The position numbers and the translations under genes were made by a program. From the IMG/VR virus record IMGVR_UViG_3300032323_001975, positions 1 through 60,727 of that record: a DNA stretch of 60,727 bases; one strand, given 5' to 3'. Under the pieces are notes generated by a model. It made no database searches. It was given only the letters and a program-made list of their open reading frames with translations, and was not told the DNA's origin. Of the stretch, positions 1 through 60,727 are shown one piece after another. This stretch comes from a virus. Every line of letters starts with the position of its first letter. The first letter of the stretch is position 1.

Positions 1-141
1 AAAGGTGCCGCATTCAGTGATGTCAGAATAGACATGCGGGCATTTATGACAGGCATGCGGATTACTAGTTCTAGACCTAGCGCAGATAAAATGTTAAACT
101 TTAGTATCTACAAAAACGTAGATATTTTTAGACCTTTATAA
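1..141 (+). CDS. C-terminal end of an unknown protein (partial)
   Basis: An open frame enters from the left edge and runs 46 codons to a TAA at 139-141, and the next gene's ATG follows immediately (TAAATG), as expected for translational coupling in a phage operon. The visible tail ends in SIYKNVDIFRPL. I do not recognise the family. The reading frame is supported by the lack of stops and the perfect junction with thymidylate synthase, but the start and most of the protein lie outside the window. Confidence 0.6.
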   Translation, partial: KGAAFSDVRIDMRAFMTGMRITSSRPSADKMLNFSIYKNVDIFRPL

Positions 142-1059
142 ATGGAACAACAATATTTAACGGCCTTGCGTGATGTATTGGAAACAGGCACACGCAGAAA
201 TGATCGTACGGGTGTAGGTACCATAAGCAAATTTGGTATGCAACAACGATATGATTTGAGCCAAGGCTTTCCTGCTGTAACTACTAAAAAACTTGCCTGG
301 AAGAGTGTGGTAGGCGAACTGTTGTGGATGATTGAAGGATCCGGAGATGAGCGTAGGCTCGCAGAAATTACTCACGGCACTCGAGACGGAACGGTAACTA
401 TCTGGACTCCAAATGCAATGGCTCCTTATTGGCGGCCTCGTGCTAAATTTGAAGGCGACCTCGGTCGTGTGTATGGTGTGCAATGGCGTCGCTGGCGCAC
501 TGTCAAACCCAGAGCTGCTGGCGGTACATTTAGAGACGACTTTGGTGTTACATATCGCAGGCAAGGCAACGATGTTGAAGTACGGGAAGTGGATCAACTA
601 AAACAGTTGATTGAAGGTATTCGATCTGATCCTTACGGTCGTAGGCACATACTAACTGCATGGAATCCCGGCGAGTTGGACCGTATGGCCTTGCCGCCGT
701 GTCATTGTTTTGCACAGTTTTATGTAGCAGATGGAAGGTTGTCGTGCCAGATGTACCAGCGTTCTTGTGATATGTTCTTGGGAGTTCCTTTTAACATAGC
801 AAGCTACAGTTTGCTGACACACATGATTGCTCATGTGTGCGGCCTCGATGTAGGCGAGTTTGTTCATGTACTCGGCGATGCACATATATATTTGGACCAT
901 GTAGATCAGGTAAAAGAACAGTTAAAGCGTGAGCCATTACCTGCTCCACGACTGCTATTAAGTCCAGGCATACAAGAAATCACAGAATTTACAATGGGCG
1001 ATATTGTGTTAGACGGATATCAATCGCATGACGCTATCAAGGCTCGAATGGCAGTATGA
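142..1059 (+). CDS. thyA: Thymidylate synthase (ThyA type)
   Basis: Makes dTMP from dUMP using methylenetetrahydrofolate, supplying thymidylate for phage DNA synthesis in the cytoplasm. The 305 residues show the ThyA hallmarks: [11 protein letters not shown] with the catalytic cysteine at residue 187, [19 protein letters not shown] just after it, and the C-terminal [12 protein letters not shown]. It is longer than E. coli ThyA (264), mainly through an insertion around residues 118-145. The start follows the previous stop directly, and its TGA overlaps the next ATG. It complements the dCMP deaminase at 8649-9077, which produces dUMP. This is the folate-dependent ThyA family, not the flavin-dependent ThyX found in some T4-like phages. 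The call is secure. Confidence 0.97.
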
Positions 1060-1286
1060 TACTGCATGAATTCCGTATGCCGGATGTGGAGGATCCTTAT
1101 CTGTATGCAGGATTCCCTATCGGAGAGTGGCAACAAACTGAACATGGTAAGTGGGTGATGGCAAATGTGACAGAACAACCTGTATTTCATGTCACACCAG
1201 ATCCAACTACAATGGGATATCGTGTTGTAATTACAGGCAAGCTCAGTCCTGAGGCAGAAACTTACTTTAGACTAAAATATCAATGA
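1056..1286 (+). CDS. Small conserved-looking hypothetical protein
   Basis: A 76-residue protein whose ATG overlaps the thyA stop (ATGA), and whose own stop overlaps the start of the following epimerase in the same way. This double coupling is the main evidence that it is real. It is mildly acidic with several aromatic residues ([19 protein letters not shown]) and has no signal peptide, membrane segment or cysteine motif. I do not recognise a family. Its position between dTMP synthesis and a sugar cassette does not indicate a function. Confidence 0.75.
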
Positions 1287-2263
1287 AAATATTTATAACA
1301 GGTGCTGGTGGATTCATTGGCCACAATGTTGTGCGTTTTTTTGAGCAACGTGGTATTGAATGTTTTGGTATTGACAATAGAACCACATACGGCTTTGTGC
1401 CGCAGGCAGAACTGGATTATCTTTTAAAAGAAAGATTTAAAAGAATACGTGCAGTGCCGCTTGTGGCTGATATCAGAAACACCGACGATATAAGAAGCAG
1501 AATAGGTATCTTCAACTGCGACACCGTGGTTCATCTGGCCAGTTTTCCAAGACAAAAGGTTGTCTCACAAAATCCGGTGGTTGCCAGTGAGGTCATGAGT
1601 ACTGGATTAATAAATCTATTGGAGGCAGCTCGATCAAACAAAATCAAAAGATTTGTGTATATAAGCTCTAGTATGGTGTATGGCGACTTTGAGTCAGATG
1701 TAACTGAGGATGCTGTATGTCGGCCAATTGGTCAATACGGCATCATGAAGTACATGGGCGAAAAACTGGTGGAAGACTATGCTCGCCAATATGGATTTGA
1801 ATATGTGATCATTCGACCCAGTGCTGTATATGGTGAATTAGACGTCGAGGATCGAGTGGTCAGCAAGTTCATGTTAGGCGCCATGAGCGGTGATGTATTA
1901 CGAGTAAAAGGTGCCAACGAAGTGCTGGACTTTACCTATGTACAGGATGCTGCCATGGGCATTGTGCAGGCTACCATAAGCACAAATAGTGCAAACAAGA
2001 TTTACAATATAACCCGCAGTGCAGAACAGCAATACACTCTTAAAGACGCAGCCGAACTGGCCATAAACATAGCAGGTCAAGGTAGCCTACAGATAGAAGA
2101 TAGAGACTTGGCCTTTCCCAAGCGTGGTAGATTGAACATTGATCGTGCGGTCAAAGACTTTGGGTATGCACCAACCACTAATGTGGAAGAAGGATTCGTG
2201 AAATACCACGAGTGGTTTAGATCCTCTACTTACTGGCAACAACGATTAGGAATTCAAAAATGA
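1283..2263 (+). CDS. NAD-dependent epimerase/dehydratase (extended SDR)
   Basis: A 326-residue extended short-chain dehydrogenase/reductase that would act on a nucleotide-activated sugar. The Rossmann motif GAGGFIG is at residues 7-13, a serine-rich SSSMVYG stretch precedes the active site, and the catalytic YxxxK is Y152/K156 (YGIMK). Length and motif order match UDP-sugar epimerases and dehydratases such as GalE or the WcaG group; the exact sugar cannot be told. It overlaps the preceding stop by ATGA, and its own TGA overlaps the start of the oxygenase. With the next two genes (2OG oxygenase and DegT aminotransferase) it forms a sugar or small-molecule modification cassette. Confidence 0.9.
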   Translation: MKIFITGAGGFIGHNVVRFFEQRGIECFGIDNRTTYGFVPQAELDYLLKERFKRIRAVPLVADIRNTDDIRSRIGIFNCDTVVHLASFPRQKVVSQNPVVASEVMSTGLINLLEAARSNKIKRFVYISSSMVYGDFESDVTEDAVCRPIGQYGIMKYMGEKLVEDYARQYGFEYVIIRPSAVYGELDVEDRVVSKFMLGAMSGDVLRVKGANEVLDFTYVQDAAMGIVQATISTNSANKIYNITRSAEQQYTLKDAAELAINIAGQGSLQIEDRDLAFPKRGRLNIDRAVKDFGYAPTTNVEEGFVKYHEWFRSSTYWQQRLGIQK

Positions 2264-2853
2264 CAAACGAGACATATGATTGGTGGTTAAAAATGTCAGA
2301 GCTGGAATTCTATGCCTGGTATGATAATATTTTTACTAACGAAGAACTAGACTTTATAGAAAATATTGTAAGCGATCCAGATTTATTCACAGCTAAAATA
2401 AACACCAATAGTAACACAGATTTATCAGTTAGAAACAGTAATATACAATTTATATCTTCGAATGATCCAAATAATAAATGGATTTTTGAAAGACTAACTG
2501 GCTTAATTAATAGTGCCAACGAAAGATATTTTAATTTTGATTTAAATCGAATTGAAACTTTACAATATACAGTTTATAATGAAGGTCAATTTTATAAAGA
2601 TCATATTGATTTAGGCTATATTAATCCAAATAAAGCTGTAAGAAAACTAAGTTTTACATTGCAACTAACTGACCCAAGTGAATACGAAGGCGGTGAATTA
2701 TTGATAAAATGTGGATCAGAACCACAAGTAGGAAAAAAAGCAAGAGGTAGTATTACCTTCTTTCCCTCGTATATATTGCATGAAGTTACTAAAGTTACTA
2801 AAGGAACACGTAAAAGTATTGTTGGATGGGTAACAGGTCCAAGCTGGAGATGA
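2260..2853 (+). CDS. Fe(II)/2-oxoglutarate-dependent oxygenase (prolyl-4-hydroxylase-like)
   Basis: A 197-residue cupin-fold dioxygenase expected to hydroxylate a protein or small-molecule side chain using O2 and 2-oxoglutarate. The iron ligands are visible as H115-x-D117 (DHIDLGY) and H174 (YILHEVTKV), with R184 positioned to bind the 2-oxoglutarate carboxylate (GTRKSIVGWV). The LSFTLQLTD and EGGELLI strands are typical of the PKHD/P4H group common in marine T4-like phages. Base composition turns more AT-rich than in the epimerase before it. The start overlaps the epimerase stop. The substrate is unknown; a virion protein or the product of the neighbouring aminotransferase are both possible. 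Confidence 0.88.
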   Translation: MTNETYDWWLKMSELEFYAWYDNIFTNEELDFIENIVSDPDLFTAKINTNSNTDLSVRNSNIQFISSNDPNNKWIFERLTGLINSANERYFNFDLNRIETLQYTVYNEGQFYKDHIDLGYINPNKAVRKLSFTLQLTDPSEYEGGELLIKCGSEPQVGKKARGSITFFPSYILHEVTKVTKGTRKSIVGWVTGPSWR

Positions 2854-3950
2854 GTATTATTCCTTTCTTTGGCATACACCGGCAATATCAAAATCTACGA
2901 GAAGAAATATTAGACATTACTGACAGAGTGTATTCTACTGGCCGTGTGTTGGACGGCGAATACACTAGAGAATTTGAAAATAAGATAGCACGACGCTGTC
3001 ACCGACAATATGCATTATCGGTAAATTCAGGTACGCAAGCTTTAATATTTTCACAAAAGGCGACTATGGTTAGACCGCCTTATTCTGTATTAATCCCAAC
3101 AATTAGTTTTGTAGCTACCATTAATAGCGTATTAATGAATGAATTTACGCCGGTTTTTTGTGATGTAGATTACAAAGGTTTGATTGATCTAGAATCGTTT
3201 GAATACAAATTAGACGATAGTGTTGGTGCTATAATGTATGTAAATTTATTTGGTAACTGTGTTGACTGGAACAGATTCCAATTACAGACAAGATTTTTTA
3301 ACGATGATTTAATTGTTATCGAAGACGCTGCCCAAAGTTTTGGTGCAAGTTATAACGGTGTGCCTAGCGGCAAGATGGGAGACATTAGTGTGTTAAGTTT
3401 TGATCCTACTAAGAACTTAAACAACTATGGATCCGGCGGTATGATACTAACTGATGATTTTCATCTATATGAAACTTGTCGTGCCCTAAGAGACAACGGT
3501 AAAATTGTACACGATCGACCGGGTACTAACAGTAAGATGAGTGAAGCAGACTGTGCTCAAATGACAGTTAAACTAGGACACTTTGATGCTTGGCAGCGAC
3601 GGCGCACAGAGATAGCCAACTACTACATCGATCGCCTATACCCTTATGTAGACATCCTTGCACCAAACGAAGGTGTAGAACATGCTTGGCATAAGTTTGT
3701 TATTAGAACCGATCATAGAAATAGTCTCATGCACCGTTTAAGTCTAGATGGAATTGAAACTAAGATACACTACGAGTACGCACTATACGATCTAGGTGTA
3801 GGCTTTAATTATGTAGATTACAGCCGCGATTTATATACAGAAACCTCGGCTTTTACCAGAGAATGTGTTAGTTTACCTATCTACCCTGAACTATCTGATG
3901 AAGAAGTAGAAACTGTAGCGGAGAGTATTATAAGATATATAGAAAAATAA
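2850..3950 (+). CDS. DegT/DnrJ/EryC1-family PLP aminotransferase
   Basis: A 366-residue sugar aminotransferase of the DegT/DnrJ/EryC1/StrS family, transferring an amino group to a keto-sugar nucleotide with pyridoxal phosphate. The PLP lysine is K188 (SFDPTKNLNNYGSGG), the ring-nitrogen aspartate is D159 (VIEDAAQSFGA), and the GTQAL phosphate-binding segment lies near residue 60. I place the start at 2850, where ATG overlaps the oxygenase stop (ATGA) and the protein begins MSIIPFFG as usual for the family. An in-frame ATG at 2826 would add eight residues inside the previous gene. Length is normal. Its likely keto-sugar substrate could come from the epimerase/dehydratase two genes upstream. 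Confidence 0.92.
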   Translation: MSIIPFFGIHRQYQNLREEILDITDRVYSTGRVLDGEYTREFENKIARRCHRQYALSVNSGTQALIFSQKATMVRPPYSVLIPTISFVATINSVLMNEFTPVFCDVDYKGLIDLESFEYKLDDSVGAIMYVNLFGNCVDWNRFQLQTRFFNDDLIVIEDAAQSFGASYNGVPSGKMGDISVLSFDPTKNLNNYGSGGMILTDDFHLYETCRALRDNGKIVHDRPGTNSKMSEADCAQMTVKLGHFDAWQRRRTEIANYYIDRLYPYVDILAPNEGVEHAWHKFVIRTDHRNSLMHRLSLDGIETKIHYEYALYDLGVGFNYVDYSRDLYTETSAFTRECVSLPIYPELSDEEVETVAESIIRYIEK

Positions 3951-3953
3951 ATA
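3946..3953 (+). promoter_or_regulatory. Possible late promoter box AATAAATA
   Basis: AATAAATA overlaps the stop codon of the aminotransferase, 27 bases before the ATG at 3981. It fits the T4-type late box (TATAAATA, relaxed to NATAAATA in T4-like cyanophages) and the spacing matches the three boxes before the virion genes. The region is very AT-rich, so a chance match is possible. Confidence 0.35.
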
Positions 3954-3980
3954 AGTTTCTTGCTATGATAATCTTATAAA

Positions 3981-4994
3981 ATGTACAATTATGATTTACA
4001 ATCAAAATTACATGATATTAAAAGTGTAATAAATTTTTCTTTTTTGCCCCTATTAGCAGAAGCTACAAAAAAACATTATGTTTGTATACTTTACCGTGAA
4101 AAACTAGAGAATAATATCTATGAAAGTTTCATTAAAGAAATAAACGAAAATAATTTTGATGCCGTTATAATCGTAACTGATCATTGTCATGTTGGAACAC
4201 TGAATTATCCCCTCTGTCATTTTTCTGCCCCTTGTTTCATTCTATCGCCTGTCGATGAAAATTGTTCTACTATTACCTTTCCTTACTGGTTGATTGCTTA
4301 CCCTAAATATTATAATATCAATACCGAAACATCTTGTAATTTTTTCGAAAAACAATATATTTTTTCTTGCCTGTCTTATAGATATCGTGCGATTAGAGCA
4401 GCTAATTTAATTAAATTACACAAAAGCACTTTCTGGAAGCAATCTTTAATTTCTTTTAATAATATACCACAAGGAGACACAGCGTCTGATTGTATTAATG
4501 ATTATATAGAAAATGGTCAATCTTATTTTGAAGAAAATTTAAAGTGCCAGTTGCCATTGGCGCCTATAAAAAATAACATTGAAAATTTATTAGATTATAC
4601 CAATCCTGCTTACCTCAACAGTTATGTGAATATTGTTTTGGAACATACAATTAATTACGCAATGTTTACAGAAAAAACAATTAAATGTTTATTAGCAGAA
4701 CAAATCTTTGTAATATTTGGCGGCGTTGGTATAATATCTCTATTAGAGAAATATGGTTTTGATGTTTACAGAGACATCATTGATCACTCTAAATACGAAA
4801 ATACAGTCGATCCATCAATACGTCTTAAAAATTTATATGTCTTGTTAGAGGAAATAAAACATTACAACTGGGAACATATATACCAAAAAACTAGTCTAAG
4901 ACGAGAAAGAAATAAAAAATTATTGTTAGGGAATGATCTAAAAATTTATTTTGATCAGATAATTTTTAACTCTTTACCGAATATAAATTCTTAA
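3981..4994 (+). CDS. Divergent member of a GT10-like glycosyltransferase family
   Basis: A 337-residue protein of very AT-rich coding sequence. Its C-terminal third follows the order of three other proteins in this window: a TEK core (E231/K232 in MFTEKTIKCLL), a hydrophobic strand ending in GG, then GFDVYRDIIDHSKYENTVDP where the paralogues read GFKTFDKWWDESYD. That core resembles the nucleotide-sugar site of GT10 fucosyltransferases (TEK, hydrophobic strand, PxVxG). The WWDESYD block is degenerate here, so the copy may have diverged in substrate or lost activity. It has no membrane segment. Its 3' end overlaps the convergent gene by 29 bases. The family link is inference from pattern. Confidence 0.55.
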   Translation: MYNYDLQSKLHDIKSVINFSFLPLLAEATKKHYVCILYREKLENNIYESFIKEINENNFDAVIIVTDHCHVGTLNYPLCHFSAPCFILSPVDENCSTITFPYWLIAYPKYYNINTETSCNFFEKQYIFSCLSYRYRAIRAANLIKLHKSTFWKQSLISFNNIPQGDTASDCINDYIENGQSYFEENLKCQLPLAPIKNNIENLLDYTNPAYLNSYVNIVLEHTINYAMFTEKTIKCLLAEQIFVIFGGVGIISLLEKYGFDVYRDIIDHSKYENTVDPSIRLKNLYVLLEEIKHYNWEHIYQKTSLRRERNKKLLLGNDLKIYFDQIIFNSLPNINS

Positions 4995-7584
4995 ATCTAT
5001 CCTGTAACCACGCCCATTCAAACGATAACATCAACCGATCGTAATCAGCTGAAACTTCCTTGTAGTAACTGACCGCATCAGCAGCACCACGCAAGCACCA
5101 TTCAGCATGGTCTCCCAAAGCCACTGTTAGCCAGGTATCTAGTCTATATTCAGTTTCTAATGTAGGCTGTGTAGCCATAAAGTGTTTTAACTTGACCACT
5201 TCTCTAAATGCTGTACGCCAGGTAGTCCACGGATCTTGATTAAATTGTGCCGTGCCACTTAATAATGGCACACTTTCGTGTGGTTGACTTAATGTGAAGT
5301 CAATTCCCGGGTTGTTGTTTGCTAGTACTAACTTTTTATTGTAAGCAATCATGCCTTGGTGCCCATATTCTAATCCATTTACTGGATTACGTGCATTAAA
5401 GATGTAATGTTTGGGCTCTTGCCAATAATCTGGATACCAAGTTTCCCAGGGAAAAGAACTACCTACTACTTGTAGTTTAGCGAATACAGCAAAAAACCAT
5501 GGTGTACTGCTGATACGAGCAGCCTCTTGATATGCTGCTACACGGCCATCGATACCTCGTACCCATTTGACTGATCTATTGACCATGTATTCGGTATGAT
5601 GAAACATCAGTTCTTCATCAGGTTCTCCGTTACTAATAAACACAATGTCTAGCGGTTGTGATTTATGTAATACCATGCTTTCCTTATTAATATATGGATA
5701 ATCATACACCTGTGTTTTAAGGTAAGTCTTTACATCTCTAGGTATCAATGCGGTACCGTGGGTAGTAGATAATGGTTCTGCAACTCTATCCTTGGCACTC
5801 CATAGACAAGGACTAGGCGTATCACATGGGGTCTCATCTTGTTTATTAACAAAGATAGCATACGGAAAGTCAAAACTAGTAGACTTAATTATATCTACAA
5901 TAGTATCGTCATCATATAAAATTTCTGGTACTTGGTATCTTGAAACTGTTTGATCTTGGCAGTAATTTATAACATTGAACCAATCAAGTATTTCTAGTTC
6001 ATACATTTGTTTTTTAAATGATTCTACATGTATGTAAAAAGTATCTCCTCGTTTTTGTGTGCCGCTAGGAAACACATGAATCATTTCTGATTGCCATGCT
6101 TCCGGATGCCAAGTAAAATCAAATTGTCTATAATCACAAATGCTGTTAATAATCCACACATATTCTGTATCGGCTGTGGACATTATACGTTTTAATGTAT
6201 CTAAGTAGTTGTCAACAAATCTAGTTATTTTAATCTTAGGATATTCTTTTTGTAGTATTGCAAATTGATTAGTTACGTTATTATGATCAACGTAGTATAT
6301 ATTATTACCATCGCTACCAGCGTGGACTTGTTGATTACTGACAAAATTAAGATTAGGAAATTCTTCTATACCTTTTGCCCATTTGTTGTGTCTTTCAAAC
6401 TCCCAACGATTAATAAGAAACGTATCAGACCATTTATTCCACTGGCTAGGAAATATATGTGTCATTGTATGTTGCCAAGGATCTGGTTGCCAATCAAAGT
6501 CAAATTGTGTGTAATTGTTTTTACTACTAACTACCCAAAAGCGAGCAGTCTTTGATCTAGTACAACATCTTGTAATAGTATCCATTATACTATTTGCATA
6601 ACGAATCTTTTGTATGTGCGGATATCGTTCTTTAAGTATTTCGTATCTAGTTATGCTGTTTGGATTACTGTAGTCTACGTAAAAAATATCTAGTGTAGAT
6701 AATTTTGCACGTATATCTCCAACAAACTTTCTTTCTGTTGCACCAGATACATGGTATTCGATTGTACTACTGCGTTCCCCTTCCCAGTGTTGATTGCCAA
6801 ACACATAGATATAAGGAGGATCATGCGGATCCGGGCACCAAGAGAAATCAAACTCTACTGGTACATCACTGTTAACTCGCCAATTATCTTGTGTTGCAGG
6901 TAGTTTAGCGTGTGGTTCATATAGATATTTCCGTTTTGTAGCACCTTCTACATGATATTCTACCGTAGGCATTTGTTCCGGACCATACCATTGATTCCCA
7001 AATATATAGATATAAGGTGGGTCTTTGGGGTGAGGGTTCCACGACCAATCAAAATGTTCAACATCAGTTAATACAATAAAATTTTTTTTATTTTCTTTAT
7101 ATTCAGCTTGCAGATTGTGAATGTATTTTGTATGTATGGCTCCATTAATTTTATAAACAGGACCCCCTTCGGGATAAAGCTTAGTTGCAAATTCATAATT
7201 AAAAATTGGATCAGTAGAGTCAGGATGCCAACTAAAATCAAATTTATTTTTGTTTATATTGTTGGGTACTGTCCAATTGTTATAATTGGGTAGCCTGCGT
7301 ATTTTTTGATCATTTCTAAAATTATAAATCTTTTTACTCACATGGTGTTTGTGAGCAAGAAATACATCCCCACATTTTTGCCATTGACTTGGCCAAATAT
7401 GTATATGATCACTTTCCCATGGTGGTGGAATAAAATCAAAATTAAAATTGGTATAATCATTACCACCATAAATAAACCAAAAGTAAGCAGTTTTACTTAA
7501 CTCTGCAGCCGTACTAATATCCTTAGCCTCTTTCTCGTGTGCAAATAAATTTGGTTTATTTCCAAAATAAAAAACATCAAACAT
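4966..7584 (-). CDS. 872-residue protein with six W-rich repeats and a glycosyltransferase-like C-terminus
   Basis: Roughly the first 500 residues hold six tandem modules. Three read like FDFDWQPDPW then HIFPSQWNKWSDTF (first, fifth and sixth). Three read like FDFSWCPDPHDPPYIYVFGN with EYHVSGATERKF (second to fourth). The last 300 or so residues resemble the GT-A-like protein at 21412-22311: a divergent KWVRGIDG segment, then NARNPVNGLEYGHQG, the WRTAFREVVKL segment and a tail with DHAEWCLRGA. Where that protein has the metal-binding DGD, this one reads FFAVFAKLQV, so metal-dependent catalysis there is doubtful. It starts head-to-head with the next gene (CATG) and has no signal peptide. It could be a carbohydrate-binding or scaffold protein with a relic transferase domain. 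I know no precise function. Confidence 0.7.
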   Translation of the reverse strand: MFDVFYFGNKPNLFAHEKEAKDISTAAELSKTAYFWFIYGGNDYTNFNFDFIPPPWESDHIHIWPSQWQKCGDVFLAHKHHVSKKIYNFRNDQKIRRLPNYNNWTVPNNINKNKFDFSWHPDSTDPIFNYEFATKLYPEGGPVYKINGAIHTKYIHNLQAEYKENKKNFIVLTDVEHFDWSWNPHPKDPPYIYIFGNQWYGPEQMPTVEYHVEGATKRKYLYEPHAKLPATQDNWRVNSDVPVEFDFSWCPDPHDPPYIYVFGNQHWEGERSSTIEYHVSGATERKFVGDIRAKLSTLDIFYVDYSNPNSITRYEILKERYPHIQKIRYANSIMDTITRCCTRSKTARFWVVSSKNNYTQFDFDWQPDPWQHTMTHIFPSQWNKWSDTFLINRWEFERHNKWAKGIEEFPNLNFVSNQQVHAGSDGNNIYYVDHNNVTNQFAILQKEYPKIKITRFVDNYLDTLKRIMSTADTEYVWIINSICDYRQFDFTWHPEAWQSEMIHVFPSGTQKRGDTFYIHVESFKKQMYELEILDWFNVINYCQDQTVSRYQVPEILYDDDTIVDIIKSTSFDFPYAIFVNKQDETPCDTPSPCLWSAKDRVAEPLSTTHGTALIPRDVKTYLKTQVYDYPYINKESMVLHKSQPLDIVFISNGEPDEELMFHHTEYMVNRSVKWVRGIDGRVAAYQEAARISSTPWFFAVFAKLQVVGSSFPWETWYPDYWQEPKHYIFNARNPVNGLEYGHQGMIAYNKKLVLANNNPGIDFTLSQPHESVPLLSGTAQFNQDPWTTWRTAFREVVKLKHFMATQPTLETEYRLDTWLTVALGDHAEWCLRGAADAVSYYKEVSADYDRLMLSFEWAWLQDRFKNLYSVKS

Positions 7585-8680
7585 GTATAATATCCATCAT
7601 CATTACGATAACATTGCAGCTTATCTAAAAACTATAACTTCAGAATTTGCATTAGCTTATTTTTTACCCTTTGGCTCAACAAAATATGAAAATATAGAAA
7701 GAATATTTAACGGTCACCGAGGACCAATAGTGCTATGTTATGATCAAGAACCACTGCTTTTTGAATATAACAAAACTCTTTTTGATAAATTTTTCCAAAA
7801 CAAAATGCAGGAACGTCCTGTTATATTACTTAATACAGAAAAAACTAGTGAAGAAAAAAATTTAATACTTAAACGATATAATTTTTTTGAGGCCAGTTGT
7901 TTCTTTCATATTTTCGCAGCTTCAGATTGGTACAGAGGTTATCAATATGATTATAACATCAAACCTTTAAAAGATCGAGAGATAACTCATCTATACATCT
8001 CATTTAATAGAATCACAGGAAGTGCTAGAAGTTATAGAACATTATTTGTAGCAGAACTCCTTAAAAATTCTTTACTGGACAAAGGTCATTTAAGTTTCAA
8101 CTTTATTTGTCCTGAACATGGATCTTCATTAGCCAACTTAGAATTGTTAGTCAATTCATATAATGTTGATTATTCTTATGTAAAAGAAATAACTAATTTT
8201 GTACCAACTAAAAATTTTAAAATAGAAACATTGGACGAAATTCCAAACGGAAGTTCTTACATTGGTGCATTACCGCAAACTATGCAAAGTTTTTGTCAAG
8301 TAGTTACTGAAACTTGTTTTTGGGAAAATAAAACTCATTTAACAGAAAAAATATTTAAACCAATTGTGTGTAAGCAACCATTTTTATTGTTAGGTTGTAC
8401 AAATAATTTAAAATATTTAAAAAGCTATGGATTTAAAACTTTTGACAAATGGTGGGACGAAAGCTATGATTCAATTGAAAATCCTATAGAAAGAATACAA
8501 ACTGTTGTTTCGATTCTTAAAAAATTATCTTCATTGACAAATAATCAGCTGAAAGAATTATTGTTAGAAATGGAAGATACATTAGAGTACAATTTTAATT
8601 TATTTTATAGTCAAAACTTGCTTAATAAAGGTTGGGAAGAATTAGAATCTAATCTTCAGTTTGCAATTTCTCAATTGTGA
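7583..8680 (+). CDS. GT10-like glycosyltransferase family protein
   Basis: A 365-residue AT-rich gene. Its C-terminal half carries the family core LTEKIFKPIVCKQPFLLLG (E255/K256) followed by YGFKTFDKWWDESYDSI, nearly identical in order to the genes at 19897-20856 and 59279-60442. The EK and PxLLG pattern resembles the donor-sugar site of GT10 fucosyltransferases, so a sugar-transfer role is likely but the donor is unknown. No membrane segments are seen. Its start codon shares two bases with the divergent gene on the other strand and its end overlaps the convergent dCMP deaminase by 32 bases, so its promoter must lie inside other genes. An AATAAATT sequence at 7544-7551 is a one-mismatch late box. 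Confidence 0.65.
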   Translation: MYNIHHHYDNIAAYLKTITSEFALAYFLPFGSTKYENIERIFNGHRGPIVLCYDQEPLLFEYNKTLFDKFFQNKMQERPVILLNTEKTSEEKNLILKRYNFFEASCFFHIFAASDWYRGYQYDYNIKPLKDREITHLYISFNRITGSARSYRTLFVAELLKNSLLDKGHLSFNFICPEHGSSLANLELLVNSYNVDYSYVKEITNFVPTKNFKIETLDEIPNGSSYIGALPQTMQSFCQVVTETCFWENKTHLTEKIFKPIVCKQPFLLLGCTNNLKYLKSYGFKTFDKWWDESYDSIENPIERIQTVVSILKKLSSLTNNQLKELLLEMEDTLEYNFNLFYSQNLLNKGWEELESNLQFAISQL

Positions 8681-9077
8681 CACCAGACTTTTCTAGAAAC
8701 TCTACTCCCTCCACAGATCTATACTCATCTTTATATATAACATGATTTATTCCAGACTGATAGATCAATTTTGCACACTCAATACACGGAGCATGAGTAA
8801 TGAACATATAGGCACCGTTGCCGGATTCTGTTGAACGTGCTAATTTAGAGATAGCATTCATCTCGGCGTGTAATACCTCCGGTTTAGTTTTTAAACTACC
8901 ATCCTCGGATGTATCTTCGCAAATATTACTCCAGCCAGCTGGCATTCCGTTATAACCAATTGAAATAATTCTATCATCTTTGACAATTATACAACCAACT
9001 TTTAATCGTCGAGCATGACTTAATTCTGCAAAAGTTTGTGCAGTCTTTATGTAAGCTTGTTTAAATTTTTCTTTCAT
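8649..9077 (-). CDS. cd: Deoxycytidylate (dCMP) deaminase
   Basis: Zinc-dependent deamination of dCMP to dUMP, feeding thymidylate synthase. The 142-residue protein has the cytidine/dCMP deaminase zinc site: H70 and catalytic E72 in LHAEMNAI, and C98 and C101 in APCIECAKL. It is shorter than T4 Cd (193). It is the last gene of the long minus-strand modification cluster; its ATG overlaps the stop of the kinase gene before it. Its 3' end runs 32 bases into the convergent gene and no terminator hairpin is evident. Together with thyA at 142-1059 it completes the dCMP to dTMP route within the window. Confidence 0.93.
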   Translation of the reverse strand: MKEKFKQAYIKTAQTFAELSHARRLKVGCIIVKDDRIISIGYNGMPAGWSNICEDTSEDGSLKTKPEVLHAEMNAISKLARSTESGNGAYMFITHAPCIECAKLIYQSGINHVIYKDEYRSVEGVEFLEKSGVTIEKLQTED

Positions 9078-9490
9078 TGTGCAATTATTTGTTCATAAAT
9101 TGTTCGTGCCCATCGTCCTGCATCTTGTTCAGTCACTCTGATATTGTAATAATCAGGCGCAACAAATACTTGATTGGTATCTTCAAATCTACCTTCAGTC
9201 ACGGTATCTACCCAAACAATAAAATGCGGATCGTAGATTCCTCGCATTTCTGGTAAAGGACAAACAAAGTCTGCTATAACGTATTTTGTCCCTGCACGGT
9301 CGGCTAACTGTCTCATTCTACGACTTTGTCGTAATCTGCCGTCGGGACTAAAATCCCAATCGTTATATTTTTTTCTTACCTCATCAGCATTAAGCCAGAT
9401 TACATCAGGATTTAAATAGTTCATTAAATTACGAGCAATCGTAGTTTTACCTGCACCTGGTAAACCCATAATTAAAATACGTTTGGTCAT
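9074..9490 (-). CDS. APS-kinase-like P-loop kinase
   Basis: A 138-residue P-loop protein with Walker A GLPGAGKTT (residues 9-17). After it come features seen in adenylylsulfate kinases (CysC): LNADEVRKKYNDWDFSPDGR and RQSRRMRQLAD, then ADFVCPLPEMR. If it is a true APS kinase it would phosphorylate adenylylsulfate to PAPS, the donor for the sulfotransferase at 20837-21415 in the same cluster. It is shorter than cellular CysC (about 200), with the C-terminal part compressed. It overlaps both neighbours by ATGA. Other small-molecule kinases of the same fold are possible, so the substrate is an inference. Confidence 0.72.
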   Translation of the reverse strand: MTKRILIMGLPGAGKTTIARNLMNYLNPDVIWLNADEVRKKYNDWDFSPDGRLRQSRRMRQLADRAGTKYVIADFVCPLPEMRGIYDPHFIVWVDTVTEGRFEDTNQVFVAPDYYNIRVTEQDAGRWARTIYEQIIAQ

Positions 9491-10962
9491 GAAAAAACTT
9501 TTACTCCATACATCTGCTCAAATCTATCTGCGTCTACACGATCATTGACCATCGGCTCTCCTCGAATATTTAAGCTAGTATTAAGTAACATTGGACAATC
9601 AGTTATTAAAAACCATTTCTCCAATAGCTCTCTTATTCCTGATCCATCTCGCGGAACCGTTTGAACTCTGCTGGTATCATCAGCATGGCATATAGCAGGG
9701 TAACGGTCAGGATACCTGCAACGAGCGACTGACTGCATATAACGACTAGTACTCCACCCAGGACTGAAATCAAAATACTGATCAGCCATTTCTTCAAGTA
9801 TGACAGGGGCAAAAGGTCTAAATTTTTGTCTGCGTTTAATTTCATTTACACGATCCTTAATATGAGGTCCTCTAGGGTCAGCAAGTAAACTTCGATTTCC
9901 TAATGCACGTGGCCCGAACTCAGCACGGCCGTTAGCCACCCCAACAATACCATCATTAAGTAAACTATCAAGTAGTCTATTCGTTGGGTACGCTCCGCTA
10001 ATTTCATGCCCAAGATAAGCGTTAACCCAGTTCAGACGACGACCATAAACGAGTGCTGCGGCACCAAGACTACTGCCGGCATCGCCGGGATTAGGCATAA
10101 TCCAAATGTTATCAAAGTATTCACCGAGGTTCCTATTTGCCAAACAATTTAAGGCTACTCCCCCCATATAAACAAGATTATTACTCCATTTAAAATCTCT
10201 TGCTCTACGCATTACATTATATATTAGTTTTTCAACAGTCTTTTGGGTAGCAGCAGCGATATCTGCTTTATGAACATTTTCGAATAACAAATTTTCAGTG
10301 CCTATATGCAAATTATGTTTAAATGTTGCTTCCCATTCATTATCAATTAAAGAATCTTGTAAGGATGCCGTATACCCTGTTTTACCATAAGCACTCATTC
10401 CCATTAAGATATATTCATCCTCGTTGGGTTTCAGTCCTACTTGTTCAGTCATTGCCGAGTAAAACAATCCAATGCTATGAGGATATTTTTGTGACCATAA
10501 TTTTTTATAATATGCATAGCCCTGGCTATCATACTTAGCACCAAAAATACTAATAGTATCCCACTCGCCAATTGCGTCAATCACTACAACTGTAGCATGA
10601 TTATACAAACTTGTTTGGAATCCTGCTGCCGCATGACTTAAATGATGATCAAAAGAATGAATAGAACAATTATATTTCTTTTTTAATTCTTGTGCTACAC
10701 ATTGAGTCGCAGTTAATCTATCCCATTGTATTCCTTCGCCAGAATACATTCTGCGTAGTTGTTTTTTCCAGGGTTTCTCATAGTAAGCTAAAGCATTGAT
10801 ACTGTATTGTTCTAAATCCTTAAATAGATCAGGACTAATATGAGCATCGTTTTTTAATTTACTATAACGCTCACTATGTGCAGCAAACAATATATCACCT
10901 TGTCTATTCACCACACTTACAGCAGCATCATGAAATCCCGCACTTATTCCTAATATGTTCAT
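9487..10962 (-). CDS. NodU/CmcH-family carbamoyltransferase
   Basis: A 491-residue enzyme expected to transfer a carbamoyl group from carbamoyl phosphate, through carbamoyl-AMP, to a hydroxyl group, usually on a sugar or secondary metabolite. The N-terminal domain shows MNILGISAGFHDAA, DHHLSHAAAGF (D105, H106, H107, H110) and ILMGMSAYGK. The C-terminal domain shows GRAEFGPRALGNRSLL and PFAPVI. It is somewhat shorter than NodU (about 570). It overlaps the upstream SGNH gene by 35 bases; the start is fixed by the conserved first residues. The acceptor is unknown. Its place among glycosyltransferase, sulfotransferase and SGNH genes suggests carbamoylation of a glycan or of a radical-SAM product. 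Confidence 0.92.
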   Translation of the reverse strand: MNILGISAGFHDAAVSVVNRQGDILFAAHSERYSKLKNDAHISPDLFKDLEQYSINALAYYEKPWKKQLRRMYSGEGIQWDRLTATQCVAQELKKKYNCSIHSFDHHLSHAAAGFQTSLYNHATVVVIDAIGEWDTISIFGAKYDSQGYAYYKKLWSQKYPHSIGLFYSAMTEQVGLKPNEDEYILMGMSAYGKTGYTASLQDSLIDNEWEATFKHNLHIGTENLLFENVHKADIAAATQKTVEKLIYNVMRRARDFKWSNNLVYMGGVALNCLANRNLGEYFDNIWIMPNPGDAGSSLGAAALVYGRRLNWVNAYLGHEISGAYPTNRLLDSLLNDGIVGVANGRAEFGPRALGNRSLLADPRGPHIKDRVNEIKRRQKFRPFAPVILEEMADQYFDFSPGWSTSRYMQSVARCRYPDRYPAICHADDTSRVQTVPRDGSGIRELLEKWFLITDCPMLLNTSLNIRGEPMVNDRVDADRFEQMYGVKVFS

Positions 10963-11575
10963 AAATTTTTTCGGCTATAATTTCATGTCCTTGCTCGAGC
11001 GGATGTCCATTTGGTCCATGTGGCGTCCCGTATGTCCATTTTGCTACACTAGTAAACATATTATCAACGAACATTGAATGATCAATTGCACTGATTAATC
11101 TCTCAAATTGTTTGTAATAATGAGTATGACTCAGCTGAGATCCACAAGCAACAAACATAACACAAGGTATTTTATGCAATTTACATAAACTTTGAATTAA
11201 AATAATTTGTCTAAGCCAATCTGCATAATAATATTTTGGAGTATCATATGCTGTCATGTATTTAATTAAATTAATTCTATGTGTTGGATCTTGTAGTTTG
11301 AATGCCTTATAATTTCTCCCGGCCCAAATATCATATATTCCAATGTCATCTGCAAATTCTTGCCTGTTACAATCTGACCACCCTATAATGATCAATTCGC
11401 TTTTATTATTCACAGCATCTATCGCTCGTTTGACCATCCGCTTGTTACCACTGGCCGGTTTTCCTAAATTTGTAATTTGCTTGCCTATTTTCTTAGACAG
11501 AACAGAAGGCCAGGCTTGCTCTTGGCTAGATAATTCATCGCCATATGTAAAACTATCACCAATTGCATAAATCAT
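10928..11575 (-). CDS. SGNH-hydrolase-like protein
   Basis: A 215-residue protein of the SGNH/GDSL esterase fold. The nucleophile block is AIGDSFTYGDE (S8), followed by a glycine block LGKPASGNKR, a strand IIIGWSDCNRQE, and near the C-terminus GHPLEQGHEIIAEKI, where the Asp-x-x-His site is replaced by a conserved HPLEQGH shared with the gene at 11645-12193. Members act as esterases or acetyl-hydrolases on carbohydrates and lipids, or as acetyltransferases; which applies here is unknown. There is no signal peptide, so it acts inside the cell or in the virion. It is translationally coupled to the 33-codon gene before it. Confidence 0.72.
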   Translation of the reverse strand: MIYAIGDSFTYGDELSSQEQAWPSVLSKKIGKQITNLGKPASGNKRMVKRAIDAVNNKSELIIIGWSDCNRQEFADDIGIYDIWAGRNYKAFKLQDPTHRINLIKYMTAYDTPKYYYADWLRQIILIQSLCKLHKIPCVMFVACGSQLSHTHYYKQFERLISAIDHSMFVDNMFTSVAKWTYGTPHGPNGHPLEQGHEIIAEKIYEHIRNKCGIS

Positions 11576-11673
11576 TTGTATATAAAAGGGTCTCTTTTAC
11601 GTAGTTCACGTAATTTACGTCTGTATTTTATTTCTAGTCTGATTCTAGACCAAAGATTTTTTAACCAATTCAT
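11572..11673 (-). CDS. 33-residue basic small protein
   Basis: A short frame starts with ATG inside the end of the upstream SGNH gene (29 bases of overlap) and stops with TGA overlapping the ATG of the next SGNH gene (ATGA). It fills what would otherwise be the only gap of this size in the cluster. The product begins MNWLKNLWSRIRLEI and ends RKRDPFIYK, a strongly basic helix with W and R residues followed by a DPFIY tail. Tails of this type occur, to my recollection, in small hypothetical proteins of T4-like marine phages. The function is unknown; the fit at both ends is the main support. Confidence 0.6.
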   Translation of the reverse strand: MNWLKNLWSRIRLEIKYRRKLRELRKRDPFIYK

Positions 11674-12193
11674 TGAATCGTTCTTTCATTAAATTTGCTG
11701 CATCTTGATGTGCTTGTTCAAGTGGATGATTTTCTTTTCCACAGTCGTACTTATTCTCTACAGCCCATTGATAAAAACCTCTTGGGCTTTCTGTTTGGTC
11801 CGGGCCCAGACCCGGTGGAAACATAAACCAATTTGTGTAATCTAACTTTCTTGTAATTACACAATTATCAGCACAAGTAAAGATATAAGGTATACTATAA
11901 TATTGTAGGTGATCTTGTAAATTCTTAATGTGAAAATCACTATCTAAAGTATTATCTCTGCTAGGCCAAGTCCAACACACCATAACTAGGTCGGGACTGG
12001 ACCAAACTAGCATTTCTCTAACTCTATACGCTATTTCTCTATTACCTAATCCAGGATAGGCTGCACACAAGTAATTATCTGCCAACAGCGCCGGAAAGGT
12101 TCTACGACTAAATCCGTCAGGTCCACCGTTAGGACTGTCGGCCAATTCGCTCCCCCATATAAAACTATCACCCCCGGCTAGAACTGTAGTCAT
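11645..12193 (-). CDS. SGNH-hydrolase-like protein (second copy)
   Basis: A 182-residue relative of the protein encoded at 10928-11575. The nucleophile block is LAGGDSFIWGSEL (S10), then YPGLGNREIAYRV, LVMVCWTWPSRDN and the shared C-terminal ENHPLEQAHQDAANLM. The pair differs mainly in the middle. Catalytic Ser, Gly and Asn positions are visible, while the usual Asp-x-x-His is replaced as in the other copy, so both may share an altered triad or be non-catalytic. Its start overlaps the preceding unknown gene by 26 bases. Two adjacent copies after the radical SAM array suggest acyl or acetyl addition or removal in the same pathway. Confidence 0.7.
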   Translation of the reverse strand: MTTVLAGGDSFIWGSELADSPNGGPDGFSRRTFPALLADNYLCAAYPGLGNREIAYRVREMLVWSSPDLVMVCWTWPSRDNTLDSDFHIKNLQDHLQYYSIPYIFTCADNCVITRKLDYTNWFMFPPGLGPDQTESPRGFYQWAVENKYDCGKENHPLEQAHQDAANLMKERFNELVKKSLV

Positions 12194-13262
12194 ATCCAGG
12201 TTTCATCATATCTATTTGCATCTGTTTGTAATTGCTATCCGACCAACTGTAATCAAATGTACTGCTCACTCCATCTACTTCAATTTTATAGATATCTAAA
12301 TGACTGCTAAGTATGCTCCATATGTCCTGATAATCTGTAGTTCCAAAACTACCTTGCAAATCTATCTGTCCAATCGGAAGATATCCTAGACTTAATCTAA
12401 TATCACTTGGATCTTTATTGTTTTTTATCAGCCATTCTCTAAACAAAATCTGTTCTTGATTATGCCACGGATGTTCTCCAGGGTAAACAACATCATTTCC
12501 CCATTCTACATCAAATTCACCACTATAATATTTTAGTTCTGTAACAGCCTCACACACTGTTTCTGTCAACACAGGAGCACCTTCATCTCGGTATACTTCA
12601 TATAATGTTTTTCCAATTTGTGTCCAGTGCATATATACCCCACCAAGAACACGGTTATACCCGTTTGTTAAAAACAATTGTCTATGATCATCTTTTAAAT
12701 CATAACGCTTGGCATTAATAAATGTTGTAATCTGACTTGGTCTAATCCAATAGGGCAATGTTCTGGCTTTTCTTTGACTTAATATCAAATTTTCTAATTC
12801 ATGGCAAATATTATTTAATTGCCTTATTGCGTATTTGGTTTCATAATTGGCCCGACGATAATAACTACTTAAATTCCCTACAGTGCCTTGTAATCTTTCA
12901 AAATGATTATGTAGAAGATTAAATATTTCGTGATTTGGGCCAAAATCATTATCTATTAATGTACTTGCCGGATATGACTCAGCAATGCAATAATCTCCAT
13001 GGAAAAAATTATTAATAATAGTTATATGTATTTCTAATTCTTTGCATAGATATTCTATAGTTCTTGCAGTTTTAGGAAATCCCATAAAACAAAAATTTTT
13101 TTCAAGTAGATTGTCATTACGCAATAACTCTTTTAGAGCAACGATCCAATCTCGTGCTAACGGATTTTCATGAGGAACTATAGTGTAGTCAATTTGATCA
13201 CTATAGTTTAACGGATTGCGTAATACTACTTTAACTGATGGAAGTCCACCACTCATATACAT
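12168..13262 (-). CDS. Unknown protein next to the radical SAM array
   Basis: A 364-residue soluble protein that I do not recognise. It follows the last radical SAM gene with a 32-base overlap (ATG at 13262; an ATG at 13256 is an alternative). It has no cysteine cluster, P-loop or membrane segment. Notable stretches are GGVYMHWTQIGKTLYEVY, a helical segment ELENLILSQRKAR, and a C-terminal LSLGYLPIGQIDLQGSFG followed by FDYSWSD. Residue use is normal for a globular protein. Its position makes it a candidate partner, substrate carrier or follow-on enzyme for the radical SAM proteins. That role is inferred only from synteny. Confidence 0.6.
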   Translation of the reverse strand: MYMSGGLPSVKVVLRNPLNYSDQIDYTIVPHENPLARDWIVALKELLRNDNLLEKNFCFMGFPKTARTIEYLCKELEIHITIINNFFHGDYCIAESYPASTLIDNDFGPNHEIFNLLHNHFERLQGTVGNLSSYYRRANYETKYAIRQLNNICHELENLILSQRKARTLPYWIRPSQITTFINAKRYDLKDDHRQLFLTNGYNRVLGGVYMHWTQIGKTLYEVYRDEGAPVLTETVCEAVTELKYYSGEFDVEWGNDVVYPGEHPWHNQEQILFREWLIKNNKDPSDIRLSLGYLPIGQIDLQGSFGTTDYQDIWSILSSHLDIYKIEVDGVSSTFDYSWSDSNYKQMQIDMMKPGYDYSSSRG

Positions 13263-14526
13263 CGGCTCTCTTTGATAATATTTCGTCCATAGTGATAGAC
13301 TGTGTACGAATAGATTCTAATTTTAACACACGAGCCTTACCCTTTGCAATACCTTGTTGATATTGTTCTTCGCCATATTGTTCTTGAAAGGTAGGGCGTG
13401 TCTTAAGCTGAACTAGTATATCCTTCATTGGTCCGGCTACTCCGGCGTTAATGATTTCATCTACCCAAGGATCTAATATCGTTCTAGGTAGGGCCAAAGG
13501 TGACATAACTATGTCCGGCGAAAAACTAAAGACAACCTTTGCCAGGATGTCAACGCCTAACTCGTCGGCTAACCGCTGCATATTTTTGACTTCAAACATA
13601 CCCGGGAGGGTAAGTGTGAAATCCAATCTCATTTGCCTCCGGTGCGTTGAGATTCTAATTCCTTTCTTAAAATTGTCAATCCATGTTTCATAATCAAGGC
13701 CTGTTCGGATATATTCTCCAATCTCTCCTGTACCATCGATACTGGCACAAATTTGCCAATCACGCAAATAATTGAGTATATCTTTATAAAGATTACAACC
13801 TCTATAATCAATGCGGCTAAGATTAGTATTGTATCTAGCATAAACACGTGGTCCATCTCCTAGTTCTATTATTCTTCGCATATACCGCCAATGCTGTTCG
13901 TACATTAACGGTTCACCTCCGACCCAATATATCTCTTCTACACGGTGGTTCTCTACTGCGTCTGCGAACTCTGCTTCAATTTGAGTTGTCTGGAACTGTT
14001 CAATATGCTTTTTGATCTCAGGTTTCATCCAATTGTTTTTTGGGTCCAACCAATTGACCATATCGTGTTGTCTTTGTTCACTTTCCCACGAACTGGACAA
14101 CATATCACCGCATGTGCGGCATTTAAAGTTACAGAGATTACTAAATCTATAATCCCAGGAAACAGGTTTCATAGTTGTATGTCCTGTTTCATCAGTGTTC
14201 TCTAACACCTGTAAATACTTATGTCCAAACAAATTATTAAAATAACTGCGGTAAACATCTGTATTAAGAAGTTTATTGTTACATACTTCACATTCTGATA
14301 ATGTTTCTCCGGCTAACATACGTCTACGTACACTACGCATATGTTCGCCATTCCAATGTTCTTCAAGTTTAATTGGTTTATACTGACCAGAGCCAGAAGC
14401 AGTGTCTATATACTGTTTAAAATTTTGTGAGGGTTCACGGCTTGCACAACAAAGACGTCTTTCTGTTTGTGGACTTAAATAGGTATGTGTCCATGGGGCC
14501 ATACATAATGTTTCTGGTCTATTCAT
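13231..14526 (-). CDS. Radical SAM protein, twitch type (array member 5, type A)
   Basis: A 431-residue radical SAM enzyme, last of five in transcription order. The SAM-binding [4Fe-4S] motif is C132, C136, C139 (NLCNFKCRTCGD), and YWVGGEPLM a little further on is the GGE motif. In front of the SAM domain is an N-terminal cysteine region, LCMAPWTHTYL, a CC pair and SECEVC, of the kind found in twitch-domain radical SAM proteins; it may hold a second Fe-S cluster. I start it at 14526 (MNRPETLCMAPW), matching the start of the neighbour at 14519-15733; an ATG at 14538 would add four residues. The product is unknown. Confidence 0.85.
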   Translation of the reverse strand: MNRPETLCMAPWTHTYLSPQTERRLCCASREPSQNFKQYIDTASGSGQYKPIKLEEHWNGEHMRSVRRRMLAGETLSECEVCNNKLLNTDVYRSYFNNLFGHKYLQVLENTDETGHTTMKPVSWDYRFSNLCNFKCRTCGDMLSSSWESEQRQHDMVNWLDPKNNWMKPEIKKHIEQFQTTQIEAEFADAVENHRVEEIYWVGGEPLMYEQHWRYMRRIIELGDGPRVYARYNTNLSRIDYRGCNLYKDILNYLRDWQICASIDGTGEIGEYIRTGLDYETWIDNFKKGIRISTHRRQMRLDFTLTLPGMFEVKNMQRLADELGVDILAKVVFSFSPDIVMSPLALPRTILDPWVDEIINAGVAGPMKDILVQLKTRPTFQEQYGEEQYQQGIAKGKARVLKLESIRTQSITMDEILSKRADVYEWWTSIS

Positions 14527-15733
14527 AACCCATTGCAATAGCTATTTCTGGATGAGTATCTTTAAAATTTTGCCTGCGATACACGTCGGCCTTTTTCATT
14601 TTTCTAAGAAATTCTTCACCGTTACTACCTGGACCATTTTCTATAAATTGAATTATATTGTTTATTTCTTGCTGATATTTTGTTGATTTCCAAACAGTAT
14701 TTTGCAATTTGTTAATAACCATTTTTTTTGCGTTTAGAGTCATATATTGTATACTCATATGATCTGGACTATGTAACATGTTAAAATAAACATCTCCAAA
14801 TTTTTTTGTATTTGCCCAATCTAAAAGTTCATCTAGATAGTATACGTTTTGTATATTAACTGTAAAACAGAGTTGAGTAGTGATATTAGTCTGTGACTTT
14901 TTCATCATATGTACAGTATCAATAATCTCGTTGGCCTTTGTCCAATTGGCACCGTATCTTTCGTATTCAAATCTTTTTCCAACATTATCTACGCTAAATG
15001 CAATATCAACTCGACCAAAATCTTTCCACAAAGCAATTAAATCTTCAGGCCATTGTGTTGCATTAGTATTGTAATGTATATCGATGTGTTTACTATCACC
15101 TGTTTTAACAGCAAACTCGAGTAAATCAATGTGCTCTTGAATAAGAAAAGGTTCGCCGCCAGTAAATTCAAGGTACTTTATATTAGGTAATAATTGTCTT
15201 AGATTTTCCCAAAAAAGAGTATTTGGATTTTGTGGCCAGGCACCTTGTTTTAGCCATTGATAAGCAATATGCTGTTTTTTGTCATATCCAATTGGCATAT
15301 ACTTTAATTCTTCGTCTGCCCATTTACTACTAGACCACGACCCGCATATTCTACATTTTAAATTGCAAATATTACCTAACTTAAGATCAAGAAACCATAA
15401 CTGATTTGGATTATCGTTTTGCCAATCAACCAATGATACTAGTTCTTTTAATCTTACTTTGCTATTAATTCTTTTACTAGTTCTGCCTGCGGCCTCTTCG
15501 TCCCAACATAATTTGCAAGTGGCAGGTTTTTCTCCGGCAAGAAATTGTCTGCGAAGATTTTGCATATACTGGCTGTGATAGATAGTTTCTAAGGTATCTT
15601 TGTTTAAATCAAATTTAATTCCGTCGTTTTGTGTAATTTCTTCTCTAGCTAAACAACAAGGTCTAGCTGTACCTATCGGAGTAGTTTCTATGCTAATCCA
15701 CGGCAGCATACAAATTGTTTTAGGTAGATTCAT
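14519..15733 (-). CDS. Radical SAM protein, twitch type (array member 4, type A)
   Basis: A 404-residue radical SAM protein. The cluster motif is C123, C127, C130 (NICNLKCRICGS), and YLEFTGGEPFLI supplies the GGE. The N-terminal cysteine region begins at the start codon (MNLPKTICMLPWISIE), followed by a CC pair and ATCKLC. It is the closest in layout to the gene at 13231-14526, and their overlapping ends show translational coupling. The sequence is more AT-rich than its downstream neighbour. No peptide-precursor gene is evident next to it. The reaction is unknown; phage-borne twitch proteins of this layout have no assigned substrate that I can name. Confidence 0.85.
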   Translation of the reverse strand: MNLPKTICMLPWISIETTPIGTARPCCLAREEITQNDGIKFDLNKDTLETIYHSQYMQNLRRQFLAGEKPATCKLCWDEEAAGRTSKRINSKVRLKELVSLVDWQNDNPNQLWFLDLKLGNICNLKCRICGSWSSSKWADEELKYMPIGYDKKQHIAYQWLKQGAWPQNPNTLFWENLRQLLPNIKYLEFTGGEPFLIQEHIDLLEFAVKTGDSKHIDIHYNTNATQWPEDLIALWKDFGRVDIAFSVDNVGKRFEYERYGANWTKANEIIDTVHMMKKSQTNITTQLCFTVNIQNVYYLDELLDWANTKKFGDVYFNMLHSPDHMSIQYMTLNAKKMVINKLQNTVWKSTKYQQEINNIIQFIENGPGSNGEEFLRKMKKADVYRRQNFKDTHPEIAIAMGYE

Positions 15734-17180
15734 TTAATATCTTCAATTCAGAAAAAGTATCCCAAAAATTTTCATTTCTTATACTATCTAGTTTTCGAAT
15801 TTCTTCCTTAAATTTTGGAAATAAATGACTATTGTCAGTTGCTTTGACAAAATTCAAAACACTTTTAAATCCGTTAGTAGCTCGTTTTAAACTATCCAAT
15901 TTCTCTATCCATTCTATATGTTGTTCGTATGCCGGAATAATAAAATCTTTTTTAAACCATTCGGGAAAAATATCTGCTCTATACCATTCGGGACTTAAAC
16001 AAAGATTAATATTTACATCGCCTGGTTTAATTAAACCAAGTTCTACCCATTCTTTGTGAAAATCTAAAACATGTAAAATATTCATTGCACTTACTGTTGG
16101 ATTAATATGAAAATCAACATGCGGTACTTCTTTTTTCATTAGTTTTCTATTTTCAATAACTTGCGTCCATTTTGTTCCTTTACGCATAAGTTCTCCACGT
16201 GCACCACTGGCATCTAAGCTGGCACCAAGACTTACACTTTTGAATTGTTTCCAATAATCCAAAACATGCTTATCTTTATATCTTAATTCACTGAAGTTTG
16301 AGTTATATAAAATTCTTACATCAGTCTTGCTGTGTTCAATCAACTTCTCTAACATAAAATAATGTTCTTTCATTATTAGAGGTTCGCCGCCGGCAAAATA
16401 AACTTGATCAAGGTATGGTATGTGCGGAAGCATTTGAGCTAACATTGCATCCTCGTCGCCTGCAGTATACTCGATTCGAGCCATTTCTCTTCCGAGCACG
16501 TCTGGTTTACGGTTATAAAGCTTGACATGATCGTTATACCAGTTACTACTGAAAATAGGTCCACAACTACGACAACTAAAATTACAAAGGTTAGAAAATC
16601 TTACATCCCAATACCTTATTTTAAATTCTGGATGAGTGCCATCCTCTTTAGTTAATTTGACTTCTTCAATATGATGTCCGTAATTTCTATTTGCATCGTT
16701 TCTCATACTGAAAAATCCATTTCGTTCATGCTCATAACATTTACTACATTCTTTACTTTCTGTATTGTTTAACATGTTCAAACGTATTTGTTTATATGGA
16801 CCTTGATTCCAGACTTGCTGCATTGTATGCTTTCTAAGGTCTCCCACTGGATGCCAATAATCGCTTAGACAACATGGATAAGCACGACCATCCGGAAAAG
16901 CATGCATATGAGTCCACGGCAACATACAAAAAGACTTACTTTTTGTGAGCATGTATAATTCTTTTTCCGTAAAAATTTTATCTTTTGCATACATTGGCAT
17001 TAACGAAAGATAATCGTAATCTGTTTTATAAATATGTTCAGATTTGTTTTCAAGTTCAGTGATTTCTTTTTTTATTTCTAAATTAGTGATTTCCGTATTT
17101 TGAATATAGTCTTCATAACTAGGCCAGTCTTCACCGGCAAATTTATTATAAAAATCTTTTTGTAACTTATGTTTACTCAT
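15720..17180 (-). CDS. Radical SAM protein, twitch type (array member 3, type A)
   Basis: A 486-residue member with an extra N-terminal stretch of roughly 85 residues, lysine- and glutamate-rich (EIKKEITELENK), before the cysteine region SFCMLPWTHMHAFPDG, CC and KECSKC. The SAM motif is C199, C203, C206 (NLCNFSCRSCGP) and the GGE is in YFAGGEPLIMKEH. I choose ATG 17180 because it overlaps the upstream stop (ATGA); an in-frame ATG at 17195 would add five residues. The N-terminal extension is absent from the two type A paralogues and could be a docking segment. Confidence 0.85.
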   Translation of the reverse strand: MSKHKLQKDFYNKFAGEDWPSYEDYIQNTEITNLEIKKEITELENKSEHIYKTDYDYLSLMPMYAKDKIFTEKELYMLTKSKSFCMLPWTHMHAFPDGRAYPCCLSDYWHPVGDLRKHTMQQVWNQGPYKQIRLNMLNNTESKECSKCYEHERNGFFSMRNDANRNYGHHIEEVKLTKEDGTHPEFKIRYWDVRFSNLCNFSCRSCGPIFSSNWYNDHVKLYNRKPDVLGREMARIEYTAGDEDAMLAQMLPHIPYLDQVYFAGGEPLIMKEHYFMLEKLIEHSKTDVRILYNSNFSELRYKDKHVLDYWKQFKSVSLGASLDASGARGELMRKGTKWTQVIENRKLMKKEVPHVDFHINPTVSAMNILHVLDFHKEWVELGLIKPGDVNINLCLSPEWYRADIFPEWFKKDFIIPAYEQHIEWIEKLDSLKRATNGFKSVLNFVKATDNSHLFPKFKEEIRKLDSIRNENFWDTFSELKILNEST

Positions 17181-18532
17181 AATGTCTGATACCAATCTGC
17201 TATAACAGGAAATGTATTTACAAAGTTTTTATTGCGGCGCTGATCATATTGTGTATAGAATTGCTTAAAATCGTTTCTTAATTTAGGTAAATCAAATGCT
17301 TCGCTGTGTGGTGTTTTAACCACATCTAAATAATCTACAAGTCTCTGTAGCTGATTCCATTCATATTCATGTAAGTAATTACTGCCTCTATGGTTAGTCA
17401 TAAACTGATCAAGTTGATCTCTATACTTGGTACGTAGCTCATCAGGTAATACTAATGCAGATTGAAAACTAGGAAAGCGTAGTATGTTTAACGAAAAATT
17501 AACTGCATCCTTGCCATAACAAATTTTCCAATTGATTACACATTCTAAAAAGTCTACTAGACTGTCCAAACACAATGCATTTATGGTACACATAATATGC
17601 AATGCTCTTAATTTATTATCAATTTGATTATCAAGTATGAGCTCTACAGTATTAGCCCAATCGTCCCAAACCAATCCATCTCTAATATACTCTGCATGAC
17701 TGCCGACACTTTCATTACTAGTGTATAGGTCAATGGGTGAGTCCACACTGTTAAATAGACGATCGAGATCAACTTGAGCTCCTAGATTAGAATTAATTGC
17801 CAATCTTGTTTTGCTTCGGCCTCGATTATTTTTAAACCAATCGAGTAATTGCCAGGTATATCCTGACATCAATGGTTCACCTCCGGTAATTCTCAATTCA
17901 TTTAAGGTTCTGTGGAGATCTGATTCCCACCATTGGAAGAAGGCCGTGACGTATGGGTTATTTTCACCAAATTTAAAAAGCTGCGAACTGTCATGGCTAT
18001 GAGTAAAATGATTCCTACCGTCAGACACCAGATCCACGTAGGGTCCATTGTTATTAATGTCTTTGACCCAAGTACTACTGAACGCAGGATTGCAATAAGA
18101 GCAAGCAAACTGACAAGTACGGTCAAAACTGATTTCAAGAGTGCGAAGATTGACATCTTCTGTTGGGGATGTTCTAAATGCATTATCAAGATCCTCATCT
18201 GAATAAATTACTGTTTTGTAAACACGATCGCTAATATTGTCGCGCCCGATGTCTTCTATCTTCCAGCAGTATTCACAACCTGCAGGTCTTTCACCTGCTT
18301 GCATTTGACGACGCTCCTCTTTCTTTTTAACAGTATTATGCAATGCACGAGGATTTGCTTGCACTTCTTCCACACCAACTCGATGAGGCAACGGATGATG
18401 ACAACTCGTGGTCATGCCACTGCCTAACCATATAGTAGCGTTATACCATTTTGCTCCGCAGAATGATTCGGACTTAATGTCGATTACTCTACGCTTGTAT
18501 TCTAAATCTGTTTCGTTATTAATTTTGGGCAT
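17177..18532 (-). CDS. Radical SAM protein, twitch type (array member 2, type B)
   Basis: A 451-residue radical SAM protein with C140, C144, C147 (RTCQFACSYCNPAF) and LRITGGEPLMSG. Its N-terminal region differs from the type A genes: FCGAKWYNATIWL, then SCHHPLPHR, RALHNTVKKKEERRQM and GCEYCWKIEDIG. It shares this layout with the gene at 18519-19904, so the two form a separate subtype. The start overlaps the upstream stop by 14 bases. The second TSCHHP and CEYCW cysteines probably bind an auxiliary cluster, as in the related twitch or SPASM folds; this is inferred from spacing. Confidence 0.85.
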   Translation of the reverse strand: MPKINNETDLEYKRRVIDIKSESFCGAKWYNATIWLGSGMTTSCHHPLPHRVGVEEVQANPRALHNTVKKKEERRQMQAGERPAGCEYCWKIEDIGRDNISDRVYKTVIYSDEDLDNAFRTSPTEDVNLRTLEISFDRTCQFACSYCNPAFSSTWVKDINNNGPYVDLVSDGRNHFTHSHDSSQLFKFGENNPYVTAFFQWWESDLHRTLNELRITGGEPLMSGYTWQLLDWFKNNRGRSKTRLAINSNLGAQVDLDRLFNSVDSPIDLYTSNESVGSHAEYIRDGLVWDDWANTVELILDNQIDNKLRALHIMCTINALCLDSLVDFLECVINWKICYGKDAVNFSLNILRFPSFQSALVLPDELRTKYRDQLDQFMTNHRGSNYLHEYEWNQLQRLVDYLDVVKTPHSEAFDLPKLRNDFKQFYTQYDQRRNKNFVNTFPVIADWYQTL

Positions 18533-19904
18533 GATACCTACATTCTTCCCAGAATTCTCGCATTTCTGGAAATGTCTTTAAAAAGTCTGTGTCTCTACGT
18601 TTGTCATGTTCATTAAAAAATCTATAAAAGTCGCCTCGTTGTATTTTAACATACTCATTATCTAATTTACTACCTTCTTGCATCCAATCTACAACTCGTT
18701 GCATTCTTTGCACTTCGTAATCTTTGAACCCTTGAAATGGGCGTTTGGGTGTTTCTAAATTTGCCTGCATCCAATCTATCACATCTTGTAATCGTTTAAC
18801 ATAAACCGGCGGAAGTATCTGTAAACTTTGCCACGTGGGTTGTCTTAATATAGGAGTGTCAAACCAAACTCTTTGATATGTAGAACTGTGTAATCTTCGT
18901 AACGAAAGAATAGTTTCCAATTGCCTTTTTAACCCTAGCACACTGAGATTGTTCATAGTAATAATAAACGTCAAACTATTACGATAGGGAATGTGTTTTA
19001 AGAAATAGTCAACTCTCGCTAATACCCTTTTAAATTCCATTCCGTGTCTAATATATTCGGCATGCTCGGGGATTCCTGAATCTAAACTCACATACTGCAT
19101 GAAATGTTCTATATTAGTGTTACATAACTGACTAACATAACCAAAATATTGTTCCCATAACTTTTCTTCTATACTAAAATTACTTGTCACATCAATATGC
19201 AAGTCAGGTTTAGGAAATGCTAATATATAATCAAATACACGATAGGTATTACGATCCATTAGTGGCTCGCCGCCGGTCATTCTAAAGTGTTTAAGCTTGG
19301 GGTATAAACTAGGCCACCATTCCCAAAAAGCGTCAACGTAAGGATTCTGCTCACGTGCTGGGATAATTTTTCTGTCCCCAGAAAAATAACTAGGGTCATT
19401 ATGAAGATTACTTGTGGGATAAGCTCCGTACCTAGCAACTTCATCGGCCCAACTGCTACTAAACTGTGGACTGCAATAACTACACTTAAGGTTGCAAGCG
19501 TGATTAAAATTGACTTCCACATAACTTGGAATTGTATCTTCTTGTCCTGTAAAATTTCTAATTTCTTCATAATGTTCTGCCGCCCAGGGCTCTCCACTTC
19601 TATAATGTCTGTCGCTTAGATTGCCTAAGTCCTCTTGAGTCCAGCAATAACTGCACTCGCGTGGACGCTCGTTGTTTAGCATAAGTACACGCTGTTGCTT
19701 CTTATGCTCTGTATTGTGTAACGCACCTGGATCTAGTTTAATTGCATCAGCATCAATCTTATGTAACGGAGGATGATAGCAACTATTGTTAAGTCCAGTT
19801 GGCAAGTGCAGGCTTACTTGTTTCCACTTAGCCAAGCAGAGTGCAGGACCTAACTTGTCCTTCATTTCATATGCGGCTGACATAAAATTACTTTTATTAT
19901 CCAT
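18519..19904 (-). CDS. Radical SAM protein, twitch type (array member 1, type B)
   Basis: A 461-residue radical SAM protein, first of the array to be transcribed. The SAM motif is C137, C141, C144 (HACNLKCSYCSPQF) and the GGE is in FRMTGGEPLMDR. The N-terminal region (SCYHPPLHK, GALHNTEHKKQQRVLM, ECSYCWTQEDLG) matches the neighbour at 17177-18532, pointing to a tandem duplication. The start ATG overlaps the end of the GT10-like gene by eight bases. The substrate is unknown. Its position directly after glycosyltransferase and sulfotransferase genes would fit a sugar or peptide substrate equally well. Confidence 0.85.
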   Translation of the reverse strand: MDNKSNFMSAAYEMKDKLGPALCLAKWKQVSLHLPTGLNNSCYHPPLHKIDADAIKLDPGALHNTEHKKQQRVLMLNNERPRECSYCWTQEDLGNLSDRHYRSGEPWAAEHYEEIRNFTGQEDTIPSYVEVNFNHACNLKCSYCSPQFSSSWADEVARYGAYPTSNLHNDPSYFSGDRKIIPAREQNPYVDAFWEWWPSLYPKLKHFRMTGGEPLMDRNTYRVFDYILAFPKPDLHIDVTSNFSIEEKLWEQYFGYVSQLCNTNIEHFMQYVSLDSGIPEHAEYIRHGMEFKRVLARVDYFLKHIPYRNSLTFIITMNNLSVLGLKRQLETILSLRRLHSSTYQRVWFDTPILRQPTWQSLQILPPVYVKRLQDVIDWMQANLETPKRPFQGFKDYEVQRMQRVVDWMQEGSKLDNEYVKIQRGDFYRFFNEHDKRRDTDFLKTFPEMREFWEECRYHAQN

Positions 19905-20856
19905 TTAACTTAACACTATTATCATTGATATTTTGCAATAAAGTTCGATTGTAATCTAGAACCGACGACATATCATCTAGCACAGACTCCATCTTGTTTA
20001 TATCCCACTTGTATATGTCTTCTAAGATTTTTCTAATCTCAACTATTCGTTCAAATCCGCTTTTATCGTCGTAGCTTTCGTTCCACCACTTATCAAATGT
20101 TTTAAACCCAATTCGTTTCATATTACCAAGATACCCGCATGGGCCCATTACAATAAATGGCGTCCTTGCTATAATTGGACGAAAGGTTTTTTCAGTTGGG
20201 AAAAATGTTAATCCAGTTACGTATGTTTCTGAAACCAAATCGAGAAAAATATTGTGATATGTTTTAATGATATTATAATGAGTTGGGGGACCAATTGTGT
20301 AATTTAAAAACCCCTCATCTAGTGTTAACGGGCAGGATGGCAAAAATTCTACAACTGATGATAATTCTTCTTGTGCAAACATGTTAATACCAGTTAATTC
20401 GCTATCAAGTTGGTGTCTCTCAGATGTTGAATCATAGTGTAGCGTCATTAAAGTTTTATCTTTATAGTTATGATATAGCCATGCAGAATTAACTAATCTA
20501 TGCCAATTTGGTTTCCCATGAAAGCAACCAACAGTATATTGTAAAGTCTTGGCTTCAAGTGGTATAGAAAATGCAAACTTTGATTTAGATATCCAATGAT
20601 TTCCTTTGATTACAATATTGTAATCTGAATTATATTCTTCGACGTTATTAGTGTATATGGTTACTACTTTCTTATCAATGCCCCATTGTTCACATACAAA
20701 ATCTAATACTTGGTAAAAATCTGTAGATTTCAAACACAAACCTTCGCCATTGGTACTAATATGGATACTGCCGGTTTGTTGATATTCTTTAATAATGTCA
20801 GATACCTTGTTTGGCAAATTAAAAATAAGACGGTCTTTATTTGGAAGATAAATCAT
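19897..20856 (-). CDS. GT10-like glycosyltransferase family protein
   Basis: A 319-residue member of the four-protein family in this window. The core reads PTEKTFRPIIARTPFIVMG (E222/K223) followed by IGFKTFDKWWNESYD. The strand, EK and PFIVMG pattern resembles the donor site of GT10 fucosyltransferases. The N-terminal half is unlike the other copies, as expected if acceptors differ. It has no membrane segment. It overlaps the sulfotransferase upstream by 20 bases and the first radical SAM gene downstream by eight, so it is in the same operon. Glycosyl transfer is inferred; the sugar is unknown. Confidence 0.68.
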   Translation of the reverse strand: MIYLPNKDRLIFNLPNKVSDIIKEYQQTGSIHISTNGEGLCLKSTDFYQVLDFVCEQWGIDKKVVTIYTNNVEEYNSDYNIVIKGNHWISKSKFAFSIPLEAKTLQYTVGCFHGKPNWHRLVNSAWLYHNYKDKTLMTLHYDSTSERHQLDSELTGINMFAQEELSSVVEFLPSCPLTLDEGFLNYTIGPPTHYNIIKTYHNIFLDLVSETYVTGLTFFPTEKTFRPIIARTPFIVMGPCGYLGNMKRIGFKTFDKWWNESYDDKSGFERIVEIRKILEDIYKWDINKMESVLDDMSSVLDYNRTLLQNINDNSVKLNG

Positions 20857-21415
20857 TTTTTGTAATTAATTCCATAAGTTCTGAATAATTGCTCGGTTTG
20901 CTATATAACACATATCTTGAGTCAATGATATCTAAGTCCTCGTAATAAACTGTACAATCTACATCATTCCATTTTGTTAATAGCTGCTGATTCATATCAT
21001 GTATATACATCGATATGTTGTTTAGTTCCGTTTCATTGATTGGGATAGAATACTCTGTTTGTTGTTGAAGTTTATGGTAATGCCATTTTTGTGTCATATG
21101 ACAGATATAAAAACTAGCAATCTGTTTACTAACATCTCGTCGTATTAATCGAATTTTGTATGCACTATTTAGGACGGAAGCTATTGTATTGTTTGTCTTA
21201 GTTGTAACGTGGTCGGGCATAATTTTAGCCACATAACGTAAACCAGAATTATAGTGATGTAGAAAATTATTGTATCTATCAGGTATAGACCGATGAAAGG
21301 CTTCATCAAAATTTTTAATGCCATTGCTTGATGCAATATAATCACACAGTGCTGTTGATCCAGTTCTATACGATGACAACACCGCTACAGATTTTTCCAA
21401 AGGGATATTGATCAT
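20837..21415 (-). CDS. Sulfotransferase-like protein
   Basis: A 192-residue protein with the two PAPS-binding hallmarks of sulfotransferases: a P-loop-like 5'-phosphosulfate segment VLSSYRTGSTALCDYI near residues 12-27, and a 3'-phosphate segment KIRLIRRDVSKQIASFY. It would transfer sulfate from PAPS to a hydroxyl or amine, most likely on a sugar given the neighbours. It is shorter than most carbohydrate sulfotransferases (about 250-300), with the C-terminal part reduced. The start overlaps the preceding stop (ATGA). The APS-kinase-like gene at 9074-9490 could supply its donor. The acceptor is unknown. Confidence 0.75.
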   Translation of the reverse strand: MINIPLEKSVAVLSSYRTGSTALCDYIASSNGIKNFDEAFHRSIPDRYNNFLHHYNSGLRYVAKIMPDHVTTKTNNTIASVLNSAYKIRLIRRDVSKQIASFYICHMTQKWHYHKLQQQTEYSIPINETELNNISMYIHDMNQQLLTKWNDVDCTVYYEDLDIIDSRYVLYSKPSNYSELMELITKNDLSSK

Positions 21416-22311
21416 TCTTTTGCCATTACACCTTTGTTTTTAAATTGGCTTTGGTAATGGTGCTTAAAGAATCGGCTTTGTTCAGGCGTGTATGTGACAA
21501 TAGGCAATTCTAGTCTAGTGGTCAATGCACTTTCGATTCTTTCGCAGCTTTCTTTGGGATCGTCTTGGCTAAAACTTGACCATAACTTTTCCAACATATC
21601 AAAGTCCTGTACATAATGATGATCCCAATTTTCAAGCATGATCATGTATGTTCCCAGTCTGGCTCCGTACATGGCCCAATAACCATTTTCAACATCTGCA
21701 CCTACTGAATGCCAAATGCATAAATGATCGTAGTTGCGATTATTAACTTTTTCTTCAAACTCTGCTAGTGTGGGTTTGTGCCCGCGATCTAGACACATCT
21801 TTACCCCTTCACGAAAACCAGCACGCCATGCTTGTTTGGCGCTACCGTTAGGGTGTGTGGTAGAATAGCAGTTATGCATTGCTGTATACTTGGGATCAAA
21901 ACAAAACTCCACGGCAGTTTCTTCATCACCGCGACTTGCTTCGTGTGTACGCATGTTATAAACAAAGTCCCGGGTCCAGCAACTTACACCACCGTTGCCA
22001 TAACGAAGTCCGTTGATTACATTTCTTGCCTTCCATCGAAAAACGTGATCACGATTAGTTTCGTTCAGCGATAACTGTAAATTAAAAAATTCCGAGTCCG
22101 GTATGTTATCACCATCAATAATAACAAAGCGTTCTGTATCGCTTGCTGCTGCGGCGGCTTTGTGTGCTGCGTCAGACCCTTTAATGCCATCTACCCTCTT
22201 TGCCCATGGAACCATGTTTTGAATACGAATCCAAAACTCTTCTTTTTTAGGTTCGTCATAAGTTAGAAAAATACAATCTAAATCTGCTATATCAACTATT
22301 TGTTCTGTCAT
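21412..22311 (-). CDS. GT-A-like glycosyltransferase (DGD motif)
   Basis: A 299-residue protein with a GT-A-type nucleotide-sugar fold inferred from an N-terminal CIFLTYDEPKKEEFW segment, the AKRVDGIKGSDAAHKAA helix, and a metal-binding D66-G-D68 (RFVIIDGDNIPD). Further motifs are RNVINGLRYGNGG and QAWRAGFREGVKM. The same order, without the DGD, appears in the C-terminal part of the 872-residue protein at 4966-7584. No membrane segment is present. It overlaps both neighbours by 20 bases or fewer. Glycosyl transfer is likely; donor and acceptor cannot be read. Confidence 0.68.
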   Translation of the reverse strand: MTEQIVDIADLDCIFLTYDEPKKEEFWIRIQNMVPWAKRVDGIKGSDAAHKAAAAASDTERFVIIDGDNIPDSEFFNLQLSLNETNRDHVFRWKARNVINGLRYGNGGVSCWTRDFVYNMRTHEASRGDEETAVEFCFDPKYTAMHNCYSTTHPNGSAKQAWRAGFREGVKMCLDRGHKPTLAEFEEKVNNRNYDHLCIWHSVGADVENGYWAMYGARLGTYMIMLENWDHHYVQDFDMLEKLWSSFSQDDPKESCERIESALTTRLELPIVTYTPEQSRFFKHHYQSQFKNKGVMAKE

Positions 22312-22666
22312 AAAATTCTATTTCTCTATGTTGTTCATTTTCGTATAAAATAAGGGCCGCATGACCTTTAACTGTTCTATAACCTGTGCTTGATTTTTTT
22401 AGTTTAACTTTGTTTGGTATATGCGGATCAATAATTTTAAGTTCCTTGTTAACTACACGCAGCCAATTTGTGTTATTTTTATGAAATTGATCCGGATGTT
22501 CGATTATAATATAGTTGTCGCCTACCGGAAATCCATTTTCCCATAATCCTATAACAGTTCCGTCATCATTGTAATACAACCTGTATTCTTTTATCAGTTT
22601 AGGCCTATTTTTATCATATTCCTCAACTAATCGAAAAGCTTTTATTAATTCATCATGAGGATTCAT
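22292..22666 (-). CDS. Small hypothetical protein
   Basis: A 124-residue protein starting MNPHDELIKAFRLVEEYD. It has a charged helix, then a beta-rich part with YNDDGTVIGLWENGFPVGDN and IIEHPDQFHKN. No catalytic motif, cysteine pair or membrane segment is seen. It overlaps its neighbours by 14 and 20 bases. Proteins of this pattern appear, to my recollection, in T4-like cyanophages without a function. Position between glycosyltransferase-like genes is the only hint. Confidence 0.6.
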   Translation of the reverse strand: MNPHDELIKAFRLVEEYDKNRPKLIKEYRLYYNDDGTVIGLWENGFPVGDNYIIIEHPDQFHKNNTNWLRVVNKELKIIDPHIPNKVKLKKSSTGYRTVKGHAALILYENEQHREIEFYDRTNS

Positions 22667-23486
22667 AATATAATATCATTTTATCTATATCAAAATTTTT
22701 ATCGTAAAGATGCAAGGGATGATATTGATTTATATTGTTTATTCTAAACATTCCTTGATCGAATTCTGTTAAAAAAACATCATTAATGCAATAGCTTTCA
22801 TTGTAATTATTAATAGCAGGTTTCAAATGTGTAAAATTTATAAAATCTGCTGCCGGTAAAGTAGTTAGTTCTCTTCCAAGTATATGCGAACAAATAGAAT
22901 AAACAAGGTCTGTAGTAGGATACTCTTCGTCACAATATTTAAAATTTTCTTTAATTATTTCCCAATTATCAAAAATTATTCTAGCAGTGTTAAAAAATTT
23001 AAGTGCATTTGACGAATATCTGAAATACATCAATCCATTAAAGACATCAGGTAAATTATTATCGTCAAAAATTTTTCTATATTTTCGATTATTACTTATT
23101 TCTTGCTTATAATCTCTACAACCCAAACTTAAAACTATATCTTTAAATCTAAGCACATTCCACCAATGATCAATATTTCTTGTTAAAATTATATCAGATT
23201 CTAATTTAATGGTTTCTTTAAACGGTGAACACCAAAATGCCTGTGGTTCTAATGCAAAGACATTTTTTTCAGACGATTCTTTTAATTCAATTATGTAATC
23301 AAATATTTCTTTGTGTTGAGTTGAAATATCTTTTTTTGTATTTGCGTCAACAATAACGGCAACTTTATTGATCTTTTGTGTTTTTTTGATACTAAGTGCC
23401 TGTAAGTAAGCTAGTCTTAAATAGTCAACTGTGTTACTGTTAACCGCTAATGTTACAAATCCCTGTTGTTCTTTATGCCAACTCAT
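22653..23486 (-). CDS. GT8-like glycosyltransferase (putative)
   Basis: A 277-residue protein with a GT-A look. The N-terminus GFVTLAVNSNTVDYLRLAY resembles the first strand and helix of glycogenin-type enzymes. The usual metal-binding DxD is represented by E96-S-D98 (IKLESDIILTRNIDHWW), and VFNGLMYFRYSS follows where GT8 enzymes have their FNSGV segment. The altered DxD leaves activity uncertain. It overlaps the next GT8-like gene upstream by 14 bases, and the two may be ancient duplicates. Base composition is very AT-rich. The acceptor is unknown. Confidence 0.55.
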   Translation of the reverse strand: MSWHKEQQGFVTLAVNSNTVDYLRLAYLQALSIKKTQKINKVAVIVDANTKKDISTQHKEIFDYIIELKESSEKNVFALEPQAFWCSPFKETIKLESDIILTRNIDHWWNVLRFKDIVLSLGCRDYKQEISNNRKYRKIFDDNNLPDVFNGLMYFRYSSNALKFFNTARIIFDNWEIIKENFKYCDEEYPTTDLVYSICSHILGRELTTLPAADFINFTHLKPAINNYNESYCINDVFLTEFDQGMFRINNINQYHPLHLYDKNFDIDKMILYYESS

Positions 23487-24267
23487 TTAAAATCTTTGTA
23501 TAAAAAAGTTCAAAGTTTTCGCTTTGTAGATATGATTTACTCATTACATGTAAATTTGTCCTTGGCAAGACATAACTTTTTTCTGTGTCCTTTACAATAA
23601 TTTTATTATCCTTTAAATCCATACTTTTGATAGGTTGGTTTATCGACAACATGCTACCGGGAATAGAATTGTTATCAATTGAATACCCATTTAATATAAT
23701 ATCAGCTATAGCAAACGCATAATCGTTTCTGTAAATACGTTCGGTAATATTAAATAACAATCGATAATATTGATAATTTTTCTGTATTCTTTCAATTAAA
23801 TTAAAATACAGTTTTGCTTTTTTTGTTTTTCTAAAAGCAAAAACAGTTGCCCATACGTATGGGTGACTGTAAACACCCATGGTATTTGGCCATTCGGTAG
23901 TCAAAGCATGACTTTTTCTTTGTAAAATATAATCCCACGATGTATTAAAAATTTTTAGTATATCATCATTTAAAATTAAATAGTCTGCATCAATAACCAG
24001 TGTTTCATCATAAGGCGAAAAATTGTAAACACTATGCCTTCCAAAATTCCTCCATTCAACAAATTTATCTAAATCTATATCAAACCTACTGTTATAGAAT
24101 GTTTTATCATCTAAATTAGTAACTAGTGTAAATGGTAAATCTAAAACTTTTGAAGCAATAGTTAACGTTTTATTAGCAATATTTTCATAATTAGTGCTTG
24201 AGGTGTTTAAAGCAAATGCAACAATACCTCTAGATTTTTCTAATTTTTTTAAGTTCTTCATATTCAT
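23473..24267 (-). CDS. GT8-like glycosyltransferase (putative)
   Basis: A 264-residue protein with a GT-A pattern. After a lysine-rich start comes GIVAFALNTSSTNYENIA, then a long strand and helix region and a clear metal-binding D93-A-D95 (DETLVIDADYLIL). Later residues SWDYILQRKSHA and WATVFAFRKTKKA fit the acceptor side of GT8-like folds. The DxD is intact, unlike the downstream neighbour at 22653-23486. The start lies 38 bases inside the preceding gene. The sugar is unknown. Confidence 0.6.
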   Translation of the reverse strand: MNMKNLKKLEKSRGIVAFALNTSSTNYENIANKTLTIASKVLDLPFTLVTNLDDKTFYNSRFDIDLDKFVEWRNFGRHSVYNFSPYDETLVIDADYLILNDDILKIFNTSWDYILQRKSHALTTEWPNTMGVYSHPYVWATVFAFRKTKKAKLYFNLIERIQKNYQYYRLLFNITERIYRNDYAFAIADIILNGYSIDNNSIPGSMLSINQPIKSMDLKDNKIIVKDTEKSYVLPRTNLHVMSKSYLQSENFELFYTKILNELA

Positions 24268-24544
24268 TATGCCAGCGATTCATTACTAATTGATAGTGCT
24301 GCTGTGCTGTCACTAAAAAAATTTGTTTATCAATTTTAATAGGATTTTCGTAAACATCTTCAAGATATATTTCATCGGTTGGCCAAGTTTTTACAAATGC
24401 TAGTATATCTGGAGTGATCTTGAATAATCCCCCATTGTGTGTCATGTGCAGATCAGTTTGTATTTTTTCTTTAAGGATTTTTTTGTTAATTTGAAAATCC
24501 GTGGATAAACGAATTTCTTCAACTAGTTCATCTAATGTGTTCAT
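24230..24544 (-). CDS. Small hypothetical protein at the head of the modification operon
   Basis: A 104-residue protein beginning MNTLDELVEEIRLST and ending in a charged helix EYEELKKIRKI. It is the first gene after the sigma70-type promoter at 24567-24595, and its ATG follows the -10 hexamer by about 22 bases, giving a very short leader with no clear ribosome binding site. Similar small proteins are, to my recollection, common in T4-like cyanophages. I cannot assign a function; a regulatory role is possible from its promoter-proximal place but is only a guess. Confidence 0.6.
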   Translation of the reverse strand: MNTLDELVEEIRLSTDFQINKKILKEKIQTDLHMTHNGGLFKITPDILAFVKTWPTDEIYLEDVYENPIKIDKQIFLVTAQQHYQLVMNRWHNEYEELKKIRKI

Positions 24545-24555
24545 AAAAAGATTAT

Positions 24556-24579
24556 GTTAGCATAACAATATATGCTAAC
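24556..24579. repeat. Perfect 9-bp inverted repeat overlapping a promoter
   Basis: GTTAGCATA and TATGCTAAC face each other across a 6-base ACAATA loop. The repeat lies between the end of the virion operon and the start of the modification operon, and covers the -10 and probable start of the promoter read to the left. It could be an operator for a dimeric repressor. It could also be a terminator hairpin for the virion operon: on the minus strand it is followed by ATAATCTTTTT, but it is AT-rich and the T-run starts six bases after the stem. Confidence 0.6.
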
Positions 24580-24595
24580 TAGAGTGAATTGTCAA
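24567..24595 (-). promoter_or_regulatory. Near-consensus sigma70-type promoter for the modification operon
   Basis: Read on the minus strand, TTGACA (24595-24590) is followed after exactly 17 bases by TATATT (24572-24567). This is a full -35 match and five of six at -10, with ideal spacing. Transcription should begin near 24560 and enter the gene at 24230-24544 and the cluster behind it. Such promoters are used by T4-like phages for early genes with unmodified host polymerase, so the modification cluster is probably expressed early, unlike the virion genes upstream. Confidence 0.7.
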
Positions 24596-24604
24596 TTGAA
24601 TTGA

Positions 24605-25567
24605 TTATAATCTGGTTGCAGTAACCGCGCCCCAAGTATTACTTAAATTACTTAGCTCAGGGAATGAAACATCAACAGTAACAGTTACGGTTAAATCTAA
24701 AGAATCATCAAAACTACCGCCAGAATTTCCGCCGGAAGTTGAATTTATTGTTGCCCAAAATTCAATATTATCACCGTTCCCGTTAAACGAACCTTGCGAT
24801 CCTCCTGGTCTAACAGTTATTGATCCGGTATCTGATGTATAATTTGTCGTGGTGCTGGTGACCGCAACAACTGTAGTGTTTGCATTGAATGGCGAAGTAT
24901 AGTAACCTCTTGTAGTGTCGTTAGTATTTACTGTACCCCCAGTTCCTGTTAGTCCAGAATTGATATTTGCGGCAAATAAGGCTACTCCCCCCATATTGTC
25001 AACAACAGCTTTTGCAGCAGCACTTCTAGATCCTGCTCCACCTGTTGTAGTTGCCGAAATATTAAATTTCATACGGCCGCCTGAATTAAAGAAAAATCTA
25101 GCTGCATCTGCACCGTTATTGAAAGAAACCCTTGCTCCAAACGCTCTGGTTAATGTTGCAGAAGTTGTTGTATTAGTCCATGCCGCATAAGCAGTAAGAG
25201 CACTCACATTAGTAATAACTGCAGAATTACTGGAAAAAGACATTCTGTCTTGATTAATTCTAGTCAATGCGCCAGCAAGTCCTCCAGAAAATCCAATAAT
25301 TTGTCCGGCGGTGTTTGCAGTCAATCCACTGCTTGTATTATTAATGTGTAGGTTAGCACTATTGATGGTATTGATTAATGTAGCCCATTGTGTGGCTGTT
25401 ACAGTGCTAGTTGCAGAAACCCACGAAACATTAGCCTGGCCATATCCTCTAGAGTTGGCTCCCCAGGCCCAAACACTGGCCAAGTCAGTGCCAGTAATAC
25501 TTGTATTTGCACCTGCTAAATTATTGTAATCCGTGGCTTCAATTAAGCCACCTTGAGAATATGACAT
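24605..25567 (-). CDS. Virion structural protein (tail or fibre, putative)
   Basis: A 320-residue protein very rich in Ser, Thr, Gly, Ala and Asn, with beta-type segments such as SLDLTVTVTVDVSFPELS and GRMKFNISATTTGG. It has few charged residues and no cysteine. It is the last gene of the late virion operon, 12 bases after the tail fibre gene. Proteins starting MSYSQGGLIEATDYNNL with this composition are, to my recollection, structural proteins in T4-like cyanophages. It could be a fibre tip, a decoration or a fibre-associated protein; the sequence does not decide. Confidence 0.6.
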   Translation of the reverse strand: MSYSQGGLIEATDYNNLAGANTSITGTDLASVWAWGANSRGYGQANVSWVSATSTVTATQWATLINTINSANLHINNTSSGLTANTAGQIIGFSGGLAGALTRINQDRMSFSSNSAVITNVSALTAYAAWTNTTTSATLTRAFGARVSFNNGADAARFFFNSGGRMKFNISATTTGGAGSRSAAAKAVVDNMGGVALFAANINSGLTGTGGTVNTNDTTRGYYTSPFNANTTVVAVTSTTTNYTSDTGSITVRPGGSQGSFNGNGDNIEFWATINSTSGGNSGGSFDDSLDLTVTVTVDVSFPELSNLSNTWGAVTATRL

Positions 25568-25579
25568 CTTTATTACCTT

Positions 25580-27172
25580 TTAACTATTTAATTTGACGAT
25601 GGCCTCGATCGTTCCTTGGCCGGTATCATTTTTTGTTTGCAGAGAACGTCCAATTACATTCCAAGGTGTAATTTCATTTTTTGCTGCTGCTCTTGCTAAT
25701 CCATTGCCAGCCGACACAAGTCTATCGCCTTTTTGAATTTTTCCTATTACACGAACCGGAACTCTTCCGCTTACTGCAACAGGAGGATGTGTTTCGTCTG
25801 AGCCTGCTGCGCCATTCATTAAATAGGCTGCTCTTGTACTTATCACTCCAAATACGTCATCGCTTAATTCTGTCTCTACTTCTGTAATTTCAGCTGGTCC
25901 ACCCAAGGCCACAACTGTTCCTGGCGAGTAAGGTCTATCCGATTCGAATCGCTCAGCTAAGTCAGCATATTTTGCTTGGACCGACACACCAAAAAATGTA
26001 TTGAACCAAGATGTACTTGAACCAATATTTGAAGAAATATTTGATACCGGTAATATATTTCTAGAAACAATAACATTACCTGCATAAACATTATTCCAAT
26101 TAAAAACGGACGAACCAAGATCATATGTGACATTGGCACTAGGATTTAAATTTGCACTAAAGGTGTTTGTGCCTGTTCCGCCGCCAAAATATGTGTCTAC
26201 ATATCCCTTGGTAGCTACAGTAAAGTTATTCATGCCTGCAGAAGGAGCTGAATATAACTCTGGCATACCTGATAATGCATTGCCAAACAAGAAAGGCGTT
26301 TCGGTTGAGGAGCTAGTAACAGCTAGTACCAAATTTCCGTTATTTGTGGCATTTTTAAGTTTTACCGCAGATCCACTAACTGATCCCTGAAAGTCGCTAT
26401 CTACACCAAATCTTATTCCCGAATCATCTAATACACTTACTGATCCATTAATCAGTCTACTGGTTGCTCCAGCTACAGAGTTATCGTTTCTTATAAAGTT
26501 TAAAGCACCTACAGCAGATCCTCCGCTGAGTAAAGCAGCAGCAACAGTTACATTGCCATATAGTGTATGATCACTTCTGAAGTTTAAACCTTTATTAATT
26601 GTTGGAAAATTAGGATCAGCTGTTGTAAAACTGAATTCTTTACTCCAAATTCCAACTAAAACATCATTGATAAAAAATTTTAAAACAACATAAGTACCAG
26701 CTGGTACTAAACCAACTATAGTATCTGGCACAGCACCTGTATTTCCTGTAGTTGATGTAGATGCGGGACCAATTGCTGTCCAAGAAGTTCCGTTGTATAC
26801 TTTTAATTGTACAGAACCAGTATCCCACCATTGCTCGCCGACTACAGGGTTCGATGGGCCACTTGATCCACTTGTCATTGTTACAAAAGGTTTCCAGGCT
26901 GCGTTTACAGTTCCTTTTAAAGTAGCAGTATTCAGCTTAAGATAACGATTTGAGCTATCCCACCAAAGTTGTCCGGGTAGTGGAGCAGTTGGTGCACTAC
27001 TTTTTGCAAAATTTTCAACCAAACGAACCATATTTTCATTAAGAAAAGTTCCATAACCTGGGTAGTTTTTACCTACTAGGGTTAAACTGCTATTCGTAAT
27101 ATCAACGGTCCCGTCTTGTAGGCCCCCTGAAATTAGTGCATCTCCGTTTGATAATCTTATATCATAAGCCAT
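25580..27172 (-). CDS. Tail fibre protein with C-terminal Peptidase_G2-like domain
   Basis: A 530-residue fibre. The N-terminal about 80 residues (SLTLVGKNYPGYG, NMVRLVENFAKSS, GQLWWDSSNRYLKL) match the N-terminus of the fibre at 27285-29555 and probably attach the fibre to the baseplate. The middle is low-complexity and beta-rich. The last 110 residues read YADLAERFESD, PGTVVALGG, VFGVISTRAAYLMN, AVSGRVPVRVIG and GDRLVSAGNG, the pattern of Peptidase_G2-like or intramolecular-chaperone tails that help trimerise fibres and may self-cleave. A late box lies 23 bases before the ATG. Confidence 0.78.
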   Translation of the reverse strand: MAYDIRLSNGDALISGGLQDGTVDITNSSLTLVGKNYPGYGTFLNENMVRLVENFAKSSAPTAPLPGQLWWDSSNRYLKLNTATLKGTVNAAWKPFVTMTSGSSGPSNPVVGEQWWDTGSVQLKVYNGTSWTAIGPASTSTTGNTGAVPDTIVGLVPAGTYVVLKFFINDVLVGIWSKEFSFTTADPNFPTINKGLNFRSDHTLYGNVTVAAALLSGGSAVGALNFIRNDNSVAGATSRLINGSVSVLDDSGIRFGVDSDFQGSVSGSAVKLKNATNNGNLVLAVTSSSTETPFLFGNALSGMPELYSAPSAGMNNFTVATKGYVDTYFGGGTGTNTFSANLNPSANVTYDLGSSVFNWNNVYAGNVIVSRNILPVSNISSNIGSSTSWFNTFFGVSVQAKYADLAERFESDRPYSPGTVVALGGPAEITEVETELSDDVFGVISTRAAYLMNGAAGSDETHPPVAVSGRVPVRVIGKIQKGDRLVSAGNGLARAAAKNEITPWNVIGRSLQTKNDTGQGTIEAIVKLNS

Positions 27173-27195
27173 TTTTAAATATCTCCAACTTTTAT

Positions 27196-27203
27196 TATTT
27201 ATG
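27196..27203 (-). promoter_or_regulatory. Late promoter box CATAAATA
   Basis: On the minus strand CATAAATA sits in the 112-base gap between two fibre genes, 23 bases before the ATG at 27172. It matches the T4-type late box NATAAATA used by gp55-containing polymerase, and would give the two distal genes (25580-27172 and 24605-25567) their own late transcript. The rest of the gap shows only a weak 5-bp hairpin at 27238-27250. Confidence 0.65.
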
Positions 27204-27284
27204 CGTTTAAATTACAATACCAAAAGCTTATGAATAGCTTCTAGCAGAAGTTCTGTATGATTAAACAATTTTAAACCTTTTCTT

Positions 27285-29555
27285 TTAAAATTTAATACAT
27301 GCTAATAATGCAACGTTTCTTGGACGAGTAGCACCATATGAAAATCCTTGAGTACCTAATTCAATTGGTGTGTTACTGCTGACCCAGGTCATCAGTACAT
27401 TAGGATATTGATTTCTAGCAACAAAATCATATCCAGCTTGGGCAACAAAAGTAGGATCAACTGTTCCGGTGGTACCACCAAGATAATTAGTCCTGCCAAT
27501 AATGTTAGGAGTATTAAAACTAGCATAGTTAGGATCAAAAACATTTAAACTACCTATCTGACCAGAGCCAAATTGTCGCCCAGAATCGACGCCTCTGCCG
27601 TCGTCCCAAGATCTTACAAATTCGCCTCGCAAATCGGGTAAATTAAAAGTGCTTGCTCCGTCGCCGGAACCAAACGTGGTACCAATGGCGTCAAATAAAT
27701 CGCTAAATGTTGTTCTACTAACTGCAGAGCCGTCTGCTTTTAAAAATCCTGTAGGAGGTGTATTCATACACACGTGAATGATAGACCCCGGCGGCATTCC
27801 TGCTCCGGCGGCTCCTGGTGACCCTGCAGGTCCAGTCTCGCCTCGAACCCCAGAAATAGTGCTAACATTACCAACTGTAGTTATTGAAATATTTGCACCG
27901 GCTTGTAAAGTACCACTGAATATAGCATCATCTGTAACTTTAATAATCCAGTTAGCAGCAAGATATGGTGGAAGATTTTTATCAGTGCCGGATTCGCCGG
28001 CGTTGTCGATGCTGATACCTGTAAAGTTTGAATTAATAGTAACATTTTCACCAACGCCACTGGGAGTATCTTGCCCGTAACCACGATTACCGCCGGTGAA
28101 ATCAAATTGACTTCGAGTGATCGTTGATAAAATATGGCCATGTCCTGGATCATTTACATCGTGTGTGTGGCTTATCACTAATGCATCTTTGGTCCCGCCA
28201 GTGGCACCTAAATTATAAAGGTTCCCAGCACCAACTGCAAATCGGTTAGTAAAGTTTGGTAAGTTGAATGTGTTAACTCCATCACCAGAGCCGTAAGTTG
28301 TACCTATGCGTGAAAATAATGTAGAATAAGAAGTCCTACTAATAGCTGCACCATTACAAAACATCCATGTGCTGTCGGGTATTGTAGAACCGGCCCATAA
28401 TTTTATCGTGCCAGCTAAATCTCCGCCCTGAACCCCTCTTGGACCAGTGGCGCCTGCAGGTCCAGTATCTCCCGGATCACCTTTAGGTCCTTGTAATACT
28501 TTTCCTTGAACAAATGCAGTAGTTGCCAGTTTTGTGCTGTTGTCACTGGCAGAAGGAGTCGGGGCAGTTGGTGTACCAGTAAAGGCCGGAGAATTTTTTA
28601 AGGCATAATTATTGGTCAAATTATTATTTGTTGCATCAATTTGTACTTGTAAATTATTTTTTAAACCAATGTTTGATGCATAGACAAAAGCTGTAGTAGC
28701 TAAAATAGTACTATTTTCTCCTGGTAATGCAGTAGGTGCTCTTGGTTCTCCGGTAAAGGTAGGACTTGCTATTGCAGCCTTGATCGCGTTTAAATTAGAA
28801 ATATCATCAGCCTGAACAACTGCATTACCATATAATGCATTTACTTGTGAATCAACATAATTTTTTAAGGCAGTGTTTGCTGTAATAATAGCTGAATTAG
28901 CAGCAGTAATATTAGATCTTAGGTTGCCAATTTCAACGTTTGCAGCGTTAGTATCTGCAATTCTAGCTGCTAGATTAGCGTGTATAATAACATTGGCTGC
29001 TGCCAAATTGTTGCTTGCATTACTAGCCACTGCGTTAGTTGTGCTATCAACGTAAAGTTTAGTTGTAACTCCTAAATTTGCTGTTGCATTTGCGGCCACT
29101 GTAACTAATCCTGTCGCACCATTTACAATTAAAGATGTGGTTTGTACTCCTGCAACATTAACAACAAAATTAATATTTGCATTACTTGTAAAGTTTGATA
29201 CGATAGCATTTCCTGACAAGTTTTGAATTCTAAATTTGTCATTACCTACCAGTAAATTCCCAGTTAAACTTATATTCCCTTGTATAACACTACCAACAGT
29301 TACCCAAACATTTGCGGTTGTATATACTTTTATATTGTTAGTATCAGTATCAAACCACAATTGTCCAGTAATTGGATTTGAAGGAGAAATGTTGTAGGAA
29401 AAATTTTCTAATAATCTTACTATATTTTCATTTTGCTTTTCGCCGTAAACACTTGAAAGTTTTCCAATTAAAGCTAAACTTGTGCTGGTAGTGTCAGTAG
29501 TTCCGTCCAATACTTGTATAGCTGTGCCGTCAGTTTTGTTTATATAATAAGACAT
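27285..29555 (-). CDS. Tail fibre with collagen-like segments and two tail-collar domains
   Basis: A 756-residue fibre. The N-terminal attachment domain resembles the fibre at 25580-27172. Two repeats of the kind SPTFTGEPRAPTAL with TTAFV follow near residues 270 and 340. A collagen-like stretch GPKGDPGDTGPAG precedes the first tail-collar domain (AGTIKLWAGSTIPDSTWMF through TFNLPNFTNRFAVGAG). A second collagen-like stretch, GETGPAGSPGAAGAG, precedes the second collar domain (PPGSIIHVCMNTPPTGFL through TFNLPDLRGEFVRSWDDG). Collar domains are the host-contact part of gp12-like short fibres, so this is a likely receptor-binding protein. It lies in the late operon six bases after the gene at 29561. 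Confidence 0.88.
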   Translation of the reverse strand: MSYYINKTDGTAIQVLDGTTDTTSTSLALIGKLSSVYGEKQNENIVRLLENFSYNISPSNPITGQLWFDTDTNNIKVYTTANVWVTVGSVIQGNISLTGNLLVGNDKFRIQNLSGNAIVSNFTSNANINFVVNVAGVQTTSLIVNGATGLVTVAANATANLGVTTKLYVDSTTNAVASNASNNLAAANVIIHANLAARIADTNAANVEIGNLRSNITAANSAIITANTALKNYVDSQVNALYGNAVVQADDISNLNAIKAAIASPTFTGEPRAPTALPGENSTILATTAFVYASNIGLKNNLQVQIDATNNNLTNNYALKNSPAFTGTPTAPTPSASDNSTKLATTAFVQGKVLQGPKGDPGDTGPAGATGPRGVQGGDLAGTIKLWAGSTIPDSTWMFCNGAAISRTSYSTLFSRIGTTYGSGDGVNTFNLPNFTNRFAVGAGNLYNLGATGGTKDALVISHTHDVNDPGHGHILSTITRSQFDFTGGNRGYGQDTPSGVGENVTINSNFTGISIDNAGESGTDKNLPPYLAANWIIKVTDDAIFSGTLQAGANISITTVGNVSTISGVRGETGPAGSPGAAGAGMPPGSIIHVCMNTPPTGFLKADGSAVSRTTFSDLFDAIGTTFGSGDGASTFNLPDLRGEFVRSWDDGRGVDSGRQFGSGQIGSLNVFDPNYASFNTPNIIGRTNYLGGTTGTVDPTFVAQAGYDFVARNQYPNVLMTWVSSNTPIELGTQGFSYGATRPRNVALLACIKF

Positions 29556-29560
29556 TTATT

Positions 29561-30262
29561 TTATCCTATACTACTTAAATTGGTTAGTGTTTGAATTCGT
29601 ACAGTATAGTCAATTTGAATTTGTCGATTTAAAGATTTTTGAACTGGATGAAATATTACATGGGTTAATAATTTACCAGTGGTTGTTAGGCCCGATGACC
29701 CATCTGTACTTCTTGCCTTTAAGCCTAGCTCATCAAACGTATAAGTTTCTTGCAGCGTGGTAGAATTATCAAAAGCACTTTGACCAGCCGGTTCTCCGTA
29801 ATCAAGTAAACAACTAATTACGAGATCAGAATATACTCTTCCAGGAGTGTGTCTGATTTCAATTTTATTTCTAGTAGCATCCACATTTAATGCACTTGTG
29901 TCGTCGACTATTTTTGCATAAGTCGGATTGTACAAGTTTGCATTACCAGTATTTGTGTTAGTTGGCAAATAATTAATTATTCCAGTTGGATCAATGCTGG
30001 TTCCGCCGTTGCCAAAATGCATTTCGTAAATAAAACTTTGTCCTTTATTAGCAAGACAATATGCAATTGCTTCGCTTATATTTTCGTAGTGTATAGCATT
30101 ACGTTTATCAATATAAACTTCTCCAGATTCTGGATCAAAAATTTTGATATGTCCTTGGACATGTACTCCGCTTTGCTCATCGGGCTGTTTTTCTTTTAAA
30201 GAATTGTCAGAAATAGGTTCCATATTTTTTTCCATATCTATATTTACCTGTAATTTTGTCAT
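29561..30262 (-). CDS. Virion protein of unknown role (baseplate or fibre associated)
   Basis: A 233-residue protein with a charged, proline-containing N-terminus (LKEKQPDEQSGVHV), then GHIKIFDPESGEVYIDKRNA and IYEMHFGNGGTSIDP. Its ATG overlaps the stop of the giant gene (ATGA), and the fibre gene follows six bases later, so it is in the late virion operon. The sequence is globular and beta-rich, without cysteine motif or membrane segment. The placement between a baseplate-adjacent giant and a collar fibre suggests a connector, but I do not recognise the T4 counterpart. Confidence 0.6.
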   Translation of the reverse strand: MTKLQVNIDMEKNMEPISDNSLKEKQPDEQSGVHVQGHIKIFDPESGEVYIDKRNAIHYENISEAIAYCLANKGQSFIYEMHFGNGGTSIDPTGIINYLPTNTNTGNANLYNPTYAKIVDDTSALNVDATRNKIEIRHTPGRVYSDLVISCLLDYGEPAGQSAFDNSTTLQETYTFDELGLKARSTDGSSGLTTTGKLLTHVIFHPVQKSLNRQIQIDYTVRIQTLTNLSSIG

Positions 30263-33200
30263 GGTGTATAACTAGGCTTAGCCCTAATAAATTGTGCTGC
30301 TGTAGTTGTACTTCCTTCAAGTCCAAGACTTGTGCCATAATTAACCCATAAATTACTATTAAACAATGTTACATTGCTTAGTACAACATTTGCATTAGGT
30401 AGTGTTTTCCCTAATGGACTTATAGTCAAAACGTTTGCTGAAGTAGTTGAATAACCAAGATTGGTAACAAGATTTACTCTTGTACCTATGTTTGATGCAA
30501 GTTTTAGATTGCCGGTTACTAGCTCTACAGCAACAATATTGCCCGAAGTTACGTTGCCCAATACCCTTGCATTTCCTGTATTACCAATAAATTGTGTAAT
30601 ATAATCACCGATATTTGCAGTTATATTATTGCTCAGGCTTAGTCTCCAAGTTACGTTGGCAGCGACATTTTTATCAAACAGTACATAATCAGAATAATAA
30701 ACCGAACTTCCTGGTATAGATTGTTGTACGCTGAGATCTACTATCTTTGACCCACTTGCATGAACAACTGGTGTACCAGTTCCATCCGCACCACGTCGTA
30801 ATTGAGTGATAGTATTTGGATAAATTTGTCTAATGTTTGCAGTATTAACATACACATTAGAATTAGCAAAGATATTTCCGGTAACAAGGTATGTATTACC
30901 GTTTAAATTGGCTATAGTACCCGAAGCATACACAGTATTTGCTGCCCATGGTGTAGCAGTTAATATATCATTGAGAGTATATCGTTGATAGTAGTGTATT
31001 ACTTCTCCATTAATACTTACAATACCAGGTGTAGCAGTTATAGGATTACCGGCTGGCAATTTTGAAGCGTCCGACACAAAAATATTATTATCGTTTATAG
31101 CTAAGTTAGAAGTTAACACAGTCGTGTTATCATTTGCAATACGTTTAAATATTACATTAGAACTCATTGGCTGGAAAATTCTAAATCCAAATGTAGATGT
31201 ATTAGTAGAATTGTTAGTGAAAACTCGTAAATCTAAACAATCATACATTCTTCCCGGCACAAGTTCCTCGGGAGCATGGCTATTATACGTGTCTACATAA
31301 GCCCCACCTTCTAAATTAATATCTTCGGGTCTAGTTCCTAATCTTCCGTCTAAATATGTACTTGTAATGATAGTATCAATTACATTTGAATTCAGATATA
31401 GACTTGCTAATTTTACGTTAGCAGTTCCGCCTTCGCTAAAATCTGATAATTGACTAATACTAGTTACAGCATTAATCTGAACGTTAACGGATGTTATAAA
31501 GTTTGGATTGGTCTTGATAACATCGATTGATATGCTATTTGTTGCAGATTTTAGAACTCTTGCATTACCAAAACTGTTCGCCTGAGTTATGTAATCACCT
31601 ATTTGTACAGTAACAGGTTTTGTTAAAATCATTCTCCAAGTTGTTGCAATTGGACTGCCAGTGAGCATCATTGCTGTATTAGACACAGAAACAATAGTAA
31701 ATGTGCCATTGTTTTCAAAATCAAATGGTACAAGTGCTTCTATTCTTATTGGTTGATTAATATTAAATCCTAGTTCCACAAAATTAACTTTAGTTACATC
31801 TGCACTTGTAATTGTTAATCCTGTATAATTAAATCCTACGACATTACTAATAATTTCCAATGAATTTGCTCTAAACTGCGGTCCTTGAATTTTAGTTCCA
31901 GGATATCCTATTCCTGACATTAGTTGTGATGGTACATTTGAGATCATACCAACTTCGGGTTGATAATATGCTAAAATTCTATCATAGGCATTCAACAAAA
32001 CATTTCCGCTGTCAAGTTTTGTATGGCGTGTATAGTCAAAAATAGTTTGTGCTACAGGGCTAGCGTTTGTTACTAAAAATGCTTCGTTGTTATAGACAAC
32101 AATACTGTTGCCCGACACATATATGTTTCCTGAACTATTGATAATGTTTCCGCTAGTAATTACAGTATTACCGTACAAATTACCAGGTTGCCATAATACC
32201 AGATTACTACTATAGACATATCTGTCAAATTTTAAAGATGAAGTAAAACTTCTAGAGGTGTTATAACTATTGGCAGAGTCCGAGGAATAGTATTCGTTAT
32301 GTAATACTGGATAGATTTTGCCACCATTTCCTACACCGTTTATTGTTATAGTCGGCGTAGAAGTATATCCGTATCCTGGGTTGGCAATATCAACATCTAT
32401 AATCTTTCCTGTTGATGGGTTGATAATGGCTTTTAAATTAGCTCCTGTTCCGCCGCCTCCAGAAATAGTGAGAGACGGCGTAACCGTAAAGTTTGCCCCA
32501 GAATCGCTTATAATCACTCCAGTAATTTTATATTTGTAATTGTCTGCCCAATCTTTATATGGTTCAACGGTAAAATCATTGGCATCGTTAGCATTTGTTA
32601 ACGAAGGGGATCTGAAACTTTCTGTATCTATATGCCATGAACTTGGCAAATCAAAATCAGTGACTGAATTATAAGAGTCATCTTGGTTTGTATATGTTGG
32701 TATATACTCTTTAATTTTTGTTCTGTAAGGCTTAACTTCATTAATGTAATCTTGATAAAAAGTTTGATTATCTCTTGAATAATTTGGACTCTGCTCAAGC
32801 GTTCTCAATTCATGTATTACATCAATGAAACTTGTTTTAAATATCCAATCTGTACTAGGTTGTTCTGTAAAAATATAATTTACGATATCAAAAAATAATT
32901 TATTAAATTCAACGGCTAGATCTTTTATAAAAATTTGCTGATAAATTGAATTAAAAATAGAATTTAATTCTACATTTTTCTGAGGATCAAAATCAACAAG
33001 ATCAAAAAGAACGCTGTCAAAACCACTACCTAATGTTACGTCGCTCAGTGTTTCACTTAACTGCAGGGTAGAATTTTGTGCTGCAATCAATGTTAATGTT
33101 GCATCATTTTCAACTCTATATATTAACCATTCGCTGTTGCCATTGTCTTTTACTTTAATATAATCTCCTGCATTGGCTGAAGTTATTTTTTGTATATCTG

Positions 33201-36200
33201 CATAGATATCCACAGCAAAATTAATATCTTTGCCTTCAATATAATCACTGCTGTACCAATCAGTTTTTGTCCACGATAAAGGTGTTAAATAGCCTTGGAT
33301 TTTTTCTAATATAAATTCTTGCCCGGCTGCGTTGTATGTGTAAATTGCCCATCTGTTATCATAATTAGAGTTCTCTCTAATTAAGACTTTATATCCATTA
33401 GATAATATGCTTGTATCTATATAATCTAGCTCACTTGCTAATGTTATTTCCAAATCATATCCGGTTGTCGGAACAGGATCAGAAGAATACAGTAAACTTG
33501 TATCAGACGTTAATAAAATTGGATATTGAATAAAAACTGAATTAACACTATTAACAAAGATAGTTAACGCAGGTAGTCTGTTAACAAATAAACTTTGTCT
33601 TGGTTTATTAGATATACCAAGTTGATTTTGAGGTTTTAAACTAGGATCTGGTACAATTCTTCCTAGGCTATCAACTCCTATTAGACTATCTCTTAATTTT
33701 TCAATAATTTGTTTAGGTAGAATTTGTCTAGGATTATTTTCCTGTATTAATTCATATTCGGCGTGCAAAAGATTTTGATTTCTTTCGTTGGCTAAATCTA
33801 AATGTAATACTATTTTATCACCTACTAAACTTGAAACAGTATTATAAATTCCTACCGAATCTGGTCTTAATAGTGCTACGTATGGCACATTAGTATCGCG
33901 AGGATTAGTAATGTATTGTTCCATTATTGTAGTAGTCATTGTTCTATTTGCACGAACACTATCGACAGAGGTTCTATTAGATACCCAATAATAATAATTT
34001 TGGGAAATAATACCAGTGGAACTATCCACTTGTGTTACTACAGTGTATGCTGAGTCATCTTGATACTTAGGAACACCATCCCCTCCATTGGCAACATATT
34101 GACTAGGTAAAAATGAACTTTTAACCCACTCATAAATTTTTACTTGGCTTCCTGGGAATAGTGCACCCCAATTGTTTAATCTATATTGTAAGTCGCTTTG
34201 TTCGTAGTCAATAAATGCACATTGACTTAGATCCCACCAGGTTTTTCCTAAGTGACGATCATTCCAATAAAACGAAGTGCTTAGAGTAGCATTATTATTT
34301 GTTGTAAAATTATAGGCGGCTGGGTCAAAGTTTTCTCTATAATCAATTTCTTGATCGACAGTACCTAAAATTTTTCCTTTTATAGGATCTAAATAATCAA
34401 AAAAGTTAACTAATAGATTATTTTCTTTATTATAAGTAAATACAGAATTAACAGCAGCAATGTCAATTCTAGGTTCTTTGTAACGAATTAATTCCCATCC
34501 ATTAATTTCTTTATCGTTTAAGTAGGTATAGAGGCTTCCGCCTCTAGTAATTTTATCACTGTCATAACTCACACCAACAATTAAATTCTTTCCTATTAAT
34601 GCAATACTAGAACCAAATTTATCTCCAGTATTGATGTTAGTACCTTTAAGCTGTTGAGAAAAAGCATACAATGACGGAGAATCAATTGACTCGTACGGAT
34701 TAGGCATTAGACTGTAAATATAAACAGCTCCACTGTCTTTTACAATGTCAACTATGCGAGTACTGCCACTATCAATTCTGAACTGACCACTGTCAAATAA
34801 CATTTCTATGTTTAAATCGCCGCCATCACTGGATATAGCTAATATATTATTTGATTGGTAAACTGTTAAATTTACAGCAAATCTTTCATCGTTGCCGTCT
34901 GGTGAAATTATCTCCTGACCAAAATAATAGTTTTGTATTCCCAGGTCGGACATCGCAGTTCCGGTTCCGTTGTACACATATAACTTTTCGGCTGCTATTT
35001 GACTATCGCTTGTTATTCTAATTTTATTAAAATATATACTTGCTTTGACTCCTGGAATTGCGGCTCCGTTAATGCTAGAAATTACCGAAGATAAAGTAGT
35101 ATTGGTAAATGTTACTGTGTAGTTATTAATGATTAATTGATGACCAATGGTGACTGTTGGATTAGTGACTGAACCTATTATTTCTCCATAAACTCTTCCA
35201 TTGTTGATGTATCTTATTACTCCACCTTGTCCAAAACTTGAAGGTGTTGTATATCCAGGTACCGTAATATATAAATTACAGCCAGAACCACACATCTTTA
35301 TTTTTGTGCCAAATCTATTTTCTTTTTTAGCAGTTCCCGTGATAACTTGATCTAATTTAAATTGATTACTTTCAATCCTAATAATACTTCCGGCAGCCGG
35401 TGTAAAGAAAGGAGGAAATTGTACTGTGCCACTACTTACGAAATAATCAGTCCCGTTTGTAAGAAGAATATTATTCTTGTAAACGTAAGAAATTGTATTA
35501 AGTGCATCGTTTGGAATAAATGTTCCGGTTATACCATTTGCTTCAATTACAGTTATGGTTCTATGGTACACATATACCGCACCCGATTGTGTTTGACCAT
35601 CTACAGTTTGAGTATTTGCACCAACAGCAATAACATCTCCATTTGTATTTGTGGAAACGCTTACGCCAAACCCATCTACTTCTAGTGCCCCAGTAGATAA
35701 TATAGATAAAAGACTATAGTTATCTGAAGTTTTAATTATTGAAAATACTATACCGGTTAATGGCACAACAGTAAAAACTATATTACTACCTGATATTGTA
35801 TAATCTACGTAAGGCAAATATTCTAAACCTGTAATTTTTTCTTTAACAGTAATTTGTGTGGGATCAGTAACTCCGCTGATAGATAGAGCAAAGCTATTAG
35901 TAATTCCATTTCCACTAATTTCTGGTGCTTGAACCTGAAAACTTACTGCTGGATTAAGTGCGTAACAAAATACTTTGCCGGACCCAGGACTGCCGATGTA
36001 GAGTAATTTTCCTTCATTACCCATTGCAAGGCTATAGCCAAAGTTATCATTGGCCAGCCCCGTTGGATTTACAATAATTTCTTGTAATTCTTCATTCTTA
36101 TAAACATAAACGCAGCCACGGTTATTTAATGTCCCGGGTGCACCTATTGCAGTATATCTAGAGGTTGAACTTGCACTAGTGGCTATTGAAAATCCAAATA

Positions 36201-39200
36201 AAGACACAGAATTACTAATACTTTGAATTGTTCCTTTAGAAGTCCATGAATTATTAGTGTTTTGACTATAAAAGGCAACTCTGCCTGATCCACTATATGG
36301 TGCCGAGGAGTAAAGTAATCCCGGGCCAGATAAAACCACATCATATCCAAATTGATCGTTGCCTACATATTGAGTGCCATCAAGTTCTAGCTTAGAATTA
36401 AACTTCCAAGGATCACTTTTGTTGTATACTCCCCAATTGCCATCAGTATCTAAATTTTCAACCCAAATTTTATCATTTCTAATCCATCCCTGTCTTGGTT
36501 TGTAATCTTCAATCAAATGTGGATAGGCAATTTTTAAGCTATTTAATTTAAGTAATAAACCACTACCAACTACATTAATTTCTTTTATAAGATCGGCTAA
36601 ATTTTGATATATTTGAACCGTAAAGGTTGTTAACGATGCAACTGTATTAACTTTGTAAACACCATCAAATCTTACATCAAAATTTTTGATTACTATTATG
36701 TCGTTCACAGACAATCCATGTACGGTATTCATTGATACTGTAGCTATATCATCAAAACTATATTGTAGCCCAAATAAAATTCCAGTTACAGTAGTAGTTC
36801 TGTATACATTCCATGCACCATCAAGATCTTTAGCTGTCCAAATTTTATAACCTGTACCAATGTCGTTAACTATAGTTGTAAGTGTTGAATAATCATTTAA
36901 ATCAAATATTGTAGCATCAATATCATTTAAGTTTACAAATCCTGCAGCGGGTAATTCCTTAAGTTGTTTAGAATAACTATTATTTTCTATTCTGAATATA
37001 TTTGTCGAAGAAAAATTTTGTGATTTATAAATGTCATTTTGAGTGTAGCCAACAAAACCTTCCACTAGATCTTCTGTGTTATCAATTAATTGTATTCCAG
37101 CTGGATTACTAACTATTGATCCTTCATCTAAGATAACTTCTACATAACTATTATTGTCTATTGACCCGTATTCTCCTACCCTTACTGCCCAATTCTCATA
37201 AAAATCAATTGAAGTGTTTAAATTTTTAAATTTTGCTCCTTTAAGAGCATCAATTGAATTTTTTGTGCCTTTTTGCTTAATTAATCCTTGATAGAATTTA
37301 CTTTGAGTTGTAATGTCTATACCTATGTTATTAAAATAAGACCTTGATCTAAATCCAATAATTCCATCGCTAAACGACTGAATCTTTTCGTCGTTGGGTT
37401 GATTATCTATGTTATAGAAATCTAATAGATTGGCAGAATTTGTTGCAAAGTTATTTAAAACTCCAAATTTCAGTTCATCTGTGGCTAATTGTTTCCAAAC
37501 CCCCGGTTGAAGTTTGTCACTTGCTGTTACATTATCGAGTGCTACATAAGTTAAGTTTTTGTTTTTAACTATAGTTCCTTTTAGATAATCTTTGCCACTA
37601 ATCCACTCTTCTATATTTTCAGAGCTATAGATAAAACCTGGGAGTTCAAACGTTCCAGACCAATTGTCTGTTTTACTACCCACTAATTTTAATCTATATT
37701 GTCTGTTACCTAACTCCGGAACATAAATGATATCTTTAAAAACAGTTACATTGTCTAATATTAATAAATGTTCATATTGAACTAAATTTAATTTTGCTAA
37801 CCCGATGATTTGATTTTTACTGATAGAACAGGTAAAGATGTTATTTTCTCTGTTTACGACGAAGTTGTTATTTTTAATTGGATTAAAATTTATATCTAGT
37901 AGTTGACTTCCATAAACATTATTTGTAATTGAATCAACCACTGCAAGATTATCATAAACTTTTAAATTATCAGCAGTTGGACTTAAAACTAATGCACTTC
38001 CAGATTTCCATCCTTGCTGTGCCCAATTTAAAAATTCTTTAGCACTTAATATCCAATCTTGTTCATTTTTAAGATTATCGTTGAAGTTATCAAATACAAA
38101 ACCTTTACTTTGTAAATATCTTTGATAGCCAACTAAAAAGTCTACTACCTGTTGTCTTGTAGTAAATTCAAACCCATACGGAACAGTCAATTTTGATTGT
38201 TTAAAATCTCTATAGATTATTCCTCGTTCATTATTAACAGAAATCACATAACTATTATTATTTGGCAAACTTGGAATGATAAAGAAATATGGATTATCTA
38301 AATCGTATCCGCTTACAATATATCCTGTAGAACCACGCTCGATGATTACAGCACTGTAAACAATTTTTTCAATTGGTGACCCTTTGAAAACTTCTATACT
38401 ATAGTTTTCATCAGGAATCAGAACTGTATCATTAATACTACTAGGACTGCTTTGTTCAGCAAGAATGTTTATAAACTTTTTATCAGTATAACCTGACATT
38501 TTATAACTTAATTGTAGATTCAAGTTGCGTAACGTTTTATAAACAAGTGTACTTGCATCATTTATACCAAGATTTTTAATGTAGTCTCTAACCCAATTTA
38601 CATAACTTGAAGCACGTTGTGTTGTTCCATTGTCATTATAGCCATTGATTGTAATCTGAGACGGTGTTAAATGCTGCCCACTTTCTTTGTAGGTAAATTG
38701 TGCAGTTGTTAAATTTCGTTTGTAATTCTCTATGTCGATCAATAAACCAAAATATTTTGCTGGTTTCATTAGTGCCATCGACAAGTTTACTGAAAAAGGA
38801 TAATCACTGCTACGTCGCCAAGCTAATTCAGCAGGTCCAATATCACCAACTGCAAAACTAATATTTGCTTTGGCGCTATCAAAATCAGCGACCAATATTT
38901 TTTCTGGACTTATTAAATTACCACTGTCATCAACAGGTATGATGTCTAACAACCCACGCTGTACAACTGCTCCGGTGTCGTCGATGATTCTTGGTCTTTG
39001 ATAACGTAAATCATAGCCTTGTCGTAATCCTGCATGTATATAACCTAAACTTAAATCTGTCCATAAAAGTAAGTTTGCTCCGGTGTATGGTGCAGGACCA
39101 TATCTATCATCCCAATAACTAGGTTTGTCACTGAAACCTAACATTTCCCATGGGTGGGTATGTGGTCTATCAGTGTCATAAAAATATCTGTAAATGCTAC

Positions 39201-42200
39201 GCCAAGACCCTGGCAGACTTTCCCCATTGATAATATCTCTGAATCTTCTATAATTCCAAGTAAAAGGATCTGATGCTTGAAAGGTCGTATTAGAACTATA
39301 ATCTATTCTATTTGTACCCACCCAACGTAAAAAGTCTTTGCTTAATATTTGATTATATTCTTGTCTTGAATACTCAGTTATTCTGAACTTTCCGGGAATA
39401 TAATCATTAATATTAAAAATATTCTCGTCATAAATTGTTTTGATATTGTTAAAGATTCTTAATTCTAATTCTAGTAGTAAGTCATCTCTATAGTCATTAA
39501 AACATGGAGTGATACTTCCATCATGACCTTGTACTACATTGATTGGTTCGCGATAGGTATTATCTAAAAATATTCCTGGAACAAATTTAGGATATAAACC
39601 TAATTTTGTTGGTGTTTCTGGAATATAACTACCATCAGTATTTGTATATTCGTAAATTGTTATTAAATCATTGAATAGTAATCTAAAAGTATTTTGTATT
39701 TCAATAGCAGGTCTATCTTGTCTGAATATATAATCTCTGTCTAAAACTAATTGTTGGGTAGTAGTAATTCCATCAACCGTTCTTGTAAGATATACTAAAA
39801 CTGCACGATTGCTAATTAAAAGTGGATTAAAAATTGTGCTAATTTCATAGGAAGTTATCTCTGGATCTAATACTGTATATGTAGGTAAAATAGATCTAAA
39901 GTCGGCGCCGTATGGTACCATATCACTGTAATACCAAGGGAATTGATCGTTTTTAACTGAGTTTATTGTTTTTAAAATTGTATCAACACTACCCTGAATG
40001 TCAAATTGATCTAGTTCTAATTTTTTTGCTAGTTCTAAAAATTTAATTTTAAATTTATTATATTCATCGGCGGCCAATTGAATACTATTAACAAAATTTA
40101 ATTGTGGGTGATTCAAGAAAAGACCAGAATATACTGCAGGAGCACTGTGTTGTAAAATACTACCACCAGAACTTAGATATTGAACATCTCTTAAATTACT
40201 TGTGCCTGGCACATCACCTATTACATTTCTATTATTATTGCGTAATTCTCTTAGATGATTACGCATCTGCCCTAAAGTAACAGTAGTTAAATTAGTATTC
40301 AACGAATTGACGTCAAGATTCAGTGGTACTTCATAAAATGCGTTAGGATTTGAATTATTAGCATTGAAAATACTAATAAAGATAGCATCTCCCTCCGTTA
40401 ATAAATCTGGATTAATTAAAATCGCATAACGATCAACAATTTGTGTGCTTGCAAAATCATCAGCGGTTAATGTTTGATTGTTAACTACAACTTTTAAGTT
40501 TATCGAGGTAGTTGATGAATCTGGTAAACTATCTACTTCAAATAGATTAGTTTGGCCATCATAGGTAAAAGAGTAAATTTGAAACTGTCTGCTAAAATCT
40601 TGAGCAATAGTCCAAAGATTATATCTTTGCGAAGTGGTTCTAGATATATTTTTTTGTAGCAGTCCTGTATTGATTTTTTTAGATATATTGATATTATCAC
40701 CGGTTAGATGAGTAAAAGAATCATTATCAAAAAAGTTATCAAATTGAATATCTCCTTGAGAAACAATAGTTCTGTAACTCAAAGGAAATCCTAATATTGG
40801 ATCATTGGATCCGGTGCCTTGGGCATAACTAAAAATTTTAGTGCCAGTAAAGGTTGTACTAGGATAAATGTTATCGTTTGAAAAACTATTTCCGGTATAA
40901 TCAATAACATCAAATAATGGTGCTTGATTGATAGTTTCTTTAAGTTGGCTGCTTATCCAATTGGTACCATTAAAATGCCATTGTTTTTGTCCATTTGATC
41001 CTGATTTAACTAATACAGTGTGTCCTTCTTCTACTAAGGTATCAGTTGCTTCTTCAAGGTAAGTTTTATATTCATCTGGACTTTCGCTAGATAATACGAT
41101 TGAAAAATTAAATATTTTATTTTTTACATTATTATTAATATCATTACTAAACACAACTCTTGTACCACTAGTAAGCGTAAGATTTTGTCCTCCAATGGTA
41201 AAGGTATGTGAAGTATAAGGTGCCGTGATAACAGGAATACCTTGAATTTGTTGATAAGCATTTGTTACCAATGTATCTAATACATCAATTGGTGCTTTCG
41301 CTTCGCGTCCATAATTATATAATTGCACACTACTTTCAAACTCTATAATTGGTCTTCTGGCTCTTAAATTCTGATCTAGTATTAAATCTGTGTTATTATA
41401 CTCTGCTGTTGCAATAATAACTTCTTGATGGACCCATTTATTTGTTCTGGACCATGCATTTTTATCTATACTTGCACGACTTATTGTCAAATAATCTGGT
41501 GTTTCAAGATTGTCTAACTCTGGTCCAACCATATCGTCAAATGGTATAAGTTTAATTGCAGATCCGACTCCTTCTATATAAAAAGATTTTCCCTGATAAC
41601 TTTCTCCTGCACTAGAGTCGAATACAACTTTCAGTCCATTGGTAAAAATTACACCATTTGGACTTACATATTCCGCTTGTCCTTCAATATCTTGTGAAGG
41701 ATCTATCGTTCCAGAATTAGTGTCTACTATCTGTATCAGCCCGACTGCTGCATTGTCAACTGGGTTTTGATAATATAATATATCCAAACTAGCTGTTAGC
41801 ACAGGAACACGATTAAGTAGCCCGTATCTTGAATAATATTCTAAACCGGCTTTTGTCAAACCAGCGTTTATTCTTATTTTTTGTTCGTTATTGATAGATT
41901 GAAATAACTCTAGAACTATTCTTTCAACCCCATTTTGATCAGGATATATTCTTGCTATATAAACATCATTTCTGTTTCCGATAGGCAAAGTACTAGACGT
42001 ATTAAAAGTTACTACCCCATTGGTAACCGTGGCTTCTAAATCAGTCCAAAACACATCATCAATTAGATTATTGTTTACAAAAAGAATAGTTTTGTTGTTA
42101 AGATCTGTTACCACACCATCAACACCGCCTAACAATGTGTTTAAATCATTAACAGTTGATCCGTGTATATCCTTAAAGCTTAGATCAGTTGCATAATCGG

Positions 42201-42966
42201 CAGTGCCTGCCAGTGTCATTTGTGACCAGCTAATCTGAGCATTAACCGTCGGCACATTAAAAACAAAAGTACCATTTGTGTCAAGTTCTGTAATACCTAA
42301 GACATCTCGGGAGCTAATGTTTGGAAAGTTTGGATCTACTCCTGATGATCCTGGTTTGTATTGTACAAAAAATCTAGTTGTCGGATCTTCAAATCTAAAA
42401 ATATATCTACCACCTCGTGCTAGTGCTAATGTAGGATTTCCAACTCCGTCGATATCGGTAAATGTATATTTTTGTGAAATTGGATCGTAAGAAACTGTAT
42501 AGTCAATGTTAAGAGAAATGTCTGACGCAGAGACTAATACAGAATCTGGTCCATCTTTTAACCAATAATATTGACTAAAATTGATAAATTTATCTAAATC
42601 AATTCTGGGGTTAAAAGTATAGTATTCATTATTAAATAATCTATTATGTTGATCAGTTAATCCACCATAATATTTGATTTGATTTATTAGATCTTGATAA
42701 GTTACAGCAAAATTAACTTTTTTAGTAATTTCATCTTTGATAATAACTGATGCTTCTAACTGATAATTTTGTCTATCATTTGAAGGTTCAATTATATAAC
42801 TATCAGAAGTTTTATATGAAGGAGCTAATTTTCTTCCAACATAACCATCAATTCTTTTTAACTCAGGTTCGGCAATAAGTTGATCTAATGTAGCATTAAG
42901 AAATTTTCTATTAGATTCTGTTCTAAATATTTCTGGTAAAAATTGTACGGTTTTCCTAACTGCCAT
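30259..42966 (-). CDS. Giant virion structural protein (4235 residues) with FG-GAP-like repeats
   Basis: The largest gene, one fifth of the window, read without interruption and coupled to its neighbours. The N-terminus (MAVRKTVQFLPEIFRTESNRK) is soluble. Residues about 2200-2830 hold at least four FG-GAP-like units, for example NDQFGYDVVLSGPGLLYSSA, ANDNFGYSLAMGNEGKLLYI and GDKFGSSIALIGKNLIVGVS, which suggests a beta-propeller. A carbohydrate-binding-like pattern (W, Y, GTIV, N, YVA) occurs near residues 1790-1830, with looser versions near 3600 and 4000. A GGGGTGA then NPGYGYTSTPTITING unit is near 3495. It sits where T4 has gp7-gp10, right after gp6, so it is probably a baseplate-peripheral or fibre-like protein. 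Homology to gp7 or gp10 is not visible by eye. Confidence 0.75.
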   Translation of the reverse strand: MAVRKTVQFLPEIFRTESNRKFLNATLDQLIAEPELKRIDGYVGRKLAPSYKTSDSYIIEPSNDRQNYQLEASVIIKDEITKKVNFAVTYQDLINQIKYYGGLTDQHNRLFNNEYYTFNPRIDLDKFINFSQYYWLKDGPDSVLVSASDISLNIDYTVSYDPISQKYTFTDIDGVGNPTLALARGGRYIFRFEDPTTRFFVQYKPGSSGVDPNFPNISSRDVLGITELDTNGTFVFNVPTVNAQISWSQMTLAGTADYATDLSFKDIHGSTVNDLNTLLGGVDGVVTDLNNKTILFVNNNLIDDVFWTDLEATVTNGVVTFNTSSTLPIGNRNDVYIARIYPDQNGVERIVLELFQSINNEQKIRINAGLTKAGLEYYSRYGLLNRVPVLTASLDILYYQNPVDNAAVGLIQIVDTNSGTIDPSQDIEGQAEYVSPNGVIFTNGLKVVFDSSAGESYQGKSFYIEGVGSAIKLIPFDDMVGPELDNLETPDYLTISRASIDKNAWSRTNKWVHQEVIIATAEYNNTDLILDQNLRARRPIIEFESSVQLYNYGREAKAPIDVLDTLVTNAYQQIQGIPVITAPYTSHTFTIGGQNLTLTSGTRVVFSNDINNNVKNKIFNFSIVLSSESPDEYKTYLEEATDTLVEEGHTVLVKSGSNGQKQWHFNGTNWISSQLKETINQAPLFDVIDYTGNSFSNDNIYPSTTFTGTKIFSYAQGTGSNDPILGFPLSYRTIVSQGDIQFDNFFDNDSFTHLTGDNINISKKINTGLLQKNISRTTSQRYNLWTIAQDFSRQFQIYSFTYDGQTNLFEVDSLPDSSTTSINLKVVVNNQTLTADDFASTQIVDRYAILINPDLLTEGDAIFISIFNANNSNPNAFYEVPLNLDVNSLNTNLTTVTLGQMRNHLRELRNNNRNVIGDVPGTSNLRDVQYLSSGGSILQHSAPAVYSGLFLNHPQLNFVNSIQLAADEYNKFKIKFLELAKKLELDQFDIQGSVDTILKTINSVKNDQFPWYYSDMVPYGADFRSILPTYTVLDPEITSYEISTIFNPLLISNRAVLVYLTRTVDGITTTQQLVLDRDYIFRQDRPAIEIQNTFRLLFNDLITIYEYTNTDGSYIPETPTKLGLYPKFVPGIFLDNTYREPINVVQGHDGSITPCFNDYRDDLLLELELRIFNNIKTIYDENIFNINDYIPGKFRITEYSRQEYNQILSKDFLRWVGTNRIDYSSNTTFQASDPFTWNYRRFRDIINGESLPGSWRSIYRYFYDTDRPHTHPWEMLGFSDKPSYWDDRYGPAPYTGANLLLWTDLSLGYIHAGLRQGYDLRYQRPRIIDDTGAVVQRGLLDIIPVDDSGNLISPEKILVADFDSAKANISFAVGDIGPAELAWRRSSDYPFSVNLSMALMKPAKYFGLLIDIENYKRNLTTAQFTYKESGQHLTPSQITINGYNDNGTTQRASSYVNWVRDYIKNLGINDASTLVYKTLRNLNLQLSYKMSGYTDKKFINILAEQSSPSSINDTVLIPDENYSIEVFKGSPIEKIVYSAVIIERGSTGYIVSGYDLDNPYFFIIPSLPNNNSYVISVNNERGIIYRDFKQSKLTVPYGFEFTTRQQVVDFLVGYQRYLQSKGFVFDNFNDNLKNEQDWILSAKEFLNWAQQGWKSGSALVLSPTADNLKVYDNLAVVDSITNNVYGSQLLDINFNPIKNNNFVVNRENNIFTCSISKNQIIGLAKLNLVQYEHLLILDNVTVFKDIIYVPELGNRQYRLKLVGSKTDNWSGTFELPGFIYSSENIEEWISGKDYLKGTIVKNKNLTYVALDNVTASDKLQPGVWKQLATDELKFGVLNNFATNSANLLDFYNIDNQPNDEKIQSFSDGIIGFRSRSYFNNIGIDITTQSKFYQGLIKQKGTKNSIDALKGAKFKNLNTSIDFYENWAVRVGEYGSIDNNSYVEVILDEGSIVSNPAGIQLIDNTEDLVEGFVGYTQNDIYKSQNFSSTNIFRIENNSYSKQLKELPAAGFVNLNDIDATIFDLNDYSTLTTIVNDIGTGYKIWTAKDLDGAWNVYRTTTVTGILFGLQYSFDDIATVSMNTVHGLSVNDIIVIKNFDVRFDGVYKVNTVASLTTFTVQIYQNLADLIKEINVVGSGLLLKLNSLKIAYPHLIEDYKPRQGWIRNDKIWVENLDTDGNWGVYNKSDPWKFNSKLELDGTQYVGNDQFGYDVVLSGPGLLYSSAPYSGSGRVAFYSQNTNNSWTSKGTIQSISNSVSLFGFSIATSASSTSRYTAIGAPGTLNNRGCVYVYKNEELQEIIVNPTGLANDNFGYSLAMGNEGKLLYIGSPGSGKVFCYALNPAVSFQVQAPEISGNGITNSFALSISGVTDPTQITVKEKITGLEYLPYVDYTISGSNIVFTVVPLTGIVFSIIKTSDNYSLLSILSTGALEVDGFGVSVSTNTNGDVIAVGANTQTVDGQTQSGAVYVYHRTITVIEANGITGTFIPNDALNTISYVYKNNILLTNGTDYFVSSGTVQFPPFFTPAAGSIIRIESNQFKLDQVITGTAKKENRFGTKIKMCGSGCNLYITVPGYTTPSSFGQGGVIRYINNGRVYGEIIGSVTNPTVTIGHQLIINNYTVTFTNTTLSSVISSINGAAIPGVKASIYFNKIRITSDSQIAAEKLYVYNGTGTAMSDLGIQNYYFGQEIISPDGNDERFAVNLTVYQSNNILAISSDGGDLNIEMLFDSGQFRIDSGSTRIVDIVKDSGAVYIYSLMPNPYESIDSPSLYAFSQQLKGTNINTGDKFGSSIALIGKNLIVGVSYDSDKITRGGSLYTYLNDKEINGWELIRYKEPRIDIAAVNSVFTYNKENNLLVNFFDYLDPIKGKILGTVDQEIDYRENFDPAAYNFTTNNNATLSTSFYWNDRHLGKTWWDLSQCAFIDYEQSDLQYRLNNWGALFPGSQVKIYEWVKSSFLPSQYVANGGDGVPKYQDDSAYTVVTQVDSSTGIISQNYYYWVSNRTSVDSVRANRTMTTTIMEQYITNPRDTNVPYVALLRPDSVGIYNTVSSLVGDKIVLHLDLANERNQNLLHAEYELIQENNPRQILPKQIIEKLRDSLIGVDSLGRIVPDPSLKPQNQLGISNKPRQSLFVNRLPALTIFVNSVNSVFIQYPILLTSDTSLLYSSDPVPTTGYDLEITLASELDYIDTSILSNGYKVLIRENSNYDNRWAIYTYNAAGQEFILEKIQGYLTPLSWTKTDWYSSDYIEGKDINFAVDIYADIQKITSANAGDYIKVKDNGNSEWLIYRVENDATLTLIAAQNSTLQLSETLSDVTLGSGFDSVLFDLVDFDPQKNVELNSIFNSIYQQIFIKDLAVEFNKLFFDIVNYIFTEQPSTDWIFKTSFIDVIHELRTLEQSPNYSRDNQTFYQDYINEVKPYRTKIKEYIPTYTNQDDSYNSVTDFDLPSSWHIDTESFRSPSLTNANDANDFTVEPYKDWADNYKYKITGVIISDSGANFTVTPSLTISGGGGTGANLKAIINPSTGKIIDVDIANPGYGYTSTPTITINGVGNGGKIYPVLHNEYYSSDSANSYNTSRSFTSSLKFDRYVYSSNLVLWQPGNLYGNTVITSGNIINSSGNIYVSGNSIVVYNNEAFLVTNASPVAQTIFDYTRHTKLDSGNVLLNAYDRILAYYQPEVGMISNVPSQLMSGIGYPGTKIQGPQFRANSLEIISNVVGFNYTGLTITSADVTKVNFVELGFNINQPIRIEALVPFDFENNGTFTIVSVSNTAMMLTGSPIATTWRMILTKPVTVQIGDYITQANSFGNARVLKSATNSISIDVIKTNPNFITSVNVQINAVTSISQLSDFSEGGTANVKLASLYLNSNVIDTIITSTYLDGRLGTRPEDINLEGGAYVDTYNSHAPEELVPGRMYDCLDLRVFTNNSTNTSTFGFRIFQPMSSNVIFKRIANDNTTVLTSNLAINDNNIFVSDASKLPAGNPITATPGIVSINGEVIHYYQRYTLNDILTATPWAANTVYASGTIANLNGNTYLVTGNIFANSNVYVNTANIRQIYPNTITQLRRGADGTGTPVVHASGSKIVDLSVQQSIPGSSVYYSDYVLFDKNVAANVTWRLSLSNNITANIGDYITQFIGNTGNARVLGNVTSGNIVAVELVTGNLKLASNIGTRVNLVTNLGYSTTSANVLTISPLGKTLPNANVVLSNVTLFNSNLWVNYGTSLGLEGSTTTAAQFIRAKPSYTP

Positions 42967-42967
42967 G

Positions 42968-45900
42968 TCACAATCCTAAATTTAATTGTCCTGCGGTAAT
43001 TGCACTTATAATTTGAACATTATCAACTGTTGCTGCACTAATTAATATTTCATTAGGTTCAGCATTAATTTGATATAGAGAGCCAAAATTACTAGATGTG
43101 TCGGCTGGTACAATAATAATACTGCTAATATTTGGTGACAATGCCGAATGCAAGTATGCACTAAGTTCACTAAAGTAAAATGTTTCTCCAAAATCCCAAT
43201 TGTTAATATCAAAATATGTATTAACAGCACTAATTACACTTGTTTTAATGTCATTGTCACTTATATTTACTGTTGGATTTTTGACTACTTTAAACACCGC
43301 TTGTAATGCAATATCAGCTTTGTTACCAAATAGGGGTTTAAATTTAGCACTGTTATAAATCAAATTATCGCTTATTGATTTATAATTTTCAATACTATTA
43401 TATTCAGTTCTTAGATCATTACCATTGGGTGCTGCAGGTTCTGGAATACTTCCGCTAGTATCAATAATATATGAAGTATACTGATTAGCATAATCTTTAG
43501 TAAGAATGTATAAATCAATTAAATTATTGGGACTTGGATCTATCCTTCTATTGTTAGGTGCATTATGTTCATATCGGAAATAAACATTCTGTCTACCAGT
43601 TCTAGCAATATATTGAGATGTTTGTACCACTCCGGTAATAGAATTAGTGTAAAAAATATCTTCACTGTAAGCATAGAAAATAGTATCTAATGCGTAGTTG
43701 TTTTTATTTAAATTTATTAAAGATTGTGTAGGATATGTAATTACTACGGTATTAACTGGCAAAGGATTGTATCTCTGAAAACTAAATTCATCAGTGGTCA
43801 ATTCAAAAAATACTAATTTGTTCTGTGGATTAGTATCAGGTTGTACAAATCTTAAAAATAAATCTGGGTCATCGGGTACCTCGTCTGCATTTGTATCTGG
43901 AAAAGTTATAAGGATTTTTCTATTGTCTTCATAACCATCAGCATCAATTACTCTATTCCAAATTTTGTATTCTTGAGAATAATACAAGCTATCTGAACTG
44001 TCAGGTAGCGTATTTGATCGTAATAGAGTAATTTTATCAACTTTAGTCGAAGCTGTTTTACTATCATAAACTCTCACGTCTGGGTCAAAATAAAATCTTG
44101 TTTCTCTAACACTTTGGAAAAAATAATTAATTCCACGTGACACTGCTGTATATGATTGATTTTGATATTCTAATTTAATAAACCAACTGGAATCTTTTCC
44201 AGTTGCCGAAGTATCTCCTGCATAGGTTAAACTAAAACTACCTTTGTTTAAATTTTCTTCTTCTATAATAGTCCATGTCATGGTAGGAATATTATATCTT
44301 ATTCCAAAATTTTTCCTACTTAGCATTCTATTAACGATATCATTGATTAAGCCTGTAGTCCAGTCATTGGCAAATACTGGAATAATTTCAGAAATTATTG
44401 ATCCTGTAGGAACAATTATGCTTAATATTGCCGGACCAGAGCCAGGTAAATTATAACTTACAATACTTGCCCAAATATAATTTTTTTCAAATTCGGTCGA
44501 AGGACTTCCACTTTGTAATTGATTTTGTGCATCAAAATATTTTCCAGTTGGTGCAATAAACTTAACCAACGATCCTGTTTTTAAAAATGTATAACTTGGG
44601 CTGTTAAATGTGCCTGTGCTCCTTCCTCCCGAGGAAGACGTTTGAGTCCATGAAGGTAATAGGGCAATTGTGCCTGACCCATCACCGGCAGATCCATTTC
44701 TTGAAGCTATAAAAGTAGTATTCACACTATTATTTGCCGCACCAAGATCAATAAAATCTGTTGTTCCTGCAGTGACAATTTTATATGCCTTGCCTTTAAG
44801 AATAGTTGATGCCGAAGCGGAACTTCCTATAGGACTTTGTCGTGTTGCTGTATCATAATAAAGATGTTCTGTAGGTTTTGTAGCAATTAAAGGCAACAAA
44901 GTGTTTATAGTTATAAATCGTGCCTCGGTGCTACTGGTAAATTGAAAAGTCTCTGTATCAAGTTGATCTTCTTGATAAATTATTCCGTCTTGGGCAAAAA
45001 TGTTCGTACTAGAATATTTGCCAGTGGCGTCAACAACATCAAGATATCTACTAATTCCTGAACTTGATCTGTTGACTGCTTTTACTTTTAAAATAGAATT
45101 AAATGTTGTATAGGGAAGAATATTATAGTCTTCTCCGGTGATCATTCTATTTTGAGTATAATATTGCTGAGGTGCTTTATTCCTAATTTCTTCAAGTGTT
45201 TCTCTGGCCGTGGCATTAGTTACTGTGTATTTTAAACTTGCTCTGATTGTTAATGTTTCAGCCCGGCCTGCTCTACTTCTATAAGGTATAGCGATTGTGA
45301 TAGCAGTCATTTCATCTGGTGTAATTTTATAGGTTAAATTATTCGAAACTCTATAATATAATCTAAAATTACCTGATGGTATGTTGGTAAAACTTCCATC
45401 TCCAAATACTAAATCAATTTGATCATTGGCTCTTGTATTAACACTGTATAAGTTTTTTTCTGTAGAATTATTATAAATTACATTTATTCCATTTACAGAA
45501 GGAACTTGAGTCCATAAAGTATCAGCACTGCCGTTAGAATTAAGTGAATATAACCAAACATCTGAGTTGTTAATATTATCAAAATTTATATTAACTAATC
45601 TATTGGGCAGGCTTTCCGTTATATTAAAATCAAGATTTTTTAGTTCACCTTGTTTAAAATAAAAGAAATAACCAGTATTATTACTACCATTCCCTTGATT
45701 ATCGTTTTTGTATAGAAAATTAAATCCCAATCCTGGTCTTGGATCATTTTCGTAGATGTAATTTTCATTTAATGAGGTTGCACTAACTACTTCAATTGGA
45801 TAGGATACTCCGGCTATTGATGCACTGAATGCATATACTGGTGTAATACCTCCTAGAACATTCACTGTATATTCATCGGTTTTAACATCATTGATTACAT

Positions 45901-46429
45901 TTGATGCCCCGGGCTTACCAACCACTTGTGAGGACAATAGCGACGCATTTATGATAGCTGTAAATTGCTCTAGCCAATTGGTATTTGTGTTATCGTTCCA
46001 ACTGATATTAGTGTTAGCTAGATTGTTTCCTAGACTATCAAATACAGATTCAGACGTACTAATATTTTCAAATTTTAAAAATCCAGATGCTGGAATACTT
46101 CTTTTAGGATTATAGCTTATTAACTTAGCTAATTTAAGGATGCTATCTCTTCTTTCAGCTGTGTCTAAAAAATTTTCTCGTGTATTTAAATCAGCTCTAA
46201 AAGATAAACTTTGACCTAAAAATGCTATTAGATCTATAAGTGCAATATATTCAGAACTTTCCGTAAAATCGTTAAAATCTTCTGGATAATAAGTACGCAA
46301 GTATTCGAGCATACTTTTTCGAAGTGTTTCAAAATCAAAACTTTGAAAATCCGCTTCTCTAAAAGTCTGATATATCTTGGTCCAATCTTGTTGAACTAAT
46401 AAACTAGTTTGTCTTGTTGTAATAGCCAT
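42968..46429 (-). CDS. gp6: Baseplate wedge protein gp6
   Basis: A 1153-residue gp6 homologue, the subunit that forms the baseplate wedge ring. The N-terminus (QQDWTKIYQTFREADFQSFD, LRTYYPEDFNDFTESSEYIA, AFLGQSLSFRADLNTREN) and C-terminus (FDINNWDFGETFYFSELSAY) are typical of marine T4-like gp6. It is much longer than T4 gp6 (660). An inserted segment near residues 515-640 holds GKAYKIVTAGTTDFIDLGAA and a Gly/Ser-rich stretch. That GTTDF-type module is, to my recollection, a widespread repeat in marine phage structural proteins. A late box lies 20 bases before the start. Confidence 0.88.
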   Translation of the reverse strand: MAITTRQTSLLVQQDWTKIYQTFREADFQSFDFETLRKSMLEYLRTYYPEDFNDFTESSEYIALIDLIAFLGQSLSFRADLNTRENFLDTAERRDSILKLAKLISYNPKRSIPASGFLKFENISTSESVFDSLGNNLANTNISWNDNTNTNWLEQFTAIINASLLSSQVVGKPGASNVINDVKTDEYTVNVLGGITPVYAFSASIAGVSYPIEVVSATSLNENYIYENDPRPGLGFNFLYKNDNQGNGSNNTGYFFYFKQGELKNLDFNITESLPNRLVNINFDNINNSDVWLYSLNSNGSADTLWTQVPSVNGINVIYNNSTEKNLYSVNTRANDQIDLVFGDGSFTNIPSGNFRLYYRVSNNLTYKITPDEMTAITIAIPYRSRAGRAETLTIRASLKYTVTNATARETLEEIRNKAPQQYYTQNRMITGEDYNILPYTTFNSILKVKAVNRSSSGISRYLDVVDATGKYSSTNIFAQDGIIYQEDQLDTETFQFTSSTEARFITINTLLPLIATKPTEHLYYDTATRQSPIGSSASASTILKGKAYKIVTAGTTDFIDLGAANNSVNTTFIASRNGSAGDGSGTIALLPSWTQTSSSGGRSTGTFNSPSYTFLKTGSLVKFIAPTGKYFDAQNQLQSGSPSTEFEKNYIWASIVSYNLPGSGPAILSIIVPTGSIISEIIPVFANDWTTGLINDIVNRMLSRKNFGIRYNIPTMTWTIIEEENLNKGSFSLTYAGDTSATGKDSSWFIKLEYQNQSYTAVSRGINYFFQSVRETRFYFDPDVRVYDSKTASTKVDKITLLRSNTLPDSSDSLYYSQEYKIWNRVIDADGYEDNRKILITFPDTNADEVPDDPDLFLRFVQPDTNPQNKLVFFELTTDEFSFQRYNPLPVNTVVITYPTQSLINLNKNNYALDTIFYAYSEDIFYTNSITGVVQTSQYIARTGRQNVYFRYEHNAPNNRRIDPSPNNLIDLYILTKDYANQYTSYIIDTSGSIPEPAAPNGNDLRTEYNSIENYKSISDNLIYNSAKFKPLFGNKADIALQAVFKVVKNPTVNISDNDIKTSVISAVNTYFDINNWDFGETFYFSELSAYLHSALSPNISSIIIVPADTSSNFGSLYQINAEPNEILISAATVDNVQIISAITAGQLNLGL

Positions 46430-46449
46430 ATTTTGTACCTAATATCATG

Positions 46450-46457
46450 TATTTATG
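46450..46457 (-). promoter_or_regulatory. Late promoter box CATAAATA
   Basis: On the minus strand CATAAATA lies in the 48-base gap between gp25 and gp6, 20 bases before the gp6 ATG. It would drive gp6, the giant gene and the collar fibre as one late transcript. Confidence 0.68.
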
Positions 46458-46477
46458 GTTAAAATAAACAGCTATTA

Positions 46478-46855
46478 TTATCTAGTTGTAATTTGGTTGC
46501 TTGTGCTATCAAACTGTAACAATAATCGATCTGAATAATTTTGAGGTAAAAATGTAAGATCAATTTGAAGTTGTATACCTTTGTCGTAGGTATCAATGAT
46601 CACGTTATCAACACGTAATCTTGGATCGTAAGAAACTACACGTTTAACATCTTCCACTATAGCATTTTGCACTTCTGTAGTCATAGGTTCATATAACATG
46701 TTCCAAATTAAACTTCCAAAATTTGGATTCATCAACTTCTCACCTTTTCTAATTGCAAAATGATTTAATAAATCTCTTTTCACAAGATCTATATCAACCA
46801 ATTTAAATTTTTTCTGTTGGTTTATAGTATTAAAGCCTTTGTATCTAATAGTCAT
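46478..46855 (-). CDS. gp25: Baseplate wedge protein gp25
   Basis: A 125-residue homologue of T4 gp25 (132), the small wedge subunit that helps start sheath polymerisation and is related to T6SS TssE. Diagnostic segments are LVKRDLLNHFAIRKGEKLMN, PNFGSLIWNMLYEP and VVSYDPRLRVDNV, the last in the place of the EPR motif. It lies between the putative hub gene at 46864 and gp6. The short gap before it holds no clear late box (CGTAAATA is one mismatch off). Confidence 0.92.
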   Translation of the reverse strand: MTIRYKGFNTINQQKKFKLVDIDLVKRDLLNHFAIRKGEKLMNPNFGSLIWNMLYEPMTTEVQNAIVEDVKRVVSYDPRLRVDNVIIDTYDKGIQLQIDLTFLPQNYSDRLLLQFDSTSNQITTR

Positions 46856-46863
46856 AATAGTAT

Positions 46864-48183
46864 TTACGTTGTTATGTCGGCTGCTAATGTCTGAACTGCA
46901 TATTTTCCTGCGTTATAATATTCGGCCGCACCACCTGTTCCCGTATCTCTCCAGTCTTTGGCTTTGTTTGCTGGTAGACTAGCAGCAAAGTCGCTGGCTG
47001 CTGCACTAAATTTGCTAACGTCGGCCTTAGCAGCAAGTTTACCAGCTATATCACTTTTGGCTACAGATTCAGCTGCTTTTACTGCTGCATTTTTTAATGA
47101 TCCTACTTGTGTGAGCGTTGTTAAATCTGTGGTTGTCCCTGTTTTAGCTGCGCCAGGAATACTACCTACGACTTTTTCTACGTTAGTTAACACAGAACCT
47201 AATTCAGTTTGTAAACTGGCGGTGGTTCCGGTTCCAGTAAATTCTAGTGCCTGTGTAGCACTATTTGTAAAGTCAGCCGCTGATCCTACTAATTGTGTAG
47301 GATCTCCTACTCCTAATGTGCCTATCAGCGATCCGGCAGATTGCAAACCGGCAGCCAAGCTTGGTTTAGCATCTTGGAAAAAATAAGATACAGCAATCAT
47401 GCCCCCAACGATTGCTTTACTATCGCCGTCACGTATAGCATTGCACTTAATTAAGGCTCTATATTGATCTACTATAAAACGCTGCATTATACGATCTTGA
47501 ACATTATTGTCAAATAAAAAATCATTGTCATTTTTTATTCCATCTTGTCCAGACCAATTTCCTGTTTTACTGTCTTTGTATCCATAGTTCATTAATGTTG
47601 TATTATGTACGGCATATCTTCCAAATTTTGGCGGTGAGTTATAATCTAGAGTCCAGGTTGTAGCTAAATATCCCAGTTGTACCATTAGAGCTTTTACTTC
47701 ACTTTGCAATAAAATAGGAATACTAGTTTTATCTTTAAGAAGAGCCACTCCGGTAGGTGCGTCGGCAATGTCTAAGTATTCTCTGGTAGCACCATTGGTA
47801 AAGTTTTGTTTAAGTGATTCTTCTATTCCTTTATTTTTTGATTTTCCTGCAGTGGTGGTCAAAGAACTTTGTACATTTCCTACTACACCAGAAATACTTG
47901 ATGCTACATTAGAAACAGTTCCTGCTATAGCTCCAGTTGCTATAGGTATTTGGCCATTGGCCAATGCCCCTATTGAAGATATACCAGCATTCATTGCATT
48001 TAAATTTGCACGATCTTGTGGACTTAGATTAGCTGTGTCTACTATTTGACTAGCATTAAAATTGCCACTTTCGACTGCTTGAAAAAAAGCAGTGCTTACC
48101 TTCACACCTTTTCTAACATTGGCGGCAATTTTAGGATCGCTAGCTGCAAGATTGTTAATATATTCAGTTACATTTACTGGCAT
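46864..48183 (-). CDS. Baseplate hub-associated protein, possibly lysozyme or transglycosylase-like
   Basis: A 439-residue protein with Ala/Ser/Thr-rich low-complexity flanks and a globular middle (residues about 140-270). That middle reads KALMVQLGYLATTWTLDY, KFGRYAVHNTTLMNYGY, then DFLFDNNVQDRIMQRFIV, an arrangement seen in transglycosylase-like domains of virion hub proteins. I cannot identify the catalytic residue with confidence. It lies two bases after gp5, whose homologue here lacks the T4 lysozyme domain, so this gene is a candidate for the wall-degrading function. It could also be only a structural linker. Confidence 0.5.
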   Translation of the reverse strand: MPVNVTEYINNLAASDPKIAANVRKGVKVSTAFFQAVESGNFNASQIVDTANLSPQDRANLNAMNAGISSIGALANGQIPIATGAIAGTVSNVASSISGVVGNVQSSLTTTAGKSKNKGIEESLKQNFTNGATREYLDIADAPTGVALLKDKTSIPILLQSEVKALMVQLGYLATTWTLDYNSPPKFGRYAVHNTTLMNYGYKDSKTGNWSGQDGIKNDNDFLFDNNVQDRIMQRFIVDQYRALIKCNAIRDGDSKAIVGGMIAVSYFFQDAKPSLAAGLQSAGSLIGTLGVGDPTQLVGSAADFTNSATQALEFTGTGTTASLQTELGSVLTNVEKVVGSIPGAAKTGTTTDLTTLTQVGSLKNAAVKAAESVAKSDIAGKLAAKADVSKFSAAASDFAASLPANKAKDWRDTGTGGAAEYYNAGKYAVQTLAADITT

Positions 48184-48184
48184 T

Positions 48185-49771
48185 TTATATTCCTGGAGAT
48201 TGTGTGCGTGGTGTTGCAGAATCTACCGTTCCGTCGCTAAACTTTTTGATTCCTGTTGCTCGATTCCATGGTTCATGAGTTGGCGTAAATGGTGCTATAC
48301 TTTCAAATTCGTTTTCATACTTAAACCATCTTCCTGTTTCATCATCTTTTCTTACATCTGTTTGCTTAAACATTATTAAGTTTGGATTAATTTCAGGCTG
48401 AGGTGGTGCTACTGGTGCAGTTGGCACTTTACCTGGAGTATTTAAATGTATTTGGCTACCAACAAGTTTAAGTTCTCCCGAAGTTTTCCAACCCCCGGTA
48501 CTTGAATAAACTGAAGTCTCTCCCGAAGTTTCCCAAGTTCCTGTTCCGGCTTTAATAGAAAATAGACTAGAACATTCCCAAGTTCCATTTATAGATCTTA
48601 CATTCATTTTACCGCCGGCTCTGATTCCAACTACACCAGCATTTACATTATAAATTGACGAGGCTGTCAACAAATGATTTTGTGTTTGAGTATGTATTGT
48701 AGATCCTGCAAACATTTGAATAGTATCACCAGCATGAATGTTTACATTAGCATCACTATGTAGATTTAAATCTTTTTGTGCTCTTACACTAACATTTCCG
48801 GCACCGTATATATTAATACTTCCATCAGGGGTAAGTTCCACCCAGCTAGTGCCTAAGCTATTACTAATATACATAACATTAGCAGTGTCGTGCATTATTA
48901 TTTGGTGGCCGCCGGCGCTACGTAGTCTTACTAAATTACTGTCGCCAAAAGCATCACCATCATCCATTACAAAAGTATGGCCACCTTTTCTATAGATTGG
49001 TAATAACTCAGCTGAGCCAACTTTATATTCACCAGCTTTTAATCTATTTTCAAAATCTGGTATTTCTGCTGTGTCAGGAAAAGGTCTTCCTGGACTACTG
49101 ATTCCTATTACACGGCTTGGTGTATCACGCTGACTGCTACTAGTTACTGTGCCTCTTAGAGGATCTGTATCTAGTCCCTGTTCAATAACAACGTTAGCCT
49201 GATATTTGTGAATAAGTTTAGGAGCAGTTGCAAAATTAGACTTGGTATCATTATCACCTGCCGACATATTCAACTCTGTGACAGGAAGATAACTGTCAAA
49301 TTCAGTGCGATTAAAAAATTCATCAGATACTATTATCTGTTGGTTATCAATCGGACGTCCAATTGCAGGAACCATTTGTTGTACTGGAGTATTAGGTACA
49401 CAGGCGAACCAGTAACCTCTACTAGGATCTCCCATTACAAAAGTTATTAAAACAAAGTTGTCTAAGTCAGGAGGTACAGCCCAGAATCCATATGTTTGTT
49501 TTTCTGCTCCATATACATCAATTTGTTCTGCACTAGTGCCTGTTGTGCTACCAAAATAAGGGCTAGCATAACTTATGGTATACCAGTTACTGGGATCATC
49601 TTCTTGTCCACCAAGATCAGGAATCCAAACTTGGACTCGTCCTAGTCTAGCCGGATCAACATTATTTTTTATTTTACCTATAAAAGGTCCAGAGTCTACA
49701 CGTACCCCTGGACTATTTTCTCTGGTTATCCAATCTGGTTGTTTACTTCCTGCACGTCGATCTGTTGCCAT
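48185..49771 (-). CDS. gp5: Baseplate central spike gp5-like protein (no lysozyme domain)
   Basis: A 528-residue spike protein. The N-terminal OB-fold domain reads SGPFIGKIKNNVDPARLGRV, VWIPDLGGQEDDPSNWYTIS and GFWAVPPDLDNFVLITFVMG. A long C-terminal beta-helix follows, with short repeated strands (SINIYGAGNVSVRAQKDLNL, DANVNIHAGDTIQMFAGS, AGGKMNVRSINGTWEC), the membrane-piercing needle. The lysozyme domain that T4 gp5 carries between the two is absent. The ribosome binding site GAGGAAA is well placed. It lies between a large virion gene and the possible transglycosylase-like gene. Confidence 0.85.
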   Translation of the reverse strand: MATDRRAGSKQPDWITRENSPGVRVDSGPFIGKIKNNVDPARLGRVQVWIPDLGGQEDDPSNWYTISYASPYFGSTTGTSAEQIDVYGAEKQTYGFWAVPPDLDNFVLITFVMGDPSRGYWFACVPNTPVQQMVPAIGRPIDNQQIIVSDEFFNRTEFDSYLPVTELNMSAGDNDTKSNFATAPKLIHKYQANVVIEQGLDTDPLRGTVTSSSQRDTPSRVIGISSPGRPFPDTAEIPDFENRLKAGEYKVGSAELLPIYRKGGHTFVMDDGDAFGDSNLVRLRSAGGHQIIMHDTANVMYISNSLGTSWVELTPDGSINIYGAGNVSVRAQKDLNLHSDANVNIHAGDTIQMFAGSTIHTQTQNHLLTASSIYNVNAGVVGIRAGGKMNVRSINGTWECSSLFSIKAGTGTWETSGETSVYSSTGGWKTSGELKLVGSQIHLNTPGKVPTAPVAPPQPEINPNLIMFKQTDVRKDDETGRWFKYENEFESIAPFTPTHEPWNRATGIKKFSDGTVDSATPRTQSPGI

Positions 49772-49783
49772 TTTTTCCTCGAT

Positions 49784-52700
49784 TTATAACTGACTTAGTT
49801 TTTGCTGTAGTTGTTCAATTGATTTTAATCCATCTGTTTTACGTTGAATCAATAATCCTTCTATTTCCCCAATATTAAAGTAAAGCGTCCCAGCAGATGT
49901 ATTTGTTAAATTTGATGCATCGGCTCGATTTTTAATATTGTTAAATGATTCAAAATATTGATTAAACTTTTGATCCCTTCTTTGCTTGATAGCAATTTCT
50001 TGGTCAATTTTTTCTTTAACTGATAGATTAGGATTTTCCCTCGCCGCAATAATCTCATTGTTAAAAGCGAGTGTATTTTGCGTAAGATCCGTTAGAGACA
50101 AACGTAATTCTTTCTGTAAAGCTGTTGTTCTTTCAATTTGTTCTACTAGTGTTAAACTAGTAGCACTACTAGAATTAGCGTTTTGTGTGGTGCTATCTAG
50201 TGCAGGTGCCGCTGCTACTGACTTATCACTTTCACGTGGAGTTCCTGCTCCTTGAGTGTCAGATACAGGATTAACATTTGTTGATGCTCCTGCTGATTTT
50301 AATTTTTCATCTACTTGCGGTAAATTTACTCCAGCTTCAGCTGGTAAGTTAGTGCCTGGCAGATCTGTTCCTGGTGTTCTTGATCCAACAACTGTTGCAT
50401 TAGTTGTCGAGGTGGCCAGATCCTCAATTGAGACTTGTTCGGCGGGCAATCTAATTAATTCTAAGATTTGTACAAACTGTCCGCGATTAAATTCGCTTTT
50501 GACTTTCATCACTCTGAATATACCGCTAAATGATCCATTGGTAGTTCTACCGTTAGTTAATATAATTTGTTTATTTGTGATACCAATACTATCATTGATA
50601 TCAATGGCATTTTTAATATTAATCTGTACATATACTTCTTCTTGGTCAAAAATAATTTGTTGAGTTTCTAAGTCAATTGGTGGAGTATTTGCAGTTATAT
50701 TTGAATTTACTAATTTTGTATAATCTGGACTCATTGGATTAACAAAAATTTCATCTTGTTTGATAAAAGCCGGATCCCCAACAATTTTCATACGCAAATT
50801 CAACATATCACCACGACTACTTGTGTATATACTATTAGTAAGACTAGCTACACTTGCATCTCTTGGATCTTGATTTCTATTGTTTTGTCCGGAATATCTT
50901 GTATTGTTAATAACTGCCACTGTGCTAATTGGTAAATCAGGAGGAGGTGGTCTTTTTTCTACCACCTGATTTGATGAATTTGGATTATTAAAAGAACTTC
51001 TAGTAACTTGGCCGTTGGTAATAGCCGACAAAACATTATTAGCTATTGGAGCTATTGCTGTTTGCATTTCTGGGCTGTAAGCACCTCCTGGCGCTTCGGG
51101 GTCAGCACCATCATAACTTCCTGAGGCTGTTTTATAATCCTGAAAAGCCGTGATCTGAGCAATGAAAGCAGAATTAAAATCAAAATCCAAGCTAATAATA
51201 TCTCGATTTAATCCAGTATAATAATAATCATATTTTCTTACACATTTTTTATTGCTAATAACTGTTTTTTTAAAATCAGGATGATATAAATTAGACGTTG
51301 TATAAGGAAGAATAGAATAAGTTACAACTTTACTGTAGGCATTTCTGGCCGCATCAAAATCTTTAAGATAAACTTGCGGAATAATTTTGTACCATGTTAA
51401 TGGTTGTGTTCTAGAAGTAACCTTACTGTTAGCACCTGAACCTTGTTCATTAGCACGTTGTCTTGCCTCTTCTTCTTGTTTTTTTGCTGTTTGTACTTGA
51501 GACTTGATATATTCGCTTGAGTTCATTACTCTCTCAATTAGTCCTAATACATTAGTGCCAGCATGAATATTAAACACACTTTTACTTTTAAAAAATTGAC
51601 TTGACCCATCAATAGTCAATGAATAATTACTATCTGCATCAGAAAACTCTGCCTTATCTGCATTAGTTTTATTTTCATCTACAATTAAACTATTTTTAAT
51701 ATCATCGTGAATGTTAAAAGCTACTAAAGATGGTGGTTGAGTAAACTTTGCTTTACCTTGCCCAACTAGACTTTTCATAAATTGGTTGTAGGCGTTAGGA
51801 AAACTCTTGACTTTATATATTTGACTAGCTTTTATTTTTTCTCTTAATCTTTGAATATCATCTTCTTCGAGTGTATCTCCTGTTGTTTGTTTAATCCTGA
51901 GAACCTCTTTATTAACAGCAGCATTTATTCTTTCTTCGCTAATTTTAGATTGATCAATAAACTCGTTAATTAATTCAGTGCTATCAAAATAGTCTCCTAC
52001 TGTAGTAGCAGTTACTTCCATGTTAATAGGAACGGCACTTACACTTTCAGAAAATGCTGTATGATTAAATGGTATGGCTCTAACATTATATTCTGTACCA
52101 CCGGATCCTGGTTTAATTTTCATTTCTGTAAATCTAATAGGAATACTCTTGGTATTGATTAATATACCGCTGTCACCAAGAGCACTATTTTTTTCAATTA
52201 CATTAGCTATAAAATCAATTTGCAATAGATACGGTTGTTCTACATAATTTTTACATGAAGCGGTTACATCACACGCCGACATAAGTCTATCTAATAGACT
52301 CATACCATATGGTTCAATGATATTAAATGCTATATCTACAGCATTACTGGCTTTTGTTCGTGCATTAAGTCCTACTATAGTTTCTATACTTAAATTTTCT
52401 ATAAAAAAATCTTCTAGGAAATCTGGATGTCTAATAGGACCATTTCCTGCAGTTTCTGCAAAAGCTCCTCCACTACTAATAAGAGCATATTTTGGTTTAA
52501 ACGTTTTTGGATTATCAACTAATTTTGTGTAATCTTCTGCGGTTAGCAAGAATAAGGTAATTCTATAGGTATAACTAGTATAATCATGTAGTTGATTGTA
52601 TTTTTCTACGTACGGTGTTTGTTTAGTTCCAATGGTATTAGTTTTTATAGCTTCTTTATCAAAATTAGATTCATCTCTTCGACTACCGCTTCCGCCAGAT

Positions 52701-53107
52701 AAAACTCCTCCTTGAGCGGCAAATATTTGTTGGTCAGTGGTTCCGTTATTTGCCGCAACAACTTTAGCGGATTCTGATTCATTTAATGAACTTTTTCCTG
52801 ATGTTGTGCCGTCTGGGTTTAGTGCTTCTTCTGCTGTTCTGGCCTGGGCGGCAGCAGTGCTATCGCCAGATCCAGGTATATCTTTTGGAGTATTATTATC
52901 TACTTGTTGTTCGGCTGTTTGTCCAGCAGCAGAATTTTGTGCAGACAACTGTACTTGTGTTTGATTTCTTTGTTCTTGTAGTGCATCTATTTCTCGTTGA
53001 AGAATCTCAGCATTATTGGTAAATCCAAGATTTTCTGCTGCTACTTTCCGTGATTCAAGAGCAGAAATTTTGCTGTCAATTTGAGATATCTGTTCTTGAT
53101 ATGCCAC
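49784..53107 (-). CDS. Large baseplate or tail structural protein with coiled-coil ends
   Basis: An 1107-residue protein. Residues 1-55 (QISQIDSKISALESRKVAAE, EIDALQEQRNQTQVQL) and about the last 100 (EQIERTTALQKELRLSLTDL) are predicted coiled coils. Between are Gln/Ser/Ala-rich linkers and globular parts, including HDYTSYTYRITLFLLTAEDY, NLSIETIVGLNARTKASN and PIRFTEMKIKPGSGGTEYNV. It lies between gp53 and gp5, where T4-like cyanophages carry a large uncharacterised structural protein. A hub role like gp27 is possible from position, but I see no decisive motif. Confidence 0.65.
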   Translation of the reverse strand: MAYQEQISQIDSKISALESRKVAAENLGFTNNAEILQREIDALQEQRNQTQVQLSAQNSAAGQTAEQQVDNNTPKDIPGSGDSTAAAQARTAEEALNPDGTTSGKSSLNESESAKVVAANNGTTDQQIFAAQGGVLSGGSGSRRDESNFDKEAIKTNTIGTKQTPYVEKYNQLHDYTSYTYRITLFLLTAEDYTKLVDNPKTFKPKYALISSGGAFAETAGNGPIRHPDFLEDFFIENLSIETIVGLNARTKASNAVDIAFNIIEPYGMSLLDRLMSACDVTASCKNYVEQPYLLQIDFIANVIEKNSALGDSGILINTKSIPIRFTEMKIKPGSGGTEYNVRAIPFNHTAFSESVSAVPINMEVTATTVGDYFDSTELINEFIDQSKISEERINAAVNKEVLRIKQTTGDTLEEDDIQRLREKIKASQIYKVKSFPNAYNQFMKSLVGQGKAKFTQPPSLVAFNIHDDIKNSLIVDENKTNADKAEFSDADSNYSLTIDGSSQFFKSKSVFNIHAGTNVLGLIERVMNSSEYIKSQVQTAKKQEEEARQRANEQGSGANSKVTSRTQPLTWYKIIPQVYLKDFDAARNAYSKVVTYSILPYTTSNLYHPDFKKTVISNKKCVRKYDYYYTGLNRDIISLDFDFNSAFIAQITAFQDYKTASGSYDGADPEAPGGAYSPEMQTAIAPIANNVLSAITNGQVTRSSFNNPNSSNQVVEKRPPPPDLPISTVAVINNTRYSGQNNRNQDPRDASVASLTNSIYTSSRGDMLNLRMKIVGDPAFIKQDEIFVNPMSPDYTKLVNSNITANTPPIDLETQQIIFDQEEVYVQINIKNAIDINDSIGITNKQIILTNGRTTNGSFSGIFRVMKVKSEFNRGQFVQILELIRLPAEQVSIEDLATSTTNATVVGSRTPGTDLPGTNLPAEAGVNLPQVDEKLKSAGASTNVNPVSDTQGAGTPRESDKSVAAAPALDSTTQNANSSSATSLTLVEQIERTTALQKELRLSLTDLTQNTLAFNNEIIAARENPNLSVKEKIDQEIAIKQRRDQKFNQYFESFNNIKNRADASNLTNTSAGTLYFNIGEIEGLLIQRKTDGLKSIEQLQQKLSQL

Positions 53108-53110
53108 CGA

Positions 53111-53416
53111 TTAGACCCCTAAATCTTGTTGCAGTGTAGTTTTTTTTGGCACATAAATTCTTACACCTGCACGAAAATCAAATAAAGGATCTTTAAGAAC
53201 GTTTGGATTACGCTGTGCAAACACCCACCACAATCTACTGTCTCCGTATAAATCAAAAGCCAACATGTCCGGTCTAAATTCATACACTTTATCAATTTCA
53301 TAAAGTACATCGTCGGCTAATTTAGTAATAGGTCTATTGACCATTAAATCTAAGAAAATACCAAATTTTTGTGTTTGAAAATATGGACTGCTAGATGAGT
53401 ATGTAACCTTGCTCAT
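53111..53416 (-). CDS. gp53: Baseplate wedge protein gp53
   Basis: A 101-residue homologue of the gp53 wedge subunit, which joins wedges into a closed baseplate. The family pattern is clear: YEFRPDMLAFDLYGDSRLWW, VFAQRNPNVLKDPLFDFRAG and VRIYVPKK, a LysM-like segment. It is shorter than T4 gp53 (196), in line with the compact marine versions. It overlaps the upstream gene by one base and precedes the large hub-region gene by three. Confidence 0.87.
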   Translation of the reverse strand: MSKVTYSSSSPYFQTQKFGIFLDLMVNRPITKLADDVLYEIDKVYEFRPDMLAFDLYGDSRLWWVFAQRNPNVLKDPLFDFRAGVRIYVPKKTTLQQDLGV

Positions 53417-54480
53417 TAAATCATTCCCTTACTAATTAAATCTCCTCTAGCAAATGCTGAATAATCAAATTCTCTTTGCATGTTTCTACTATAAACAGGT
53501 TGGAATGTTATTTGAAATTGACTAGCGGTTGGCACTCTGGTTTTATTAACCGGAGTTTGTGTAGTTGTAATTGTTCTTGGTGCATTAATTTTATTTGCTG
53601 CACCAAAATTTGCATTTTTTGACAGGGTGTCCCCGGCCGCTCCAAATACATTTATTTTTACACCATTGGTGCCAGGGACTGAAATTTCTGAAGATCTATT
53701 AGTGGTTATACTTTCGCCTGATACCGCAGTTTCAATATAATCTACATCAGATGGCATAGTATGACTAAAAGCAGTCACAACACAAGGAACATGTGGTAAA
53801 TAATGTGCACCATAGCCATCAAGATACACTATTGGTGGTGGTGCACCTTGATACTTTCCGCTTTTACCATAAAACATTTTGGTAGCAGCACGGAAAAAGT
53901 ACAAGGCAGCTAGAAAGTACGCACCTTCAGATGCGTTTTGAACAGTAAAATCTGCTGTTATGCTAATACTTTGAACAGCACTAGATTCATAAAAGTGATT
54001 GCTGTAGTTAGTATGTGTTAAATTTTGACTACTATATGTAGCAGTGTGATTTACTGTAACAGTAGGTACATATGGGAAAACAACACCCCCTGTTTCACGA
54101 AGAGGCGAAAGGATCCTAGCATTAGCATCATAATAAAGAATTCCGCTATTTACAGGAACACTTACACTGACTCTCCAATTGCCTGGATCTTTGGCTGTAC
54201 TGCCAAATTTTATATTACTGTCCCCCGGGTTCGGGTTTCCTCCGGAAATGCTACCGGCTATAGCTGTAAAAGTAGTTCCTCCCCCAATTGGGTCAAATCC
54301 CGCTCGAAGTTTTCTAACAAGTCCTGGGTCAAATGCAGTTCCACCTTTGCCAGAAGTAGCATTAGCTGCTTCAGGACCTGGATAAGGTTTATATGGCCCG
54401 TATTTAGAACGCCAAGCAGCTTCATCTGCATCTGTTCTTATATTAGTAGTATTACCTGTTCCGTCAACAACTACGCCCAT
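53416..54480 (-). CDS. gp48: Baseplate tail-tube cap protein, gp48-like
   Basis: A 354-residue protein (T4 gp48 is 364), first of the late virion operon. The N-terminal third is Gly/Pro/Asn-rich; the rest has beta-rich segments and the characteristic RAATKMFYGKSGKYQG, PPPIVYLDGYGAHYLPHVPC and TAFSHTMPSDVDYIET. That arrangement is typical of the tube-initiating baseplate protein in marine T4-likes; gp54 is the alternative. A late box lies 27 bases before the ATG. Confidence 0.65.
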   Translation of the reverse strand: MGVVVDGTGNTTNIRTDADEAAWRSKYGPYKPYPGPEAANATSGKGGTAFDPGLVRKLRAGFDPIGGGTTFTAIAGSISGGNPNPGDSNIKFGSTAKDPGNWRVSVSVPVNSGILYYDANARILSPLRETGGVVFPYVPTVTVNHTATYSSQNLTHTNYSNHFYESSAVQSISITADFTVQNASEGAYFLAALYFFRAATKMFYGKSGKYQGAPPPIVYLDGYGAHYLPHVPCVVTAFSHTMPSDVDYIETAVSGESITTNRSSEISVPGTNGVKINVFGAAGDTLSKNANFGAANKINAPRTITTTQTPVNKTRVPTASQFQITFQPVYSRNMQREFDYSAFARGDLISKGMI

Positions 54481-54495
54481 TTTTAAAAGATCCTC

Positions 54496-54524
54496 TTGTA
54501 ATTTTAGTATTTATTTGCTAAATT
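54496..54524 (+). promoter_or_regulatory. Weak sigma70-like promoter before gp55
   Basis: TTGTAA (54496-54501), 17 bases, TAAATT (54519-54524): four of six matches at each hexamer with good spacing, in the 69-base divergent gap. It would express gp55 rightwards while the late box on the other strand waits for gp55. Confidence 0.35.
54508..54515 (-). promoter_or_regulatory. Late promoter box AATAAATA
   Basis: On the minus strand AATAAATA lies 27 bases before the ATG of the gp48-like gene. It fits NATAAATA and heads the first late virion block (gp48-like through gp25). It overlaps the spacer of the weak rightward promoter, so the two directions may compete. Confidence 0.65.
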
Positions 54525-54549
54525 AACAGCATATTTAAAGGAAACAAAA

Positions 54550-55428
54550 TTGAAACATAACTATCTTAACAATCGAGATATACTTAAAGAAATTCATAAA
54601 AGTAAAATGACTTACTGTAGTTTTGCTTCGCCCGGCGATGCACACTATGATATTATACTTGACAGCCTATCAAAAATTAATCGAAACACTATTGCCGAAG
54701 CACGTAGATTACGTGCAGATCGTTTAGCCAGGGTAAATTACGAACAGGCACAGGCACAAACTACAGATAAACTAAGATTAGATGACTTTAGCATTGATCC
54801 TAAAAAAATCCCGGATACCGAGATAGTTTTTAGAATATCCACGTGGGAGCATGTCCCCATAGATAACAGCAAAAAGAAAAAAGCCCCAGACCCATCAGAT
54901 GAAGAATCTATTCATACTGAATACGACCTAGATGACGCTGTTCCAACAACAGCCAAGTATGTTAAGATTAATTTTCCTCCGTTTAAACATTATAAAATTA
55001 CAGATAAAAAAATACCATATTGCGTTGGAATAAGCCACTGGAAGGGTGACATAGATAAAGGAAGTTTTTGTCGAGATCATGGCACCATGACCCCAAAACT
55101 AGCACATATGTTTATAAAATTATGTGAACGTTATGCTACACGCAGCAATTGGCGAGGCTACACTTATAATGATGAAATGCGTAGTCAAGCATTACTACAG
55201 TTATCTCAGATAGGATTACAATTTGATGAAAGCAAGAGTCAGAACCCGTTCGCTTATTACACTGCCGCTATCACTAATAGTTTTACTAGAGTTCTTAATA
55301 TCGAAAAACGCAACCAAAACTTACGAGATGATATTCTTGAAATGAACGGTTTGACTCCCAGCTATACTAGACAAGGTATGGGATCGTGGGGCGGAGGCTC
55401 GCCTTCTGGTGATTACAACGACGATTGA
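54550..55428 (+). CDS. gp55: Late-transcription sigma factor gp55
   Basis: A 292-residue gp55 homologue, which replaces the host sigma factor and recognises late boxes. The N-terminus NYLNNRDILKEI and the C-terminal block MFIKLCERYATRSNWRGYTY, NDEMRSQALLQLSQIG and NPFAYYTAAITNSFTRVLN match the sigma region 2 core of marine gp55 proteins. The start is TTG at 54550: AAAGGAAAC sits seven bases upstream, and the conserved NYLNN lies before the first ATG (54607). It is much longer than T4 gp55 (185) because of an insertion of roughly 130 residues after the N-terminus, with a basic-acidic stretch KKKKAPDPSDEESIH. Confidence 0.9.
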   Translation: MKHNYLNNRDILKEIHKSKMTYCSFASPGDAHYDIILDSLSKINRNTIAEARRLRADRLARVNYEQAQAQTTDKLRLDDFSIDPKKIPDTEIVFRISTWEHVPIDNSKKKKAPDPSDEESIHTEYDLDDAVPTTAKYVKINFPPFKHYKITDKKIPYCVGISHWKGDIDKGSFCRDHGTMTPKLAHMFIKLCERYATRSNWRGYTYNDEMRSQALLQLSQIGLQFDESKSQNPFAYYTAAITNSFTRVLNIEKRNQNLRDDILEMNGLTPSYTRQGMGSWGGGSPSGDYNDD

Positions 55429-55466
55429 GTTTGACTTCGCTAATTATAAAAGTGTAAACTATACAG

Positions 55467-56486
55467 ATGTCTAATCTTTTTAAACGAGCAGCAGTCTGCA
55501 CAGATATACATTTTGGATTAAAAAGCAACAGTCAAACACACAATGATGATTGTTTGAATTTCATAAAATGGTTTACTCAAAAGGCCAAAGAAGAAGGATG
55601 TGAAACTGCGTTCTTTCTTGGGGACTGGCATAATAATCGAGCATCGATCAACATTGTCACTCTAAACTATAGCCTCAAGGCCCTGGAGCATTTGAATGAC
55701 AATTTTGAAGCTGTTTATTTTATTCCTGGCAATCACGATCTTTATTATCGCGACAAACGTGATGTCCAAAGTGTGGCGTGGGCACGGAACTTACCTAACA
55801 TTCATATTTGTAATGATTGGTATATCAGTGGCGACGTGGTTATTGCTCCTTGGTTGGTTGGTGACGATTATAAGCGAATCCCTAAGCTGACGGCCAAATA
55901 CATGTTTGGACATTTCGAACTGCCTACGTTTTACATGAATGCCATGGTTCAAATGCCCGATCACGGTGATGTCAAAAGAGAAGACTTTCATGGTGTTGAA
56001 CATGTATTCACCGGACATTTTCACAAACGACAAACACAAAAGAACATTACATACATTGGCAATTGCTTTCCACACAACTACGCAGACAACCATGACGACG
56101 AGCGTGGGATGATGATTCTAGAGTGGGGTGCTGAACCAGAGTATCATGCTTGGCCTGATCAACCCAGATACCGTGTGTATCAGTTGAGCGATGTACTTAC
56201 AAATACAGAAAAATTATTAAGTTCAGGAATGCATGTGCGTGTTAATCTTGACGTAGATATCAGTTACGAAGAAGCAACTTTTATCAAAGAAACATTTGTC
56301 AATACTTACAATCTCAGAGAGATAACTCTTATTCCGCAAAAAGTAGTTAGCGAAGACATCAATTACGATATTACCGGAAACATCATGTTTGAAAGTGTGG
56401 ATACCATTGTTACCAATCAACTCACAAATATTCAAAGCGAGCAGTATGATAAAACACTATTGCTTGACATTTACAGAAATCTTTAA
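55467..56486 (+). CDS. gp47: Recombination endonuclease subunit gp47 (Mre11/SbcD-like)
   Basis: A 339-residue metallophosphoesterase, the same length as T4 gp47. It forms the nuclease complex with gp46 for end resection in recombination-dependent replication. Motifs are CTDIHFG (D13, H15), FFLGDWHNNR, FIPGNHDLY, APWLVG and VFTGHFHKRQ, the ordered Mre11 phosphodiesterase set. The 38-base gap before it contains TTGACT and TAAACT 18 bases apart, a weak promoter possibility. Its TAA overlaps the next ATG (TAATG). The partner gp46 begins about 4 kb later, separated by five sugar genes. Confidence 0.94.
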   Translation: MSNLFKRAAVCTDIHFGLKSNSQTHNDDCLNFIKWFTQKAKEEGCETAFFLGDWHNNRASINIVTLNYSLKALEHLNDNFEAVYFIPGNHDLYYRDKRDVQSVAWARNLPNIHICNDWYISGDVVIAPWLVGDDYKRIPKLTAKYMFGHFELPTFYMNAMVQMPDHGDVKREDFHGVEHVFTGHFHKRQTQKNITYIGNCFPHNYADNHDDERGMMILEWGAEPEYHAWPDQPRYRVYQLSDVLTNTEKLLSSGMHVRVNLDVDISYEEATFIKETFVNTYNLREITLIPQKVVSEDINYDITGNIMFESVDTIVTNQLTNIQSEQYDKTLLLDIYRNL

Positions 56487-57148
56487 TGCACGATATAAAA
56501 CGCAATGATATCGCAAAACTAACTGAACTTGGTTTAGAGTTTGATCAACCATGGATGGTAGTTGATCATTTTGAAAAAATTATTGCGGAATATTTTGGAT
56601 CACCTTATGCAGTCGCAGTTGATTGTTGCACTCATGGAATTGAACTAGTATTAAGGCTACTGCCTCGTGTGACAAGCAAAGTGAAACTACCGGCTCACAC
56701 GTACATGAGTGTTCCGATGACGTTGGAAATTTTAGGTATTGAATATCAATTCACAAATGAAAAATGGCATGAACATTATACCTTAGATCCATATCCAATT
56801 GTGGATGCCGCCACTCAGTGGAGAGAAAACTCGTATCAGCCTGGTACTTACACTGTTATTAGTTTCCAATATCAAAAACACCTGGCGATAGGACGCGGTG
56901 GCATGATATTGTTGGATGATTATCAACATTACAACCAACTTCAGCACATGGTAAGAGATGGGCGAGATAGAACACTCAGTCATGTTGTGGATAATGTAAA
57001 AACACTTGGCTTTCATTACTACCTAACGCCCGAAGATGCAGCCCGTGGAATAAAACTTTTCCACTTGTTAAAACACAGTCCCTGGCAGAGCTGGAACTGG
57101 CAAAACTACACTGATTTAAGAACCAAGGAGTTTTTTTATGGCAAATAA
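56486..57148 (+). CDS. Short DegT-family aminotransferase-like protein
   Basis: A 220-residue protein with the core of DegT/DnrJ aminotransferases: AVAVDCCTHGIELVLRLLP (phosphate binding), PAHTYMSVPMTLEI, the cofactor aspartate D107 (IVDAATQW) and the PLP lysine K131 (SFQYQKHLAIGRGG). Normal members have about 370 residues, so the C-terminal domain that completes the substrate pocket is missing, with no sign of a frameshift remnant after it. It may be a compact phage form or act with another chain. It overlaps gp47 by one base and the next gene by 11. Confidence 0.75.
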   Translation: MHDIKRNDIAKLTELGLEFDQPWMVVDHFEKIIAEYFGSPYAVAVDCCTHGIELVLRLLPRVTSKVKLPAHTYMSVPMTLEILGIEYQFTNEKWHEHYTLDPYPIVDAATQWRENSYQPGTYTVISFQYQKHLAIGRGGMILLDDYQHYNQLQHMVRDGRDRTLSHVVDNVKTLGFHYYLTPEDAARGIKLFHLLKHSPWQSWNWQNYTDLRTKEFFYGK

Positions 57149-57650
57149 CTCCGGACATATAGATCCCTGGTGGGATCCTGAACAAATCAAAAATCTAAAA
57201 TTCAAATTAGATTTTCATAAAGATTCTGACCTTCTACAAAAATATTTAAATGCAGGGCACAGCAAAGATCATATTGCAATTTGGAACTATTTTGAACCTA
57301 ATCCCATGCCTGGGGATATTTCAATTTTTTATAATTATTTTCCAGAATTGAAAAAAATTGCTGTTGCAATTAACAAGCTGACACCTGGCACATACTTGCC
57401 GTTCCATAAAGATCTTTATGAACGATATTGTACAATACACCAAGTAAAAAACATCAAAAAAATTAAAAGAATAATCGTTATGATTGAAGATGCATTAGAC
57501 GGACAAATCTTTCAGGTGGGCAATCAAACTATGACCAATTGGCTGGCAGGTGATTGGATCAGTTGGCAAGGCGATCAAGCACATGCCACATACAATCTTG
57601 CATTGCAAGATAGATACGCATGGCAAATTACCGGGGTGCTCGAGTCGTGA
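57138..57650 (+). CDS. Aspartyl/asparaginyl-hydroxylase-like oxygenase
   Basis: A 170-residue double-stranded beta-helix protein with the Fe(II)/2OG set H90-x-D92 (LPFHKDLYERY), H149 (QAHATYN) and R159 (DRYAWQITG), in the order of aspartyl/asparaginyl beta-hydroxylases. It likely hydroxylates a small molecule or protein side chain. The start ATG lies in the end of the short aminotransferase and has GGAG upstream (AAGGAG at 57125-57130). It is the second oxygenase in the window; the other (2260-2853) also neighbours a DegT gene and an epimerase. Confidence 0.7.
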   Translation: MANNSGHIDPWWDPEQIKNLKFKLDFHKDSDLLQKYLNAGHSKDHIAIWNYFEPNPMPGDISIFYNYFPELKKIAVAINKLTPGTYLPFHKDLYERYCTIHQVKNIKKIKRIIVMIEDALDGQIFQVGNQTMTNWLAGDWISWQGDQAHATYNLALQDRYAWQITGVLES

Positions 57651-58393
57651 TTTCGATAGTTGGATACGGTATTGTAGGACAAGCCACGCACGTTGGTTTG
57701 TTGGACAATCACGAGGTAACAATTCTTGACACTGCCAATGAAAAATTCCGTCAAACAGTTGTAGAAAATATGCATATTATTTTTATCTGTTTGCCATCTG
57801 ATAATGCCTATGATTTAAAAAATATTTTAGACACTTGTAAAACATTGCAAGTGTGCAACCCTGATGCAGAATTTGTGATAAGAAGCACAATACCGTTGTC
57901 GTTTATTGATACTATGTCAAACAACATAGATAGGTGGAGTTATTGTCCAGAATTTTTACGAGAAAGACATTGGAAAACAGACTGTTTGATTGAACCAATA
58001 ATTATTGGATGCAGGCAACCAAGTTTATTGATAAAACAATTGGCCTATAAAAAATTTAACACCATGACCATTCACGAAGCTGCCACATTAAAATTAGCAC
58101 TCAACTGCTTCAACTCATTGCGTGTGGTTTTTGCAAATCATATCTATAACATTTGCCAAACTAACGGAACAGATTATGACACAGTAAAAAAAGAACTGGC
58201 AAGCAAAATTGATTCTAGCGAACAAAGTTATTTGGAAGTAAATGAACTACTAAGAGGATTTGGGGGCAAGTGCTTGCCAAAAGATTTAGATCTATTGATA
58301 GATGATTTTTCAAGTTTCAATTTGCCACAAAGTCTTTTGAGTGCAATTCAGCAGGATAACAAATTATGGCCAATCACTGTTCGAGAAGACTAA
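57647..58393 (+). CDS. Short nucleotide-sugar dehydrogenase (UDP-glucose dehydrogenase family)
   Basis: A 248-residue protein with the N-terminal NAD-binding motif GYGIVG (residues 6-11), the central domain LKLALNCFNSLRVVFANH and the catalytic-cysteine motif GGKCLPKD (C209). These are hallmarks of enzymes oxidising UDP-sugars to uronic acids. Normal enzymes have 390-450 residues; here the C-terminal UDP-binding domain is absent. I choose the GTG at 57647, which overlaps the previous stop (GTGA). An ATG at 57620 would add nine residues and overlap by 31 bases. It is either a compact variant or a dehydrogenase of an altered substrate. Confidence 0.82.
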   Translation: MISIVGYGIVGQATHVGLLDNHEVTILDTANEKFRQTVVENMHIIFICLPSDNAYDLKNILDTCKTLQVCNPDAEFVIRSTIPLSFIDTMSNNIDRWSYCPEFLRERHWKTDCLIEPIIIGCRQPSLLIKQLAYKKFNTMTIHEAATLKLALNCFNSLRVVFANHIYNICQTNGTDYDTVKKELASKIDSSEQSYLEVNELLRGFGGKCLPKDLDLLIDDFSSFNLPQSLLSAIQQDNKLWPITVRED

Positions 58394-58394
58394 C

Positions 58395-59282
58395 ATGAAA
58401 TGTTTGGTAACTGGTGCCAGCGGCTTGTTAGGGCACGAAATTTGTAGGCAGTTGAAAAATTCAGACAATCAAGTGTGGGCCATTGACAATGGTTTTAGAA
58501 GCGATCTTAAGCCGCAATGTGATGTTTTTATACAAGACAATTTGGCAGATTGCTTAGATACCTTGCCCCTTGATTTTGATGTGATTTATCACATGGCGGC
58601 CATAAATGGTACTGATTATTTTTATTCAATGCCATTGACTGTGTTAGCGAACAATTTAAATTGTGATTTAAAATTGTTTGGCTGGGCTGAAAAATGTACA
58701 AGTTTAACCTGTCTAGTTTATGCCAGCAGCAGTGAAGTGGTTGCTGGATCTACAGAAAATGGCATTCCAGAAAAAACAACAGTCACAATTGATAATATTC
58801 ATAATGCAAGATGGAGTTATAGACTGCCCAAAATAGTTGCTGAAAATTATCTAGCCAACAGCAATTTGCCTTGGATGATTGTAAGATATTTTAATGTGTA
58901 TGGACCTTTGAGCAGGTCTGGCCATTTTGTGGCTGATCAAATTAGTAATCAAACAAAAGGAGTCTTTAAAGTAATTGGGCCACAAGAAACTAGAAGTTTT
59001 TGTTTTGTGAATGATGCGATACATGCAACAATAGCTTTGACTGGCAAGGCAAACGGTCAAATTGTAAATGTTGGAAGCGACGAAGAAATACCTATACTCG
59101 ATGCTGCTAAGATTATCAGTGAAAGTTTAAATATTGTTGATCCCACTTGGGTGCTTTTACCTGGACGATCTGGCAGTAGTTTAAAGAGAGTGCCAGATAT
59201 TTCTTTGTTAAAAACACTATTACCAACTTATCAGTGTAGATCCTTTAGTCAAGGTATTCAACAAACAGTTCAAAGTTTATGA
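58395..59282 (+). CDS. NAD-dependent epimerase/dehydratase (extended SDR)
   Basis: A 295-residue SDR with GASGLLG (residues 7-13), YASSSEVVAG, the catalytic Y142/K146 (YRLPK) and RYFNVYGP, typical of nucleotide-sugar epimerases, dehydratases and decarboxylases. The ATG at 58395 follows the dehydrogenase stop by one base, and the Rossmann strand begins at residue 2; an upstream ATG at 58341 would overlap needlessly. A decarboxylase of UDP-glucuronate (UXS type) is possible since it follows a dehydrogenase, but the sequence does not settle it. Confidence 0.87.
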   Translation: MKCLVTGASGLLGHEICRQLKNSDNQVWAIDNGFRSDLKPQCDVFIQDNLADCLDTLPLDFDVIYHMAAINGTDYFYSMPLTVLANNLNCDLKLFGWAEKCTSLTCLVYASSSEVVAGSTENGIPEKTTVTIDNIHNARWSYRLPKIVAENYLANSNLPWMIVRYFNVYGPLSRSGHFVADQISNQTKGVFKVIGPQETRSFCFVNDAIHATIALTGKANGQIVNVGSDEEIPILDAAKIISESLNIVDPTWVLLPGRSGSSLKRVPDISLLKTLLPTYQCRSFSQGIQQTVQSL

Positions 59283-60442
59283 GTACTGATATTGAAAAAA
59301 TCTTAAAGAATTATTTTGAGTTTGATGGCATTTTTAATTTGCTAGATTATGACTATCGAATGATAGATCTTTACAATGAAATAAAACGGCTTAAGAAAAA
59401 CTTTTATAATGCAAATTATCGTTTCGTTTTTTTACATTATGACACAGAATATTACATAACCAATGATGAGCCCGGTTTAACTTTGAGAAACTTACAAAGA
59501 TTGTTGGTTTCTCTAGATATACCAAACTATTTTTGTTTGATACTAACGCAGCAAAACATAGGCAATCAACTTGAAAAGTTACGTATCCAAGAAACCAACG
59601 ATGATTGCACTATTTCACACATTGTAAATGGCCTGCAGCCCTTGATCCATTTCAAAGTGGATGATGTAAATAACAATGTGGGATCTATCACAAAAAAATT
59701 TATTTGTTTAAATGGTGTCAAACGATTTCATAGAGCAGTGCTATATTCAATGTTGGCCAGTAAAAACTTGCTCGATCAAGGTATAGTAAGTTATGGAGCA
59801 TTTAGTGACCCAAAACCAAAAAAAATAAATTTGTTGTCTAATAGAAATACTGTTTGTCCTCCATCATTGAGATTTTTATATGCTACCAATTCTAGTAGAA
59901 TTAATGACATGTGGGTAGTAAAGGACAAGGAGGTGATAGAACTTTTGAAAAACACCAACTTAGAAGATGAGTTTAAAAATTTCAAAGACACATACGGAAG
60001 ATATCGAGATCCGGCGGTGAAATTATCTCAACATGCATTTTTATATGTGATCACCGAAAGTGCATTTGATTACCCTACTTATGTCATGGGAGAAAAAACA
60101 TTTAAACCAATCATTGCCAAAAGACCATTTGTATTAATGTCAAGTTACGGCAGTTTGCAAATACTAAAAGATTTTGGATTTAAAACTTTTGATTCGTGGT
60201 GGGACGAGAGTTATGATAACATACAAGATCCTACACAAAGATGTAAAAAAATTGTATCAATAATTGAATACATATCCAGTAAATCCATGTCTGACTTACA
60301 ACACATGTATGCTGACATGCAAGAAATTGTAGATTACAATTTCAATTATTATAAAAATGAATTTTGTAATAACGAAATTAATAAATTACAAAAAAATTGT
60401 TTTAGTAATATAATGAACGGACAAAAAAACAACCATATGTGA
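59279..60442 (+). CDS. GT10-like glycosyltransferase family protein
   Basis: A 387-residue member of the four-protein family, last gene of the sugar cassette, overlapping the epimerase stop by ATGA. The core reads MGEKTFKPIIAKRPFVLMS (E272/K273) then FGFKTFDSWWDESYDNI and DPTQRCKKIVSII. The position after dehydrogenase and epimerase genes fits use of the nucleotide sugar they make. It has no membrane segment. The N-terminal half is unlike the other copies. Confidence 0.68.
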   Translation: MSTDIEKILKNYFEFDGIFNLLDYDYRMIDLYNEIKRLKKNFYNANYRFVFLHYDTEYYITNDEPGLTLRNLQRLLVSLDIPNYFCLILTQQNIGNQLEKLRIQETNDDCTISHIVNGLQPLIHFKVDDVNNNVGSITKKFICLNGVKRFHRAVLYSMLASKNLLDQGIVSYGAFSDPKPKKINLLSNRNTVCPPSLRFLYATNSSRINDMWVVKDKEVIELLKNTNLEDEFKNFKDTYGRYRDPAVKLSQHAFLYVITESAFDYPTYVMGEKTFKPIIAKRPFVLMSSYGSLQILKDFGFKTFDSWWDESYDNIQDPTQRCKKIVSIIEYISSKSMSDLQHMYADMQEIVDYNFNYYKNEFCNNEINKLQKNCFSNIMNGQKNNHM

Positions 60443-60523
60443 AGACAAATCAAAAGTATTGTTTTTGAAAACAACTATCAAAAACGTTTGAATTCATGTG
60501 CAAATATGTTAAAGTTATAACTT

Positions 60524-60727
60524 ATGTTACAAATAAAAAATTTAACAGTTAAGAATTTTATGAGCGTGGGCAATGCCACGCAAGCAGTGAACTTTGATCG
60601 AAAAGATCTTACACTTGTTCTTGGAGAAAATTTAGACCTTGGAGGTGACGGATCTCGCAACGGTACAGGTAAAACTACCATTATCAATGCCTTGAGCTAT
60701 GGGCTGTATGGTAGTGCGCTCACCAAC
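60524..60727 (+). CDS. gp46: Recombination endonuclease subunit gp46 (Rad50/SbcC-like), 5' part
   Basis: The first 68 codons of the gp46 ATPase, cut by the window edge. MLQIKNLTVKNFMSVGNATQ and the Walker A segment SRNGTGKTTIINALSYGLYG (K50) are diagnostic of SMC/Rad50-type phage recombination proteins. It partners gp47 at 55467-56486. The 81 bases before it contain only a weak AT-rich hairpin (60459-60474) and a poor promoter match (TTGAAT, 16 bases, TAAAGT). Confidence 0.92.
   Translation, partial: MLQIKNLTVKNFMSVGNATQAVNFDRKDLTLVLGENLDLGGDGSRNGTGKTTIINALSYGLYGSALTN

What the first reader, a model, noticed from the sequence alone, without database searches (positions are those of the whole stretch)
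8649..24544. A 16 kb early-type operon combining radical SAM, sulfate, carbamoyl, SGNH and glycosyl functions
A single run of overlapping genes couples sugar transfer, sulfation, radical chemistry, acyl-ester chemistry, carbamoylation and PAPS supply. It seems to be read from an early-type promoter rather than a late one. That points to building a small molecule, or remodelling host surface or cell content, soon after infection, more than to virion assembly.
Basis: partly seen in the sequence, partly recalled or inferred. Interest (0 to 1): 0.75.

Follow-up and report, generated by a model that had tools for sequence, protein, structure and literature searches.

The report
Early-promoter sugar-tailoring operon beside tail fibres
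Large uncultured water-borne phages carry, next to their tail-fibre genes, a conserved 16-kb set of enzymes (five related radical-SAM enzymes, sugar transferases, a carbamoyl transferase and exchangeable decorating enzymes) switched on by an early-type promoter, and they probably use it to build and attach an unusual sugar decoration during infection.

Summary
Window 24544-8649 (- strand) carries 18 genes; 16 of 17 junctions overlap and one has a 69-nt gap. They encode five paralogous N-twitch radical SAM enzymes, GT-A/GT8-type glycosyltransferases, a NodU/TobZ-type carbamoyltransferase and two SGNH proteins. The sulfotransferase and the 'APS kinase' are weak assignments, and the sulfotransferase is rare.

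Comparative data support the early-type promoter. TTGACA-N17-TATAAT lies before the first gene in 33 of 39 relatives (shuffles 4.6%) and in 28 of 49 further ones (3%). Its -10 box usually sits inside a terminator-like hairpin. Tail genes upstream carry the T4-type late motif NATAAATA instead.

The gene order recurs across jumbo T4-like records, with slots that exchange SGNH, methyl-, amino-, sulfo- and radical SAM enzymes. All five radical SAM groups have relatives in one Bacteriovoracaceae cluster. rS5 and GT299 relatives lie in Bdellovibrionota surface-glycan loci; rS3, carbamoyltransferase, SGNH, epimerase and UGDH relatives lie together in Bacteroidota loci.

Best reading: an early-transcribed, soluble glycan-tailoring and transfer pathway. 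The acceptor is undecided, tail-fibre adhesin or host envelope. DNA hypermodification is disfavoured. It extends the known 'host recognition cluster' of T4-like aquatic phages.

The parts
24545..24604 (-). Composite control region: TTGACA-N17-TATATT sigma70-type promoter (24595-24567) whose -10 overlaps a 9-bp hairpin (24579-24556) followed by a T-rich stretch and the first ATG
   Evidence: RNA fold -12.3 kcal/mol, z -3.95
24230..24544 (-). U104, small conserved protein of unknown function, first gene of the operon
   Evidence: present in 72 of 80 GT264-anchored loci
23473..24267 (-). GT264, GT8-like putative glycosyltransferase
   Evidence: profile match to GT277, HHalign 98%; core gene
22653..23486 (-). 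GT277, GT8-like putative glycosyltransferase
   Evidence: weak but consistent glycogenin matches, E 0.015; core gene
22292..22666 (-). U124, unknown
   Evidence: 57 of 80 loci
21412..22311 (-). GT299, GT-A fold glycosyltransferase, one of the most conserved genes
   Evidence: AlphaFold pLDDT 85; Foldseek to WrtF/RmlT/TarP; VIA-align Z 8.6 to cellulose synthase
20837..21415 (-). SulT, Stf0-like sulfotransferase (sub-threshold), in variable slot 1
   Evidence: homologue found in 1 of 80 loci
19897..20856 (-). GTf319, putative sugar transferase of a family also at 7583-8680(+) and 59279-60442(+), in variable slot 1
   Evidence: no Pfam or PDB match
18519..19904 (-). rS5, N-twitch radical SAM enzyme
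   Evidence: NF033640 298 bits; invariant Cys
17177..18532 (-). rS4, N-twitch radical SAM enzyme
   Evidence: NF033640 280 bits; invariant Cys
15720..17195 (-). rS3, N-twitch radical SAM enzyme
   Evidence: NF033640 392 bits; 78 viral relatives
14519..15733 (-). rS2, N-twitch radical SAM enzyme
   Evidence: NF033640 354 bits
13231..14538 (-). rS1, N-twitch radical SAM enzyme (TTG start)
   Evidence: NF033640 287 bits
12168..13262 (-). U364, conserved protein of unknown function; weak cyclophilin-like barrel
   Evidence: pLDDT 87; VIA-align best Z 8.7, near background; phage relatives in BFVD
11645..12193 (-). SGNH2, SGNH-like protein in variable slot
   Evidence: GDS motif by eye; no family hit
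10928..11575 (-). SGNH1, SGNH/GDSL-type (DUF6071)
9487..10962 (-). CarbT, NodU/TobZ-type O-carbamoyltransferase
   Evidence: PF02543+PF16861; phrog_1601; PDB O-carbamoyltransferases incl. GdmN and TobZ
9074..9490 (-). kin, small P-loop kinase (AAA_33 / APS-kinase-like N-terminal half)
8649..9077 (-). dCMP deaminase, last gene; overlaps the convergent gene at 7583-8680(+)
   Evidence: PF00383 1.6e-23
24605..27172 (-). fib320 (24605-25567) and fib530 (25580-27172), tail-fibre-type genes regularly upstream of the cassette; late motif CATAAATA 30 nt before fib530
4966..7584 (-). GT872, large repetitive protein whose C-terminal part is homologous to GT299
   Evidence: BLASTP E 1e-11

Best explanation
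The segment is an early-transcribed, soluble glycan-tailoring and glycan-transfer pathway. Host sigma70 RNA polymerase starts at the promoter before U104; read-through RNA from the late tail operon is expected to stop at the hairpin in which the -10 box lies (shown as conserved sequence, inferred as function). The five radical SAM enzymes act as a co-inherited set that modifies sugars or glycosides (inferred), and the carbamoyltransferase, SGNH proteins and exchangeable slot enzymes add further groups (inferred). The GT-A/GT8-type transferases (GT264, GT277, GT299, GT872) then assemble and transfer the product in the cytoplasm (inferred). The acceptor is most likely the phage's own tail-fibre adhesins (about 0.45 of this reading), otherwise the host envelope through host export machinery (about 0.35).
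For: Core order fib530-fib320-U104-GT264-GT277-GT299 in 72-80 of 80 loci, even at about 30% identity where the radical SAM genes are absent or different. Conserved slots exchange SGNH, methyltransferase, aminotransferase, radical SAM and sulfotransferase-like genes. Five radical SAM orthogroups, each with an invariant N-terminal Cys set and CxxxCxxC, each forming a clade with close relatives in one Bacteriovoracaceae cluster. Bacterial relatives: GT299-rS5 beside GT2- and DegT-type genes, and rS5 beside ABC-exporter-type genes (ORFs named by sequence inspection); rS3 with CarbT, SGNH, UbiA-type prenyltransferase, epimerase and UGDH. N-terminal twitch matches BtrN, an aminocyclitol dehydrogenase. 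Cultured Vibrio phage K566 pairs radical SAM genes with GT8 genes. No clear membrane segment in the cassette. Promoter classes.
Against: No expression or chemical data. GT264/GT277 assignments are weak, and the GTf family has no match at all. Twitch/SPASM radical SAM enzymes often act on peptides. An early promoter is not what one expects if the only job is fibre decoration. In the Bacteriovoracaceae cluster the five radical SAM genes have no obvious glycosyltransferase neighbour. General bacterial neighbours are mixed: 109 families in 95 ORFs.
Confidence: 0.6

Rival explanations
1. Host-surface remodelling: the early enzymes alter lipopolysaccharide or capsule precursors of the host so that competing phages cannot adsorb, or so that progeny are not trapped on debris.
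For: Early-type promoter insulated from the late tail operon; bacterial relatives in envelope-polysaccharide-type loci; authors of a pelagimyophage survey favour host O-chain modification for the analogous genes (PMC7029224).
Against: No flippase, polymerase, exporter, lipid-carrier transferase or clear membrane segment in the cassette; stable linkage to tail-fibre genes in very divergent phages.
Confidence: 0.25
2. DNA hypermodification: carbamoyl and sugar groups are placed on hydroxymethylpyrimidines in phage DNA, with the dCMP deaminase, kinase and nearby thymidylate synthase as precursor enzymes.
For: Carbamoyltransferase, dCMP deaminase and thymidylate synthase co-occur as in 5hmC-carbamoylating phages (PMC8670742); dCMP deaminase and kinase are the last genes of the operon.
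Against: Thymidylate synthase keeps Asn177 (dUMP type) in the window and in all 22 relatives that could be read; Tet/JBP not found in 34 records, though the control genomes also gave no signal; CarbT is only 24% identical to the 5hmC enzyme.
Confidence: 0.08
3. Peptide maturation: the radical SAM enzymes modify a phage peptide or structural protein, for example U104, U124 or fib320, in RiPP fashion.
For: SPASM/twitch-type Fe-S domains are frequent in peptide maturases; weak matches to SkfB-type maturases; small conserved U104 and U124 are in the operon.
Against: Some distant lineages keep U104 without the rS set within the flank read; bacterial relatives sit with sugar genes.
Confidence: 0.12

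Closest known systems
Host recognition cluster (HRC) of pelagimyophages and cyanomyophages (PMC7029224)
   Same: Large island by the tail fibres of T4-like aquatic phages with GT8-type glycosyltransferases and radical SAM cassettes
   Different: Here the order is strongly conserved, five radical SAM orthogroups are fixed, carbamoyltransferase is core, the phages include records up to 374 kb, and an early promoter nested in a hairpin is documented; the VrlC/gp14 borders were not tested
T4-like environmental viral genome with 12 radical SAM genes, TARA_ERS488813_N000010 (PMC5332604)
   Same: Many radical SAM genes in a T4-like marine phage
   Different: That paper treats them as Fe-S proteins linked to IscU/ATC; the section read describes no cassette, gene order or glycan context
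Radical SAM / GT8 block of Vibrio phage K566 (OZ196521)
   Same: Radical SAM genes alternate with GT8 genes in a 255-kb cultured phage
   Different: About 24% identity, different set and order, no carbamoyltransferase recognised in the block read
5hmC carbamoyltransferase modules (MetaGPA, PMC8670742)
   Same: Carbamoyltransferase with dCMP deaminase and thymidylate synthase nearby
   Different: Thymidylate synthase has Asn177, and the carbamoyltransferase lies among glycan genes, a setting that paper reports for unmodified contigs
T4 genes e, soc and 49 (own knowledge)
   Same: A promoter placed in a hairpin so that only locally initiated RNA escapes it
   Different: In T4 the nested promoter is late; here it is of early sigma70 type and the hairpin looks like a terminator

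Membership tests
NF033640 N_Twi_rSAM (five ORFs) | Score above the curated cut-off of 170 bits | tested here: met
   280-392 bits for rS1-rS5
NF033640 N_Twi_rSAM (five ORFs) | CxxxCxxC radical SAM motif plus N-terminal four-Cys twitch | tested here: met
   invariant in each orthogroup, 60-79 sequences each
NodU/TobZ O-carbamoyltransferase family | PF02543 and PF16861 domains | tested here: met
   139 and 157 bits
NodU equivalog | NF041651 score above 1000 | tested here: not met
   129.9 bits
Stf0 sulfotransferase | PF09037 gathering score of 22 | tested here: inconclusive
   21.5 bits with a PSB-like loop
APS kinase | Full-length PF01583 match | tested here: inconclusive
   30.9 bits over profile 4-89 of 152 only; AAA_33 scores higher
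Glycosyltransferase, GT-A fold (GT299) | GT-A fold in a confident model | tested here: met
   pLDDT 85; Foldseek E about 2e-4 to GT-A enzymes; VIA-align Z 8.6, rmsd 4.5 over 220 residues
T4-type late promoter at the cassette | NATAAATA before the first gene | tested here: not met
   absent in the window; 1 of 49 relatives
Early sigma70-type promoter at the cassette | TTGACA-N16-18-TATAAT conserved before the first gene | tested here: met
   33/39 and 28/49 loci at 10/12 or more, shuffles 3-5%
Early sigma70-type promoter at the cassette | Early transcription in infection | not testable with these tools
   no RNA data
5hmC carbamoylation module | dCMP-type thymidylate synthase homologue (Asp177) | tested here: not met
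   Asn in the window and in all 22 relatives read
Pelagimyophage host recognition cluster | Glycosyltransferases and radical SAM genes beside tail fibres of a T4-like phage | tested here: met
Pelagimyophage host recognition cluster | Location between VrlC and gp14 | not tested
   VrlC and gp14 were not sought

The most novel reading that the evidence does not exclude
Five radical SAM enzymes, shared as a set with a predatory-bacterium lineage, form a radical-tailoring line for one phage glycan that is installed on tail-fibre adhesins; exchangeable slots for acyl-, sulfo-, methyl- and amino-group enzymes give each phage its own adhesin glycan, a phage counterpart of flagellin glycosylation islands.
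Probability: 0.22. Interest if true: 0.85.

Novelty: new variant of a known kind. Interest (0 to 1): 0.6.

Why it matters
It puts a named, ordered and testable pathway behind the vague 'glycosyltransferase and radical SAM islands' of large aquatic phages. It indicates that an early-type promoter, not the late tail programme, drives it, and it links the enzymes to Bdellovibrionota and Bacteroidota surface-glycan loci, so both substrate and acceptor can be tested. The N-twitch radical SAM family has no assigned chemistry in the NCBIfam entry matched here, and a five-enzyme co-inherited set is a good entry point.

Tried and rejected
First genome scan with rS2 found nothing; an alignment of all radical SAM types was too diverse to scan with, so rS3 alone was used. 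TATAAATA with one mismatch over the whole window is no more frequent than chance; only exact NATAAATA in intergenic positions carried signal. DNA hypermodification was tested and disfavoured. Sulfation as a core function was rejected: SulT had no homologue in 78 loci, and Sulfotransfer_3 and Stf0 gave none in 34 records (the Stf0 and Tet/JBP searches had no positive control). U364 gave no Foldseek PDB match at E 0.001; cyclophilin-like barrels at Z about 8 are near background. Pfam on mixed GT264/GT277/GTf relatives was silent. Literature searches found no paper on this cassette. The moraphage lineage paper mentions four core glycosyltransferases but no radical SAM.
Full report
WHAT IS THERE. 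The window is a 60.7-kb IMG/VR virus record. It carries a T4-type tail module on the - strand (gp53, gp25, a gp6-type baseplate wedge, tail fibres) and a late sigma factor gp55 on the + strand. Directly after the tail-fibre genes fib530 and fib320, on the same strand, 18 genes run from 24544 to 8649. All junctions overlap by 4-38 nt except one gap of 69 nt. The genes encode U104, GT264, GT277, U124, GT299, a Stf0-like sulfotransferase, a GTf-type protein, five radical SAM enzymes (rS5 to rS1 in transcription order), U364, two SGNH proteins, a carbamoyltransferase, a small P-loop kinase and a dCMP deaminase.

CONFIDENCE OF THE ASSIGNMENTS. Radical SAM: all five exceed the NF033640 cut-off by more than 100 bits, and in each orthogroup both the CxxxCxxC motif and four N-terminal cysteines are invariant. 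Carbamoyltransferase: both Pfam domains, and solved relatives GdmN and TobZ. GT299: a confident model with a GT-A fold. GT277 has weak but uniform matches to glycogenin, and GT264 is its homologue. Sulfotransferase: just below threshold. Kinase: APS-kinase-like only in its first half. U104, U124 and U364 are unknown.

SYNTENY. Seventy-eight IMG/VR loci found with rS3 show one repeated order: fib530, fib320, U104, GT264, GT277, U124, GT299, slot, rS5, rS4, rS3, rS2, slot, rS1, U364, SGNH slots, CarbT, kinase, dCMP deaminase. The rS1-rS4 orthologues are at least 60% identical in 65-67 loci and rS5 in 57. Slots differ between phages: SGNH proteins, other radical SAM families, methyltransferase, class-III aminotransferase, AMP-binding and hexapeptide proteins by Pfam, and oxygenase- or epimerase-like ORFs by inspection. 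The window's sulfotransferase is such a slot gene, with no homologue in the 78 loci and one in a second set of 80. That second set, found with GT264, contains lineages at about 30% identity: fib530, GT277 and GT299 accompany GT264 in 76-78 of 80, U104 and fib320 in 72, rS5 in 56. The oldest part is therefore tail fibre plus U104 plus three glycosyltransferases, and the radical SAM set looks like an addition.

PROMOTERS. The 60 nt between fib320 and U104 hold TTGACA-N17-TATATT and a 9-bp hairpin over the -10 box. In 39 distinct relatives (window included) the best sigma70 score is at least 10/12 in 33 (shuffles 4.6%), and the -10 box lies within the stem-loop in 31; arm sequences differ but stay complementary. 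In 49 further upstream regions 28 pass (shuffles 3.0%) and one carries a late motif; before fib530-type genes 64 of 127 carry NATAAATA; inside the operon GT264, rS5, rS4 and rS3 have 0-3% sigma70 and no late motif. In the window all three intergenic NATAAATA sites lie 27-34 nt before str354, gp6 and fib530, and a 374-kb relative has late sites before the same three genes and the sigma70-in-hairpin site before U104, with further sigma70-in-hairpin sites elsewhere. Early-type transcription insulated from the late tail operon is therefore well supported as design, but not shown by RNA.

ORIGIN AND CONTEXT. Each of the five radical SAM orthogroups forms a clade with support 1.0 (that of rS1 includes two bacterial sequences). 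A single Bacteriovoracaceae genome cluster holds a nearest relative of rS1, rS2, rS4 and rS5, and one of the four nearest relatives of rS3. rS5-type enzymes occur in 46 of 116 genomes sampled from that class, rS1-type in 8. In Bdellovibrionota, GT299-type and rS5-type genes lie together with GT2-type, GT39-like, UGM-like, DegT or exporter-type genes (several of these names come from reading the sequences, not from family searches). In Bacteroidota, rS3-type genes lie with carbamoyltransferase, SxtJ-like, SGNH, UbiA, epimerase and UGDH genes. The flanks of the window itself carry two epimerase-like genes, a UGDH-like gene, DegT-type aminotransferases and a 2OG oxygenase. The cultured Vibrio phage K566 alternates radical SAM and GT8 genes.

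MECHANISM. I commit to a soluble, early-transcribed glycan-tailoring and transfer pathway (0.6). Shown: gene set, order, promoter classes, intact Fe-S motifs, glycan neighbourhood of relatives, no clear membrane segment (the highest window, in SGNH1, is borderline). Inferred: radical SAM chemistry on sugars, terminator function of the hairpin, and the acceptor. Tail-fibre adhesins are slightly favoured over the host envelope because of the deep linkage to fibre genes and the lack of lipid-carrier or export genes; the early promoter favours the host envelope. In T4, early genes also follow tail-fibre genes (own knowledge), so adjacency alone is weak.

RIVALS. DNA hypermodification predicts a dCMP- or dUMP-hydroxymethylase; the thymidylate synthase keeps Asn177 in the window and in all 22 relatives read, which excludes the dCMP type but not strictly a dUMP-hydroxymethylase, and the carbamoyltransferase is 24% identical to the 5hmC enzyme. 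Peptide maturation is possible by family but not supported by neighbourhood.

NOVELTY. Pelagimyophage host recognition clusters with GT8 and radical SAM cassettes are published, as is a T4-like genome with 12 radical SAM genes. I found no description of the conserved five-enzyme cassette, its bacterial counterpart or its nested early promoter. It is a new variant of a known kind.

Noticed in passing
window 24545-24604 and L190-L201 (374-kb record G009): Sigma70-type promoters with the -10 box inside a hairpin recur at other operon starts of the 374-kb relative (near 117428, 146247, 167563), so the nested design may be a general operon-boundary device of these phages.
   Followed up: partly
upstream of GT299 (22311) in relatives: 13 of 72 relatives have a sigma70-type site before GT299, suggesting an internal early promoter in some phages.
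   Followed up: no
window 30259-42966: A single 4235-aa ORF in the tail module between gp6 and the fibre genes, alignable to relatives.
   Followed up: no
window 4966-7584: 872-aa protein with repeated FDFxWxPDP-type segments and a GT299-like C-terminal part; syntenic GT872 relatives follow the cassette in many phages.
   Followed up: partly
window 7583-8680(+) against 8649-9077(-): Convergent genes overlap by 32 nt at the 3' end of the operon.
   Followed up: no
L118 15718-16680, L126 11151-12128, L233 8565-9626: A nucleotidyltransferase-like family (judged by eye, no Pfam match) lies beside rS4/rS5-type radical SAM genes in 10 of 24 Bdellovibrionota loci and might be their functional partner.
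   Followed up: partly
L231 3705-4787 and L080 14546-15727: A second radical SAM family (N-terminal CNASCPxC) occurs both in phage slots and in a Bdellovibrionota glycan locus (similarity judged by eye).
   Followed up: no
L187, L188 (Rickettsiales MAG contigs): Contigs binned as Rickettsiales carry the phage gene order fib530-U104-GT264-GT277-GT299, so they are probably phage.
   Followed up: no

Follow-up and report, generated by a model that had tools for sequence, protein, structure and literature searches.

What five radical SAM enzymes encoded side by side could do for a phage is the question raised by a locus on a 60.7-kb virus fragment from IMG/VR (60,727 nucleotides, analysed over its whole length and referred to below as the window). 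The fragment carries gp25 baseplate, baseplate hub, and tail collar genes, and a prohead protease of the Peptidase_S77 family was found in 18 of 25 long relatives, in agreement with a T4-like phage. Immediately upstream of the array lie fibre genes, which places it in what the authors of the report on pelagimyophages call the "host recognition cluster" (PMC7029224). A preliminary description had depicted the locus as a phage operon of five complete, back-to-back twitch-type radical SAM (rSAM) genes, each with a CxxxCxxC motif, a GGE motif, and an N-terminal cysteine region. It regarded five such genes as unusual, took them for the strongest candidate for an undescribed phage system, and proposed to examine them by profile search, all-against-all alignment, structure prediction, and a synteny search.

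Five overlapping genes encode members of one radical SAM family

The minus strand between positions 13231 and 19904 is filled by five complete, mutually overlapping open reading frames, transcribed in the direction from E to A. Scores refer to the NCBIfam family NF033640.

18519-19904, minus strand: rSAM gene E, first in the array, 461 aa, 298 bits
17177-18532, minus strand: rSAM gene D, sister of E, 451 aa, 280 bits
15720-17195, minus strand: rSAM gene C, 491 aa, N-terminus longer by about 70 residues, 392 bits
14519-15733, minus strand: rSAM gene B, 404 aa, 354 bits
13231-14538, minus strand: rSAM gene A, last in the array, 435 aa, 287 bits

Neighbouring genes overlap by 4–20 nt. The true starts of genes A and C are probably not the listed TTG codons but internal ATGs at about 14526 and 17180, respectively; with the latter start, the C/D junction becomes a 4-nt ATGA overlap with the stop codon of D.

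All five proteins exceed the curated cut-off of NF033640 (N_Twi_rSAM, twitch domain-containing radical SAM protein), scoring 280–392 bits against 170 bits with nearly the full profile covered. The profile search and the open reading frame coordinates together confirm five complete genes of the twitch type. The Pfam models Radical_SAM and SPASM support part of the five proteins: gene B is above the Pfam cut-offs for both, and gene C is above that for SPASM (PF13186). The NF033640 family is defined by sequence only, and we know of no member whose function has ever been tested.

The five proteins share only 18–29% pairwise sequence identity in the all-against-all comparison, D and E being 29% identical, from which we regard them as old paralogues. 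Their alignment contains exactly seven invariant cysteine columns, comprising the C-x3-C-x2-C motif and four N-terminal cysteines (C12, C31, C83, and C86 in gene A numbering), together with an invariant GGE-P motif, so that the motifs claimed for each gene are indeed present in all of them. Among 486 full-length relatives, CxxxCxxC is found in all 486, GGE in 483, and the N-terminal cysteine pattern in 478. The four extra cysteines per protein would be enough for one predicted twitch-type auxiliary [4Fe-4S] cluster. In the known SPASM/twitch structures of BlsE, SuiB, CteB, and MoaA, the cysteines of the auxiliary cluster come after the core, whereas they are N-terminal to it in A–E. The likeness to these four proteins consists of the rSAM core plus an auxiliary cluster, and it is distant for gene A, with a best E-value of only 2e-4 and a TM-score of about 0.3.

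The structure of gene A was predicted confidently as an rSAM fold (pLDDT 91.9). BlsE, SuiB, GDGT-MAS, CteB, and viperin are the PDB neighbours of the model, the best of them being rSAM/SPASM enzymes, and these neighbours confirm the rSAM/SPASM class of the predicted fold but not a substrate. The search for solved relatives by sequence returned weak viperin fragments only. A prokaryotic viperin or a viperin-like defence protein was considered and rejected, as NF038283 scored 18–27.5 bits in four of the five proteins against a cut-off of 180 and had no match in D.

The five genes form a fixed and strongly selected block

Contigs selected by gene A showed the recurrent order u264-u277-u299-E-D-C-B-A-u364-carbamoyltransferase, in which the u-names (also u104 and u320) give the protein length in amino acids. 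We carried out a second scan by E alone, so that A was not selected on, considering 54 contigs that extend 9 kb or more downstream and 72 that extend 6 kb or more upstream. Downstream of E, all 54 contigs carry genes D, B, and A, 51 carry C, and 47 keep the exact order E-D-C-B-A. The 364-aa partner follows A in 52 of the 54, often succeeded by a NodU-type carbamoyltransferase. Upstream, u104, u264, u277, and u299 occur in 72/72 contigs and u320 in 71/72. The cassette in the window fits this order, with the GT8 pair upstream and the 364-aa partner downstream of E-D-C-B-A. Chance is excluded as an explanation of the five-gene array. Many relatives have extra rSAM and other genes inserted between the array members.

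The phylogenetic tree places E in a phage-only clade from which bacterial members are absent (support 0.96) and D in another phage-only clade (support 0.93). Each locus has a single gene A, whose clade is weakly supported (0.37); B and C are interspersed with bacterial sequences. Compared with the NF033640 family, the phage A, D, and E genes form their own, mostly phage-only clades. Each of the rSAM clades is old. The median dN/dS of 0.05–0.10 for all five genes indicates strong purifying selection. That many large aquatic phages retain five non-redundant rSAM enzymes in one order and under such selection points to a real pathway, which costs the phage iron, SAM, and genome space.

Glycan-related genes surround the array

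The preliminary description was right about the phage operon but overlooked the main functional clue, namely the glycosyltransferase, carbamoyltransferase, and sugar-nucleotide neighbourhood in the window:

1283-3950, plus strand: NAD-dependent epimerase, 2OG-Fe(II) oxygenase, and DegT aminotransferase (Pfam PF01370, PF13640, PF01041)
4966-7584, minus strand: 872-aa repeat protein, C-terminal part related to u299 (blastp E 2e-10)
9487-10962, minus strand: NodU-type carbamoyltransferase (Pfam Carbam_trans_N and _C), in 52 of 81 loci
10928-11575, minus strand: SGNH/GDSL-like protein (Pfam DUF6071 above cut-off)
11645-12193, minus strand: small SGNH-like protein, assigned by reading (GGDSFIWG), no Pfam match; optional, syntenic in part of the loci
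12168-13262, minus strand: 364-aa partner u364, directly after A, in 52/54 contigs; model pLDDT 87.8
19897-20856, minus strand: putative glycosyltransferase of a paralogous family (TEK...GFxTF...WDESYD motif)
20837-21415, minus strand: sulfotransferase-like protein (Stf0 PF09037 just under cut-off)
21412-22311, minus strand: u299, putative GT-A-like transferase with DGDN motif (invariant D66, D68, N69), in 72/72 contigs
22653-23486, minus strand: u277, GT8-family glycosyltransferase, glycogenin-like (profile match to glycogenin-1, E 1e-7), in 72/72 contigs
23473-24267, minus strand: u264, second GT8-like protein with DAD motif, cross-matched by the u277 profile, in 72/72 contigs
24230-24544, minus strand: u104, conserved 104-aa protein without cysteine, in 72/72 contigs
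24605-25567, minus strand: u320, Ser/Thr-rich virion-like protein (27% Ser + Thr), in 71/72 contigs

A UDP-sugar dehydrogenase gene, a ThyA-family gene, and a dCMP deaminase gene are also present in the window. The product of 19897-20856 has paralogues at 3981-4994, 7583-8680, and 59279-60442; its glycosyltransferase label is by reading, since it has no Pfam or PDB match. Neither Pfam nor PDB gave a match for u299, the profile search gave no direct PDB match for u264, and the 364-aa partner had no PDB match by profile, nor by fold at E ≤ 0.001. The core cassette proteins show no convincing transmembrane segments. Both conserved neighbours of 104 and 124 aa lack cysteine. Homologues of u320 (76 matches) have a median Ser + Thr content of 29%, compared with 12% across all open reading frames, and we infer that u320 is a candidate glycan acceptor.

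Divergent relatives have the GT8 genes swapped for other glycan genes. One of them carries two GT7 galactosyltransferases directly before E together with a mannose-6-phosphate isomerase/nucleotidyltransferase, and another a UDP-glucose dehydrogenase. We also scanned bacterial genomes with relatives of gene A. The rSAM relative in Fluviicola adjoins carbamoyltransferase, GT1, and Wzt genes, and that in a Bacteriovoracaceae genome adjoins ABC-2 export and DegT genes, with a relative of the 364-aa partner nearby (E 6e-9) that a stricter genome search did not recover. An rSAM island of Bdellovibrionales includes a NodU-type gene. Two further bacterial relatives stand alone, with glycan genes absent. 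The Bacteriovoracaceae and Bdellovibrionales islands resemble the phage arrays in their NF033640 matches, as many as 37 in a genome, with some in tandem and one island beside a NodU-type carbamoyltransferase. They differ in being bacterial, in being interspersed with PP-loop proteins and with rSAM proteins of other types, B12-binding ones included, and in the absence of the fixed E-D-C-B-A block.

Large radical SAM sets are routine in this phage group

Arrays of this size turned out to be routine in this phage group. NF033640 matches number 3–21 per record in 50 related records and 4–19 in 37 further ones, with at least five copies in 83 of the 87 and a maximum of 21; as the records were picked by similarity, these counts describe this phage group rather than phages at large. 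T4-like phages with large sets of rSAM genes had already been described in 2017, with 12 rSAM genes in the T4-like marine phage genome TARA_ERS488813_N000010 (PMC5332604), and in 2020, as rSAM gene cassettes in pelagimyophage host-recognition regions (PMC7029224). The phages in both reports are likewise T4-like and aquatic, with multiple rSAM genes and a host-recognition region with glycosyltransferases, but the text examined mentions neither the gene order, nor a block of five genes accompanied by GT8 and carbamoyltransferase genes, nor a function. Genes for rSAM proteins, RmlD, and glycosyltransferases are enriched together in Tasman Sea phage contigs (PMC7150976). In the literature examined we found no description of the fixed E-D-C-B-A block, and no paper on "twitch" rSAM proteins in phages. 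What stands of the "undescribed phage system" is the fixed cassette with its partners and its function; the enzyme set as such had been partly noted in previous surveys.

Among 50,697 deposited phage records, tblastn with C or A matched only three, two of which are Vibrio phages K566 and K567, and tblastn with E matched K566/K567 only. Near-identical DNA was not found among deposited phages. K566 and K567 are cultured 255-kb phages with an rSAM cluster; of the six NF033640 matches in K566, three fall within a 5-kb stretch. However, their rSAM proteins are only 23–27% identical to those of the array, and the glycosyltransferase, 364-aa, and u299 profiles had no match there.

A possible role in glycan tailoring

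Observed directly are the family to which the enzymes belong, their retained motifs and fold class, the fixed gene order, the purifying selection, and the company of glycan genes; the substrate, reactions, acceptor, and benefit of the cassette are inferred. We favour, with middling confidence, the reading that large T4-like aquatic phages keep a conserved cassette for building glycans in their tail/host-recognition region. Each of the five anciently diverged rSAM enzymes would contain an N-terminal twitch auxiliary cluster. SAM would be cleaved at the CxxxCxxC cluster, and the 5'-deoxyadenosyl radical would alter a sugar, or a substrate much like one, at a single position, whether by epimerisation, dehydration, deoxygenation, or the formation of a bond; the auxiliary cluster would take up an electron. 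GT8-like and other transferases would assemble the units, which the NodU-type carbamoyltransferase, the aminotransferase, and the SGNH proteins would decorate. The multi-step or multi-substrate pathway suggested in the preliminary description is plausible for the five enzymes. Because the cassette proteins look cytosolic and adjoin tail-fibre genes and u320, the product would most likely reside on the virion, or else enter a host surface glycan. The most specific version, in which five successive rSAM enzymes, GT8-type transferases, and the carbamoyltransferase jointly equip a Ser/Thr-rich virion adhesin with a carbamoylated glycan tailored by radical chemistry, is doubtful as a whole.

Some observations speak against the glycan reading. 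Nucleosides, peptides, and lipids are all found among the substrates of the PDB neighbours of gene A (BlsE, SuiB, CteB, GDGT-MAS), several of the "transferases" were assigned by motif reading without Pfam or PDB support, and some of the bacterial relatives have no glycan genes around them. A hot spot of gene gain could also bring such company without a shared pathway, against which the fixed gene order argues.

The main rival to glycan tailoring is direct modification of peptides or virion proteins, in which RiPP-maturase-like enzymes would introduce thioethers, epimers, or C–C crosslinks into side chains of tail fibres or u320. The peptide maturases SuiB and CteB are among the close fold neighbours of gene A, virion proteins adjoin the cassette, and a virion-protein target would need no separate precursor gene. 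We nevertheless consider it unlikely: the neighbours are sugar enzymes, and thioether chemistry on u320 is not possible, since this 320-aa protein has no cysteine. The RiPP maturase equivalogs (DynA, SkfB, PapB, mycofactocin) all remain far below cut-off, and no short precursor gene lies between the overlapping array genes. On these two grounds a RiPP system was set aside as improbable, in agreement with the earlier remark that no RiPP precursor or maturase partner was evident. The modified sugars might instead be destined for the O-antigen or capsule of the infected host, for superinfection exclusion or receptor masking. Bacterial relatives are located in polysaccharide export loci, and surface alteration by phage glycosyltransferases was proposed in the pelagimyophage report (PMC7029224). 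Yet genes for a membrane-bound transferase, a flippase, or export are absent from the core cassette, a surface could hardly be rebuilt in the short time available to a lytic T4-like phage, and the adjacency to virion genes would be left unexplained, making a host-surface target rather improbable.

Hypermodification of phage DNA bases by the rSAM enzymes appears very unlikely. DNA-hypermodifying phage glycosyltransferases are known, according to a reference cited in PMC12619734, and the window contains both the ThyA-family gene and the dCMP deaminase. However, the ThyA shows an ordinary motif by reading, and a search for Tet_JBP, run without a positive control, found no match. A ThyA-family gene is present in eight of 25 long array-bearing records and absent in 17, some of which may be incomplete, and this absence makes DNA hypermodification less likely. 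Most improbable of all is that the five genes are unrelated cargo that gathered in a hypervariable region and serve separate functions. Genes inserted amid the array in many relatives would fit such cargo, but against it stands the recurrence of all five orthologues in unchanged order in 47 of 54 independently selected contigs, none of which lacks D, B, or A.

For this phage group, the enzyme set is real, conserved, common, and probably important. The fixed partners, namely the GT8 pair, the carbamoyltransferase, and the 364-aa protein, together with the cultured relative Vibrio phage K566, make the pathway testable. A carbamoylated glycan on a virion adhesin, if true, would be a previously unknown kind of virion decoration, and the broader glycan reading, if true, would mean that abundant aquatic viruses decorate virions or host surfaces by a new chemistry.

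Proteins encoded with the radical SAM cassette

Motif-bearing proteins of the window include the following.
12168-13262, a 364-aa protein with the conserved His/Glu motifs NHFE, CHExE, and RDE
3981-4994, 7583-8680, 19897-20856, and 59279-60442, four paralogues of a TEKxxxPI...GFxTF...WDESYD family
4966-7584, a protein of 872 aa in which the motif Y..FDF.W.P..W...HvFPSq is repeated several times

In many relatives, genes of the TEKxxxPI...GFxTF...WDESYD family are inserted between the radical SAM (rSAM) genes, and this unclassified family probably represents a glycosyltransferase family missing from Pfam. The C-terminal domain of the 872-aa protein is related to the putative GT-A-like transferase encoded at 21412-22311. 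The 364-aa protein could be a metal enzyme; its confident model gave no match in a PDB fold search, and its relatives were found in Bacteriovoracaceae and other deltaproteobacterial genomes. We also observed an ORF of 4235 aa (30259-42966) within the tail region.

Occurrence in bacterial assemblies

The phage cassette, whole or in part, resides on contigs (L087-L089, L094, L099, and L101) binned into Betaproteobacteria, Pelagibacter, Rickettsiales, and Verrucomicrobia MAGs; these contigs are probably mis-binned phage sequences. A bacterial island was found on contig C275 of the Bdellovibrionales genome G069 (loci L207 and L208), which has 37 matches to NF033640, the family of all five array proteins. 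The island contains >10 rSAM genes, which belong to several types and alternate with PP-loop (SGGLDS) proteins and a B12-type rSAM, and is adjoined by a NodU-type carbamoyltransferase.
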